Source: Sipunculus nudus
Taxonomy: Eukaryota > Annelida > Sipuncula > Golfingiida > Sipunculidae
Direction: 5' to 3'
DNA length: 64,000 nucleotides
Assembly: GCA_026874595.1 (NCBI GenBank)
Contig: CM049320.1
Span: forward strand, 546,001-610,000
Below, in pieces: positions 1-64,000 of this stretch; positions within the stretch are counted from its first letter, which is position 1, and each line of letters opens with the position of its first letter. A program made the translations under genes and the position numbers. The notes under the pieces are model-generated. The model was not told where the DNA came from. It did not search any database and saw only the letters and a program-made list of their open reading frames with translations.

Positions 1-132
1 ATAGACCTTTGACCTTACTGTACCATGCCCTGGAATAGTGGTGACGTCACATGAATACTGTACAGGCTGTGCACAACAAAGGCATGCAGAGTCAGCTTAC
101 ATCTGAATGATAACAGAATGGTAACCGTTAAG

Positions 133-212
133 GGAGTACACACTTTGAAGAGAAGTCCTTTGTCAAGCTGCTCAAGCAGAATGGGAATGTATGGCTGAGA
201 AATGTCTCATTG
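133..212 (+). CDS. Candidate internal exon, unknown protein
   Basis: An 80-nt open stretch runs up to a strong 5' splice site (TTG|GTAAGTAA at 212/213). The frame that stays open reads two bases and then 26 codons, beginning STHFEEKSFVKLLKQNGNVW. It ends in phase 0, which matches the phase-0 start of the next candidate exon at 441. The proposed acceptor (GTTAAG, 131-132) has almost no pyrimidine tract, so the left edge is uncertain. An in-frame TAA at 129-131 means the exon cannot start earlier in this frame. I recognise no domain. It would belong to a plus-strand gene entering from the left and ending at 1,146. The minus strand is also mostly open here but has no donor. Confidence 0.35.
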
Positions 213-440
213 GTAAGTAATGTTGCATTATTTAAGTTATTTTTGCATAGTAAACCAGTGATTGCATAAAGATGACTTCACCTATCTTGGTTTGCCCTAC
301 AAAAACCAAATTTGAGTGTTTCAAGATAACATTTCCTATAAATTTTGGTGGCCCATTTTTACAAAATACCACATTTTTGACAAAAAGCTGATGCTGTTGC
401 CCCTATATAGTGACAATGTGCATGTTCTATGCACCAACAG

Positions 441-557
441 GAAGTTAAGAACATATCTTTTTCAGTGGTGCTATTTGCAATAGGGTGTGGAAAAATCAAG
501 AGTCAGCAGCAGGCCCAAAAGTTACATATTGATGTAATTTCTGAATGTCCCCTACCT
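441..557 (+). CDS. Candidate internal exon, unknown protein
   Basis: The exon follows an acceptor in CACCAACAG (ending at 440) and stays open for 39 codons, beginning EVKNISFSVVLFAIGCGKIK. The right edge is a choice between a weak donor CCT|GTGAAG at 557 and GAT|GTAATT at 533; both leave phase 0. Either joins in frame to the terminal exon at 1,072. A 38-nt open segment at 674-711 with its own splice-like ends (TTTAG|CT...CAAG|GTAATG) would break this frame, so it is left out of the model or may be alternative. No family is recognised. Support is phase agreement and open frame only. Confidence 0.33.
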
Positions 558-1071
558 GTGAAGGGATGATCAGTTAACCTACATAAAGCTTAATCACCAC
601 ACAAATGCTATGAGTACCACATACTACCATTTTATTTGTTGAACCTGTGGCTATTGACCATGTTATTATTTAGCTGAACTTTGGGTCATGAAAAGAAAAA
701 GCTGCTACAAGGTAATGATGTTCATTTTCATTTTCCAAATTGACTTGAATTTTTCTGTCTTGCTAGAGTGCCCAAAAGTTATAATATGGTTAAAAATTGT
801 TAATTAAACAATGTTCATAAGTTTTTCTTTCAGGCAAAGTAAACATTAAACACTGTTGATCATTGCTGAATTTACAGCCACTGTCTCAATTTTGGTGAAT
901 GCTTTGTTTTATAAAATTGAAGAGAGGTTTGTTGTACTCAACCAAAACATTTCAACTAATCAAATATTTTTTTACTATTGGAGTCTATCACACAAAAGCT
1001 CCTAAATTAAGCTTTAATTTGGTTATATGACTATATGTGTATACTTAGACTGGTAAAATTTGTTTTTGCAG

Positions 1072-1146
1072 GTCAAACAGGAGGGGACAGAAAAGGATTT
1101 AGAGTGTGGCAAGGGTCTATATTTCCTTCCAGCCTTCAATCCCTAA
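1072..1146 (+). CDS. Candidate terminal exon with stop codon
   Basis: A strong acceptor (TTTGTTTTTGCAG, ending at 1,071) is followed by 24 codons and a TAA stop at 1,144-1,146. The peptide begins VKQEGTEKDLECGKGLYFLP. Phase 0 at its start agrees with the phase-0 end of the exon at 441-557. The stop is followed about 80 bases later by AATAAA and a T/G-rich stretch, as expected at the 3' end of a gene. A second frame is also open (stop TGA at 1,149), so the exact peptide depends on the true upstream exon. The protein family is unknown. Confidence 0.45.
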   Translation, partial: VKQEGTEKDLECGKGLYFLPAFNP

Positions 1147-1226
1147 AATGACAACACTCAAATCTGACTGAACCAGGGAGTTTTAAAAATCTTATGAAAA
1201 TATTATTTTCAGTTTACAAATGTGTA

Positions 1227-1232
1227 AATAAA
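1227..1232 (+). terminator. Poly(A) signal AATAAA
   Basis: AATAAA lies 81 bases past the TAA stop of the candidate terminal exon. It is followed by a T/G-rich stretch (about 1,238-1,258) typical of a downstream cleavage element. It supports a plus-strand gene ending here. Confidence 0.5.
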
Positions 1233-1530
1233 CATTAATTTTGGCTGTTGTATTTTCTTACTTTTATATTTCATGTGTTTGCGTCCATTTGACTGTATGA
1301 AGTTGATGACCCCCAGTGTGACTGCAGGCCAGCATTGATTTCCAGGAATTGCACAGTGCAGTAAGCTCACCACACACACACAAACCTTAATTATTATCAT
1401 CTACCAAAATTCTTGTGAAATAGAGAAAAGAGTAAACACCTTTCAAAACAAAACATACAACAGACAGCAACTGAGCTATTGACAAACAGCACAGAAGGTG
1501 CATACACTGGACTTATGAGTTACATGTCAT

Positions 1531-1850
1531 TTATAAGGGACATATATGGCACTAATAAGTCCCATATATGTCACATATATGGGAGTTATAGGGCACATAT
1601 ATGTGAGTTATAAGGCACATATATGGGACATATATGGGAGCTATAAGGGACCTATATGTGGAAGCCTTATAGGTGACATATAAGGCCCATATATGTGACA
1701 TATAAGGCTCCTACCTAATTTGCATATAAAATCCATATACCAGACATATATGTGACATATATGGGAGTTATAAGGTTGGATATAAGGGACATATATGGCA
1801 CATATATGTGCCTTATATGTGCCATATAACTTTCACATATATGGCACTTA
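1531..1850. repeat. CATATATG palindrome array
   Basis: About 320 bp of loosely repeated units built around GGGACATATATGG, GGCACATATATGTG and GGGAGTTATAAGG. The core CATATATG is self-complementary and recurs about a dozen times in both flanking contexts, so the stretch can form many small hairpins. Short ORFs on both strands here arise from the repetition and are not genes. Confidence 0.75.
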
Positions 1851-1869
1851 TAAAAATTTTCGGTAAGGG

Positions 1870-3545
1870 ATGGGTTGATATTCTGATGACCAATGACCCC
1901 CGTACAAAAAATGGTCAATGCAGGTGGCGCCACCAATACCTGAATTTCATATATGACTCATGTGACCAACACTGGCATAAAATTTGGTGATGATAGCTCT
2001 GGCCGTTTCTGAGATTGTCATTTTAGTATGCTTTTTTGGATAGATGACTAGGTTCAACTTCCTGTAATTCGGCCAAAATTCACATAACTTGAACCATTTG
2101 AACAAACTTGAGAGAGATGGTATAAAAGATTATTTCTGTGAAATATTGAACAAATTGGCTTGACCATTTCAGAGGAGAAGATTTTTAAAGGTTTTCAGCT
2201 TTTTCTCTATAAAATCTAAGAAAATGCAGATTTTTTTTCAGATGGCTAATTTTTTGCATTAAATTTCATGATGCTAGCTCCAGTCATTTTCGAAATAGTA
2301 TGGGTTAACTTATACCTGTGATTGTAAACATTGCCTGGCATGAGGAATATCTAAAATCATAAATCTACATTTTTTTAAAGTTTTTAAAAAACATTCTTGT
2401 CAATATTAACCAAAGATAACCTGAAAGCTAAATGTCTGGAGGCATGATGTAACGGATGCTGGTAAACTGGTTCCAGGCTAGATGTATCTGCTTCACACAG
2501 CTAACATATATGGTGAAATGACTCAATTCAATCTTTATTATTCAGCCAAAATTCATTCTTTGGAACCATAAAAGACAATTATTATAAGAATTATTTAGGG
2601 GATTATTCTTGTAAAATATTAAACAAATTGGCCTCAGTGGCGTCAGTCAAAAAATGTTTTGCAGGTTTATAACTCATATGGGAAAATAAAGCAAAATGGC
2701 TAAGTTAAGCTTCCAATAACTCAGCCAAAAATCACTGAACCAAAACCATTTGAACAAACTTGAATTATCAACATCTAAGGATAATTAATGTGTGAGATTT
2801 AACAATTTGGCCCAGTGGTTTTTGAGAAGAAGATCTTTGTAGCAACTGAGCTAAAATGGGCTGTTATGGCATATGACTAAATTCAGCTTCCAATAACTCA
2901 GCCAAAAGTCACTGAACTGACACCATTTGAACAAACTTCAGAAACCTTAGGATCATTTCTGTGCGAAATTAAACAATTTGGCCAAATGGTTTCAGAGAAG
3001 AAGTTTTTTGTAGCTGTCAGTATGATACCGGCACTGATGACCCCCGTTCAAAAAAGGCCAATGCAGGTGGCGCCACCAATACCTGAATTTCAGACATGAC
3101 TCATATGACCAACATTGGCATAAAATTTGGTAATGACAGCTCCAGCCGTTACTAAGATTGTAATTTTAGTATGCTTTTCGGACAGATGACTAAGTTTAAC
3201 TAGCTGTAACTCGGCCAAAAATCACCGAACTTAAACCATTAGAACAAACTTGAGAGAGATTGTTCCAGGGATCATTTCTGTGAAATATTGGACAATTTGG
3301 CTGAACAGTTTCAGAGAAGAAGATTTTTAAAGTTTTTTTAGCTTTTTCTATATAAAATCTAAGAAAATGCGGTTAGCCAAAAAATAAGCAAAATCCGATA
3401 GAGTTTTTTAGATGACTAATTTTTTGCAGAAAATTTCTTGATGCTAACTCTTGCTGTTTTCAAGATAGTATGGGTTAACGTACAGACGACGGACAACAGA
3501 CGCCGGACGATGCCACACCATCGCATAAGCTCACAGGTTCGCTAA
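1870..3545 (+). mobile_element. Family D element copy, head missing
   Basis: Two internal copies begin GATGACCCCCGT with GCAGGTGGCGCCACC a few bases on (near 1,890 and 3,035). Between them are diverged subunits carrying 'CAGCCAAAA-TCAC' and 'ACCATTTGAACAAACTT'. The right end reads CATAAGCTCACAGGTTC followed by GCTAA (3,541-3,545), identical to the tail at 12,272. No family D head (GCGAACCTGTG) is visible on the left, so this copy is truncated or its left end was overwritten by the CATATATG array. No coding sequence is seen. Confidence 0.7.
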
Positions 3546-3559
3546 AAATGGACAGAAAA

Positions 3560-4665
3560 TAAAAATTTCAGGATTCATAGGAGACCTGCCCAGGACCCCC
3601 CTGGATTTCACAATAGAGGATTCCAAGGAAAATGGATACAATTTGTACCCTGTCTGTCTGGGTGCTCAAAATCATGTTTCTGGTCCATAGCTGACAGAAT
3701 ATAGGTCACCATGATCCAATTTCAGGTTTCCAAGGAGCATTGCCAAGGATTCCCCTGAATGTCATGTTAGAAGATTCTTGGGCTAATGTATACAATTTGT
3801 GCCTTGTCTGTCTGGGTGCTCAAAACCATTTTTTAGCCCATAGGTCACACAATATAGGTCACCATGACTTAATTTCAGGTTTCCAAGGACACTTGACTAA
3901 GACCTCCCTGAATTTTATATTAAAAGATTCTAGGCCTTACAGATACAATGTGTGCCCTGATTGACTGTCTGGGTGCCCTTATGACTTCTTTTCCTAAAGG
4001 TCACAAAATATAGGTCATGGTGACCTAAGTTCAGTTTTCCACAGACATTTGCCAAAGAGGGCTCAGAATGTTACATTGGAAGATTCTAGGCCTAACAAAT
4101 ACAATGTGTGCCCTGCCTGACTTTCTGGATACTCAAAATCCTCTTTTCAGCCTGTAGGTCACAAAATGTAGGTCACCATGACCTAATTTCAGGTTTCCAA
4201 GGAGATTTGCCTAAGAACTTCCAGGATGTTGCATTAGAAGATCCTAGGCCTAACAGATTATATTTGTACCCATCTGACATTCAGGGTGCTCAAAACGGGT
4301 TTTTGTCTCATAGGTCACACAATGTAGGTCACCATGACCTAGTTTCAAGTTTCCAAGGACATTTTCCTAGGATATCCCAAAATGTCAGGTTAGAGGTTTC
4401 TGGGCCTAATGGATACAATTTGTGCCCCGTCTGACTGTCTGGGTGCTCAAAATCCTGTTTTCAGCCCTATGTCACAAAATATAGGTCACCATGACCTAAT
4501 TTCAGGTTTCCAAGGAGATTTGCCCAGGAACTCCCAGGATGTTCAGTTAGAAGTTTCTAGGTCTTAGGGTTACGATTTGTGCCCTGTAAACAGATGGCCG
4601 GCCGGCCTGACGCCGGACAAAGGGTGATCGTTATAGCTCAGATGACTTACAGTCTGCTGAGCTAA
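3560..4665 (+). mobile_element. Family A fragment: ~157-bp core array plus tail
   Basis: Six to seven tandem units of about 157 bp, recognisable by GGGTGCTCAAAA, TAGGTCACCATGACCTAATT, TTCCAAGGA and TTTGTGCCCTG. They are followed by a CCGGCCGGCC/ACGCCGGAC stretch and the family A tail (TAGCTCAGATGACTTACAGT...GCTGAGCTAA). No CAAGGGACCC head is present. The ~157-160 bp unit length is like that reported for old bivalve satellites such as BIV160, but that comparison is from memory and needs alignment. Confidence 0.75.
4012..4497. promoter_or_regulatory. Four perfect estrogen-response-element palindromes
   Basis: AGGTCAnnnTGACCT occurs exactly at 4,012-4,026 (spacer TGG), 4,170-4,184, 4,326-4,340 and 4,483-4,497 (spacer CCA), one per repeat unit. 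Degenerate versions lie near 3,705, 3,862 and 4,836. This is the consensus inverted repeat bound by estrogen-receptor-type nuclear receptors. Function in this genome is not shown. Confidence 0.5.
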
Positions 4666-4789
4666 AAATACAGGTGACGCCACCACTTTGCGGGAACTCG
4701 CAAAACTAGTCATAGTCAATATTCACAGCAAGATACAAGATAATCCATGCATTAATTATCAAGATACTGGAGGTTTTGTATCAATTTCT

Positions 4790-5041
4790 TTATCATTTTG
4801 GGGGACACTTACAAGCCCCATAGCTCAGAGGATATAGGTCGCAGTGACCTAATTCCAGGTTTCCAAGGACATTTTTTATTGACCACCTTTGATTTTAAGT
4901 TACAGGCTTCTAGGGTCAGCAGTTACGATTTGTGCTCTGCTAACAGACGACCGGATGCCCAAACATCCGGACGGCCAAACGGTCGGACGGACCACAAGGG
5001 GCCATACCTTTACCTCAGACCATTACAGTCAGCTGAGCTAA
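4790..5041 (+). mobile_element. Family A fragment: one core unit plus tail
   Basis: A single core unit (CAAGCCCCATAGCTCAGAGG, GGTCGCAGTGACCTAATT, TTTGTGCTCTGC) leads into a CCGGACGG-rich stretch and the tail TACAGTCAGCTGAGCTAA. It lies just right of the 3.6-4.7 kb copy, separated by about 125 bp that include a degenerate GGTGACGCCACC palindrome. The open frame through it is a by-product. Confidence 0.65.
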
Positions 5042-5369
5042 AAACTGACAATAAAGGCTAACTCTGTATGGAAGCATGTATACAAAACCAAAGCATGGCA
5101 CATCATATTATCTCCCGTTTGAAACATTGTTATAAAGGGAGTTTCAATATGGAAACTCATGTCTTTCATTGGAAGGTAAACTATATATAGATACTCATAA
5201 CTTTGTGAGGAGACCAAACTAACCAGCTCAGAGTCAACCTACTGATCATTACAAAACCTATTTCATATTGATATGTGCAACTTTAAATTAATCCTAATTC
5301 ACCCTTAATCTAAGAAAAATAAATATTGACTCCATTAATATTTCACATGCTAAATCATTAATAGTTCAC

Positions 5370-5461
5370 CTGCACTGTTCCATCATGTAGTCCAATGAAT
5401 GTGAGAGGGCCAGAGAACAGAGATAATACAGCTGGCCTTAAATCAAGAGTTCTAATATTTT
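5370..5461 (-). CDS. Exon 4 (of those seen) of an unknown minus-strand gene
   Basis: On the minus strand an acceptor ending GGGTAG (5,463-5,462) opens a 92-nt exon of two bases plus 30 codons. It contains DLRPAVLSLFSGPLTF and ends GLHDGTVQ. The first two bases complete the codon left by the single G ending the exon at 5,701, so the joint is in frame. The right end can be read two ways. It may splice at CAG|GTGAAC, or read through three more codons to TAA (5,360-5,358), giving a terminal exon ending VQVNY. The segment SGPLTFIGLHDGTVQ resembles a beta-propeller blade, but that is only an impression. No poly(A) signal lies close downstream, which slightly favours splicing. Confidence 0.6.
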
Positions 5462-5700
5462 CTACCCTATAGTTACAGTTAGAGGTAAGTGGTAGATTTT
5501 TGTATCTGAATTATGTTTGCACCTGAACATAAAGGTTGCCCAGTGTTACAAAGTTATGTGTTACAAATATGTAATAAGAAAGTAAAAAAGAATACTCTTC
5601 TGACCAGGTATGAAATGAATAAATGAGTGTTAATGAAATTAAGAAACAATTTCTCAGGTGAACTATTATTAAATCATTTTAAAGCTGCCCATTCACCTAC

Positions 5701-5884
5701 CTTTTGAAAAAGAATTTATGAGGTTTTTGGGCCTCATCTGTGCATATAATAATGATCTAAGGGCATTTCTGGTTATGAAAAGTTCTGATAATGCCTCCTT
5801 GAATGATGTATGAACTTTAATGATGTATGAACTTGTAGAGGTAGAAAGGTCACTTGTTGCAAAACCCCATTTGCAGAGCTCTGG
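5701..5884 (-). CDS. Exon 3 of an unknown minus-strand gene
   Basis: A 184-nt exon: 61 codons and one extra base, from an acceptor GATTAG|CCA to a good donor AAAAG|GTAGGT. The peptide begins PELCKWGFATSD and carries FKEALSELFITRNALRSLL in its second half, a likely amphipathic helix. It starts in phase 0, as required by the exon at 6,111-6,241, and ends in phase 1, as required by 5,370-5,461. An 18-bp tandem duplication (GATGTATGAACTTTAAT twice, near 5,802-5,837) lies inside the exon and keeps the frame, adding six residues. The acceptor has a weak pyrimidine tract. A second frame across the left part also gives a 61-residue ORF, but it has no splice support. Confidence 0.6.
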
Positions 5885-6110
5885 CTAATCTGCTTTGCTG
5901 CCAGCTGCCCTTGTTGAATTTGTTTGAATATTTTTTGCTGGGCTCCACATATAAACAAGTTGATATTAAGAAAATATCGGTGATATATCCATGTACTCAG
6001 ACATATTTTTATAAAGGCTCTATGGGATTACCTTTGGTTTATAAAGGTCAGATAGGTTATTAGGCCCCTTTAAGAGAAACATAATTCATATGATCATAAA
6101 AACCACTTAC

Positions 6111-6241
6111 ATCAACAAACAGAAACTCTATTAAAATGAAAGCATCCCCTCCAGAACAAGGTTTTATAGTTTGGTTTCTGATTATTGTTGAATGGGCCCA
6201 TGCAACAACTGAACTCTGCTTTGCCAACTTCCATACTTCTG
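6111..6241 (-). CDS. Exon 2 of an unknown minus-strand gene
   Basis: A 131-nt exon (two bases plus 43 codons) with a strong donor GAT|GTAAGTGG at its downstream end. The peptide runs from EVWKLAKQSSVVAWAHST to GGDAFILIEFLFVD. The proposed acceptor is GCATTTCAAG (ending at 6,242), which gives phase 1 and fits the exon at 7,205-7,354. A second acceptor, ACATTAAG about 15 bases upstream, would give phase 2. The reading frame continues cleanly into the exon at 5,884. A different frame in the same stretch is open for 74 codons but does not respect the donor. No known domain is recognised. Confidence 0.6.
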
Positions 6242-6668
6242 CTTGAAATGCAGTGCTTAATGTTAAAATGTGTTATACTTGAAATCTTGCTGACAGTATA
6301 GGTAACAAAATAGTCAACAGATGGCATGAGTGACACAGTTAAAACTTAGGTGAGACACCGTAAGATGGTTTTAAGGGCACCACCTATCACAAAGTAGTTA
6401 ATGTGTAAGTAATTCTAAGTTGGTAACAGTTTCAGCTATAGTCTGTTTCAAATAAAAGTATCAGTTTTACACCCAATTCTACCACTGCCTACATTGCTTA
6501 CATGTAAATGTCAGTGATAGAGACCTTCTTTAAGACCAGTCAATCAACACTGATAGCTACAGATGTTCCAACTGAGTTCAATTAATACATGCATAAAGTT
6601 GCATTTTTTAATGTCTGATTAAGTGCAAAATAAAGTAACTAATACTCCAGTAGGTCAGGCATACTTAC

Positions 6669-6683
6669 GGATGTAATGACATA
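6669..6683 (-). CDS. Possible 15-nt cassette microexon
   Basis: The 15 bases TATGTCATTACATCC sit between a strong pyrimidine-rich acceptor (TTCTTGTGTTATTTTGTATCAG in part) and a near-perfect donor (GTAAGTATG). Placed between the exons at 7,205-7,354 and 6,111-6,241 it is phase 1 on both sides, so it could be included or skipped without changing frame. Inclusion would add about V-C-H-Y-I. Microexons of this size are common in animal neural genes, but here there is only splice-site evidence. Confidence 0.35.
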
Positions 6684-7204
6684 CTGATACAAAATAACAC
6701 AAGAAATAGCAGGAGCAGTTGGGGTACATATTCAACATTTTACAATCATTAAAATAAACAGTTTTCTTGTCAATGATTATTAATAATTCATTTGAGTGAC
6801 AGCTAATCTGTAGCCATAGCAGAAACAAAGAAGTAACCAATTTAAACACTGATTTTTTTCTTCTAAATGGTGATGATAATTACCTGGGGAAATTTATTTC
6901 AGACTTATTTCAAAAACCAGGCAATAAACCGACTTAGATTACAAGTGAGCTTTATTGACAAAAGGTCAGAGGTTAAGGGTGAGAGGGCATGCCCTGTTTG
7001 TGCTCATCAGACCTGAAACTGTGAAGGGCTCCTTCCACAGCATGTAATATTTGGAAAATACATGTACACAAAAACAGGTCAAGAGCTGTATGACACTAAT
7101 TACACTTCATGACAGACCATTAATTTGTTAGTCTGGATTAACTGCAAACATTAGTTTAAAAACCACAGCAAACAGAAAAAAAATAAACATTATTGTATTT
7201 GTAC

Positions 7205-7354
7205 CATCTGCTGGATCTGAGGGGTCCGTGAGACCTGGTGAGTCATTCAAATTTGTTGGATAATGCTGCTGAGCCAAAGAGCCGAACAATGAAAGTTTCA
7301 ACATGGCCGACGGGTCATTAGGATACAGTACTTGAGGGCTACCAATCAACGATC
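7205..7354 (-). CDS. Exon 1 (of those seen) of an unknown minus-strand gene
   Basis: A 150-nt exon, divisible by three and phase 1 at both ends. It is bounded by a strong acceptor (TTTTAATTTTGATTTACAG) and a GATG|GTACAA donor. The peptide begins SLIGSPQVLYPNDPSAML and ends DSPGLTDPSDPAD. Its base composition is richer in G+C than the flanking introns, and codons such as CCG TCG GCC occur in DNA otherwise poor in CpG. It joins in frame to 6,111-6,241, with or without the microexon. An upstream exon must end in phase 1. A candidate 37-nt minus-strand exon at 35,629-35,665 has the right phase but is far away and weak. Function unknown. Confidence 0.6.
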
Positions 7355-7420
7355 CTGTAAATCAAAATTAAAAATTATTTTGAAAAGATATGCTAATTGG
7401 AACATTTTATTACTTAAGGA

Positions 7421-8762
7421 CCACCAACATTAAAATGTGTGATAACAAGAGCATCAGATGATAACCCTAACCCTAACATTACAATGTGTGATAACAAGAG
7501 CATCAGATGACAACCCTAACATAATGTGTGATAAGAAGAACATCAGATGATAACCCTTACATAACAATGTGTGATAATAAGAGCATCAGATGATAACCCT
7601 AACCCTAGCATAACAATGTGAAATAACAAGTGCATCAGATGATAACCCTAACCTAACATCACAATGTGTGATAACAAGAGCATCAGATAATAAACCTAAC
7701 ATAACAATGTGTGATAACAATAGCATCAGATGATAACCCTAACATAATGTGTGATAAGAAGAACATCAGATGATAACCCTAACATAACAATGTGATTACA
7801 AGAGCATAAGATGATAACCCTAACATAACACTGTGTGATAACAAAAGCTTCAGATGATAACCCTAACATAATGTGTGATAAGAAGAACATCAGATGATAA
7901 CCACAACATAACAATGTGATAACAAGAGCATCAGATGATAACCCTAACCCTAACATTACAATGTGTGAAAACAAGAGCATCAGATGATAACCCTAACATA
8001 ATGTGTGATAAGAAGAACATCAGATGATAACCCTTACATAAAAATGTGTGATAATAAGAGCATCAGATGAAAACCCTAACCCTAACATAACATGTGATAA
8101 GAAGAGCATCAGATGATAACCCTAACCCTAACATAATAATGTGTGATAACAATAGCATCAGATGATAACCCTAACATTACAATGTGTGATAACAAGAGCA
8201 TCAGATGATAACCCTAACCCTAACATAACAATGTGTGATAACAATAGCATCAGATGATAACCCTAACCCTAACATAACGATGTGTGATAACAATAGCATC
8301 AGATGATAACCCTGACATTACAATGTGTGATAACAAGAGCATCAGATGATAACCCTAACCCTAACATAACAATGTGTGATAACAATAGCATCAGATGATA
8401 ACCCTCACATTACAGTGTGATAACAAGAGCATCAGATGATAACCCTAACCCTAACATAACAATGTGTGATAAGAAGAGCATCAGATGATAAACCTAACAT
8501 AACAATGTGTGATAACAATAGCATCAGATGATAACCCTAACCCTAACATAACATTGTGTGATAGGAAGAGCATCAGATGATAACCCTTACATTAAAGTGC
8601 GTAATAAAAGAGCATCAGATAATAACCCTTACATTACAATGTGTGAAAACAAGAGCATCAGATGATAACCCTTACATTACAATGTGTGATTACAAGAGCA
8701 TCAGATGATAACCCTAACATAAAGTGTGATAAGAAGAGCATCAGATGATAACCTTAACAATG
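7421..8762. repeat. 41-51 bp satellite with telomere-like CCCTAACCCTAA
   Basis: Roughly 28 tandem units of the form AATGTGTGATAACAAGAG, CATCAGATGATAA, then CCCTAA once or twice, then CAT(A/T)A. Units with two CCCTAA copies (complement of TTAGGG) alternate with units with one, which accounts for most of the length variation. The CCCTAA runs never exceed two copies, so this is a satellite containing telomere-like words and not an interstitial telomere. The 84-codon ORF on the minus strand is repeat-derived. Confidence 0.85.
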
Positions 8763-9699
8763 GCTAACATAACACAGGTCACAGGTCTTAACCTTTGTTC
8801 TCAGTAAATATACATTAATTATGTTGAATATTTAGGAAAGCTGTTGGTTAATATTTATAATGAGTTGCCAGGAGACCAATAAAATTTATGGTGATTCATA
8901 ATGGTGCCACCATTGTCTGGTGACCTCTGACCTCATTAATCACTTGGATTTTGCTGGTAATTTAAGTTAGGTGAAATATTTTACTCCTTGATATTTCTAT
9001 ACAGTTCCATAAAAATCCATCATATCCTTTGAATATTAACGTGGTGACACCACAAAGAAGCCTGGTGAAATCAGACCACATTAAATAAATAAAGATTTTG
9101 CCTAGAAGTGAACTCAACAAGATAATCTAGATCTGCTGTCTACTGAATAAGGCCTAAAAAAAAAGGTCTTTGTTTCCGATTACATGCCAGTGAAAAATAG
9201 GGTAGAAAGGTCGGGATTTTTTTTTTTTTTAATTTTTTTTATTCAGTTAATGCAACATATTTTCAGAATAAAATGGTAAATAGAATTATTTTTATGCATA
9301 TCTGTGCCAATCCGTGTACAGTATGATCAAATATTGACCCATTAGAACCATTTTCTCTTGGAGAAATAGGTGTTTGTTCAATCTCTTATAAGAAGTGAAG
9401 CGAAGTAACTTTCAAGGAATGATCAGTTGGTCGTTGACAAATAATTAAAGTTGGCGATCAGACAGGTTTACCTTCTTAGGCTAACATGAGCGGCCGGCCA
9501 TTCATTCGCCCTCAGAAATTGCGAAATGACACTGTTGAACCATGATGTAGTACGCACGCATTAAGTTTGGGGGAAATAAAGTGATCATAACATTGGTATA
9601 TTTGTTTAAAATAAGAAATGTACATCGGCAATCCGCCGGTGTCAAATTTGACATTGCAGTTATGAATATGCTCTTATCATTTACTGCCGTTATATAAAA
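8763..9699. other. Unique intergenic or intronic DNA
   Basis: I see no convincing exon. At 9,165-9,230 GTCTTTGTTTCCGATTAC followed by poly-T is shared, in reverse orientation, with 15,638-15,680 (TAACCGGAAACAAAGAC), suggesting a short dispersed repeat. The stretch 9,370-9,700 has more CpG than its surroundings, but no splice-bounded frame. Confidence 0.4.
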
Positions 9700-12272
9700 C
9701 AAGGCCTACAGGCCTAATGCAAACCTGTGCAAAGTTTAGGAGTATGAATGGAGGTTTATTTTTAAAATTTAATACTGATCCTCCCAAGTCCTGCATATCT
9801 ACCTTAGTCATTATGATTTCAGCAAAATGGACTGTTCTGACCTGCAAGTTTTGGACTAGAAAATTTTAAAACCAGAATATGGGTAGTCGACAAGCCACTA
9901 TGTGTATCCGCAAAAAAAAAAAAGTTGGACGGGTGAAGTGAGGCATGGATTAAGTGGCAAGGGGAATAGAGCGTGGTGTGTTGCATATTAGCATGGATGT
10001 CTGCAGCTTAAACGTGAATGTAGGTGGTGCCACCTGTCATAAAATCGAGAAAATTGTCCAGGATGTATAAACCTGCAAAATTTCAGGTGGATAAGTCAAA
10101 CCACTGCCGAGATATGAGTGATTTTATCCCAAGGCAGAAGAACAGATGGATGCTGTGCATAAGTGGTTGCAGGTGGCGCCACCAGTTTTGCCTATAATGA
10201 AGAGCTATGTGAGATCTATACACATGCAAAATTTTGGCCAAATCGGTAAAACGGTTCCCAAGATATGAGCTTGGATGTCTACAGAGTAAATGTGAATGTA
10301 GGTGGTGACACCTGTCATAAAATTGAGAAAGCTGTCAAGAATATAAAAAACCCTGCAAAAGTTCAGGTGGATAAGTCAAACCACTGCTGAGATATGAGAG
10401 ATTTTAACCTAAGGCAGATGAACAGATGGATGCTGTGCATAAATGGTTGCAGGTGGCACCACCAGTTTTGCCTATGATGAAGAGCTATGTAAGATCTATA
10501 CACATGCAAAATTTTGGCCCAATCGGTCAAACTGTTCCCTAGATATGAGCTTGGATGTCTGCAGAGTAAATGTGAATGTAGGTGGCACCACCTGTCATAA
10601 AATCGAGAAACCTGTCCATGATGTATAAACCTGCAAAATTTCCGGGGGATAAGTCAAACCACTGCTGAGATATGAGTGATATTATCCAAAGGCAGATGAA
10701 CAGATGGATGCTGTGCATAAGTGGTTGCAGGTGGCGCCACCAGTTTTGCCTATGATGAAGAGCTATGTGAGATCTATACATGCAAACTTTTTGCCCAATC
10801 AGTCAAATGGTTCCCGATATATGAGCTTGGATGTCTGCAGAGTAAATGTGAATGTAGGTGGCGCCACCTGTCATAAAATCGAGAAAGCTGTCAAGGATGT
10901 AAAATACCTGCGAAATTTCAAGTGGAAAAGTCAAACCACTGCTGAGTTATGAGTGATTTTAACCTAAGGCAGATGAACAGATGGAAGCTGTGCATAAATG
11001 GTTGGAGGTGGCACCACCAGTTTTGCCTATGATCAAGAGCTATGCGAGATCTATACACATGCAAAATTTTGGCCTAATTGGTGAAACGGTTCCCTAGATA
11101 TGAGCTTGGATGTCTGCAGAGTAAATGTGAATGTAGGTGGCGACACCTGTCATAAAATCGAGAAACCTGTACAAGATGTATAAAACTGCAAAATTTCAGG
11201 TGGATAAGTCAAACCACTGCTCAGATATGAGTGATTTTATCCAAAGGCAGATGAACAGATGGACGCTGTGCATAAGTGGCTGCAGGTGGCACCACCAGTT
11301 TTGCCTATGATGAAGAGCTATGTAAGATCTATACACATGCAAAATTTTGGCCCAATCGGTCAAACGGTTCCCGAGATATGAGCTTGGATGTCTACAGAGT
11401 AAATGTGAATGTAGGTGGCGCCACCTGTCATAAAATCGAGAAAGCTGTCCAGGATGTATAAACCTGCAAAATTTTAGGTGGATAAGTCAAACCACTGCTG
11501 AGATATGAGTAATATTATCCCAAGGCAGATGAACAGATGGACGCTGTGCAAAAATGGTTGCAGGTGGCGCCACCATTTTTAGTCTATGTTATAAAGCTAT
11601 CAAAGGGCTACATTTGTGCAAAATGTTTAGCCTGATCGGTCAAACGGTTCCAAAAATGAAGGCGCAGCAGTTCACATGTGACCTGATGATAAACCTGATT
11701 CGCTTAAAATGCAAACCAAGTTTTTTTAAACAGTTGAAAGATATAGTTCCAATAATCTGGGAATTCTGCATCTAAACATTGTGTCCAGACGTCTAGACGC
11801 TGTGTCTAGACGTCTAGACACATTGTCTAGACACCCCCCCCCCCCCCCCCCCCCGAGCCAGGTCAATTGCCATGGTGATGTCTGGACCCCACCTGTTTGT
11901 ACTGAGTGACCTCTTGACTTGGCTGCATGAAGGCTGTTTTCAAATACAGAAAGCCTTTTTCAACTAGCTACAATGCTTCAAAAATCTCCGAACTGGAACC
12001 ATTCGAACAAACTTGAGAGAGATTGTTCCAGGGATCATTTCTGTGAAATATTGGACAATTTGGCTGGACAGTTTCAGAGAAGAAGATTTTAAAATGCAGA
12101 TACCCAATAATAAGCTCCAGGGCAAAAAGTTTCACATGTGATGAATTCTTACATGTAATTTGGAGCTGCTAGCTCAGACAGTTTCTGACTTACAGCTATG
12201 GGCGGCGAAAAACCAGCCCTGGACGGCGGACGGACGACGCTGCGCCATCGCATAAGCTCACAGGTTCGCTAA
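9700..12272 (+). mobile_element. Complete family D element (2.57 kb)
   Basis: It starts CAAGGCCTACAGGCCTAATG then CAAACCTGTG (one base off the motif GCGAACCTGTG). It ends CGCATAAGCTCACAGGTTC followed by GCTAA at 12,268-12,272. The head motif and the tail motif CACAGGTTCGC are reverse complements. After the head come a conserved stretch shared with 25,790-25,920 (GACGGGTGAA, GGCAAGGGG-AATAGAG), then the 279-bp array, a poly-C run (11,836-11,854), a segment shared with other D copies (TTGAGAGAGATTGTTCCAGG) and a GGACGGCGGACGGACGACG stretch before the tail. No transposase or helicase coding is seen, so it is non-autonomous. Confidence 0.75.
9990..11590 (+). repeat. 279-bp tandem array, ~5.7 copies
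   Basis: Units begin near GGCAGATGAACAGATGGATG and carry two GGTGGCGCCACC-type palindromes about 125 bp apart: one followed by AGTTTTGCCTATGATGAAG, one followed by TGTCATAAAATCGAG. Copies recur every 275-281 bp. Exact GGTGGCGCCACC is found at 10,172, 10,730, 10,857, 11,414 and 11,563; elsewhere it is GGTGGCACCACC or similar. The several ~60-80 residue ORFs here are copies of one repeat frame and are not genes. Confidence 0.9.
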
Positions 12273-12289
12273 AAATATCACCTAAAATG

Positions 12290-12700
12290 AATGATCACCA
12301 CGTGTTACCGCCAAATTTGCGTTTAACTTTTCATTAAATGACTGGCCAGCGTTCATTAAATCGTTCATTTTTACTCCTGCAAGCGCCCGAGCGCAGGTTC
12401 AGGTGATCATTGACAGAACAAATACGGGTACATATGTACCCGAATAGGTAACCACGGTTACATGCAGTGACGAAACGTCATGTCATTGGTTCATTTCAAC
12501 TCATTTGCATAACTGAAGATGGCACTCACTTCCGAATATTGCCGACTAGCGACCGTGCATACAAGTGGGCCATTAATGAGGCCTTACAGAAGATGCAAAT
12601 TTCGGGGTTTCGGGCAAATTTGAACGATCTCAAATCAGTTCTCAGACGGGTCACGGCTATCAGACATTCGCGGAGGATGCCACGTTCATAGCTTGAAAGA
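12290..12700. promoter_or_regulatory. CpG-rich, promoter-like island
   Basis: About 400 bp with some thirty CpGs, between repeats that have few. It holds an E2F-like CCGCCAAA near 12,310, the 18-bp perfect palindrome CGGGTACATATGTACCCG (12,425-12,442), TGACGAAACGTCA (12,468-12,480), an inverted CCAAT box ATTGG (12,485-12,489) and an octamer ATTTGCAT (12,503-12,510). Together these are typical of an animal core promoter. An ATG in good context (GAAGATGGC, 12,515) opens 34 codons. Another frame stays open to 12,691 and encodes a basic, helix-like segment (WAINEALQKMQISGFRANL), but it lacks an early ATG. Which, if either, is translated is unclear. Confidence 0.4.
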
Positions 12701-12758
12701 AGCTGCTTATTTCTCCAGTGGAATACTTTTGATATTTATCTGCTTCCTATAAATTAAA

Positions 12759-12790
12759 CAAGGGACCTATGGGTCACGACGCTCAGCTGT
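12759..12790 (+). mobile_element. Family A head
   Basis: CAAGGGACCTATGGGTCACG followed by ACGCTCAGCTG matches the starts of the other family A copies and is preceded by A, as they are. The next tail in the same direction ends at 15,388, which would make a 2.63 kb element. However, a candidate first coding exon lies inside that span, so it may be a solo or truncated head instead. Confidence 0.6.
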
Positions 12791-13155
12791 TATATATGAT
12801 AAAAAAATAATATTTAGAAATGAGGCACACGCTGGTTTTGTGTAGTAATAAATATAAGCTGTATTATGAGTTGTTGTTGTTTAGCTTATGTATGATTTTG
12901 ATAGTACCTTTGGAGACAGGGAAGAGGATTGATTTCATTTATTTTATTAACAAATGGAGTACTATTGTCACACAGATTTTGACTTGGCCATATAACTTAT
13001 AAGCAGAACATATAATATGAGAGTTTAACTATTTATTAAAAAAAAATTACAAATATTGTCCCAAATATAATTTTTATAAAAAATAATAAGAGAATCATAT
13101 GATTTTTTAAAATGAAATATAACTGATATGATTATTAAAATAATATTAAAGAATA

Positions 13156-13179
13156 TATTCATGAATGCATTCATGAATA
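13156..13179. repeat. 24-bp perfect palindrome
   Basis: A perfect inverted repeat with no spacer: arm TATTCATGAATG and its reverse complement. It lies about 130 bp upstream of the ATG of the candidate exon at 13,313, in very AT-rich DNA. Confidence 0.7.
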
Positions 13180-13312
13180 CATTTTGAAAGTATTTGCACG
13201 AGTATTCATATACTTTCATTTTTACCTGAATTCCTATTCTTTATGCAAGAAATTTTATAATGGAGTACATAATCATATTCGTATTTAAATACAATTACAA
13301 AGTATTCGCACC

Positions 13313-13394
13313 ATGTCTGGTATTTATTCAGTTTCACCAACCAATGATGTTGAGAATCCAGAATATACAAAATTCACACATTTAAATAATGATC
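13313..13394 (+). CDS. Candidate first coding exon, unknown protein
   Basis: An ATG in good context (GCACCATGTCTGG) opens 27 codons plus one base and runs into a near-perfect donor (GATC|GTAAGTACC). An in-frame TAA at 13,286-13,288 shows this is the first possible start. The peptide begins MSGIYSVSPTNDVENPEYTK. It is polar, as expected for a cytosolic N-terminus; no domain is recognisable in so short a piece. A phase-compatible but weak next exon could start at 13,823 (ACTACTAG|AT GAG TTG GTT TGG). The exon lies between a family A head (12,759) and a family A tail (15,388), so it may be a normal gene exon or one carried inside an element. Confidence 0.5.
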
Positions 13395-13999
13395 GTAAGT
13401 ACCTGGTTTTATGGCTTTTACTTATATTAAAAAATAACTGTAAAAAATTCATTTTGGACTAATTTCACATCAATGTACACACTAGACACAGTAGGAATCT
13501 AGATTAATATTATCAACTGCATCTTTGTCTATCATGAATTTCCTTCATGTGATCCCTAATGATTAGTAATGAATAATATGATTTACTTCTTTATCATTAA
13601 AATTGAACTGAAAAATGCCATAGGTGACTGCATGGTGTTATTTGGAATATGTGACATTCTACCCATCGATACAAGATTCTTATATCATCAGTAACTGCAA
13701 GTTAATTTCCTGTTATTATAAACTAACAAATTCCTTTTCTATTTTTCTTTAATTTGTTATTAAAAACCAATAAAAATTTATTAATTTATTGTTTATTGTT
13801 ATGTTGTTTGTTAAAACTACTAGATGAGTTGGTTTGGACACCTGGATCAACTGTGGCTGGCCATAAGCTGCCTGGATTCCTGTATGCCTCGCCTCACGCG
13901 TGCATAATTTGATGAAAGGTCAACAAGGTCAACATACAGGTGACTCAAGAGGGGCTGGAGAGAGCCAAAGTCTGACAGGGTCTCATAAAAAAACATTAA

Positions 14000-15388
14000 T
14001 AAAAGCTACAATTTTTGGCCAATTTCTTTCAGCTTTCTAAACTAAAAAGCTGAAGTCCTAATGTGTGCATGATATGAAAATTATATCAACAGTGCTCACA
14101 GGACACAAACGTGCCATGGTCACAGTTGGGCAAACTTTAAGGTACTAATTTTAAATTTATACTAATAACTTATAAAATTTGAAAAATTCAGAACTAATTT
14201 TGGGTATTCAATTGAATCTTGATTAAATAATGTTACATCCCTGACAAAAAAATCTCTAGCTTCAGCAATGCCCTTGTTAAGGGAGTAAATATATTTCTTG
14301 ATTTTTTACAAAGTGCATTATGTTTGGGCCCATAACTTAAAACAATTACGCAATACTGACATCATTCTGGCATGTGCATAGAGAATGAAAAATATGTATA
14401 TTATTTATGATTAAAGTCAGATCAGTGGTTTTGATATTAGGCATCTTGAAGTGTAACAATGGGTTTTTAATGGAAAAATGAAGTTTTTCATTGATATCTC
14501 GAAGGAATTAAGTCCTAGTGACCAAATTCTTGGTATGGTAGGGGATTTTGGAGACATCTAACTGTATGCCGAATTTAAGGAACTAAGAGCTGAAGCTGGG
14601 GAGCTGAGCTCTTGCAAACTGCATAACACTAGCTTGATGTAAACAATATGTTACATGATGCTTGAAAACTTATTATTAAAACCTACAGTTTTTGATCAAC
14701 TGGTTTCAAATTTTTGGTGTTAACAGTTGAAATGCTAACAAAAACATGCTGAGAAAATTAAATCCACAGTACTTACAGGAAAAAAACGTGCCATGGTCAA
14801 AGTTGGGCTAAATTTAAGGTACCAATTTTTTATTTTTATTAATATTTTAGAAAATTTAATAGATTTTCATCTAATTTTGGGTATATAATTTAATTTTGAT
14901 TAATTAAAGTTATATTACTGGAAAAAAGGTCGATAGCTTTAACATTTTTTGTGTTAAGTGATCAAATATCTTTCCTGATTTTTTACAAAATGCATTATGT
15001 TTGGGCTCATAACTTTTTTAAATTAAATAATACAGACATAATTTCTGGCATGTACATAGGAACTATATAGGGGAATATTTATGTTAAATATGAGGAAAAA
15101 CAGATGAGTGGTTTTGATATTAGGCGGTCCTGAAGTGTGAAAATAGGTTTTTAATAAAAAATTGAGGTTTTTCCTTAATTTCTCAAAGGAACGAAGTTGC
15201 AAAGACCCAGTTTTCGGCTTGGTAGGAGATCTTGGGGACATCTAACATTATGCCGAATTTTGGATTCCTAGGTCTTACGGTTTCAAAACGTGCCACATCT
15301 ACGGACGGACGGACGGACGGACAGACGGACGGACGACGGACAATGGACCACGACTATAGCTCAGATGACTTATAGTCAGCTGAGCTAA
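14000..15388 (+). mobile_element. Family A, 'B body' in two tandem copies, with tail
   Basis: Two copies of a ~650-700 bp body (about 14,090-14,640 and 14,760-15,300) share GTGCCATGGTCA-AGTTGGGC, TTTACAAA-TGCATTATGTT, TTCTGGCATGT-CATAG, GTGGTTTTGATATTAGGC and CATCTAAC-TATGCCGAATTT. The second is followed by (GGAC)n, GACGACGGACAATGGACCAC and the full tail hairpin ending GCTAA at 15,388. The same body occurs at 33,840-34,330, 45,590-46,090 and 59,320-59,680. No coding capacity is seen. Confidence 0.75.
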
Positions 15389-15699
15389 AAAAGTTGTTAC
15401 GCAGAACTACATTCTAAGCTGACGAACCCACTTATGAATATGACCGTCCACACGCCATTTTCGCGGGTATATGTGAACTGTCAGTGACGATCTCAGAACA
15501 TCGTAATTTGTATCTGTATGAAAGATTAAAGTTGCTGACATTAAGTCATACTTCACCTAAAGTTCAACGCGCTAACCTCGACTTTTACTGGTTTTGCAAT
15601 CAGAATCCAAATAAAAATTTTAGGGTCGCACAGTAAATCTAGGGTCGGTCGGGTAACCGGAAACAAAGACTTTTTTTTTTAACGTCAAGGCACTGAGAC

Positions 15700-16150
15700 A
15701 CAGATGCCCTGCAGCTTTCTACTGGCTGAAGACATGGATAGACAAACATGCTGTCTACTGGCTGAAGACATTGATAGACACGCTGTCTACTGGATGAAGA
15801 CACTGATAGACAGACATGCTGTCTACTGGATGAAGACACTGACAGACAGACACACAGTCTACTGGATGAAGACACTGACAGACAGACACACTGTCTACTG
15901 GATGGTGAAACTAATAGACAGACACACTGACTACTGGCTAAAGACACTGACAGACAGACAAGCTGTCTATTTGATGTAGACACTGAGAGACAGATATGCT
16001 GTCTCCTGGATGAAGACACTAATAGATAGACGCACTGTCTAATGGATAAAGACACTGACAGACTCACTATCTACTGGATTAAGACACTGACAGACAGACA
16101 CACTGTCTACTGGATGGAGACATGGAAAGTCAGACACACTGTCTACTAGA
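15700..16150. repeat. 36-bp minisatellite, left block
   Basis: About 12 units of ATGAAGACACTGACAGACAG then ACACACTGTCTACTGG. Because 36 is a multiple of three and the unit has no stop in two frames, long ORFs appear on both strands (142 residues on the minus strand, rich in CLSVSSSSRQ). These are periodicity artefacts. Confidence 0.9.
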
Positions 16151-16634
16151 TGAATAGCCCTGTCAACCCAACCCAGTAGGCAATCGGATAATTGAGCTGG
16201 TTAGCCTACGCGTGTTGTGACACAAGTAATGTCGAGGAAAGTATCACAATGTTCTTGCGTTGCACTCATATTATGGTAAACGATCCATAAACTCAATATT
16301 ATGCCAAAATGATAAATTAACACAACAGTTACATGTGAGCTCACAACCCAAACTGAAACACCGTCTCCATGGACAGGGGTCTTTTCCTGTATTGCCTGCA
16401 AGCTGCCTGCATCATGTAACCCATGCAAGCCATGCTTGTGTTCATGTGGTCATAAATTTAAACAAACATGCCGAGGGGTTTACCAATGTGCTAGGTTAAA
16501 AAGGAACTTTTCTCGCTCATGTTTGGTATTATTAGAAAGTACACAAAAAATGAAAACGATTGGTCTGGTTTATTTTTATTGCCAGTGTACCTGTAGGCCA
16601 TGAAATGTCAGATATGACGATAATGCTAGAGGGT
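16151..16634. other. Unique segment interrupting the 36-bp minisatellite
   Basis: About 480 bp unrelated to the array. No element ends, target duplication or supported exon are visible. ORFs of 75-79 codons on both strands lack splice or start support. It could be an old insertion or the join of two separate arrays. Confidence 0.5.
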
Positions 16635-17455
16635 CGATATGACGCTACTGGATGAAGACACTGATAGACAGACAAGCTGTCTACCTGCTAAAGACACTGA
16701 CAGACAGACACACTCTCTATAGGATAGACACTGATAGACAAACATGCTGTCTACTGGATAAAGGCACTGACAGACAGACACACTGTCTACTGAATGAAGA
16801 TACTTACAGACAGACACACTGTCTACTGGACGATGCACTGATAGACAGACACGCTGTCTACTGGATGAAGACACTGAAAGACAGACACACTGTCTACTGC
16901 ATGAAGACACTGATAGACAGACACGCTGTCTACTGAATGAAGATACTGATAGACACACTGTCTACTGGATGAAGACACTGACAGACAGACACACTGTCTA
17001 CTGAATGGTGACACTAATAGACAGACAAACTGTCCACTGGATAAAGGCACTGACAGACAGACACACTGTCTACTAGATGGTGACACTAACAGACAGACAC
17101 GCTGTCTGTCTACTGAATGAAGATACTGATAGGCACACTGTCTACTGGATGAAGACTGATAGACAGACACACTGTCTACTGCATGAAGACACTGATAGAC
17201 ACACTGTCTACTGAATGAAGATACTTACAGACAGACATGTTGTCTACTGGACGATGCACTGATAGACAGACATGCTGTCTACTGTATGAGGACATTGACA
17301 GACAGACACAGGGTCTACTGGATGTAGACACTTATAGACAGACACTCTCTACTAGATAAAGACACAGACAGAAACTGTTTACTGGATACACTGACAGACA
17401 TGCTGCCCACTGGATGAAAACAATGACAGACCGACATACTGTCTACTGAGACATT
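16635..17455. repeat. 36-bp minisatellite, right block
   Basis: About 23 further units of the same 36-bp repeat, with more length changes (loss of CAGA, GATGAAG variants) than in the left block, degenerating past 17,340. The ORFs of 94-115 residues on both strands are repeat-derived. Confidence 0.9.
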
Positions 17456-17927
17456 TCTGATTATTTCATTGACTTTCTGGTTAAGATTTGAAAGGATAAT
17501 GCAGCAGTGTAACAATGGACAGAAGTGTGAATCAAATATCAGGTGATTTGCCTCTTTCTATGTAGTTTCACTAAGAACAGATTGTGCAGGCAGCCATATG
17601 CTGTATATAAGTTCCCCTTTATACACAAAAATAAAACTCACCATTTCACTTTCTATTCACATTGATATGCTTTCTATATCACCTGTTGGCCTTTTTTTTA
17701 AATGTCAACCAGATTGAAGATTATTTAAAATGCTTTACTCCTGTGTAACTAAAATAAGAAATTCACAAGACCCTCTGACAACTATACTAAAAAATATGAT
17801 GAAAAATAGGGTGCTTGACATGTACCATGTTTTAAAACTTAAACTTTACTACACATAAAGACAGTGGCACTTGTTATATAATATTATAGATCTTTTTCTG
17901 TCTTGTATGAATATGTAAAAGAACTGC

Positions 17928-19277
17928 AGTATTAATGTAGTCATTACACATTACTAAAGTTCTGTATTAATGTAGTCATTACACATTACTAAAGTTCTGT
18001 ATTAATGTAGTCATTACACATTACTAAAGTTCTGTATTATTGTAGTCATTACACATAACTAAAGTTCTGTATTATTGTAGTCATTACACATTACTAAAGT
18101 TCTGTATTAATGTTGTCATTACACATTACTTAAGTTCTGTATTAATGTAGTCATTACACATTACTAAAGTTCTGTATTAATGAAGTCATTACACATTACT
18201 AAAGTTCTGTATTAATGTAGTCATTACACATTACTAAAGTTCTGTATTATTGTAGTCATTACACATTACTAAAGTTCTGTATTAATGTAGTCATTACACA
18301 TTACTAAAGTTCTGTATTAATGTAGTCATTACACATTACTAAAGTTCTGTATTAATGTAGTCATTACACATTACTAAAGTTCTGTATTATTGTAGTCATT
18401 ACACATTACTAAAGTTCTGTATTAATGTAGTCATTACACATTACTAGAGTTATGTATTAATGTAGTCATTACACATTACTAGAGTTCTGTATTAATGAAG
18501 TCATTACACATTACTAAAGTTCTGTATTAATGTAGTCATTACACATTACTAAAGTTCTGTATTATTGTAGTCATTACACATTACTAAAGTTCTGTATTAA
18601 TGTAGTCATTACACATTACTAAAGTTCTGTATTAATGTAGTCATTACACATTACTAAAGTTCTGTATTAATGTAGTCATTACACATTACTAAAGTTCTGT
18701 ATTAATGAAGTCATTACACATTACTAAAGTTCTGTATTAATGTAGTCATTACACATTACTAAAGTTCTGTATTATTGTAGTCATTACACATTACTAAAGT
18801 TCTGTATTAATGTAGTCATTACACATTACTAAAGTTCTGTATTAATGTAGTCATTACACATTACTAAAGTTCTGTATTAATGTAGTCATTACACATTACT
18901 AAAGTTCTGTATTATTGTAGTCATTACACATTACTAAAGTTCTGTATTAATGTAGTCATTACACATTACTAAAGTTCTGTATTATTGTAGTCATTACACA
19001 TTACTAAAGTTCTGTATTAATGTAGTCATTACACATTACCAAAGTTCTGTATTAATGTAGTCATTACACATTACTAAAGTTCTGTATTAATGTAGTCATT
19101 ACACATTACTAAAGTTCTGTATTATTGTAGTCATTACACATTACTAAAGTTCTGTTTTATTGTAGTCATTACACATTACTAAAGACCTGTATTATTGTAG
19201 TCATTACACATTACTAAAGTTCTGTATTAATGTAGTCATTACACATTACTAAAGTTCTGTATTAATGTAGTCATTAT
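17928..19277. repeat. 35-bp satellite, ~38 copies
   Basis: The unit TATTAATGTAGTCATTACAC then ATTACTAAAGTTCTG repeats with almost no length change. The main variants are TATTATTG, AATGAAG and ACTAGAG. The near identity suggests recent amplification. There is no reading frame of note, since TAA and TAG occur in each unit. Confidence 0.95.
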
Positions 19278-19564
19278 AAACATATACAAGGTGAATTTGA
19301 GGCCAGACATTTCTCTAAAGTTGACACCATGTAAAATATATACTTTTGGACTTTTTTCTGTATTTTAAGTATATTTTTGTTGATAATAGTGAGTAAGAGT
19401 TAAATAACCAAAGCATACAATAATATACAGATCGACTGATAGTGACTGATAGAGTGGGCACAGTGTAAGGTGTGAACATCAATGTACTTAAACTGATGTT
19501 AACTTGTGCTTAAAGAGTTTGTGGTCCTGTGATACAATAAGAATCAATATCATCTGGGCCAATG

Positions 19565-19757
19565 GTTACCATGGTGAGGACACTGGCAAAACAACTCCTA
19601 TATATTCACACATGATTGCCATGGCAACCAGTTCACCAGCTGACAAAACCATTATGTGTAGCAACTGCAGTGAAAGGTCGCTCCACTGTTCATGGTAACA
19701 ACCTGTGTTTGTATATCCTTTCATGCACTACTGTTGTGTCTTCGTTGCTACGGTAAC
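19565..19757. promoter_or_regulatory. Cluster of four RFX X-box-like motifs
   Basis: GTTACCATGGTGAG (19,565), ATTGCCATGGCAAC (19,615), TTCATGGTAACAAC (19,689) and GTTGCTACGGTAAC (19,744) all resemble the X-box GTTnCCATGGnAAC bound by RFX factors. The second and fourth are close matches. The cluster lies in about 1 kb of unique DNA between a satellite and other repeats, so it is a plausible enhancer or promoter. In animals such sites often mark ciliary genes, but no such gene is identified here. Confidence 0.4.
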
Positions 19758-20012
19758 CATTCACAGTCATGAATAATTAATCAGTTACCTTGGCAGACAA
19801 GTTCCTATTGACATAAACTTATGCTCCACATTCAGATATTTATGACTGCCCCACGGTTGGCACTATATGTAAAGATATTAAAAATGGTGAGTTCATTTGA
19901 GATTTTGCATCATTACATGGAATAGATGCACAATATTTTACTACTGTGACCGAATGCCAGGAGGGTTCCATTGAATGTGTTTAAGTTTTCAGTTATTCTT
20001 TAACTTATCTCA

Positions 20013-20154
20013 TTATCTAGGGTTTGAAATTATGACTGACACTTTTTTCACACTGGTGCTGCCTTTTTTGCCAGGGACAAGCTGTATTTGTAAATTACAA
20101 GTCTGGTGGGCCAGTAGCAGTAGGGCCAAACAATAATGTATAGTTCTAGGGATT
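20013..20154 (-). CDS. Candidate minus-strand exon with strong acceptor
   Basis: A very strong acceptor (CATCCTTTTTTCGTTCCCAG, ending at 20,155) precedes 142 nt. One frame (one base, then 46 codons and TAA) begins IPRTIHYCLALLLLAHQTCN and ends KKVSVIISNPR. Another frame, two bases then SLELYIIVWPYCYWPTRLVI, stops after 34 codons. Both are open, so the frame cannot be chosen from this exon alone. No AATAAA follows closely on the minus strand, and possible donors (CCA|GTGTGA, AAA|GTGTCA) are weak. It may be an internal or last exon of an unknown gene. Confidence 0.33.
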
Positions 20155-20439
20155 CTGGGAACGAAAAAAGGATGGTGTGAGCTTGCAATTTTGAAACATT
20201 TTTTTACCCAGTCAAGAAACAATATGTGGAATTTTTCCTGCTTGTCTAGAAAATACAAAACTGCGCCTCCAGTTCTTGAAAACGGTGTATATGATTAATA
20301 GAACATTTAGTTCATTCACCCTTTTAGAATTCTGTTTGGCCAAATCACATACTAACAATATTACTAAGGACCTGGTTTTCAATGGCAAAAAAAAATTGAT
20401 CCATGAAAAAATGTGAGCATTGAATCAGCAGAACAATAA

Positions 20440-20805
20440 AATTTGTTTGTATGGCCTACATATTAGCTGGTCATGGTAATGTCTGTATGGCCTAATTATT
20501 AGCTGGTAATGGTAATATCTGTATGGCCTAAGTATTTGCTGGTCCTGGTAATGTCCTGAGCTGAAGCTGGGAAATTATAACTGATCATTTTGGGAATATT
20601 TTATATTATATATTTTTTATTAACATGGTTATGTATAGTTCACAAGTAATATATAATTTTTAATATTTACAGAATATAGTATTATTAATGTAATGTATTA
20701 TTAGCTGGTAATGGTAATGTCTGTATGGCCTAAGTATTTGCTGGTCCTGGTAATGTCCTGAGCTGAAGCTGGGAAATTATAATTGATCATTTTGGGACTT
20801 TACTC
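20440..20805 (+). repeat. ~100-bp direct duplication flanking AT-rich DNA
   Basis: TTAGCTGGTAATGGTAAT through GGGAAATTATAA-TGATCATTTTGGGA occurs at about 20,498-20,592 and again at 20,700-20,795, a period near 202 bp. The AT-rich spacer includes ATGTATAGTTCACAAGT-ATATAT, which also appears in diverged form inside the inverted-repeat element at 21,470-21,520. Confidence 0.75.
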
Positions 20806-21114
20806 TGGGCATTGTGACAGTTTTCAAAATTTAAACTCTAAAGAAATGGAAAGCACTTTTCTTTTAAAAAATAAATAAAGCAGTCACAAAAGGTTAATAG
20901 TTCATTCTCTCAATTTCTGCTTGTAGGTTACAAATAGATTTTTTTCAAATTAACCTCACAGAACTTACAGACTTTATTGAACAATTTCTGACAGACAATT
21001 AATTTCACATTTGAAAAAAATAAATAATGCTGTTTCATGTAATCTGGATTTATAAAAGTTTCTGACAAATTCCCAAAGAGTTGTTCTCATACTGAAAGTG
21101 TCTTATATATATAT

Positions 21115-21664
21115 CAGAGATGAGATTCAGATATCCAGGCGGATTTTAAATTTGCCTAGACGAGATTGCGATTGTGATCTCAGCTAGACAGATTTTAAAC
21201 TCGCCTAGACGAGATCACAATTGCCATCTCGCCTAGGCGAGATTAAAATCCATCATGGAGCAGGCCAGGATTTTAATCTCGCCTACGCGAGTTTAAAATC
21301 TGTCTGGTGTCATCCAGGCAAGTTTAAAATCTGCCTGACATCACTTAGGCGAGTTTAAAATCTGCCTAGGCAAGATTAAAATAGTGATCTTATCTAATTT
21401 CCTAATAAGTTATGCATTGTAATTGACATATGAAAGATGTTTTCAGTCAGATTTTCAATATTTTAACACTGAATGGTTATTTATAGTTCACAAGTTATAT
21501 ATTTATTAATATTTACATATTTAGAGTTTGCGATTGTGATCTCGTCTAGGCGAGTTTAAAATCTGTCTAGCCGAGATTACAATCACAATCTTGCCTAGGC
21601 GAGATCACAATCGCAATCTCGTCTAGGCGAATTTAAATCCCCCTGGATTTCAATCTCGTCTCTG
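21115..21664. mobile_element. hAT-like inverted-repeat element (550 bp)
   Basis: The left end CAGAGATGAGATTCAG...ATCCAGGCGG is matched by the reverse complement of the right end (CAGAGACGAGATTGA...ATCCAGGGGG), giving imperfect terminal inverted repeats of about 40 bp. The flanks ATATATAT (21,107-21,114) and ACATATAC (21,665-21,672) agree at 6 of 8 positions, fitting an aged 8-bp hAT duplication. The interior is a set of palindromic GCGAGTTTAAAATCTGCCTA and CGAGATCACAATCGCAATCT repeats that could fold extensively. It encodes no transposase, so it is non-autonomous. Confidence 0.6.
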
Positions 21665-21990
21665 ACATATACACAAACAAATTGTAAATCCTACGTATGA
21701 ACCATACATAGCGTTTTTTTTTATATACATCTGACATGGACATACCTATGATTTACAGGAAGTCTGTTATCTGAATGAGTCAGGATCGCACACTTATTAA
21801 GACAATTTATAAAGCCTGGCTATATATTCATCTATTCTTTTATTAAACAACCAACTAGCTAAATCTGAAAGTAAACGCATGTAGTGATCTGTGTTATTTC
21901 ATTATCACTGAAGCAACCTTTGGTAAATATAGATCAGTTGACAGCCATTTAAAGCGAGAGGTCAAGGGACAAACACAGCCTCTTATTCAG

Positions 21991-22097
21991 GCCAGAAAAA
22001 GTGTCGTACTCGTCATGGTGACATGGCTGTTTACCCTTCAAGCCGGCGGTACACTGTGCCAATCTGGCAGTTATTTACATAATCCTGGTGTTTCGAG
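21991..22097 (+). CDS. Candidate plus-strand exon
   Basis: A strong acceptor (CAGCCTCTTATTCAG) and a donor TTTCGAG|GTGACT bound 107 nt. In phase 0 it reads 35 codons and two bases, beginning ARKSVVLVMVTWLFTLQAGG, a hydrophobic stretch that could be a membrane or signal segment. A second frame (two bases, then QKKCRTRHGDMAVYPSSRRY) is open for 29 codons. The DNA has more CpG than its surroundings. Neither frame links clearly to a neighbouring exon, so both the gene and the frame are unproven. Confidence 0.33.
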
Positions 22098-22939
22098 GTG
22101 ACTACAAACCAGCTTAGGCCATGGCATAAAATTTATTCAGGATTTATATCTTCATAGATACATTTTATCCATGAAAGTTACAAGAAAAAATTCACCTGAT
22201 TAATTGCAATACACAATTGATACACTGACAGTGTTTCTCTCAGTTTTGGACTAGTGTCTATTTTCTTCGGTGTTGGAGGGGGTGATTGCTTCTTCATATG
22301 CATGTTTAGGAAATTTCATAACTCTCTCTCTCTCTCTCTGGGGGATTTTCCCCCTTGTAAACAGCGTAAAATTAAGAGTTGTAGAAACCCTGTGAAAAAG
22401 CTGAAAGCAAAGTTCAAAAGCACTTTGTACTTGTTTATGTATTTGCATTTGATACTTGTTATGACATTTGCATTAGATAATGCAACATTCCTTTTGCCAA
22501 TGTATTTGAGTTATTTGAAACATTTTCAGTTCCATTTAAACCAGATGCCTGCACTGGTGTTGCTCAGACATACATCATTACATATTAAGATCAAATATGT
22601 TATCCTTGTAATATGATCAGTGAATACTTCGCAAATACACTGTTAAAACAAAAAGCCTTAACAACACTGATTTATGGACATATAAACTGCATTTACATAA
22701 TGAGTTCTATTGAATTTCTATCTAACATATGAAATTTTCTGACCAGGCCCCTATTACCCCTAATCTTAACCAAGACGGCCAACCCCAGTTTCACAGTTTC
22801 AGTGACAGCCCTGTATGAGGCTATGTTTGAGAATTAGATCTGTGCTTCCTCTAAAATTGATACATAAAACATAAAATCTTTCCTTCCTTTGTCATGATCA
22901 AATATCATCAAGGTAATGCCACCTGAACAAGGTAATGCT

Positions 22940-23792
22940 AACACATTTGAGCCACACTTATCTACCCAAAGACAATAGGGCCACACTTACCTACCCAAAG
23001 ACAAGAGAGCCAAACTCATCTACCCAAAGACAAGAGAGCCAAACTCATCTATCCAAAGACAAGAGAGCCACACTTATCTACCTAAAGACAATAGGGCCAC
23101 ACTTACCTACCCAAAGACAAAAGGGCCACACTTATCTACCCAAAGACAATATGGCCTAACTCATCAACCCAAAGACAAGAGAGCCAAACTCATCTACCCA
23201 AAGACAAGAGAGCCAAACTCATCTATCCAAAGACAAGAGAGCCAAACTCATCTACCCAAAGACTAGAGAGCCAAACTCATCTATCCAAAGACAAGAGAGC
23301 CAAACTCATCTACCCCAAGCCAAGAGAGCCAAACCCATCTATCCAAACACAAAAGAGCCAAACTCATCAATCCAAAGACAAGAGAGCCAAACTCATCTAT
23401 CCAAGGACAAGAGAGCCAAACTCATCTATCCAAAGATAAGAGAGTCATACTTGCATACCCAAAGACAAAAGGGCCACACTTACCTACCCAAGGACAACAG
23501 AGCCAAACTCATCTATCCAAAGACAAGACAGCCAAACTCATCTACCCAAAGAAAAGAGACCAAACTCATCTACCCAAAGACAAGAGAGCCAAACTCATCT
23601 ACCCGAAAAAAATTAGCAAAACTCATCTATCCAAAGACAAGAGAGCTAAACTCATCTATCCAAAGACAAGAGAGCCAAACTCATCTACCCAAAGACAAGA
23701 GAGCCAAACTAATCTATCCAAAGACAAGAGAGCAAAACTCATCTACCCCAAGACAAATGAGCAAAACTCATCTATCCAAAGACAAGAGAGAA
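22940..23792 (+). repeat. 29-bp satellite, left block
   Basis: About 29 units of CCAAAGACAAGAGAGCCAAA then CTCATCTAC. Variants include ATAGGGCCACACTTACCTAC near the left edge and GCAAAACTCATCTACCCCAAG toward the right edge, which is the form found in the right block. ORFs of 74-120 residues (QRQESQTHLPKDK) come from three-unit periodicity. Confidence 0.9.
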
Positions 23793-24887
23793 CAAGTGAC
23801 CCGTGGGTCATGATGCTCAGCCGACTGACATGTTGACAATATGTCCTTGCACAGACAACTAATTAAATTAATGTAGGTGGCATTATTGTTCATGCATATT
23901 AGCTTAAGTTTATCAAGACCCGTAAGCACAACAAATCTGATGACAAACCAACCTGCCTTTCATGGAATCTGGCAATTTGCGTGTATTTTGCATTATTTCT
24001 AGGGTGCTCAAACATACCCCAAAACTCTGAGAATATAGTTCACTGTGACCTGATTTCAGGGGAGAACTTTTATGGAACTCTCAGGATGTCAAGTTAGAAG
24101 ATTCTAGGCCCAAAGGTTATGATTTGTGCCCTACTTTGGTATCAAATTTTCAATTATTCTGAGGGGTGCTTATAAGCCCCATAGCTCAGAAAATATGGGT
24201 AACAGAGACCTAAATACACGTTTCGAAGGAGATTTTCATAGACCTCCCTGGATTTTAGGTTAAGATTCCAGGTCCAATGTTTATGATTTTTGCCCTGCTT
24301 TGGTATCAAATTCTTAATTATGATGGGGGGTGCTCATAAGCCCAATAGCTCAGAGAATATGGGTAACAGAGACCTAATTCCAGGTTTCCAAGGAGATTTT
24401 TCATGGACCCCTCTGGATGTAAAGTGAGAAGATTCCAGGTCCAGCGGTTACGATTTGTGCCCTGTTAACAGATCACTGCATTTTTTAAGATCTCAAAAAT
24501 AGAGAAACAAAAATTATTAAAAATTGAAAAATTCAGGTGGCGCCACCAGTCTGCAGAAACTGATGGTACTCTCCATGATCAATATCAATGCAAGTAATCA
24601 TGGTGATCAATGCATTAGTTGTTCAGATACTTGAGTTTTTGTATCAAAATTTTCATTATTCCGGGGGGTACTTCAGAGCCCCGTAGCTTGAAGAATATGG
24701 GTAACAGAGACCTAATTCCCGGTTTCCAAGGAGATTTTTCATGGACCTCTTTGGATGTAAAGTAAGAAGATTCGAGGTTCAGCGGTTACAATTTGTGTCT
24801 TGTTAACGGCCAGACAGCCGGGACAGCCGGATGGCCGACGGACAAAGAATGATGCTATAGCTCAGATGACTTAGTCAGCTGAGCTAA
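23793..24887 (+). mobile_element. Complete family A element inserted in the 29-bp satellite
   Basis: It starts CAAGTGACCCGTGGGTCATG with GCTCAGCCGA and ends TCAGCTGAGCTAA. Removing it restores GAGAGAAAAACTCATC, the same length as the satellite sequence GAGAGCAAAACTCATC with one base difference, so there is no target duplication or loss. The interior holds three diverged ~300-bp core units (CATAAGCCCCATAGCTCAGA, TTCCAGGTTTCCAAGGAGAT, TTACGATTTGTGCCCTG), one GGTGGCGCCACC palindrome (24,536) and a GCCAGACAGCCGGACAGCCG-type stretch before the tail. No coding sequence. Confidence 0.85.
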
Positions 24888-25625
24888 AAACTCATCTACC
24901 CTAAGACAAGTGAGCAAAACTCATCTACCCCAAGACAAGAGAGCAAAACTCATCTACCCCATGACAAGAGAGCAAAACTTAATTACCCCAAGAAAAGAGA
25001 ACAAAACTCATCTACCCCAACACAAGAGAGCAAAACTCATCTACCCCAAGACAAGAGAGCAAAACTCATCTACTCTAAGACAAGAGAGCAAAACTCATCT
25101 ACCCCAAGACAAGAAAGCAAAACTCATCTACCCATAGACAAGTGAGCAAAACTCAACTACCCTAAGAGAAGAGAGCAAAACTTATCTACCCCTCGACAGG
25201 AGAGCAAAACTCATCTACCCCAAGACAAGAGAGCAAAACTTATCTACCCCAAGACAAAAGAGCAAAACTCATCTACCCCAACATAAGAGAGCAAAACTCA
25301 TCTACCCCAAGACAAGAGAGCAGAACTCATCTACTCTAAGACAAGAGAGCAAAACTCATCTACCCCAAGACAAGAGAGCAAAACTTATCTACCCCAAGAC
25401 AAAATAGCAAAACTCATCTACCCCAACACAAGAGAGCAAACCTCATCTAACCCAAGACAGGAGGGCAAAACTCATCTACCCCAAGACAGGAGAGCAAAAC
25501 TCATCTACCCATAGACAAGTGAGCAAAACTTAACTAACCTAAGAGAAGAGAGCAAAACTTATCTACCCCAAGACATGAGAGCAAAACTCATCTACCCCAA
25601 GACAAGAGAGCTAATCTCATCTATT
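24888..25625 (+). repeat. 29-bp satellite, right block
   Basis: About 25 units of the CCCCAAGACAAGAGAGCAAA ACTCATCTA form, continuing the left block across the inserted element. A longer-range pattern is visible: the run around 24,960-25,140 is largely repeated at 25,200-25,380 and 25,380-25,560. Confidence 0.9.
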
Positions 25626-25759
25626 TTACCACTTCATTGTGGTATTATCTCATTTTCTACTAAGGTTATTGCTAGACCTGATTTGAGACTTCACTTTGAG
25701 AAGTCATGTAACTCATGAGAAGGGTAAGTTGTGAATGATCACTTGTTAACTACATTCCA

Positions 25760-26208
25760 GACACTAGAATACAAGTAGTCAACAAACGACTATTTGTATC
25801 TGCCAAAATCAGAGTGTGACGGGTGAAATTGGGCATGGACTGAGTGGCAAGGGGTAATAGAGTGAGATTTGTTGCATATTAGCATGGGTGTCTTCCATGT
25901 AAACATGATTGTAGGTAGCACCACCTGATATTTGAAAGAGAAAGCTATTAAAGACGTATACATATGTACATTTTCAGGCGGATAAGTCATATGGGTAAAA
26001 TTTACCCTAGGCAGATGAAAAGATGGACACCATGCATAAATTTGTTGTAAGTTGGGCCACCAAATTTGTATAAGCTGTAGAGCCAAGTAAGATCTTTACT
26101 TATGCAAGAAATTTCACGCTAATACATCAAACCAGTTCTGAGATATTAGTATGGATGTCTGCAGCTGAAATGTGTACGTAAGTGGCACCACCTGTCATAA
26201 AATCAAGA
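25760..26208 (+). mobile_element. Family D fragment, left part of the split host repeat
   Basis: It shares with the 9.9 kb element the stretch GACGGGTGAA-TTGGGCATGGA, TGGCAAGGGG-AATAGAG and TTGTTGCATATTAGCATGG, then two 279-type half units with GGTAGCACCACCTG and GTGGCACCACCTGTCATAAA. It stops at ATAAAATCAAGA (26,208), where a family A element is inserted. The unit resumes at 28,617. Confidence 0.7.
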
Positions 26209-27539
26209 CAAGTGACCCATGGGTCATGACGCTCAGCTGCCAAGCATGACCTGTGACATCATGGGCTGGGATTCACAACATCTAGTCAAATTTTGAAGAA
26301 CCAATTTGCCAATTTGTTGAAATTTTCTACGACAACAGAAATATATATCACCTATGTCTGGTTAAAACACAGTGAATTGATCGTCTGAGGAAAAATGTAT
26401 GATTGTTAAGCTATCAGGAACTATTCCCATAGCTTTCTTGATACCAGTCAGTCTCAAAAGGAACACCACAAAGGGCAAATATAAGATCAAAATATGTAGC
26501 AAAAATCAAGGAAATCCATGCAAGAATTATTGAGAAATGGGTGCTTCTGTGTGAATTTTTTTTCAATACAAGCCAACTGTACTGCACTTTTATAAATGAT
26601 GGTAATATTTATTAAGAAATATTTAACCCAATCCTTTGCAAGATTATATTAATATATGTCCGACTGCATTCACTTAAACAGTTCTTGAGATAATATGATC
26701 TAAAGGAATTTAAAGATGGTTGCCTGGTGGCAATTTTGAACTTCTGACAGGTCTGAAATCAGACAACAAACATTCTCTAAATCGGACCAAACATTGAAGA
26801 AAAATCAATGAAACTGCACTGAAAAAAGGATTTCTAAGGTGGCTAACTGGCAGACATAATGGATTTCTAACAGGTCTTATATTTGATATCACACATCCTC
26901 TAATAAGAGTTCAAACTTGGGGCAAATTCTCCAAAGGATGTGACAGTAATGAATGTCCAAAACAATTCAAAACGCATGTTCAGGCCCTCATATCAGATTT
27001 ATAGATATGCAAATGTAAAAAGTGTAAGTCCAATATTTTTTATTATCACTCTGCTTTTCAATGGGGTAGGTAAACTGCAAAACCTGAAAGAAAAGAAATG
27101 TAGAAAGCATGACTAAGAGTCTTGTAATAAAAAAAAGCCATCCTAAATCCAGTATACATCTACATATTATGAGAACAAACACTTACTTTTATATGTGGTG
27201 ATTTATATAAAAATAATCAGATATCTAGGAAACTATGTTTATTGCTATGATTCCATAAAATAAAAAAACTGCGAAATGTTCCCATCATATTATAAATCAG
27301 TAGCTAAACCTTAATACTATACTCTCATAGTCTTAATGCCTGGCTGAAGCATTCGGACAACAGTGTTTTTGTTATGCAGTAACGAGGTACTTATCACTCA
27401 GCCCTATCACTTAATAGGCTGATACAAAAGGAAGTCATATGTCACCGGTGTCACTCACAATTACAGCTGTACCAGCTGGAGTGTAATGGTTATATATAAA
27501 AGAAAAATAGAGACGGTCTACAAAATTTGTAATTGTTAA

Positions 27540-28380
27540 CATCCCTGACCTATGACCTTGGCCTTTTGCCCACATATCAACTGGATCCTTTTTAAATGAT
27601 GGGTAACTACTAACCACTTAAATGGTGTAATTACTTGGCAACTAATGAGTGCATAACTTTGAACTGCAACCTTAAACCTCCAGACCAGCTGACCCCAAAA
27701 TCAATAAGTTATTTCTTCAAGCAAAAAGACCCATAAATATGAAGTTTGAGTCAAATTGAGTGATGCATAGATGTGGCGTGTGTGAAAGACTTAAGGTTTG
27801 GGTTGAAGAGTTTCACTTGAAATATGTTCACAAGCATTTAGAACAATTTAATATTGTGACCTTGACCTTTGACCTACTGAACTCGACATCCTATTGGTAG
27901 GTAAGCCATATATGACAGATGGATGGTATAGATTGAAAAGTTTGCCTGAAAATTACTCCACGCAAGAAGTGGGTGCTGTGAACTTGACCTTTGACCTCCA
28001 AATCAACAGGCCTTTTCCCCTGTTGACAGAGAAGTGATATCAGTGCTGGAAAATTAGGAATGAAATGTCTAGCTTGAAATGTGTCCACAACCTTTTTTAA
28101 AGAAGTGGATCCTGTGACCCTGACCTATGACCTTGTGACCTCAAAATTATAGGATTCTTCTCCCACTTGGTAGGTGAGCTATGTGTGAAAGATCAAAGAA
28201 TTAGGATGAAAGGTTTGCCTTAAAATATTTCCACAGGCTTTTCAAAGAAGTGGCTCCTGTGACCTTGACCTTTGACCTTTTGATCTCAAAATAATTATGG
28301 TTCTTTCCCTGTTGGCAGGTGAGCTGTATGTTAAAGATGGAAGGTTTGGGGTGAAAATTTTGGCTAAAAGAATTATTTCT
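27540..28380 (+). repeat. ~130-bp repeats carrying AGGTCA half-sites
   Basis: Five to six diverged units contain TGTGACCTTGACCTTTGACC, a spacing phrase (CC-GTTGG-AGGTGAGC), and AAAGAT-GAAGGTTTG. TGACCTTGACCTTTGACCT is exact at 27,857-27,875 and 28,260-28,278, and TGACCTTTGACCT (a DR1) is at 27,985-27,997. Units are spaced about 127-141 bp apart. The array belongs to the core of the enclosing family A element. Confidence 0.7.
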
Positions 28381-28416
28381 AGGGGGTGCGAACACACCCT
28401 GTAACTTTGAGAATGT

Positions 28417-28431
28417 AGGTCACAGTGACCT
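28417..28431. promoter_or_regulatory. Perfect vitellogenin-type estrogen response element
   Basis: AGGTCACAGTGACCT is the classical palindromic ERE with spacer CAG. It lies at the same place in the core unit as the four EREs at 4.0-4.5 kb, so it is inherited with the repeat. Activity is not shown. Confidence 0.5.
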
Positions 28432-28616
28432 AATTTCAAGTTTGCAAGGAGATCTTTTTAGAACCTCTAAGACTGCATAGGGTTCATAACCCTGGCCCCT
28501 ACAGTGACAATTTGTGCCCTGCTAAAGGCAGCCAGATGACCGGATGGACAGACGGAAGGACGATGGACAAAGACCCATCGCTATGGCCCAGCATGACTGA
28601 ATGTCAGCTGAGCTAA

Positions 28617-28830
28617 AAACTATCCATCATGCATAAACATGCAAAATTTCAGGTGGATAAGTCCAACTACTGCAGAGTTATGAGTGATTTTAACACAAGG
28701 CAGATGAACAGATGGATGCTGTGCAAAAATTGGTGCAGGTGGCGCCACCATTTTTTGTGTATGTTATAAAGCTATCCAAGAGCTACGTTCATGCAAAATT
28801 TCAGCCAGATTGGCCAAATGAGTCTGAAGA
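28617..28830 (+). mobile_element. Family D fragment, right part of the split host repeat
   Basis: The 279-type unit resumes with AAACTATCCATCATGCATAA, then GCAAAATTTCAGGTGGATAAG, CAGATGAACAGATGGATGC and an exact GGTGGCGCCACC (28,738-28,749). Similarity fades after about 28,830. Confidence 0.7.
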
Positions 28831-31800
28831 TATGTGGGTTAACGTGTCAAAACAGACACACAGATGGACGCACTGCAGAGGAAAGGTCAGAGGTCAAACC
28901 AAAATATTTTTGCAGCAGTTCACATGTAACCTGATCATGGTGTAAAGTTTCAGAAAAATATGACCAGTGGTCTCACAGTTCCATTCTGAATAGGAACGCC
29001 GCTGCGGCATAACTCGGTCAAAAACATAGTTACTGCAAAACTTTGTTTTGGCAGAAACAATGATAATCAATTTGGAACACAAAACGAACACCGAGTGGCA
29101 GTCTTAGCTTGTCTTTTCCCCTTTATAATTTGGAATAAAAAATCTGAATAGAACTTAGAATAAAGATATTTCAACTTTCATGTTTAAAGCTTAAAGAAAT
29201 TTGGAATACAGGAAAGTGATAATAGTCACAGCAGTAACTGGAAATACCTTCTTAGGCAGGTTTAACATCCATATTTTAATAATATCTTGGGTTACATGAC
29301 AGAATGTTTAAATGGGATAACTTTAGTTGAATACATACATATGTTTCACTGCGATGATAAAAATAATATTATGATGACACAAGTTTAGCTGTATTAAATT
29401 ACAATTTGGATGTGGTTCACTCAGAGGCTGTGTTACATTTTTAGATGTGACACATTACATCATATTTTAGGATGTGACACATTGCTGGTACCATGGTTTA
29501 AGCTTAGTACATGGCATCCTCAGAGATTACATGGTAACCTATCAAAACTTGATGGTTACTATGGCAGTGTTTCCTACTCAGGCACCAGGGACCAAAATTA
29601 TGTAAATAAGGAAAGGCCCTGAAGGACTGTTAAATGATTTTGCTGTGTGCAAGTCAGTTCATCATCAACTTCATACATGTACATGTAATGAACAAGTAGA
29701 TATATCAATGTAATTATAAACTGCAACTAGTTTGGAATAAATTATATATAAAGCCCAAACAGTGGCTGAAAACAATAAAATGTGGAATGTGGCAATCAAA
29801 CACGGCTGACACAGCAGTTGTTCACAATGTGGTCAGTGATGTGAATAAAAAAAAAAATACAGCGGACAGCATGCAGTTCTCAGTACACAGGTGTTATTGA
29901 AGCAGACTTTATGAGGTTCAATGATCAATAAATGTACTACATTAAAAATGACAGTGAGGTCAGGAAACAAAGACAACATGTACATGATAAACTAGCGACA
30001 GCTTGTCACCCCAAACGTCGATTTTAGATGAACTGAAGACGATGGGGTGACAGTACAAGCTATTGGGTTCGCATCAATTCTAGTATGTGCAGATGTGCAC
30101 GCCATTTCTGACACTACTTTTTTATTTTCATCCACTTCTCGAACTGTCATTTTCCTGAGTTAAGACAAAAAGTGACGTTATTCTGTTGGGGAAAATAATA
30201 ATTATTACATCCACGGTTGACTTACGTGTAAACGTGCAGCAGTTTTTAATTCCGAGGCTGGTTTTACTCGAAAAACTCGTCTCCACATCTGTCAGCGGGA
30301 GAATCATAACTTCCGGTAGGGGATTTCCAAACGGCTATGTGTAAAACTCGGAAGTCCGAAGTCGGAAGCAAGGACTTTTTTTAAAGCAATGATCGAAGCA
30401 TAATTAAAATGCTACTACATCAATGGAAAGTACCTTTTTATTTTTATTGATAGAATAAGGTCTTTTTTATCATCATGTAAAATAATCAAAGTTATCCACC
30501 CGAAGTTAATGACTATTTTTTGCTCGGAAATGCCCGGTTATGGTCCAAATGTGTAAAACTCGGAAGCCAGTAATGGCAAATGCACTGGTCATCATATCGT
30601 CAGCAAACGTGTCAAGCATTTTCAATTTCTTCAGTATCATGTATTTTTCATAAATTCTATCTGTTTTGTAACATTCATGATGCTGTTTTTTTAATAATAT
30701 ATTATATTGATATTTTATTTCATTTTATAAAACAAGATTATTTTAACTCATCAATATTTTACGCTGTTACCGCATTTTATGTTGATGGAAACATGAAAAA
30801 AATAAAGGTTTTGATAATATTTTATACATGTGCCCCTATAAAAATCACCCTGATAATATCATAGAGACTTAAACAGAAAATTTGACAGAACCAAAAAACC
30901 GTCCAGTTAATGTTTTTACAAGTTGTTTCGAACAAAATATTTTATTTTTAATGTATAAATTGAAAAACATTTTCCTCTTCCATTGACCAAAAAAAAAATT
31001 CATCAGTATTATGAATCTCTTAGACTCTTATCTATTATGTAATACTTTTTATGCCAAATTATATTTTACATTTCATGGTCCGGTTGCATTTATATATATA
31101 TTATATAAACAAAATTGTAATTTCTTATCGAGATCCTTGTAATCGTACAGTAATATGAAGTTGAAGGGTGCACATTCTGGTTATATGCCCTTATCATGCA
31201 ATCATTTGCAAACATACTTTAATATATTAATAAATATCCATATATTTGAAGTTGAAATGTGATGTTGAAACATCAGGAGTGAAATTAATATAATATAAAT
31301 ATCGAGATTGATAAAGTTTGAAAGAAAGAGTCAAAAACTTGAAAAAGAATTAATTTTAGTTTTAACAAAATATTTGCTTAAATTCGTAAATCGATCAGAT
31401 TATATAATAATACATGTATTAGTATGTTATATATTATCTGGACTTTTGTATCCCTTTTCTAAGATATAAATGTAACATTTTTTAAAAATATTGTTGAACT
31501 CTAACATATTGAAAGACATTTCGTTTTTGCATATGATACATGTATGTTTGTTCCAACGATGACCTTCTGGGATATATTGAATTTTCATATTTGTTCAACG
31601 TATGGAAAATATATTACTATATTTTATTTTGAATGACATCGTAATTTATAACTGTATTTTTAATGCCGTACAAGGGTTAATTATACAATATTAGAGGGCA
31701 CATAGAGGGCGCAAGCCCGTTCAGACGTAATATCTCTTAATTTTCATTTCTTTTCCAGATTACTTTTTTTATTCCCTAGCAATTTCATTATTATATTTAT

Positions 31801-31916
31801 TACTTTCCAATTCATAAATTGGTGATTTACTCCACTGAGAGAGCATACAAATATGTACTAGTATAATGAGATAGGAAGTATTTCCGTTATCACACTTTAC
31901 TCGATAATAACACCGA

Positions 31917-31958
<42 letters not shown>

Positions 31959-32817
31959 TTTACAAATAAAAAAATAAGAACTTATAGTTTTCCGATTATG
32001 TGTCATGTATTGCATCATACACTCATTATAAGCAGAATCATGCATAAGCAATTTTAATATATGCATGCAACTATAATTATAATGAAACTGCATTTTGGGC
32101 ACAGTGCGTCTCTGTGACTTCCGAGTTATACACATTGGATAACATCCAAGCACTTCTGACTGACTTCCGAGATGGCTTCCGAGCACAAAATCTTCCATAA
32201 CGTTCAGATTAAACAATGGATAACTATTATTCTTCACAGAATGATAAAAAAAGATCTTATTCTATCGGGGAAAAAACAAAACGGTATTGAAGCGTTAGCA
32301 TTTTGTATATGCTTTAAACTGCTTTCGTTGGTTTCCGGCTTCCGGCTTCCAAGTTTACATACACGACCGCGCCATGACACATTTAGTTTTGAATGAGAAG
32401 TACCGCTTAACGTGAATCGGTGCCACAGTGATGAAAGGAGGTAATAATTGTTATTATTTTTGTGTAACAACATTTTTCTTCGATATTTAGCACATATAAT
32501 ACGACTATATAAGCCTGTGATGCCAAATAATACCAGACAGCAAATATTTTGATCTGACCCTTAGAATGGGCGTTCTGTTGTGACTGCCATCATGACTCCA
32601 GGCCCTATCAGTTTTTTTTTTCCGAAGGCCTGAGTGTCATGTTGTCATGGCTAATGATAAACAAGGCTCTTATACCTATCCATCAACAAATTTCAAGGAA
32701 TTTTTAATGACTTTCAATATTCATTTTTTTTTTACAAATCTGAAGGACCTTATTTTAATGATATTATGATAAATCTGAAGCTTTGACTGAACCAAAGCAG
32801 GTGAACACAAGTAAAAA
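28831..32817. other. Unique AT-rich DNA, no supported gene
   Basis: About 4 kb with no recognised repeat family. Notable parts: a CpG-richer stretch 30,001-30,370, an inverted repeat pair at 30,537-30,566 / 32,118-32,147, and an (AT)n run at 31,919-31,954. A plus-strand ORF at 32,172-32,396 begins MASEHKIFHNVQIKQW at an ATG in good context and is followed by GGAG|GTAATA, but it has no other support. GTTACC/CATGGTAACC words near 29,490-29,570 weakly recall X-boxes. Confidence 0.5.
30001..30370. promoter_or_regulatory. Possible promoter: 60-nt hairpin, CpGs and an ETS site
   Basis: A 60-nt inverted repeat (GCTTGTCACCCC...TGGGGTGACAGTACAAGC, 30,001-30,060) is followed by a CpG-enriched stretch with ACTTCCGG (30,309-30,316), the core ETS/GABP motif common in animal promoters, and repeated CGGAAG words at 30,349-30,370. 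No adjacent exon could be fixed on either strand. Confidence 0.3.
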
Positions 32818-34425
32818 CAAGGGACCCATGGGTCACATCACTCAGCTGAATTTTGGAAAATATTAGTAACTGCAAAATATTTTTATTTCTTTTGGTTTTT
32901 CATGTATATTATCATTAGAAAAGCTATGAGAAAATGGCCCTGCTGAAATGAAACTCTGTAAATTATAGAATTAAGGACATGAGCTAAACCATTTAGTGAT
33001 GCACCAAGGGAACAAATAGGCCTACGGAAAGTGTTATATAAAAGTAACATTTCATAAACAAATAATGTCTGAAGGTAATTAAAGTTTTCAAAAGTTAAAT
33101 ATATGGCCATATGAGATATAAATTAATCCCACAAAGTTTGACCAATATTCCTAATTTTTATACTAAGTTAACAGTGTTATTCACACCTAGGCCCCACCAA
33201 CTTTAGGGGATATGAATGAAATGCTACAAAGTATTTATATCTTCTTAAATCTTGTCAGTTAGCACTTACATTAGATCCTAATATTTTATCACATTTGAAT
33301 ATAAGGATTAAATTCCTGAAATCTTCTTCTTTAAAAAAATCAAAATTGTCCAAGTCTCATCAAAAAGAATTTATTTAACATTAAAATTATAAGATTCATC
33401 TTGTTTATTAGTCCTGTGTATTGAAGGGGTGGGTTGGGGGAGGGGTCTCCATTGTTACTGCTCGTTGCTGAGAAAAATGTTCATTTTAAGATTCATCTAG
33501 TTCATAGTACAGGTCTGTCATCAGAATGGGGTGGGGGGGGGGGGGGGGGGAACGGGGTGCCAGAGAGAAAGGCTCCCTGTGGTATGGTATTAACTGCAGA
33601 CAGCCTGATCAAGCTCAACTCAGTGGAGAGAGGGCTTGCCCTAGTGATGGGATTGCATAATTTAATGCTAACAGCCTGGGGAGCATAGAGAGCTGCACTG
33701 AATGACCTACAGTCACCAAAGTGCACTGCTTGACAATGTAAGGGAATACAACAAGAGCCTCCAAAAAAAATTCAATAACTAGCCTAATTTTGCAGCTTTT
33801 ATTTTCAAATTAAAGATTTTAACAGATTAAATCCTAAGTGGCCAAAGTTGGGCAAAATTTAAGCTACCAATTTTTATTTTTGCTAATATTTTAAAAAATT
33901 TAAGATTTTGATCTAATTTTTGGTATACAATTTAATTTTGATTAATTAAAGTTATATTACTGGAAAAAAGTCCTTAGCTTTCACATGTTTTGTGTTAAGC
34001 GATCAAATATCTTTCCTGATTTTTACAAAATGCATTATGTTTGAGTCCATAACTTTTTTAAATTATATAATACAGACCTTATTTCTGGCATGTACATAGG
34101 AACTATATAGAGGAATATTTATGGTAAATATGAAGAAAACCAGATGAGTGGTTTTGATATTAGGCAGTCCTGAAGTGTGAAAATAGATTTCTAATAAAAA
34201 AATTGAAGTTTTCCCTTAATATCTCCAAAGAACGAAGTCCTATTGACCCAATTTTCAGCATGGTAGGAGATTTTAGGGACATCTAACTGTATGCCGAATT
34301 CCAGATTCGTAGGTCCAACGGTGTCGAAACGTGCCAGTCTTACGGACGGGCATCTGGACAGACGGACGGACGACGGACAATGGACCACGACTATAGCTCA
34401 GATGACTTATAGTCAGCTGAGCTAA
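32818..34425 (+). mobile_element. Full-length family A element (1.6 kb), unnested
   Basis: It starts CAAGGGACCCATGGGTCACA with CTCAGCTGA and ends with the full tail hairpin (TAGCTCAGATGACTTATAGT then CAGCTGAGCTAA). It is preceded by A and followed by T. The interior starts like the copy at 63,815, then holds a poly-G run (33,534-33,550), a GC-richer patch near 33,555-33,700 with frames open on both strands, one copy of the ~650-bp B body, and GGACAGACGGACGGACGACG before the tail. Confidence 0.75.
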
Positions 34426-36497
34426 TTATTCTTTAACAGATAAATGTACAAAGTGTAAAAATTTAATAAGCATATTGGCACATAAAATACAGACATAGCT
34501 CTGGAAGAACATTTAGGCACAAATTTAAGGACTATAAAGGAAAACATAAAGTAGAGCGTCATTTATTCAAAAAGCTTGGGGGACAAGGATTTTGTTTAGA
34601 TACACTAGCACTTGATAAACAATTTAATAGACTTGATCAGACACTGAAAACCCAAAATTAATGAAACTTTAGCCCTAACAAATACTGGCAACAATACTTG
34701 TGATGTTTCCATCAATTTCATCAATATATAATGAAAAACTTATTAACATTCTTGCAAATGGTCCCTAATTGACAAATCAGAATCGATCTGCATTGTACCT
34801 ATTGCATGACATGCATAGCCCGCATGATAACCAGAATGACATAGCTTGACCTGGGAAAAAGACCCAGAGGAACTCAAGATGTACATAAAAAAGTTTAGAA
34901 TAAAAGTATACAATGAAAATTGAGTTGTTATTTGATGATCCATTCTATTTAAAATACTCTTTCTGTTATTTCAACAGTAATATATATTTAGGGTTTTGTG
35001 TAACATTTTGTTTGTTCTGTTCAATCACCCTGGCCTTAGCTGCCTAATATATAACAGGTAAGTAAATGAGGACAACGGTGTTCACACCAACATCCTGTGT
35101 TCAATTATTTGGCACTATATATATATATATATATATATATGAAATTTATGTATCACAGTTAATCTATAAAAATTTGCTTAGGTTTTTTACACCTACTTTT
35201 CAGAAATTTGTTCAATAATCAGATTAAAATTTTGGATAAATTATTATTTTTTAAAAATGGTGTTCGGTTAAACAATGCTCTTCTGTATTTCCAAGGACCT
35301 CTGATTTTTAATTCAATCACTTTCAAGGATTCCAAGGACCCCAAAGCACCCTGGATAAAGTGGCTGGTAATAACATTAAAATCTCAACCACTGGATAATC
35401 TGTTAGATTCAGTTTAGCTTCACTCATTTGCTCGGCCTAAGCACCTTAAAGCTGAGCACATGCATCCTGGTGAATTGATGAACTTTGTCTTGCGTTCCTG
35501 CTATTCTCATAAAATCCTGATAAATACACAGATATATGTAGCACAGACATATTTGGTAAGAAACCCTCGCGTTGCTATCTGACCCGACCCTTAGGCAACC
35601 AGTCGTTTATCAAGTGTGTGTAACTCACCAAAACCATCAAGTATTCCAAAGTTCACAACTCCCCGCTACCTTCTTTGTCAAGTCTGCCTTCATAAAACCC
35701 CCGCTCTCCCAAAGTTTCTGAGTGATACTTATAAGTAGCACAAATAATGTATATATGCATGAAATTAAACCACAACAAGTATTTGCTCAGGACCGAGTCC
35801 ACAGAAACGGAAAAATCTCACCCAGACTAGTACTTTTAAACAGCTGTGTTATTCTGTCACAAAGTCCTATGGAGCTGATTATAAACTGTGTCAATATATA
35901 ATAAGATAAACAGAAAGCTACATTTTGTTAGTGAAGAGGTATATAAGTAACTACGTATTAACTCCATTGCTATTCACATACATGTGTGTGTTATATAGAG
36001 TAAATCCACACAAATCCAATGAGACCTACCTACTTGGCTACAGCAGTGCATACATTTACCTTATGGAAACAACATGTCAATTTTTTTCTAGAGAGAATAT
36101 ATACACTTTGCATAAAGATATACACTTTAGTATCTATTTCAGATGTGGTAATAATTAATAATAATGTGCGGAAAATCAGATGGCAAAAAACTCAGATGTA
36201 AATAATCATAAAATAATTGAGACTGAATAAATGCATGTTTAACTGAAGACAGGTACATGATCAGTGATGATGTCACCTGGCTTTGCTAACCTGAAGAGTC
36301 GATTTTGATGGTAACATGGCATTACTGAACATCAGCTGTACACATGCTAAGAACCAGATAGGCACCAGAGAAGCAAAATCTCCAGGCTCCAGAAGAAAAA
36401 TGGCAATTTTATAGGAGCACATGAGACAAACATTTAGGAGTTCATGGTAATTTTGAAGAAAAATAAAGGAATTTTCACTGCACAACTGTAGTTTACA
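34426..36497. other. Unique DNA with one weak minus-strand exon candidate
   Basis: About 2 kb without repeat families except (AT)n at 35,117-35,140. On the minus strand 35,665-35,629 (12 codons plus one base, RGVVNFGILDGF) ends in a strong donor GTGAGTTAC and lies in a CpG-richer patch (35,560-35,720) that could be a transcription start. Its phase would fit the exon at 7,354, 28 kb away, but so short an exon is weak evidence. The right edge has TTACATGGCAACTTAACATG, the apparent seed of the following satellite. Confidence 0.4.
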
Positions 36498-39400
36498 TGG
36501 CAACTTAACATGAATATATTTTCTATGAGCAGCTTCTGATGGTCTGTTTTATTGGTAACTTAACATGAATATATTTTCTATGAGCAGCTTCTGATGATCT
36601 GTTTTATTGGTAACTTAACATGAATATATTTTCTATGAGCAGCTTCTGATGGTCTGTCTTACTGGTAACTTAACATGAATATATTTTCTATGAGCAGCTT
36701 CTGATGGTCTGTCTTACTGGTAACTTAACATGAATATATTTTCTATGAGCAGCTTCTGATGGTCTGTCTTACTGGTAACTTAACATGAATATATTTTCTA
36801 TGAGCAGCTTCTGATGGTCTGTTTTATTGGTAACTTACATGAATATATTTTCTATGAGCAGCTTCTGATGGTCTGTTTTATTGGTAACTTAACATGAATA
36901 TATTTTCTATGTGCAGCTTCTGATGGTCTGTTTTACTGGTAACTTAACATGAATATATTTTCTATGAGCAGCTTCTGATGATCTGTTTTATTGGTAACTT
37001 AACATGAATATATTTTCTATGAGCAGCTTCTGATGGTCTGTTTTATTGGTAACTTAACATGAATATATTTTCTATGAGCAGCTTCTGATGGTCTGTTTTA
37101 TTGGTAACTTAATGTGAATATATTTTCTATGAGCAGCTTCTGATGGTCTGTTTTACTGGTAACTTAACATGAATATATTTTCTATGTGCAGCTTCTGATG
37201 GTCTGTTTTACTGGTAACTTAACATGAATATATTTTCTATGAGCAGCTTCTGATGGTCTGTTTTACTGGTAACTTAACATGAATATATTTTCTATGAGCA
37301 GCTTCTGATGGTCTGTTTTACTGGTAACTTAACATGAATATATTTTCTATGAGCAGCTTCTGATGATCTGTTTTATTGGTAACTTAACATGAATATATTT
37401 TCTATGAGCAGCTTCTGATGATCTGTTTTATTGGTAACTTAATGTGAATATATTTTCTATGAGCAGCTTCTGATGGTCTGTTTTACTGGTAACTTAACAT
37501 GAATATATTTTCTATGTGCAGCTTCTGATGGTCTGTTTTACTGGTAACTTAACATGAATATATTTTCTATGAGCAGCTTCTGATGGTCTGTTTTACTGGT
37601 AACTTAACATGAATATATTTTCTATGAGCAGCTTCTGATGGTCTGTTTTACTGGTAACTTAACATGAATATATTTTCTATGAGCAGCTTCTGATGATCTG
37701 TTTTATTGGTAACTTAACATGAATATATTTTCTATGAGCAGCTTCTGATGGTCTGTTTTACTGGTAACTTAACATGAATATATTTTCTATGAGCAGCTTC
37801 TGATGGTCTGTTTTATTGGTAACTTAACATGAATATATTTTCTATGAGCAGCTTCTGATGATCTGTTTTATTGGTAACTTAATGTGAATATATTTTCTAT
37901 GAGCAGCTTCTGATGGTCTGTTTTACTGGTAACTTAACATGAATATATTTTCTATGAGCAGCTTCTGATGGTCTGTTTTATTGGTAACTTACATGAATAT
38001 ATTTTCTATGAGCAGCTTCTGATGGTCTGTTTTACTGGTAACTTAACATGAATATATTTTCTATGAGCAGCTTCTGATGGTCTGTTTTATTGGTAACTTA
38101 ACATGAATATATTTTCTATGAGCAGCTTCTGATGGTCTGTTTTATTGGTAACTTACATGAATATATTTTCTATGAGCAGCTTCTGATGGTCTGTTTTACT
38201 GGTAACTTAACATGAATATATTTTCTATGTGCAGCTTCTGATGGTCTGTTTTACTGGTAACTTAACATGAATATATTTTCTATGTGCAGCTTCTGATGGT
38301 CTGTTTTACTGGTAACTTAACATGAATATATTTTCTATGAGCAGCTTCTGATGGTCTGTTTTATCGGTAACTTAACATGAATATATTTTCTATGTGCAGC
38401 TTCTGATGGTCTGTTTTATCAGTAACTTAACATGAATATATTTTCTATGAGCAGCTTCTGATGGTCTGTTTTATTGGTAACTTAACATGAATATATTTTC
38501 TATGAGCAGCTTCTGATGGTCTGTTTTATTGGTAACTTAATGTGAATATATTTTCTATGAGCAGCTTCTGATGGTCTGTTTTACTGGTAACTTAATGTGA
38601 ATATATTTTCTATGAGCAGCTTCTGATGGTCTGTTTTACTGGTAACTTAATGTGAATATATTTTCTATGTGCAGCTTCTGATGGTCTGTTTTATTGGTAA
38701 CTTAACATGAATATATTTTCTATGTGCAGCTTCTGATGGTCTGTTTTATTGGTAACTTAATGTGAATATATTTTCTATGAGCAGCTTCTGATGGTCTGTT
38801 TTACTGGTAACTTAACATGAATATATTTTCTATGAGCAGCCTCTGATGGTCTGTTTTATTGGTAACTTAATGTGAATATATTTTCTATGAGCAGCCTCTG
38901 AATGTCTGTTTTATCAGTAACTTAATGTGAATATATTTTCTATGAGCAGCTTCTGATGGTCTGTTTTACTGGTAACTTAACATGAATATATTTTCTATGA
39001 GCAGCTTCTGATGGTCTGTTTTATCAGTAACTTAATGTGAATATATTTTCTATGAGCAGCCTCTGAATGTCTGTTTTATCAGTAACTTAACATGAATATA
39101 TTTTCTATGAGCAGCTTCTGATGGTCTGTTTTAATGGTAACTTAACATGAATATATTTTCTATGTGCAGCTTCTGATGGTCTGTTTTATCAGTAACTTAA
39201 TGTGAATATATTTTCTATGAGCAGCTTCTGATGGTCTGTTTTATTGGTAACTTAACATGAATATATTTTCTATGTGCAGCTTCTGATGGTCTGTTTTATT
39301 GGTAACTTAATGTGAATATATTTTCTATGAGCAGCTTCTGATGGTCTGTTTTATCAGTAACTTAATGTGAATATATTTTCTATGAGCAGCTTCTGATGGT

Positions 39401-42400
39401 CTGTTTTACTGGTAACTTAACATGAATATATTTTCTATGTGCAGCTTCTGATGGTCTGTTTTACTGGTAACTTAACATGAATATATTTTCTATGTGCAGC
39501 TTCTGATGGTCTGTTTTACTGGTAACTTAACATGAATATATTTTCTATGAGCAGCTTCTGATGGTCTGTTTTATTGGTAACTTAACATGAATATATTTTC
39601 TATGAGCAGCTTCTGATGGTCTGTTTTATTGGTAACTTAACATGAATATATTTTCTATGAGCAGCTTCTGATGGTCTGTTTTACTGGTAACTTAACATGA
39701 ATATATTTTCTATGAGCAGCTTCTGATGGTCTGTTTTACTGGTAACTTAACATGAATATATTTTCTATGAGCAGCTTCTGATGGTCTGTTTTATTGGTAA
39801 CTTAATGTGAATATATTTTCTATGAGCAGCTTCTGATGGTCTGTTTTACTGGTAACTTAACATGAATATATTTTCTATGAGCAGCTTCTGATGGTCTGTT
39901 TTACTGGTAACTTAACATGAATATATTTTCTATGAGCAGCCTCTGAAGGTCTGTTTTATCAGTAACTTAATGTGAATATATTTTCTATGAGCAGCCTCTG
40001 AATGTCTGTTTATTGGTAACTTAACATGAATATATTTTCTATGAGCAGCCTCTGAATGTCTGTTTTATTGGTAACTTAACATGAATATATTTTCTTTGAG
40101 CAGCTTCTGATGGTCTGTTTTACTGGTAACTTAACATGAATATATTTTCTATGAGCAGCTTCTGATGGTCTGTTTTATTGGTAACTTAATGTGAATATAT
40201 TTTCTATGAGCAGCTTCTGATGGTCTGTTTTACTGGTAACTTAACATGAATATATTTTCTATGAGCAGCTTCTGATGGTCTGTTTTACTGGTAACTTAAC
40301 ATGAATATATTTTCTATGAGCAGCTTCTGATGGTCTGTTTTATTGGTAACTTAACATGAATATATTTTCTATGAGCAGCCTCTGAATGTCTGTTTTATTG
40401 GTAACTTAACATGAATATATTTTCTATGAGCAGCTTCTGATGGTCTGTTTTACTGGTAACTTAACATGAATATATTTTCTATGAGCAGCTTCTGATGGTC
40501 TGTTTTATTGGTAACTTAATGTGAATATATTTTCTATGAGCAGCTTCTGATGGTCTGTTTTACTGGTAACTTAACATGAATATATTTTCTATGAGCAGCT
40601 TCTGATGGTCTGTTTTACTGGTAACTTAACATGAATATATTTTCTATGAGCAGCTTCTGATGGTCTGTTTTATCAGTAACTTAATGTGAATATATTTTCT
40701 ATGAGCAGCCTCTGAATGTCTGTTTATTGGTAACTTAACATGAATATATTTTCTATGAGCAGCCTCTGAATGTCTGTTTTATTGGTAACTTAACATGAAT
40801 ATATTTTCTATGAGCAGCTTCTGATGGTCTGTTTTACTGGTAACTTAACATGAATATATTTTCTATGAGCAGCTTCTGATGGTCTGTTTTATTGGTAACT
40901 TAATGTGAATATATTTTCTATGAGCAGCTTCTGATGGTCTGTTTTACTGGTAACTTAACATGAATATATTTTCTATGAGCAGCTTCTGATGGTCTGTTTT
41001 ACTGGTAACTTAACATGAATATATTTTCTATGAGCAGCTTCTGATGGTCTGTTTTACTGGTAACTTAACATGAATATATTTTCTATGAGCAGCTTCTGAT
41101 GGTCTGTTTTATTGGTAACTTAATGTGAATATATTTTCTATGAGCAGCTTCTGATGGTCTGTTTTACTGGTAACTTAATGTGAATATATTTTCTATGAGC
41201 AGCTTCTGATGATCTGTTTTATTGGTAACTTAATGTGAATATATTTTCTATGAGCAGCTTCTGATGGTCTGTTTTACTGGTAACTTAACATGAATATATT
41301 TTCTATGAGCAGCTTCTGATGGTCTGTTTATTGGTACCTTAACATGAATATATTTTCTATGAGCAGCTTCTGATGATCTGTTTTATTGGTAACTTAATGT
41401 GAATATATTTTCTATGAGCAGCTTCTGATGGTCTGTTTTACTGGTAACTTAATGTGAATATATTTTCTATGAGCAGCTTCTGAATGTCTGTTTATTGGTA
41501 CCTTAACATGAATATATTTTCTATGAGCAGCCTCTGAATGTCTGTTTTATTGGTAACTTAACATGAATATATTTTCTATGAGCAGCTTCTGATGGTCTGT
41601 TTTACTGGTAACTTAACATGAATATATTTTCTATGAGCAGCTTCTGATGGTCTGTTTTACTGGTAACTTAACATGAATATATTTTCTATGAGCAGCTTCT
41701 GATGGTCTGTTTTATTGGTAACTTAACATGAATATATTTTCTATGAGCAGCTTCTGATGGTCTGTTTTACTGGTAACTTAACATGAATATATTTTCTATG
41801 AGCAGCCTCTGAATGTCTGTTTTATTGGTAACTTAACATGAATATATTTTCTATGAGCAGCCTCTGAATGTCTGTTTATTGGTAACTTAACATGAATATA
41901 TTTTCTATGAGCAGCCTCTGAATGTCTGTTTATTGGTAACTTAACATGAATATATTTTCTATGAGCAGCCTCTGAAGGTCTGTTTTATCAGTAACTTAAC
42001 ATGAATATATTTTCTATGAGCAGCTTCTGATGGTCTGTTTTATTGGTAACTTAATGTGAATATATTTTCTATGAGCAGCTTCTGATGGTCTGTTTTACTG
42101 GTAACTTAACATGAATATATTTTCTATGAGCAGCTTCTGATGGTCTGTTTTATCAGTAACTTAATGTGAATATATTTTCTATGTGCAGCTTCTGATGGTC
42201 TGTCTTACTGGTAACTTAACATGAATATATTTTCTATGAGCAGCTTCTGATGGTCTGTTTTATTGGTGACTTAACATGAATATATTTTCTATGAGCAGCT
42301 TCTGATGGTCTGTTTTATTGGTGACTTAAAATGAATATATTTTCTATGAGCAGCTTCTGATGGTCTGTCTTACTGGTAACTTAACATGAATATATTTTCT

Positions 42401-45079
42401 ATGAGCAGCTTCTGATGGTCTGTTTTACTGGTAACTTAACATGAATATATTTTCTATGAGCAGCTTCTGATGGTCTGTTTTATCAGTAACTTAATGTGAA
42501 TATATTTTCTATGTGCAGCTTCTGATGGTCTGTTTTACTGGTAACTTAACAGGAATATATTTTCTATGAGCAGCTTCTGATGGTCTGTTTTATTGGTAAC
42601 TTAATGTGAATATATTTTCTATGAGCAGCTTCTGATGGTCTGTTTTATTGGTAACTTAACATGAATATATTTTCTATGTGCAGCTTCTGATGGTCTGTCT
42701 TACTGGTAACTTAACATGAATATATTTTCTATGAGCAGCTTCTGATGGTCTGTTTTACTGGTAACTTAACATGAATATATTTTCTATGAGCAGCTTCTGA
42801 TGGTCTGTTTTATCAGTAACTTAATGTGAATATATTTTCTATGTGCAGCTTCTGATGGTCTGTTTTACTGGTAACTTAACAGGAATATATTTTCTATGAG
42901 CAGCTTCTGATGGTCTGTTTTATTGGTAACTTAATGTGAATATATTTTCTATGAGCAGCTTCTGATGGTCTGTTTTATTGGTGACTTAACATGAATATAT
43001 TTTCTATGTGCAGCTTCTGATGGTCTGTCTTACTGGTAACTTAACATGAATATATTTTCTATGAGCAGCTTCTGATGGTCTGTTTTACTGGTAACTTAAC
43101 ATGAATATATTTTCTATGAGCAGCTTCTGATGGTCTGTTTTATTGGTGACTTAACATGAATATATTTTCTATGAGCAGCTTCTGAAGGTCTGTTTTATTG
43201 GTAACTTAACATGAATATATTTTCTATGAGCAGCTTCTGATGGTCTGTTTTATTGGTAACTTAACATGAATATATTTTCTATGAGCAGCTTCTGAAGGTC
43301 TGTTTTATTGGTAACTTAATGTGAATATATTTTCTATGAGCAGCTTCTGATGGTCTGTTTTACTGGTAACTTAACATGAATATATTTTCTATGAGCAGCT
43401 TCTGATGGTCTGTTTTACTGGTAACTTAACATGAATATATTTTCTATGAGCAGCTTCTGATGGTCTGTTTTATTGGTGACTTAACATGAATATATTTTCT
43501 ATGTGCAGCTTCTGATGGTCTGTCTTACTGGTAACTTAACATGAATATATTTTCTATGAGCAGCTTCTGATGGTCTGTTTTACTGGTAACTTAACATGAA
43601 TATATTTTCTATGAGCAGCTTCTGATGGTCTGTTTTATTGGTGACTTAACATGAATATATTTTCTATGAGCAGCTTCTGAAGGTCTGTTTTATTGGTAAC
43701 TTAACATGAATATATTTTCTATGAGCAGCTTCTGATGGTCTGTTTTATTGGTAACTTAACATGAATATATTTTCTATGAGCAGCTTCTGAAGGTCTGTTT
43801 TATTGGTAACTTAATGTGAATATATTTTCTATGAGCAGCTTCTGATGGTCTGTTTTATTGGTGACTTAACATGAATATATTTTCTATGTGCAGCTTCTGA
43901 TGGTCTGTCTTACTGGTAACTTAACATGAATATATTTTCTATGAGCAGCTTCTGATGGTCTGTTTTACTGGTAACTTAACATGAATATATTTTCTATGAG
44001 CAGCTTCTGATGGTCTGTTTTATTGGTGACTTAACATGAATATATTTTCTATGAGCAGCTTCTGAAGGTCTGTTTTATTGGTAACTTAACATGAATATAT
44101 TTTCTATGAGCAGCTTCTGATGGTCTGTTTTATTGGTGACTTAACATGAATATATTTTCTATGTGCAGCTTCTGATGGTCTGTCTTACTGGTAACTTAAC
44201 ATGAATATATTTTCTATGAGCAGCTTCTGATGGTCTGTTTTACTGGTAACTTAACATGAATATATTTTCTATGAGCAGCTTCTGATGGTCTGTTTTATTG
44301 GTGACTTAACATGAATATATTTTCTATGTGCAGCTTCTGATGGTCTGTCTTACTGGTAACTTAACATGAATATATTTTCTATGAGCAGCTTCTGATGGTC
44401 TGTCTTACTGGTAACTTAACATGAATATATTTTCTATGAGCAGCTTCTGATGGTCTGTTTTATCAGTAACTTAATGTGAATATATTTTCTATGAGCAGCT
44501 TCTGATGGTCTGTTTTATTGGTGACTTAACATGAATATATTTTCTATGTGCAGCTTCTGATGGTCTGTCTTACTGGTAACTTAACATGAATATATTTTCT
44601 ATGAGCAGCTTCTGATGGTCTGTCTTACTGGTAACTTAACATGAATATATTTTCTATGAGCAGCTTCTGATGGTCTGTTTTACTGGTAACTTAACATGAA
44701 TATATTTTCTATGAGCAGCTTCTGATGGTCTGTTTTATCAGTAACTTAATGTGAATATATTTTCTATGTGCAGCTTCTGATGGTCTGTTTTACTGGTAAC
44801 TTAACAGGAATATATTTTCTATGAGCAGCTTCTGATGGTCTGTTTTATTGGTGACTTAACATGAATATATTTTCTATGAGCAGCTTCTGATGGTCTGTTT
44901 TATTGGTAACTTACATGAATATATTTTCTATGTGCAGCTTCTGATGGTCTGTTTTACTGGTAACTTAACATGAATATATTTTCTATGAGCAGCTTCTGAT
45001 GGTCTGTTTTACTGGTAACTTAACATGAATATATTTTCTATGAGCAGCCTCTGAATGTCTGTTTTATTGGTAACTTAAT
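36498..45079 (+). repeat. 55-bp satellite, ~156 copies (8.6 kb)
   Basis: The unit is TAACTTAACATGAATATATT, TTCTATGAGCAGCTTCTGAT, GGTCTGTTTTATTGG. The main variants are AATGTG for ACATG, GTGCAG for GAGCAG, CCTCTGAATG for TTCTGATGG, ATCAGTAAC for TTGGTAAC, and GGTGAC. Length is almost always 55, with a few 54-bp units (CTTACATG, TGTTTATTGG). Variants are patterned, showing higher-order amplification, strongest at 42-45 kb. There is no long ORF, because each unit carries stops. Confidence 0.97.
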
Positions 45080-45440
45080 CATATAATTGGTCTGAAAAAG
45101 GAATATAGTGTAATATATGTGTGAAAGTTATATGGAATAACCTGAATGAAGGATTAATTTGGAGTAAGATGTAGTGTATTGATTAATTATGGGAGGTATA
45201 ACATTGTGATTTTTTTGAGTAAAAGTGAAGGCAATGTACATCTTATAACAAGTTTTGTGCAAATTTGGGATTTTGCATGTAACTTGCACAGGAGTATTGT
45301 TTATGGCCTTGAAGGGTCTTCTTCCCTGATCAATATAATCATTGCATTCTGCATCTGTGACATCAGGGACGCTCCGCCAGGTTTGTGTCACTAATAAGGT
45401 TACCCAGACAAGGCTGTAGTGGCCAGAAGTGGGTGGTCTG
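45080..45440. other. Unique DNA, coding uncertain
   Basis: The minus strand is open for 106 codons (45,448-45,128) with a protein-like stretch DVTDAECNDYIDQGRRPFK, while the plus strand is open for 71 codons across the same DNA. No start, splice or poly(A) evidence favours either, so no gene is called. Confidence 0.3.
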
Positions 45441-46194
45441 GTTCTCAATATGTAAACACATTAGAGTCTCTGAAAACTTCAATAACTTACCTAAATTTTT
45501 AGTTTTAATTTTCAAATTTCAAAGGTTAATAGATTACGTCCATTACGTGTACCTACTGTAAAAATTAAATCAAATGTACTTACAGGAAAAAACATGCCAT
45601 GGTCAAAATTAGACAAAATTTAAGCTTCCAATTTTATATTTATGCTAATATCTTAATAAAATTACAAGATTATGATCTAATTTTGGGTATAGAATTGAAT
45701 TTTGATTAAATAAAGTTATATCCCTGAAAACAAGCCCCTAGCTTTAACAATTATTGTGGTAAGTGATTAAATGTCTTCCTCATTTTTTACAAAGTGCATT
45801 ATGTTTGGACCCAAAACTTTTACAAAATATGTAATACTGACCTAATTTCTGGCATGTACATCTATAGGAACTATATAGGGGAATACTTATGGTAAATATG
45901 AAGAAAAACAGATGAGTGGTTTTGACTCTAGCCTGTCCTGAAAAGTAAATATAAGTTTTTCCTTAAAAATTGACAAAATATAACGTTTTTCTTTAATTTC
46001 TCAAAGAAACAAAGTCATAGACACCCAGTTTCTGGTTTGGTAGGAGGACACAGGGCATCTAACTGCATGCCGAACGGTGTGGAAACATGCCTGTCTTATG
46101 GAAGGACGGCAGGACGGATAGATGACAGGATGGCCATACGGACAGACAATGGACCCCAACTATAGGTCAGATGACTTATAGTAAACTGAGCTAA
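45440..46194 (+). mobile_element. Family A, single B body with tail
   Basis: It matches the bodies at 14-15.4 kb and 33.8-34.4 kb (AACATGCCATGGTCAAA, TTTACAAAGTGCATTATGTT, TTCTGGCATGTACAT, GAGTGGTTTTGAC). It ends with a GGACGGCAGGACGG stretch and a diverged tail (TATAGGTCAGATGACTTATA then GTAAACTGAGCTAA). No CAAGGGACCC head is visible, so it is 5'-truncated or diverged. Confidence 0.7.
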
Positions 46195-47814
46195 TAATTT
46201 TTCGGTAATAACAATCACATCAAACAATTGTGCAGTGGACAAAATATAGGTAAGTATAGGAGAACACAGGCTATATCCAGGAAAATATTGAATATTACAG
46301 AGGCATTTTTTTCATAGATAAATATCAGAGTAAGTGGGAGCCCTGGATGTACCTTCTACCCAATAACTATAGGTTTGCAGCTAGAACTGATCTTGACAAT
46401 GTCATCACTCAAATAAGCATGAATTTCATACCCCCCCCCCCCCCCCCATTTTTAGTGCTAGCCATAGGTTCAGGTGGGGGGGGGGAAGGGTAGGTGAAAA
46501 TCCAAAACCAGTTTTTGCTTCATTAATCATTATTAAGTACTAGTTGAGCTACTGATATGTAGGAAAGCCATGTGCAAAGAGGTGACCGTGATCTTATACC
46601 ATATATGAAGACTTGGTCAACCTTAAGTGCTGGTTAATTGCAAGGATTGCTGGTAATTAATTCATCTCAATACCTCAAGCCCGGTCACTGACAGCCTGAC
46701 AGCACTATGTTTATAATTTACACTGTGGTACACTAAGTATAGGAGCAAATGTCAGAAAAAGAAATTATCACATTTTGTATGAAGTCAACAAAACTTGACC
46801 AAACAGGGCAGAGCTGCACACTCACTCTCTGACTTCCATGTACATATAATTTAAGAATCAAGTGCTACTGACAGAAGTACTTTACTCTGAAAGTTTAATG
46901 AAATTTAAACTTTAATGTCTAAAAAAATTTAATGTCTACTAGCTTTAATATGAAATCATGCTTACAAATGGTAAAGTTAAACTTAGTGGCATGTGTATTT
47001 TATGTATAACATGTAAAACAATAAAGCCTGCTCCAAAGTAATCTAAAGTAAGCCATATATATATGGCATCACATGTATCAGTTAGTACATTGTTGTGATG
47101 AACAGACTTTCTCTCTCTTTGAGTGACAATTGATGACTGGTATATTATAAACTGTGTACACACATTAAGTTACTAGGTAATATTATATAGTAGGAAAACA
47201 AGTTGATACAGAATCCGTACTTGCATGATGTCTATGGAGCCTGCAAGCTCGATTACCCATGCGTTAAAAGTTGCTATGTCTGTCCTTTTTTCTAGACTAT
47301 GAAGCTAGCCATTTTTTTTTCACAAGTTTCTACAATGATTAAACAGAGATTGGCTGAAAACTCAACATGTGTGTAAATTTGTGTACACAGAGACAGCGTT
47401 CCTGTGAATGTGTTTGGCCAAACAATCAAGCGAGTCCCAGCATTATACATATATATCAGTGGTTTTCACCAGTTTTGTGTTTGCCAAGCTTGGCAACCTT
47501 ACCATAGCAACCAACAAATGAGCCCTGCTGCTCATTCAGGGCGAGACAGTATTTACAGATTTGAGGTGCAGCTTGTTATAGTGGAGACATTGACCATTCA
47601 ACAATCAGTGCTGCACCAATATCCATAACCAAACCAGAGATAATATCAGGTCTCATAACCTGCTCAGATCCACCATAATATGACAACTCTAACATGTCAT
47701 ATTCAGGACAAGATTGGAATTAAGGTTTCTGACATGTATTAATTAATTTTTTTTATGGTATGGCAAAATGAATTTCAGCATATCAGATGCACTTAATGAC
47801 CTTACATTAAACTC
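46195..47814. other. Unique DNA, no supported gene
   Basis: It contains a poly-C run (46,431-46,447) with a following G-rich stretch. GGCAACCTTACCATAGCAAC at about 47,490-47,509 resembles an RFX X-box. A plus-strand segment after GTATTTACAG (near 47,560) stays open for about 22 codons (FEVQLVIVETLTIQQSVLHQ) to a stop, but no poly(A) signal follows. Not called. Confidence 0.4.
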
Positions 47815-48728
47815 TGTAATTCTGAACAATTCCTACATGCTTAATGCGAACCTGTGCAATGGGATATAAACCAGGTATAATGCTTCAATGCTTTACCATT
47901 ACTTTTCATTTCAAGTACCTTTGTGACATGTATACTTATGTACAATGCAAGTACTAAATATTTTGAACCCTAGTACAAGCACCAATTACATAAACTTCAC
48001 TGCTGAAATACTAGCATCGGTCAAAGATGCATGGAGAGAGTAATTCTGAACAAGGCCTACATGCCTAATGCGAACCTGTGCAATGGGATATACACCAAGT
48101 ATAATGCTTCAATGCTTTACCATTACTTTTCATTTCAAGTACCTTTGTGACATGTATACATATGTACAATGCAAGTACTAAATATTCTGAACCCTAGTAC
48201 AAGCACCAATTACACAAACTTCACTGCTGAAATACTAGTTTGGGTCAAAGATGCATGGAGAGAGTAATTCTGAACAAGGCCTACATGCCTAATGCGAACC
48301 TGTGCAATGGGATATACACCAAGTATAATGCTTCAATGCTTTACCATTACTTTTCATTTCAAGTACCTTTGTGACATGTATACATATGTACAATGCAAGT
48401 ACTAAATATTCTGAACCCTAGTACAAGCACCAATTACACAAACTTCACTGCTGAAATACTAGTTTGGGTCAAAGATGCATGGAGAGAGTAATTCTGAACA
48501 AGGCCTACATGCCTAATGCGAATCTGTGCAATGGGATATACACCAAGGATAATGCTTCCATGCTTTACCATTACTTTTCATTTCAAGTACATTTGAGACA
48601 TGTGTACATATGTACAATGCAAGTACTAAATATTTTGAACCCTAGTACAAGCACCAATTACACAAACTTCACTGCTGAAATACTAACATGGGTCAAAGAT
48701 GCATGGACAATTCAAAATGTCAGGCCAA
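47815..48728 (+). repeat. 224-bp array, 4 copies, each with a family D head
   Basis: Units start near CAAGGCCTACATGCCTAATG CGAACCTGTGCAATGGG and recur every 224-225 bp (GTGCAAT at 47,853, 48,078, 48,302, 48,526). The middle two are nearly identical. The same sequence occurs once at 53,356-53,530. Thus this family D copy carries four heads in tandem before its single body and tail. Confidence 0.85.
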
Positions 48729-48730
48729 TA

Positions 48731-49169
48731 CTGTGGTTGCCTTTTTGTTCGCGAGGGTTTTAATTTCGCGATATTCGCGAATGGGAAATAATCGCGAAAA
48801 TGAAACCCTCGGGAATAATTGGCCAGTTGAGTATGTTCTTCTTGTTCAGTGAAACCAATACTTGTATGTAAATAGTTTAGAACAGTGAGAAATTTAATAA
48901 TTAATTTAATAATTACATTCAAGCAGGTATAGGGTAAACGTTCCCTTGAATTTGAACTACACTACCTGTGCTGTGTGTATGGGACCATCGTTACATAAGT
49001 AGAATAGCACAAACTCATGAATTATTCTCATTTTATAATATACACAGGTATGGCTTTACCTAAGATTTGATATAGTTTCTGGAGAAATCGCGAAAATGAA
49101 ACCCTCGCGAAACATTCAAAATTGAGAAATCGCGAAATTTCAGCCTCGCGAATATAAAGCCAACCACAG
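48731..49169. mobile_element. TA-flanked inverted-repeat element (439 bp)
   Basis: The left end CTGTGGTTGCCTTTTTGTTC GCGAGGG and the reverse complement of the right end CTGTGGTTGGCTTTATATTC GCGAGGC give terminal inverted repeats of about 40 bp, rich in TCGCGA. TA is present on both sides (48,729-30 and 49,170-71). The related repeat at 53,865 has the empty site AGGCCAATACATCAAAC with a single TA, proving a TA duplication. TA targets fit a Tc1/mariner-type source. No transposase is encoded. Confidence 0.85.
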
Positions 49170-49171
49170 TA

Positions 49172-51855
49172 TATCAAACTTTTCTTGAGTCAGGTGCACT
49201 GGGCTGACCAAGTTCAGGTGAGGAAGGCAGTTGCCCCAAGTGAACCAGAACAAATTGAGAGCTGCAGCTACTGCACTGAGTGCAGTAGTGACCTGCACCT
49301 GGTTGCACTGAGTGCACTGGTGACATGTTGCGTAATCTGATACAGTTGGCAGTCTGCCAAAGCTATAAATAGATCCAGACTGACCTTTGGCCTGTTGCCA
49401 AATTTTAAATAGTTTGCAGTCTGCCAAGCTATATATAGATACAGGCACAATCTTGACCTGCTGGTAAATCTGTTTACACATACTGAAAGACTTTGGCTAC
49501 AATGCTTTTTTTCAAGCTGACATAATCATAAGATTTTTTTTTATCAAAATGTTTAGAATAATAGATGAGGCAGTCTTTCATTGTTATAGTTCCAATATTT
49601 CTGCAAAAATCATTTAAGTAAACTTGAACAAAGGCCTCCTAAGAATCATTTTTGTGCAATGTTACAGAAGTAGAAACAAGTTTTGCAGAAGAAGACTATT
49701 GCAGCCCTCAGTTTGAAATAGGCCTACTTATGGCAAAAAGGACCAACTTCAGTTTTCTAACACTATCAAAATTAAAAAAAAAACAATTTATTCTAATACA
49801 ATTGAATAAACCCTACCCTAGGATAATCCTTGTGAAAAACTAAATGATTCAGCTTGACAGTTTCATCATTAAACATTTTTAAGCTGAAAAGTTTAAGTTT
49901 TTGCCGGTAAAAACAGGTTTAGTAGGTGGCGCCACAAAAACCTGCAATTTCAAATATGAGTCATGTGACCAACATTTGCACAAAACTTAGTGATGTTAGC
50001 TCCTGTAATTTCTGAGATTGTTATGTTTGTATGCTTACTTGGCCAAATGAATAAGTTCAAATTCACATAACTCCACCTAAATTGATCAAAGCCGAACCAT
50101 TTGAACAAAGTTGAGTGAGCTTGTCTCTGGGATCATTTCCGTGATATATTGAACAATTTGGCTGAATGATTTCAGAGACGATTTTCAAAAGTTTTCTAGC
50201 CTTTTCCCCACAAAATGTAAGGTACTGCGCCACAAAATTTGATATGTGACAGATTTTTGCATAATATTTGGGGATGCTAGCTCCCGTTTTTCCAGAGAAA
50301 TTATGGGTTAATGTACTGATGACAGATGACCCCTGTACAAAAAGGTTGATGCAGCTGGCTCAACCAATAGCTCAATTTCAAATATGAGTCATGTGACCAA
50401 CATTTGCATAAAATTTGGTGATGATAGCTCCAGCCATTTCTGATATTGTAATTTTTTAATATCATTTTTTGGCCTAATGACTAAGTTAAGCTTCTGTAAC
50501 TTGGCCAAAATTCACCGAACTGGAACCATTCAAACAAACTTGAGAGAGATTGTTTCAGAGATTATTTCTATGAAATATTGAACAATTTGGCAGGACAATT
50601 TTGGTTATAGAAAAATTTGTAAAGGTTTTTTAAATTTTCCCTTTAAAATCTAAGTACAGTGAAACTCTTCTAAGTTGGACACTCAAGGGACTGGAGGATT
50701 TTGTCCTGATTAGTGAGTTGACCTGATTAGAGGAGTTGTGTTAATTCATCATTTATTGATACTGGTATTTCAATTAATTTTACGTTTAATTTGAAATTTA
50801 TAAATTATATTTAAGGTTTTTTCTGAAAAGATTAAATATATATATATATATATAAATATATATTGTAAAAAACAAATGTGAATAAGTATCCTGAGCTCTG
50901 ATTATTATGATCATGAAGCACAGAATTATTGACTATCTGATAGTTCACTTTATTTAGGCTCGATAAAAGCATGTGTTGACAAAGTCCTTTAGCAAATGCT
51001 GCTACCCAGGATAGGATGGTAGAACTGCGAAAATCAAGCCTTGAAGTTGAAAAACAACGACAATAAACATGTTTGAGAGTTAACTGATTAATCATGCAAG
51101 TAAAACCTCACCACACATTCACAGCAACTAAGTGCAGACTATCGCTAACTAATTCTTGCTAACCGTGCATGACACTGACCACAAATAATCAGCGGTAGTT
51201 TTTAATGGTGGTCTTTTTTTATTGAGAGCAGTATGAGACCCTACAGTTATTTTGTTTTGGTTGACTGGCCAATCCTAATTACATAATAATGTTAAGTCTT
51301 CACACAATTGCGAGATTTTTGAAATAAACAAAATTTTGACTGTATATTCACATGTAACATTAGGATGGTTCACCAATTTACGCTTGTCCTCGGGCTGTCA
51401 CTTTGACCAAAACAGGTCATACGAGGTCATAACCTCGGACAGCCATCTCCCGGAAGATATATGAACAAAAATAGAACTTGCGATGTCCGTTAGAGGGTTG
51501 TAATATGTTCTGGATATATGCAGACGGGATGGGAAAGTTTGTCCATTGTCCAAGATAGTGAGTTGTCTGCTTTACTGAGTTTACGTTAAACATGATATAG
51601 AGACAATTTGAAGGGACTGAGATTAAGTGTCCACATTAGTGAATTGTCCGCCTTACTGAATTGTCCGCAAGCAGAAGTTTCACTGTAAATGCAGATAGCA
51701 AAAAAATAAGTAAAATCCTATAGAGTTTTTTATATGACTAATTTTTTCCATAAAATTTGGTGATGCTAGCTCCTGCCGTTATTGAGATTGTATGGTAAAT
51801 GTATGGACACTGGACCCGGCCACACCAGCACATAAGCTCACAGGTTCTTTAAAAA
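49172..51855 (+). mobile_element. Family D element, body and diverged tail
   Basis: It continues the element that begins in the 224-bp array. It shares CTGATGCACTGGGCTGACCA-type and AGTCTGCCAAAGCTATAAAT sequences with 53.9-54.3 kb, ACTGAAAGACTTTGGCTA with 54.64 kb, and GGTGGCGCCACA plus ATGAGTCATGTGACCAACAT with 55.1 kb. It is interrupted by the TA element at 50,657-51,685 and ends CACATAAGCTCACAGGTTCT, a diverged form of the D tail. The two halves of ATCTAAGTAAATGCAGATAG rejoin across the insertion. Confidence 0.75.
50657..51685. mobile_element. pogo-like TA-flanked element (1,029 bp), non-autonomous
   Basis: The left end CAGTGAAACTCTTCTAAGTT GGAC and the reverse complement of the right end CAGTGAAACTTCTGCTTGCG GAC form short inverted repeats of the CAGTGAAAC type seen in pogo/Tigger-like elements. 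TA flanks both ends (50,655-56, 51,686-87). The intact paralogue at about 55,397-55,416 reads ATCTAAGTAAATGCAGATAG with one TA. Subterminal copies of TTAGTGAATTGTCCGC are present. The interior has an (AT)n run (50,837-50,865) and no transposase frame. Confidence 0.8.
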
Positions 51856-51859
51856 AAAT

Positions 51860-53355
51860 ACTATTTATAAACTTTACAAGGTATTTGTACAAAACATACT
51901 TTAATAAACAATCCAAAAGGAAGAGAACTTGTTTTTACCATAAACATCAAATCTTAAATCTATATTTGTCCAGCTTGGTGGATCTGTAATGCTGGTAAAC
52001 TTTGTCTAGTTTATATTACCTTATGTGTGTATACAGCTGTTTACTTGCTCAGAGGCTCACTAAGATATATAACAGACTCCCTCATATGGCTAGATTCTCT
52101 TGTATATTTATTTTCAGTTCTAGAGATTCACTTTGACTTCAAACAATCCTTGTCCGTAAGAGTGTTAAACATTTGACAACAATACAATGTAAACTATGCC
52201 TGTAATGTAAATATAAGTGTCAGAGTTTGTTCAAAAAGTAAAATAAACGTAAACCGTAAGAGGATATCACATAGAGACATATATATATATATATACAAAA
52301 AATGGGTGTGTGATATCCGTTGGCAAATACTGCATCCTGCAGTGATCAGAGTGACCTGTTTCTGTATCTATTGTTCAGAGTGTCAATCAAGTCCTATCAG
52401 TTAACTCAAAAGACAAGTGAGATACCTCTGTGGTGAAAAAAAAAAAAGATTTTTATTCTGCTGTACATACAGGGCAAACAAAGCCTGGTCTCCAATTCTG
52501 CTGAATGTTTGTATTAGAAATACAAATGTTTGTATTAGAAATGATATTTTTACAAGAATTAGATTTTTTATGACATAATTTTTTTTTATCATAAGTTTAT
52601 ATTTCTATACATTTCCAATATAACATATATATCTGAATATAAAAGATGATTCATAATTCTAAATTGCATCATTATAAATCTCAATCTTGTCAGATAACAC
52701 CACATCATACATACAAATGTTTAATAATTTTTTTACCACAAAAATATATCTTTTAAATTTGCAATCAATAAATATCTAAAAATAATACTTAATTCAGATT
52801 TCACAATTTTAAATTGTGCCTTTATTTATCCATAATTTGCTCCATTTTTTATAAAATTATGTATACTGTTGGGTTTAATTATATTTGTTAAAATCATTTA
52901 AAAGAAAATTAATTTCTTTAAAAATGCTACATCAACACAACATGGCATCTTCTGAATTACACCTTGAATTACTTTTTCAAGGAATGTTTTTATATATTAG
53001 AGTGGAAACAGCATTACAATTAATAAGTTACAGTGAAAATGATAACCATTACTGGGTTCAGTTTGCTGGAAGGGGTGGGGGGATCGGGGTGGTGAATAAC
53101 TGTACACCTGTCACAGCAGGGGGACCACCCCCCCCCCCCCCGGTCACAGCAGGGGTATCCCCCCCACCCCCAGCGACTGTAACCAATCAGAAACCCCGGC
53201 ATAGCTGACTTCCAGCAACCTGGAGTGGGACGCTGCATCTGAACAAAGCAAATGACTACAAAAGAGACCTTAACCAATGACCTTGTGACCCAAAAATCTG
53301 AGAACTTATTATTCTTGAACTTGCAGCATTTAGATTATTGTAACAATCTTCTAAA
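51860..53355. other. Mostly unique AT-rich DNA
   Basis: Includes (AT)n at 52,279-52,296 and poly-C/poly-G words around 53,080-53,170. A plus-strand frame (52,885-53,208) contains a protein-like stretch SELHLELLFQGMFLYIRVET and QLISYSENDNHYWVQFAG before running into the G/C-rich simple sequence. No good splice sites border it. It may be an exon or a decayed fragment. Confidence 0.35.
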
Positions 53356-55617
53356 CAAGGCTTACAGGCCCAATGCGAACCTGTGCAATGGGATATACAT
53401 CAGGTAAAATGCTTCAATGCTGGACCATTACTTTTCAAGTACACGTGTAACATGTATATGAACAATGCTTATACTAAACATTTTGAATAAGAATCAATTA
53501 CACAAATATCACTGCTGAAATTCTGGCATGGGTGCACACAACACACAATTGATTGTAGCTGGCACCACCAGTCTTGTATACAACAAAGCTATCAGAGATA
53601 TATACATATGCCCAATTTCAGACTGATATATCAAACCCCTCCTGAGAAAAAAACAGGGCCATACATGTGCAAAAATTATTGTAGGTGGCACCACCAGTCT
53701 TGTATATGACAAAGCTATAAATATGCCCAATTCAAGGCTGATATATCAAATTCCTCTGTAGAAATAAGGAGGCACATATACTGTGCAAAAGTCATTGTAG
53801 GTGGCGACACCCTTCTTGTGAATGAGAAAGCCATCAAAGACACATAATCAGGTCAAAATAACAGGCCAATACATCAAACATACCTTGAGTCTGATGCACT
53901 GGGCTGACCAGGCTTAGGTGAGTAAGGCAGTTGCCCCGAGTGAACTGTGACAAATCGCTGACTCAAGCTACTGCAGTGAGTGAACTCTTGACCTGCACCT
54001 GGCTAGACTGAGTAAACTTTTGACCAGTACCTGGCTGCACTGGATGAACTCATGGCCTGTTGCATTATCTGACACAGTTGGCAGTCTGCCAAAGCTATTA
54101 ATTGATCCACGCTGAACTTTGGGGCCTAATCTGATGCAGTGGGCAGTCTGCCAAAGCTATAAATAGAATGCAGCTACTGCCCTGAGTAAACTCTTGACCT
54201 ATACCTGGCTGCACTGAGTGTACTCTTGACCTGTTGGCTAATCTGATACAGTTGGCAGTCTGCCAAAACTATAAATAGATCCAGACTGACCTTTGGCCTG
54301 TTGCCAAATCAGAAATAGTACTCACACCATTGCATAAGCTCACAGATTGGCTCCACATGCAGCCCTGAGGGGCATGACACCTATGAGGTGATCACATGAT
54401 ACTCATGAGGTGAACAAATGCTACCCATGAGGTGATCACATTGTGCCTATGAGGTGTTCATATGACACTCGGTGATCACATGCCTTGTGTCTGTCTGCAC
54501 TGATCGAACTCTTGACATATATATCTGGCTGCACTGAATGAACTCTGTTGACCCGTTGCCAAATCTGAAACAGCTGGCAGTTTCTTATCCTATTTAAAGA
54601 TTCAGACACAATCTTGGCCTTTTGGTTAATTTGTTTACACATACTGAAAGACTTTGGCTAAAATGATTTTTTTTCGCAAGCTGACATATTCATAAGACTG
54701 TTTATCAAAATATCTAGAATAATAAAAGATAGAGTCCTTTCATTGTTAAAGGTCCAATAATTCTGCCAAAAATCATTCAATTAACTTGAACAAAGGCCAC
54801 CTAAGAATAATTTTTGTGCAGTGTTACAGAAGTTATAATTGAAGCAACAATTTTGTAGAAGAACACTATCGCAGTCCTCAGTTTGAAATAGACTTAATAA
54901 TGGCCATAAGACCAACTTAAGCTTTTCACAACTCAATCAGAAATCAACAAACTCAATCTATTCTTATATGATTGAAAGAACCATGTCCTAGGATAATTCT
55001 TGTGAAAATTGAATGATTCAACTTAGTTGCATCATAAACATTTTTAAGCTGAAAGAGGTTAAAATTATAAGGTTTTTGCCCATAAAAAACAGGTTAATGA
55101 AGGTGGCGCCACAAAATCTGCAATTTCAAATATAAGTCATGTGACCAACATTTGCACAATACTTGGAGATGCTAGCTCCAGCCATTCCTGAGATTGCTAT
55201 GTCTGTATGCTTACTTGGCCAAATGACTAAGTTGAAATTCGTTTAACTCCGCCAAAATTCATCAAACGCACACAATTTGAACAAACTTGAGAGGGCTTGC
55301 CTCTGGGATCATTTCTGTAAAATATTGAACAATTTGGCTGGACCGTTTACAAGAAGAAGACTTTTAAAGGTTTTTCAGCTTTTCCCTATAAAATCTAAGT
55401 AAATGCAGATAGCAACAAAAAAAATAAGCTGAATCCCACAACATTTAATATGTGACAGATAATAGCATAAAATCTAGGGATGTTAGCTCCTGCTATTCCT
55501 GAGAAATTATGGGTTAATGTACAGATGACCGATGACCCCTGTACAAAAGAGGTCAATGCAGGTGGCGCCACCAATACCTGAATTTCATATATGACTCATG
55601 TGACCAACACTGGCATA
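53356..55617 (+). mobile_element. Family D element, 3' end cut by family E
   Basis: It begins CAAGGCTTACAGGCCCAATG CGAACCTGTG and then follows the same order as 48.6-50.6 kb without the two TA elements. Extra GGTGGCACCACCAG units lie at 53.55-53.83 kb. An internal CATAAGCTCACAGATTGGC at 54,333-54,352 is a diverged D tail, so two D copies may abut here. The sequence breaks off inside GGCATAAA at 55,617-55,619, where family E starts, and does not resume on its other side. Confidence 0.7.
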
Positions 55618-55619
55618 AA

Positions 55620-58600
55620 CTAGATGTGTCGGAACGACACGAATGCCCCCGCCTTGGGCAAATTAGAAACATTTGTAAAATTTGGAAAATTTTTTAAGTT
55701 CAGGAGGTGTCATATGGTGAAAAGTAGGTCAACAAGGGCAAAATGCAAACTCGATCTGTAACGGGTCATTATCAAGCAACACACCAAAAATCATGCCAGT
55801 ATATGCAGGAATTGTGAAAAAAAGTCCATACATGTGCATTTTCCATAAAAATTTCTGTCTTTCATGAAATTTTCTATGTTTAGGAGCCGTAAAACAATCA
55901 AAAGTAGGTCAACCGGGATGAAACGCAAACTCGATCTGTAACTGTCATTATCTGCCCACACAAAAAAAATCAGGGTGGTATCTGCAGGCATTGAGGAAAA
56001 AAAGTCAGTACATATGCATTTGTTATGAAAATTTATATTTTTCATGAAACTTTCTATGTTCAGGAGCAGTCAAATGGTCAAAAGTAGGTCAACTGAGACA
56101 AAACAAGAACTCGATCTGTAACTGGTCATTATCTGCCTACACACCAAAAATCAGGCACGTATCTGCAGGCACTGCGAAAAAAAGTCCATACATGTGCACC
56201 TTTTTTTGAAATTTTCTATGTTAGAGCAACGTCAAACGGTCAAAAATAGGGTCAAAAATAGGTCAACTGGGACAAACATGAAATTTTCTATGTTTAGGAG
56301 CCATAAAACAATCAAAAGTAAGTCAACCAGGACGAAACGTGAACTCGTTCTGTAACTGGTCATTATCTGCCCACATACCAAAAATCAGGCCAATATCTGC
56401 AGGTATTGTGAAGAAAAGTCTGTACAAGTGTATTTGTCATGAAAATATATATTTTACAAGAAATTTTCTATGTTCAGGAGCCGTAAAACAGTCAAAAGTA
56501 GGTCAACCGGGACGAAATACGAACTCCATCTGTAACTGGTCAATATCTGCCAACACACCAAAAATCAGGCCAATATCTGCAGGCATTGCGAAAAAAAGTC
56601 CGTACATGTGTATTTGTCATGAAATTTCATATTTTTCATGAAATTTTCTATGTTCAGGAGCCGTTAAACAGTCAAAAGTAGGTCAACCGGGACCAAACGC
56701 GAACTCTATCTGTAACTGGTCTATATCTGCCCACACACAAAAAATTAGGCCAATATCTGCAGGCATTGCGAAAAAAAGTCTGTACATGTGTATGTCATGA
56801 ATATTTCTATTTTTCATGAAATTTTCTAAGTTTAGTAGCCGTAAAACAGTCAAAAGTAGGTCAACCGGGACGAAACATGAACTCAATCTGTAACTGGTCT
56901 ATATCTGCCCACACACCAAAAATCAGGCCAATATCTGCAGGCATTGCAAAAAAAAGTCCGTACATGTGTATCTGTCATGAATATTTCTATTTTTCATGAA
57001 AATTTCTAAGTTTAGGAGCCGTAAAATGGTCAAAAGTAGGTCAACCGGGACGAAACGCAAACTCGATCTGTAACTGGTCTATATCTGTCCACACACCAAA
57101 AATCAGGCCAATATCTGCAGGCACTGCGAAAAAAAGTCCGTACATGTGTATTTGTCATGAAATTTCATATTTTTCATGAAATTTTCTATGTTCAGGAGCC
57201 GTAAAACGGTCAAAAGTAGGTCAACTGGGACGAAACGCAAACTTGATCTGTAACTGGTCTATATCCGTCCACACACCAAAAATCAGGCCAATATCTGCAG
57301 GCATTGCGAAAAAAAGTCTGTACATGTGTATGTCATGAATATTTCTATTTTTCATGAAATTTTCTAAGTTTAGTAGCCGTAAAACAGTCAAAAGTAGGTC
57401 AACCGGGACGAAACATGAACTCAATCTGTAACTGGTCTATATCTGCCCACACACCAAAAATCAGGCCAATATCTGCAGGCATTGCAAAAAAAAGTCCGTA
57501 CATGTGTATCTGTCATGAATATTTCTATTTTTCATGAAAATTTCTAAGTTTAGGAGCCGTAAAATGGTCAAAAGTAGGTCAACCAGGAAGAAACGCGAAC
57601 TCGATCTGTAACTGGTCTATATCTGTCCACACACCAAAAATCAGGCCAATATCTGCAGGCACTGCGAAAAAAAGTCCGTACATGTGTATTTGTCATGAAA
57701 TTTCATATTTTTCATGAAATTTTCTATGTTCAGGAGCCGTAAAACGGTCAAAAGTAGGTCAACTGGGACGAAACGCAAACTTGATCTGTAACTGGTCTAT
57801 ATCCGTCCACACACCAAAAATCAGGCCAATATCTGCAGGCACTGCGAAATAAAGTCCGTACATGTGTATTTGTCATGAAATTTCATATTTTTCATGAAAT
57901 TTTCCATGTTCAGGAGCCGTTAAACGGTCAAAAGTAGGTCAACCAGGACGAAACGCGAACTCCATCCGTAACTGGTCAATATCTGCCAACACACCAAAAA
58001 TCAGGCCAATATCTGCAGGCATTGCGAAAAAAAGTCCGTACATGTGTATTTGTCATGAAATTTCATATTTTTCATGAAATTTTCTATGTTCAGGAGCCGT
58101 TAAACGGTCAAAAGTAGGTCAACCAGGAAGAAACGCGAACTCGATCTGTAAGTGGTCTATATCTGCTAACACACCAAAAATCAGGCCAATATCTGCAGGC
58201 ATTGCGAAAAAAAGTTTGTACATGTGTATGTCGTGAATATTTCTATTTTTCATGAAATTTTCTAAGTTTAGTAGCCGTAAAACAGTCAAAAGTAGGTCAA
58301 CCGGGACGAAACATGAACTCGATCTGTAACTGGTCTATATCTGCCCACACACCAAAAATCAGGCCAATATCTGCAGGCATTGCAAAAAAAGTCCGCACAT
58401 GTGTATTTGTCATGAATATTTCTATTTTTCATGAAAATTTCTAAGTTTAGGAGCCTTAAAATGGTCAAAAGTAGGTCAACCGGGACGAAACGCAAACTCG
58501 ATCTGTAACTGGTCTATATCTGTCCACACACCAAAAATCAGGCCAATATCTGCAGGCACTGCGAAAAAAAGTCCGTACATGTGTATTTGTCATGAAATTT

Positions 58601-59204
58601 CATATTTTTCATGAAATTTTCTATGTTCAGGAGCCATAAAACGGTCAAAAGTAGGTCAACTGGGACGAAACGCAAACTCGATCTGTAACTGGTCTATATC
58701 CATCCACACACCAAAAATCAGGCCAATATCTGCAGGCACTGCGAAATAAAGTCCGTACATGTGTATTTGTCATGAAATTTCATATTTTTCATGAAATTTT
58801 CCATGTTCAGGAGCCGTTAAACGGTCAAAAGTAGGTCAACCAGGACGAAACGCGAACTCGATCTGTAACTGGTCTATATCTGCTAACACACCAAAAATCA
58901 GGCCAATATCTGCAGGCATTGCGAAAAAAGTCCGTACATGTGTATCTGTCATGAATATTTCAATTTTTCATGAAATTTTCTAAGTATAGGAGCCGTAAAA
59001 CGGTCAAAAGTAGGTCATACGGGACGAAACGCGAACTCAATCTGTAACTGGTCTATATCTGCCCACACACCAAAAATCAGGCCAAAATCTGCAGGCATTG
59101 CGAAAAAAAGTCCGTACAACTGTTTGATTTCGGAATGACGGAAGGACGGAATGACGGACATGGGTAAAACTATATGCCCCGGCCACTTTGTGGCGGGGGC
59201 ATAA
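55620..59204 (+). mobile_element. Complete family E element (3.6 kb)
   Basis: The head is CTAGAT with a perfect hairpin GTGTCGGAACGACAC (55,626-55,640) and motif ATGCCCCCGCC (55,643-55,653). The core is a 180-bp array. Then comes GGAATGACGGAAGGACGGAA TGACGG and a tail hairpin (59,174-59,202, stem ATGCCCC-GGCCAC) containing GGCGGGGGCAT, the reverse complement of the head motif, ending CATAA. The order hairpin, motif, array, ACGG stretch, reverse motif is the same as in families A and D. No coding sequence. Confidence 0.8.
55660..59115 (+). repeat. 180-bp tandem array, ~19 copies, with higher-order structure
   Basis: The phrase AAAAGTAGGTCAAC recurs at 55,721, 55,901, 56,081 and so on to 59,007, nearly always 178-180 bp apart. 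One short step near 56,258-56,316 marks a deletion. Diagnostic variants recur as blocks: AGTAGCCGTAAAACAGTC at 56,840, 57,378 and 58,270, and TCAACTGGGACGAAACGCAA at 57,220, 57,758 and 58,655, giving multiples of three and five units. Minus-strand ORFs of 67-69 codons (FVPVDLLLTVLRLLNLENF) repeat with the units. Confidence 0.92.
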
Positions 59205-59239
59205 AAACAGAAAAATATTCGTAAAAATAAGAAAAAATA

Positions 59240-59690
59240 TAGGTGGTGCCACCAGATTTAAACAAATTAAATATTTACGTTTACATGCTGTGAAAATTTA
59301 ATCGATAGTACTCATAGGAAAAATATATGCCATGGTCAAAGTTGGGCAAAATATAAGGTATTGATTTTATTTTAATGCTAATAACTTAAAAATTTTACAA
59401 ATTTCAGATCTTATTTTGGGTATACAATTGAATCTTATTAAACAAAGTTATATACTTGGGGAAAAAAGTCTCTAGTTTCTAAATTTTTCATGTTAAGTGA
59501 GTAAATATTTTTTTTCTGATTTTTTACAAAGTCCATTATGTTCGGGCCCATAAATTAAAGAAATTACACTTAACGGACTTAATTTCTGGCATGTATATAG
59601 GAAATATATAGGAGATTACTTCTGGTAAATATCAAGAGCACAGACTAGTGGTTTTGATATTAGGCAGTTGAAGCTGGATGCCATCCTACA
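59240..59690 (+). mobile_element. Fragment of D-type palindrome plus family A B body
   Basis: GGTGGTGCCACCAG near 59,243 is followed from about 59,320 by the B body (ATATGCCATGGTCAAAGTTG, TTTACAAAGTCCATTATGTT, TTCTGGCATGTATATAGG, GTGGTTTTGATATTAGGC), which stops near 59,680 without a tail. Confidence 0.6.
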
Positions 59691-60078
59691 TTTTGACATT
59701 TAAGGTAATTTCAAGGTCATTTTATAGGTCAAACCGAAGAAAATTGAACCTGATAGGGTATAGTATTTCTCCATCAATAAAACCAAAGTATATTCAGTAA
59801 CCCTTAAAGCTTAAGAGATGTTTCTTGTCAAGTGCAACGTACCCTAGCCATGTAATAATAATGATCATAATTTCTTACACTTAAAAAGTATGAAAAGTAC
59901 AACTTCAAAGTGTGTTTTTGTTTACATAGTCACATTTTTACTCCTCTGAATCAAGAAATATAAAAGTGGAGTAAATGGGTACTTTTTACGTGTTAAAAAT
60001 ACAAGATAAAAGGTCTATGAATGACAGATATTTGCTTATATTAATGTTGTTTTGGGAGCGAGTTGTGGGTATCAGAAC

Positions 60079-60288
60079 AGGGGAGGATCCAGGATTTAGG
60101 AAAAGGAGGGGCCCAACTCAGGAGGACTAATGATAAAACCTGAAAAAGGGTCCCCAGATTCGGAAAAGGGGGGACCAGGCTTGGTGTGAACCCCTTAAAA
60201 AAAAAGGTTGTGGCAGCTGAACGGTGGTGGTTGGGGGTGGGGGGTGGTAATCAAACCGCCTGGACCCCTCCTCTGGATCCACTTCTGC
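60079..60288. mobile_element. Small inverted-repeat element (CAG...GGATCCAG)
   Basis: The ends CAGGGGAGGATCCAG and CTGGATCCACTTCTG are imperfect inverted repeats (11 of 15). The ends recall the CAGGGGCGGATCCAG-type termini of animal hAT-like or related miniature elements. The interior is purine-rich (AAAAGGGGGG runs). No clear target duplication is seen. Confidence 0.4.
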
Positions 60289-60424
60289 CGAAGACCCTGG
60301 TGGGACGTTTTAAATTTAAAGTTAAAACGCATACTGAAACATTCTGAATGGTTCTAAAAATTGCTGGCATAATGACAAAAAAGGCGATTTCTATCATTAT
60401 ATATGAGTCATAAAATATAAATGT

Positions 60425-60430
60425 TTTATT
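60425..60430 (-). terminator. Poly(A) signal AATAAA, minus strand
   Basis: TTTATT on the plus strand reads AATAAA on the minus strand, about 28 bases past the TGA stop of the candidate terminal exon at 60,458-60,538. Confidence 0.4.
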
Positions 60431-60457
60431 GGACCACTGAGTTTAAGTTCAATAGAA

Positions 60458-60538
60458 TCATTTGGTGGAATTTATCTCCAACACAAGCACTTCATGCACC
60501 CACATGAATATTGCAACTGATCCATGGATCAGTTCACC
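60458..60538 (-). CDS. Candidate terminal exon, unknown minus-strand gene
   Basis: A pyrimidine-rich acceptor (CTCATCATCTTACCGTCTTG upstream, AG at 60,540-60,539) is followed by 26 codons and TGA. The peptide begins GELIHGSVAIFMWVHEVLVL. The same frame is open further left to about 60,620, so the exon could be longer, starting at CGTGTAG|GCA. A poly(A) signal follows within 30 bases. The exon at 61,220 ends in phase 1 while this one starts in phase 0, so at least one exon between them is missing from the model. No family recognised. Confidence 0.38.
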   Translation of the reverse strand, partial: GELIHGSVAIFMWVHEVLVLEINSTK

Positions 60539-60603
60539 CTTAACATAAGGGAATTTGACACAAGACGGTAAGATGATGAGATGGAGACACAATATATGCC
60601 ACC

Positions 60604-60765
60604 ATGCCTACACGCGGAACTCGAGGAAACCAATTTTTCAGGGAACCCTACACTGTCACTGGACGTCAGAATAATTTGAAAAATAATAATTGCCCTGTTA
60701 AATCCGAGATGGTAGCCAATATACCAATTATTTATGGTAAAGCAGGCTCTTTATTTATCTTTTGA
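60604..60765 (+). CDS. 53-residue ORF or first exon with optimal start context
   Basis: GCCACCATG, the ideal animal start context, opens 53 codons to TGA. The peptide begins MPTRGTRGNQFFREPYTVTG and is basic and polar. It could also be a first exon ending at TATG|GTAAAG (60,736) in phase 1. It overlaps, on the opposite strand, the possible left extension of the minus-strand exon at 60,458-60,538, and only one of the two may be real. The style recalls short axonemal or ciliary proteins, but that is only an impression. Confidence 0.33.
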   Translation: MPTRGTRGNQFFREPYTVTGRQNNLKNNNCPVKSEMVANIPIIYGKAGSLFIF

Positions 60766-61219
60766 TGGTTACATGTACATGATTTTAATGGATGCTCTTT
60801 TAAGGTTACAGTGTTAATTTTCCTATTATTTATTTGCTGAAAGAAGGTGTTTAAATAACTATAGGTATAAAGGATCTATAATCCATGGATGGTTATCAGA
60901 AACCACTACTGTTATTCATTTTGGCACATTTTATATATTTTCTTAAAATCCAAAAGTGTTATAGAGACTTTGGGAACATTAAAAGGTGGTCCAAAATTTT
61001 ACTGTGGGGTACAGGGGACCCCCTGACCTGCCTGTTTAATATGTTATTATACATTTATTTACTGATTAAAACCTTTTAAAGGGAATTTGTGGAAGAGGGA
61101 ACAATCTCCATTTTCCTAATGCAACTTTTGTATCCTTACCAATGCATATCATTAGCTTTATAATCATAATGTTGAAACTGTATGTGTTAAAAGATACATA
61201 CTTTGTCAGAATCATCTAC

Positions 61220-61354
61220 CTCTGTGAAATGATTTAGAGGGGTACTTGTAGAATTGATAAGCTAATCCACATTCATTTCTGACATTTTTAATGGATGGCT
61301 TTAATGTATTTATGCAGTCTGACAACCAACACATTGAAATCATATATGATAAAT
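61220..61354 (-). CDS. Candidate internal exon, unknown minus-strand gene
   Basis: A good acceptor (CATGTAATTTTACAG) and donor (CACAGAG|GTAGATG) enclose 135 nt: two bases, 44 codons, one base. It is symmetric phase 1. The peptide begins LSYMISMCWLSDCINTLKPS and ends FYKYPSKSFHR. The other two minus-strand frames have stops. It lies upstream of the terminal exon at 60,458-60,538 in the same direction. Three cysteines and a central tryptophan are present, but no known domain is recognised. Confidence 0.5.
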
Positions 61355-61439
61355 CTGTAAAATTACATGGGTTATCTTTTGATAATGACTTCAATTGAGA
61401 TACAGCAGAAATGTGCTCCAAAGCAAGTACACAGTCAAA

Positions 61440-63100
61440 TGTGCTTCAGCTTATAAGTATTTAATCCATTGGACCAGGATATTCGTGTAGGTATCTACAG
61501 AACCTTTATCTCCTGTATATCGCTTTTAAGAGTGCCCTTTATTTTATATAGCACTTTTATGGTAATGAAAACTCAGAGAAGAGTCCAAGGAACTTTCTCT
61601 ATGCCATTTTCAAGGTCAAACGGGACAAAATATGAATGGTAACAAAGCATTTATTTTGTTGAACTTCAAAGTAGAACCCCACATATAAAATTGTCCTTTA
61701 AACATCACAGTATACATTCCAGTGTATATCAAAGTTACACATGCAAGATGAATGTTGCAATAGGTCACACATAATGCTGAACAAAAACGTTACATCTCTT
61801 GGTTGCAGAAAAAAAAACAAACACGGAAACTCAATGTAAGAAGCAGCAGATATATATTGTATATGGCTATATAACTTCTGTTGGTGACTAGTTGAAACGG
61901 CAGATTATTAATTCAGTACTAATCCTAGCCTGAAATATAAGTTCCATCACACTATGCCAAGCTCTCACCATGTACAATGAGGACAATAAGGACACAGGTG
62001 CCCATATCTGTCTCCTCCTATATGTCTGTGTAGCCGACCAATTATGTACATTTTTTTTATTTCCTTATTATGGCACATCCATATTGCTTTCAAAATGATT
62101 TAATTGATTAAAGAAACTGACGGGTCCTAGCCTTTCATGTAGGTGATAATAATGTATCTTACCTGGTGGAAGTGTCATTATATATGAACATGTAAATTAT
62201 TGAGAATAAAAATAACTTTCATCTGGCACGGCCTTTCGCCCTAACCTAAAATTAATTCTACAGGTATTTGAACAGCTAAAGAGAAGAATTAAAGAAATAA
62301 AATGACATAAAATAATAGATTATTTAAAAAATTTATGTCCGAGTAAAGAATCTGTATAACACCTCTAGATCTGTCATGAAAACTACAAACAAAAGCACCA
62401 AGGGTTGTATCTCAAGATTTAAACAGCTTATATGAGGACTGTTAAACAAATAAACAAAACCTTACATATACAGCTTACAGATCGACTAATAATCAAGGTA
62501 AAAAAATAGTGGATAGTATATTACCACACCTGCTAGACAATATATTTGAATTAACTACTATCTAATAAAATGTATAGCTCTAGAGGGCAATAACAATTCA
62601 TTACCAAATAATTATTATTGCTATATATCACTACTACTGACATCATATTTCCATATGACTTAAATGGTTTCAAACACCTGGGAATTTCATTCAGGCATGC
62701 AATCGATTAATCAGTCATAGATATTCAGTAACAAATTTTATAATTTATACACATTATGTCATGATATTTTATTATTATTCTATTCTTAACACTATAGTCG
62801 TCATAGTAGCATGTACATGCTTGTGTTTTTTAAGATTCTCTCTCAGGTGCTAAATACAAATAAAACTAGTTGAAAAAGGACAGTATAAAAATGATTATTT
62901 GCCACTTAGCGCTATCATAAATGAAATATTTGCAGAAAGCGTCAATTTGAGACTTGATCTGCTTCATGACAACAAGAAATAAATAAAAATTGATATCACT
63001 GCAATGGAAGGAGGTAACAACTAAATATTGTTTAAGAAACTGCTGTCAAATTGTCAATACAGGTTAATACACAAAACAAACTGACATCTATAACAAAACA
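61440..63100. other. Unique AT-rich DNA, no supported gene
   Basis: No repeat family or splice-bounded frame that I can defend. A strong minus-strand donor (CACCAG|GTAAGATAC, near 62,163) exists, but every frame before it is short or stopped. Confidence 0.4.
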
Positions 63101-63117
63101 TGGCCGTGTCATGGTCA

Positions 63118-63137
63118 CCAGCGCCCCCTGGTGGCCA
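63118..63137 (-). promoter_or_regulatory. CTCF-type insulator motif
   Basis: The minus strand reads TGGCCACCAGGGGGCGCTGG, matching the animal CTCF core (CCACCAGGGGGCGC) at every position. It stands alone in an AT-rich stretch, which makes chance unlikely. CTCF occurs across bilaterians; binding here is inferred. Confidence 0.6.
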
Positions 63138-63192
63138 CAGTTGTATTGCAAACAATAGCCTGCTAATGTGGCCCATGCATGATAAAATGACT

Positions 63193-63585
63193 AAGTTTTA
63201 AGTCTGTGCATTAAGACGTCTCAGAGGTGAGTGAGAGACAACCACACAAACCCACGGACAAGAGGATCAGACTATGTACAGTGCAAATGCACGGTTTTTA
63301 ATTAAGTGAAAGCACTGTCCTTTGTAGTACATTATCTAAATTATTTTATTCATTACAAGTTTATCAGTTAGCAATACTATTATTATATTATTATAATAAG
63401 TTTTAAGTCTGTGCATTAAGATGTCTCAGAGGTGAGTGAGAGACAACCACACAAACCCACGGACAAGAGGATCAGACTGTGTACAGTGCAAATGCACGGT
63501 TTTTAATTAAGTGAAAGCACAGTCCTTTGTAGTACATTATCTAAATTATTTTATTCATTACAAGTTTATCAGTTAGCAATACTAA
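63193..63585 (+). repeat. Tandem duplication, ~195 bp x 2
   Basis: TAAGTTTTAAGTCTGTGCAT through CAGTTAGCAATACTA occurs at about 63,193-63,382 and 63,398-63,585, nearly identical (AAGACGTC/AAGATGTC, ACTATG/ACTGTG, CACTG/CACAG). The spacer is a short ATTATT run, suggesting a recent duplication. Confidence 0.85.
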
Positions 63586-63638
63586 ATTTTCATTTGAAAT
63601 CAACAAAACAAACTGATTTTGTTGACATCTTAAATGAA

Positions 63639-63671
63639 ACTAGTGGCCCATGGGCCATGACAGTCAGCTGA
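63639..63671 (+). mobile_element. Hybrid family head (CTAG start, family A motif)
   Basis: CTAGTGGCCCATGGGCCATG ACAGTCAGCTGA: the CTAG start is like family E, the palindrome TGGCCCATGGGCCA (63,644-63,657) is a variant of family A's, and CAGCTGA is the end of the family A motif. It is preceded by AAA. No matching tail lies before the next head at 63,815. Confidence 0.5.
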
Positions 63672-63814
63672 ATTCAAGGAATGTTGAACAATGAGCAAAA
63701 TGACTGCCAGAGTGCAAAAAAATCATGAATTTTGTGAAGAGTCCTTAGAAATGGGTTTCAGTGGGCTTATTGACAGATGACCACTTCATTTGAAGGTCTC
63801 ATAAATAAAATAAA

Positions 63815-64000
63815 CAAGGGACCCATGGGTCACGGCGCTCAGCTGAACTTTGAAATTTTTGCGAATGCAAAATATTCTATTGTAATGTTTTTCATTTATA
63901 TAAGAATATGAGAAGCTAAGAGGAAAGGGGCCCTCCTACTTGGTTATGAAAATTTACAGATGGACAGGCAAGTGGACAGAATGGACTAATACCTTTATTT
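63815..64000 (+). mobile_element. Family A element, 5' part at the window edge
   Basis: It starts CAAGGGACCCATGGGTCACG with GCTCAGCTGA (63,837-63,846). The next 150 bases resemble the interior of the 32,818 copy (GCAAAATATT, GAGAA-GCTA, GGGCCC). The element continues beyond the window. Confidence 0.7.

What the first reader, a model, noticed from the sequence alone, without database searches (positions are those of the whole stretch)
9700..59204. Three element families share one hidden terminal architecture
Family A has head GCTCAGCTGA and tail TCAGCTGAGC. Family D has head GCGAACCTGTG and tail CACAGGTTCGC. Family E has head ATGCCCCCGCC and tail GGCGGGGGCAT. In each the tail motif is the reverse complement of the head motif. 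The head motif is preceded by a short palindrome and a CAAG or CTAG start, and the tail is preceded by an ACGG/CCGG-rich stretch and followed by TAA. Cores are unrelated tandem repeats of 157, 279 and 180 bp. Known: Helentron-associated and bivalve 'pearl' elements have subterminal inverted repeats, tandem cores and ACGG microsatellites. Inference: different motifs may define different mobilising enzymes acting on one shared design.
Basis: partly seen in the sequence, partly recalled or inferred. Interest (0 to 1): 0.75.

Follow-up and report, generated by a model that had tools for sequence, protein, structure and literature searches.

The report
Helentron families, partners, shared insertion strand
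The three repeat families are short passenger copies of known rolling-circle jumping genes (Helentrons); two of them could be matched to enzyme-coding partners, and, on the stretch examined, copies of all three families tend to lie on the same DNA strand as their neighbours, as if a directional process such as DNA replication chose the strand.

Summary
The architecture is real but known: families A, D and E are non-autonomous Helentrons (HINEs), read backwards. Two A insertions have empty sites without target duplication. At up to 3 mismatches the genome holds 36,709/35,659 A, 12,452/11,247 D and 4,463/4,802 E 5'/3' ends. New: full-length Rep-helicase Helentrons carry the A and E ends, a link left unresolved for oyster HINEs (PMC7492417); D's partner is tentative. 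Two A enzymes are 62% identical, but 30-33% to E. Unexpected: insertion strand is regionally coherent across families. On contig C1 the nearest other-family neighbour within 30 kb shares strand in 204 of 226 cases; pairwise agreement is 92% against 50% after label shifts. In the window 22 of 22 scanned ends are minus. A small control repeat shows none (4 of 9). My searches found no report of this. Likeliest cause: insertion into single-stranded DNA at replication forks; transcription is the main rival.

The parts
9698..12272 (-). Family D HINE: 3' end 9698-9729 (3' subTIR, AGGCCT palindrome, CTTGTT), 278-bp core 9985-11588, GTCC-rich stretch, 5' end 12245-12272
12757..15388 (-). Family A HINE: 3' end 12757-12790, ACGG run 15301-15341, 5' hairpin end 15355-15388
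23791..24888 (-). Family A HINE inserted in a 29-bp tandem array; empty site aligned, no target duplication
26207..28616 (-). Family A HINE inserted in a D-core-like repeat; empty site aligned, no target duplication
32816..34425 (-). Family A HINE, 3' and 5' ends
47825..48528 (-). Four 3' ends of D in a 224-bp tandem array (array 47816-48707)
53354..54354 (-). Short family D HINE (3' end 53354-53385; decayed 5' end 54327-54354, 5 mismatches)
55618..59204 (-). Family E HINE: exact 3' end 55618-55652, 180-bp core, exact 5' hairpin end 59173-59204
3518..3545 (-). D 5' end; no matching 3' end recognised in the window
4632..4665 (-). A 5' end
46161..46194 (-). A 5' end (3 mismatches)
51825..51852 (-). 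Decayed D 5' end (4 mismatches)
63638..63671 (-). 3' end of the A subtype with GGCCCATGGGCC and CTAGTT, with about 130 bp of terminal sequence shared with Rep loci of that subtype
63813..63846 (-). A 3' end of the L005 subtype; element runs off the window

Best explanation
Families A, D and E are non-autonomous Helentrons (HINEs). A Rep (HUH)-PIF1 helicase protein from an autonomous Helentron with the same subterminal inverted repeats nicks at the T-rich 5' end, peels off and copies one strand, stops where the 3' subTIR and palindrome lie, and inserts the single strand between two T residues without target duplication. The subTIR is the recognition tag: A ends are carried by one Rep clade with several 3'-end subtypes, E ends by a distant Rep, and D ends probably by a third. 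Shown: anatomy, no duplication at two A empty sites, copy numbers, pairing for D and E, full-length partners for A and E. Inferred: nicking, termination at the 3' end, cross-mobilisation. In addition, insertion strand is regionally coherent across families (shown on one contig and in the window); the cause is inferred.
For: End anatomy. Two empty sites without duplication. Counts and pairing. PF14214 gives 143 matches. Of 48 Rep loci whose downstream DNA I examined, 17 have an A-type 3' end, 2 an E and 2 a D 3' end in Rep orientation; 27 have none (end patterns at up to 5 mismatches). About 2 A ends would be expected by chance in these 178 kb in that orientation (my arithmetic). E autonomous copies on C3 and C5: homology blocks run from the 5' hairpin (3863 / 3296) to the CTAGTT end (15875 / 15689) and none lies beyond; both carry 180-bp repeats like those of the window's HINE. 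A copies on C17 and C5: blocks of 96-98% identity begin 92 and 449 bp inside the A 5' hairpins (3294 / 1345) and stop at the CTTGTT end (18178 / 17472). Domains: Helitron_like_N, PIF1 and DUF6570 in A and E. Enzyme identities 62% (A-A) vs 30-33% (A-E).
Against: 27 of 48 examined Rep loci could not be typed. The A-lineage copy L005 shows no A 5' end within 17 kb upstream. L004, about 90-93% identical to an A copy, has no A 3' end in its 10 kb. D lacks the 5' hairpin. The D partner rests on 2 of 4 loci with a split Rep match, only one of them found in a prospective test (about 0.017 expected by chance; my arithmetic), and no D 5' end was looked at there; the number of D ends in my loci (2) is no more than chance (about 2.4). 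The endonuclease is below the curated cut-off in the typed A and E copies. Several frames are interrupted, so current activity is not shown. Empty sites were tested for A only.
Confidence: 0.94

Rival explanations
1. For the shared insertion strand: direction of replication. Helentrons insert their single strand into single-stranded target DNA exposed mainly on one template strand of the fork (lagging-strand template), so element orientation records fork direction in the germ line, as in bacterial IS200/IS605.
For: Cross-family strand agreement is 77 of 86 at 0-10 kb, 104 of 111 at 10-30 kb, 273 of 369 at 30-100 kb and about half beyond 1 Mb; A and E have distant enzymes and the three cores differ, so a property of the target region is the likely common factor. 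At the left end of C1 the first 1 Mb is almost all minus (250-kb bins 1+/13-, 0+/15-, 0+/5-, 0+/12-). IS200/IS605 is a precedent (PMC5371812 passages).
Against: No replication data. Beyond the first 7.5 Mb the agreement falls to 0.61 by 60-100 kb, a scale that could fit genes as well. No telomere repeat was listed on C1, so an end-of-chromosome argument is unproven. HINEs beside autonomous copies are 5 same to 3 opposite. Base skew of the window has no constant sign.
Confidence: 0.45
2. For the shared insertion strand: direction of transcription. Insertion into the displaced strand of transcribed DNA, or selection against one orientation inside genes, aligns copies with the local gene.
For: The typical coherence length of 30-100 kb away from the contig end is compatible with gene lengths in a 1.43-Gb genome (gene length is my assumption, no call).
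Against: About 1 Mb of one strand at the left end of C1 would need many genes in one direction; the control repeat shows no coherence (4 of 9 within 8-100 kb), though it is small and might not insert in genes. No gene annotation was tested.
Confidence: 0.3
3. For the shared insertion strand: local amplification, nested composite elements or segmental duplication copied already-oriented clusters.
For: Nested and adjacent elements exist (A inside a D-core-like repeat; two A 3' ends 45 bp apart in L008); three copies of the control repeat about 6 kb apart on C10 show that such duplication occurs.
Against: Agreement persists at 10-100 kb between different families, far beyond the 1.8-2.7 kb median lengths of paired E and D ends, and counting only the nearest other-family neighbour does not remove it (204 of 226; 161 of 182 without the first 1.1 Mb).
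Confidence: 0.12
4. The three families are unrelated MITE-like DNA transposons with terminal inverted repeats moved by DDE transposases.
For: Short inverted motifs near both ends.
Against: Motifs are subterminal and asymmetric, no duplication at two empty sites, and Rep-helicase partners with the same ends.
Confidence: 0.02

Closest known systems
Cg_HINE elements of Crassostrea gigas (PMC7492417, passages seen)
   Same: 5' subTIR with complementary IR, GTCY/GTCC microsatellite, tandem core, 3' subTIR followed by palindrome, different cores on one design, no target duplication, oligo-T sites
   Different: SubTIRs were not compared letter by letter with those here; D lacks the 5' hairpin; here autonomous partners are identified for A and E, which that paper left unresolved; it states that both orientations occur, and the passages seen give no regional analysis
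HINE / DINE-1 and Helentrons of mites, mosquitoes and flies (PMC4067079, passages seen)
   Same: subTIRs, 3' palindrome, TT insertion preference, Rep-helicase partner sharing the ends, microsatellite or tandem core
   Different: No RPA gene was looked for here; HINEs and partners here share ends and, for E, the core repeat, and were not shown to be >95% identical overall
Helitron2 with asymmetric terminal inverted repeats (PMC3627910, passages seen)
   Same: 5' ATIR inside a 5' hairpin (A, E), 3' ATIR just upstream of a 3' hairpin, T at the 5' end
   Different: Endonuclease-like domains are present in several of the proteins here, as in Helentrons
IS200/IS605 single-strand transposons (PMC5371812, passages seen)
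   Same: Element orientation follows a regional directionality; single-strand mechanism (here inferred)
   Different: Bacterial elements; here the direction of replication is not known

Membership tests
Helentron / HINE | Subterminal inverted repeats, 5' near the end and 3' followed by a palindrome | tested here: met
   A, D, E in window and autonomous A, E copies
Helentron / HINE | 5' inverted repeat complementary to the 5' subTIR (hairpin) | tested here: inconclusive
   Met for A and E, not for D; one copy of each folded
Helentron / HINE | Insertion in T-rich sequence (TT) without target-site duplication | tested here: met
   Two empty sites for family A (A-run on the plus strand, T on the element strand); not tested for D or E
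Helentron / HINE | Autonomous partner with Rep and PIF1-type helicase and the same ends | tested here: met
   Met for A and E; tentative for D
Helentron | C-terminal AP/EEP endonuclease fused to Rep-helicase | tested here: inconclusive
   Above cut-off in L001 (untyped; Exo_endo_phos 3.8e-13) and L004 (A-clade, no A 3' end seen; Exo_endo_phos_2 7.1e-8); below cut-off in L003 (A, 4.4e-4) and in E (6.7e-5), where stops interrupt it
Canonical Helitron (Helitron1) | 5' TC, 3' CTRR, insertion between A and T, single 3' hairpin | tested here: not met
   Ends are T-rich / CTTGTT or CTAGTT with an additional 5' hairpin in A and E; insertion in an A/T-run
IS200/IS605-like replication-coupled insertion | Orientation follows replication direction | not testable with these tools
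   Only regional coherence of orientation was shown

The most novel reading that the evidence does not exclude
Helentron insertion orientation is set by the direction of replication forks: in this animal-like genome, tens of thousands of Helentron copies from several enzyme lineages would point the same way within domains of about 50 kb to 1 Mb because their single-strand intermediate joins only the strand left single-stranded at the fork. The copies would then be a readable fossil map of germ-line fork direction and origins in an organism with no replication data.
Probability: 0.42. Interest if true: 0.87.

Novelty: new member of a known kind. Interest (0 to 1): 0.62.

Why it matters
It gives candidate enzyme sources for HINEs with tandem-repeat cores, a link reported as unresolved for oyster (PMC7492417; that the host here is a bivalve is only a guess from resemblance), and indicates that the terminal motif follows the enzyme clade, so families may be assigned to enzymes from their ends. 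The regional strand coherence, if confirmed genome-wide, would be evidence on how rolling-circle transposons choose their target and would turn abundant repeats into a marker of replication (or transcription) direction.

Tried and rejected
D partner among the first 26 Rep loci: no D 3' end with palindrome and CTTGTT; only isolated 1-mismatch D words and one D 5' end downstream in L014. G1-type Helentrons (L001, L002, L006) as D partner: no A, D or E ends in the stretches fetched, only isolated 1-mismatch words; a possible own 5' inverted repeat was seen by eye and its 3' end was not found. A 5' end for L005: none within 17 kb upstream. C1:66556760, which resembles the DNA just upstream of the D end in L062: no D end in the 301 bases fetched. 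C12:40236014 and C2:69135586, with a similarly split Rep match: no D end. Chance check for D: about 2.4 D 3' ends would be expected in the 298,644 bases of loci and 2 were seen, so the number alone proves nothing; only position and lineage speak for D. Base skew of the window has no constant sign. Telomere repeat to show that C1 starts at a chromosome end: the first listed place is on C2. Control repeat: the first pattern gave few close pairs; by eye 1 same and 6 different at about 20-140 kb, leaving out three copies close together on C10 and pairs further apart. The second pattern lies inside the first, so it is the same family, and one pair is in both; its counts (94 places on C1 and 6 on C2) are. 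Both are small. In one search and later, same-strand ends of one family closer than 8 kb were merged into one insertion before counting, which makes within-family pairs under 8 kb meaningless (A 2 of 6 at 0-10 kb). The E 3' list was cut at 39.2 Mb (63 of 100 listed places used).
Full report
What is there. The motif pairs exist and exceed chance. Read on the minus strand, each element is: T-run, 5' subTIR (A GCTCAGCTGA, D GCGAACCTGTG, E ATGCCCCCGCC), in A and E a complementary arm making a 5' hairpin, a GTCC/CCGT-rich stretch, tandem core, 3' subTIR (reverse complement), a palindrome, and CTTGTT or CTAGTT. The A and E 5' hairpins fold far better than shuffles (z -5.8 and -5.0); D has none (z 0.0); one copy of each was folded. 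I scanned the window with seven end patterns at up to 7 mismatches: 22 distinct end sites, all on the minus strand (four of them in one tandem array); the two plus-strand rows are the same hairpins read backwards; reversed-window control 0. Three further exact A subTIRs that this scan misses are minus too.

Insertion. For the A elements at 23791-24888 and 26207-28616 the joined flanks align through the junction to copies of the target repeat (a 29-bp tandem array and a D-core-like repeat). There is no duplication; apart from substitutions, the junction differs by one extra base in an A-run, that is, T-T on the element strand. D and E were not tested.

Numbers and pairing. With up to 3 mismatches the genome holds A 5' 36,709 and A 3' 35,659, D 5' 12,452 and D 3' 11,247, E 5' 4,463 and E 3' 4,802 ends; reversed-pattern controls are 0. 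Only 100 places per pattern are listed, all exact and on C1. Among these, 31 of 81 D 5' ends and 30 of 100 E 5' ends have a same-family, same-strand 3' end within 12 kb downstream (median 2.7 and 1.8 kb), against 3 and 6 in the wrong order; cross-family pairs give 2-13. For A the exact lists are not informative (7 vs 7).

Partners. PF14214 (Helitron_like_N) gives 143 matches. I examined DNA downstream of 48 loci chosen from these. Counting end patterns at up to 5 mismatches, 17 have an A-type 3' end, 2 E and 2 D in the orientation of the Rep, and 27 none. The A ends fall into 3' variants: CATCATGACCCATGGGTCACTTGTT (L003, L007, L014 and, with one change each, L008 and L018), GCCGTGACCCATGGGTCCCTTGTT (L005), GTCATGACCCATGGGTCACTTGTT (second end in L013, L051) and a group with GGCCCATGGGCC, mostly followed by CTAGTT, with small changes (L013 first end, L023, L024, L025, L026, L050, L054, L061, L067). 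The window's A 3' ends resemble these variants (63813 the L005 type, 23791 the L003 type, 26207 the L013/L051 type, 63638 the GGCCC type); this assignment is by eye.

Full-length E Helentrons on C3 and C5 (about 12.0 and 12.4 kb) align with each other in blocks from the E 5' hairpin to the CTAGTT end, with no block beyond, and contain 180-bp repeats like those of the window's E HINE next to the 5' end. Full-length A Helentrons on C17 and C5 (about 14.9 and 16.1 kb from hairpin to end) align at 96-98%; the blocks stop at the CTTGTT end, and begin 92 and 449 bp inside the 5' hairpins, in the repetitive stretch. Both have a second, internal A 5' end 0.7 and 1.1 kb inside. A copies also carry repeats similar to the core of D (80-86% in one copy, about 70% in two others), so cores seem to move between families. 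Domains are Helitron_like_N, PIF1 and DUF6570, with OTU (L001) or a Herpes_teg_N-like domain (L003, L004) and endonuclease matches of varying strength; several frames are interrupted. Two A-clade proteins (L003, L005) are 62% identical; A against E is 30-33%, A against the untyped G1 lineage 31-32%, and G1 against E 37-38%.

D. A D 3' end lies 4.7 kb downstream of a low-scoring, split Rep match at C3:52151343. Of 41 listed genome matches to this stretch (40 of 3,430 candidates scored), 38 cover only its last part, from about 330 to 466-483, at 90-95%; the D terminus is at 467. Two further loci with a Rep match broken at a similar point were then fetched as a test: C9:74586500 has a D 3' end in the right orientation, C12:40236014 does not; a fourth, C2:69135586, has none. 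Chance of a hit in the two test windows is about 0.017. That these four are one lineage is my reading of the split, not a tree. I treat D as probable only.

The unexpected result. In the place lists, strand is not random along C1. After merging same-family ends within 8 kb, insertions of different families within 0-10, 10-30, 30-100, 100-300 and 300-1000 kb share strand in 77 of 86, 104 of 111, 273 of 369, 652 of 1003 and 1603 of 2812 pairs; beyond 1 Mb agreement is 0.45-0.51 by family pair (sums of the rows). Circularly shifting the strand labels gives about 0.5 and never reaches the observed value up to 100 kb; at 100-300 kb 4 of 160, 1 of 126 and 1 of 126 shifts reach it. Counting each insertion once with its nearest other-family neighbour within 30 kb gives 204 of 226; without the first 1.1 Mb, 161 of 182. 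Without the first 7.5 Mb the agreement is 0.91, 0.88, 0.73 and 0.61 at 0-10, 10-30, 30-60 and 60-100 kb, and 0.57 and 0.54 at 100-200 and 200-300 kb, within the shifted range. The first 1 Mb of C1 is almost entirely minus, and so is the window, 0.55 Mb from the start of C15. The data are six lists of exact matches on one contig plus one window.

Control. A dispersed 150-bp repeat from window 5679-5832 without A, D or E ends gives 4 of 9 same-strand pairs at 8-100 kb, 7 of 15 at 100-300 kb and 42 of 86 at 300-1000 kb; against Helentrons it gives 1 of 6, 8 of 16 and 18 of 30 at 0-30, 30-100 and 100-300 kb. Helentrons within one family give 305 of 380 at 8-100 kb. The control is small, old and of unknown identity. 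Against the rule: HINE ends lying beside autonomous 3' ends in my loci are 5 same and 3 opposite (my count, one further decayed same-strand end in L014 left out).

Interpretation. Families whose enzymes differ most simply share orientation through the target. A Helentron strand inserted into single-stranded DNA would take the orientation of the exposed strand. In bacteria IS200/IS605 orientation follows replication for this reason (PMC5371812 passages). Replication forks are my first candidate and transcription the second; nothing here separates them firmly.

Literature. Listings of five searches and the passages I opened (PMC5371812, PMC10030826, PMC12477816, PMC9341512, PMC4067079) show no report of Helitron or Helentron orientation following replication. 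Other listed Helitron papers, among them PMC5876387, PMC4778049 and PMC8504770, were seen as listings only. PMC7492417 states that Cg_HINE integrate in both orientations. Only open-licence papers are held, so this is not proof of absence.

Noticed in passing
47816-48707: A 224-bp tandem array whose four units each hold a D 3' terminus (subTIR, palindrome, CTTGTT-like end); perhaps repeated failure to stop at the 3' terminus in rolling-circle copying.
   Followed up: partly
L037 and L040 (A Helentrons on C17 and C5): Both full-length A copies contain a second A 5' end 0.7 and 1.1 kb inside the first.
   Followed up: partly
36498-45078: 8.6-kb array of a 55-bp satellite, about 156 copies, 94% matches.
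   Followed up: no
17929-19276: 35-bp tandem array, 38.5 copies at 96% matches.
   Followed up: no
5679-5832: Dispersed 150-bp repeat of unknown type; 2,795 places of its 35-bp core at up to 3 mismatches, 1,690 forward and 1,105 reverse; used as control.
   Followed up: partly
G000:C2 about 404 kb: The first listed CCCTAA array lies about 404 kb inside contig C2 rather than at its end; possible misjoin or interstitial array.
   Followed up: no
L001, L002, L006: A further Helentron lineage (G1; OTU and endonuclease domains in L001) with what looks like its own 5' inverted repeat; no matching HINE family was sought.
   Followed up: partly
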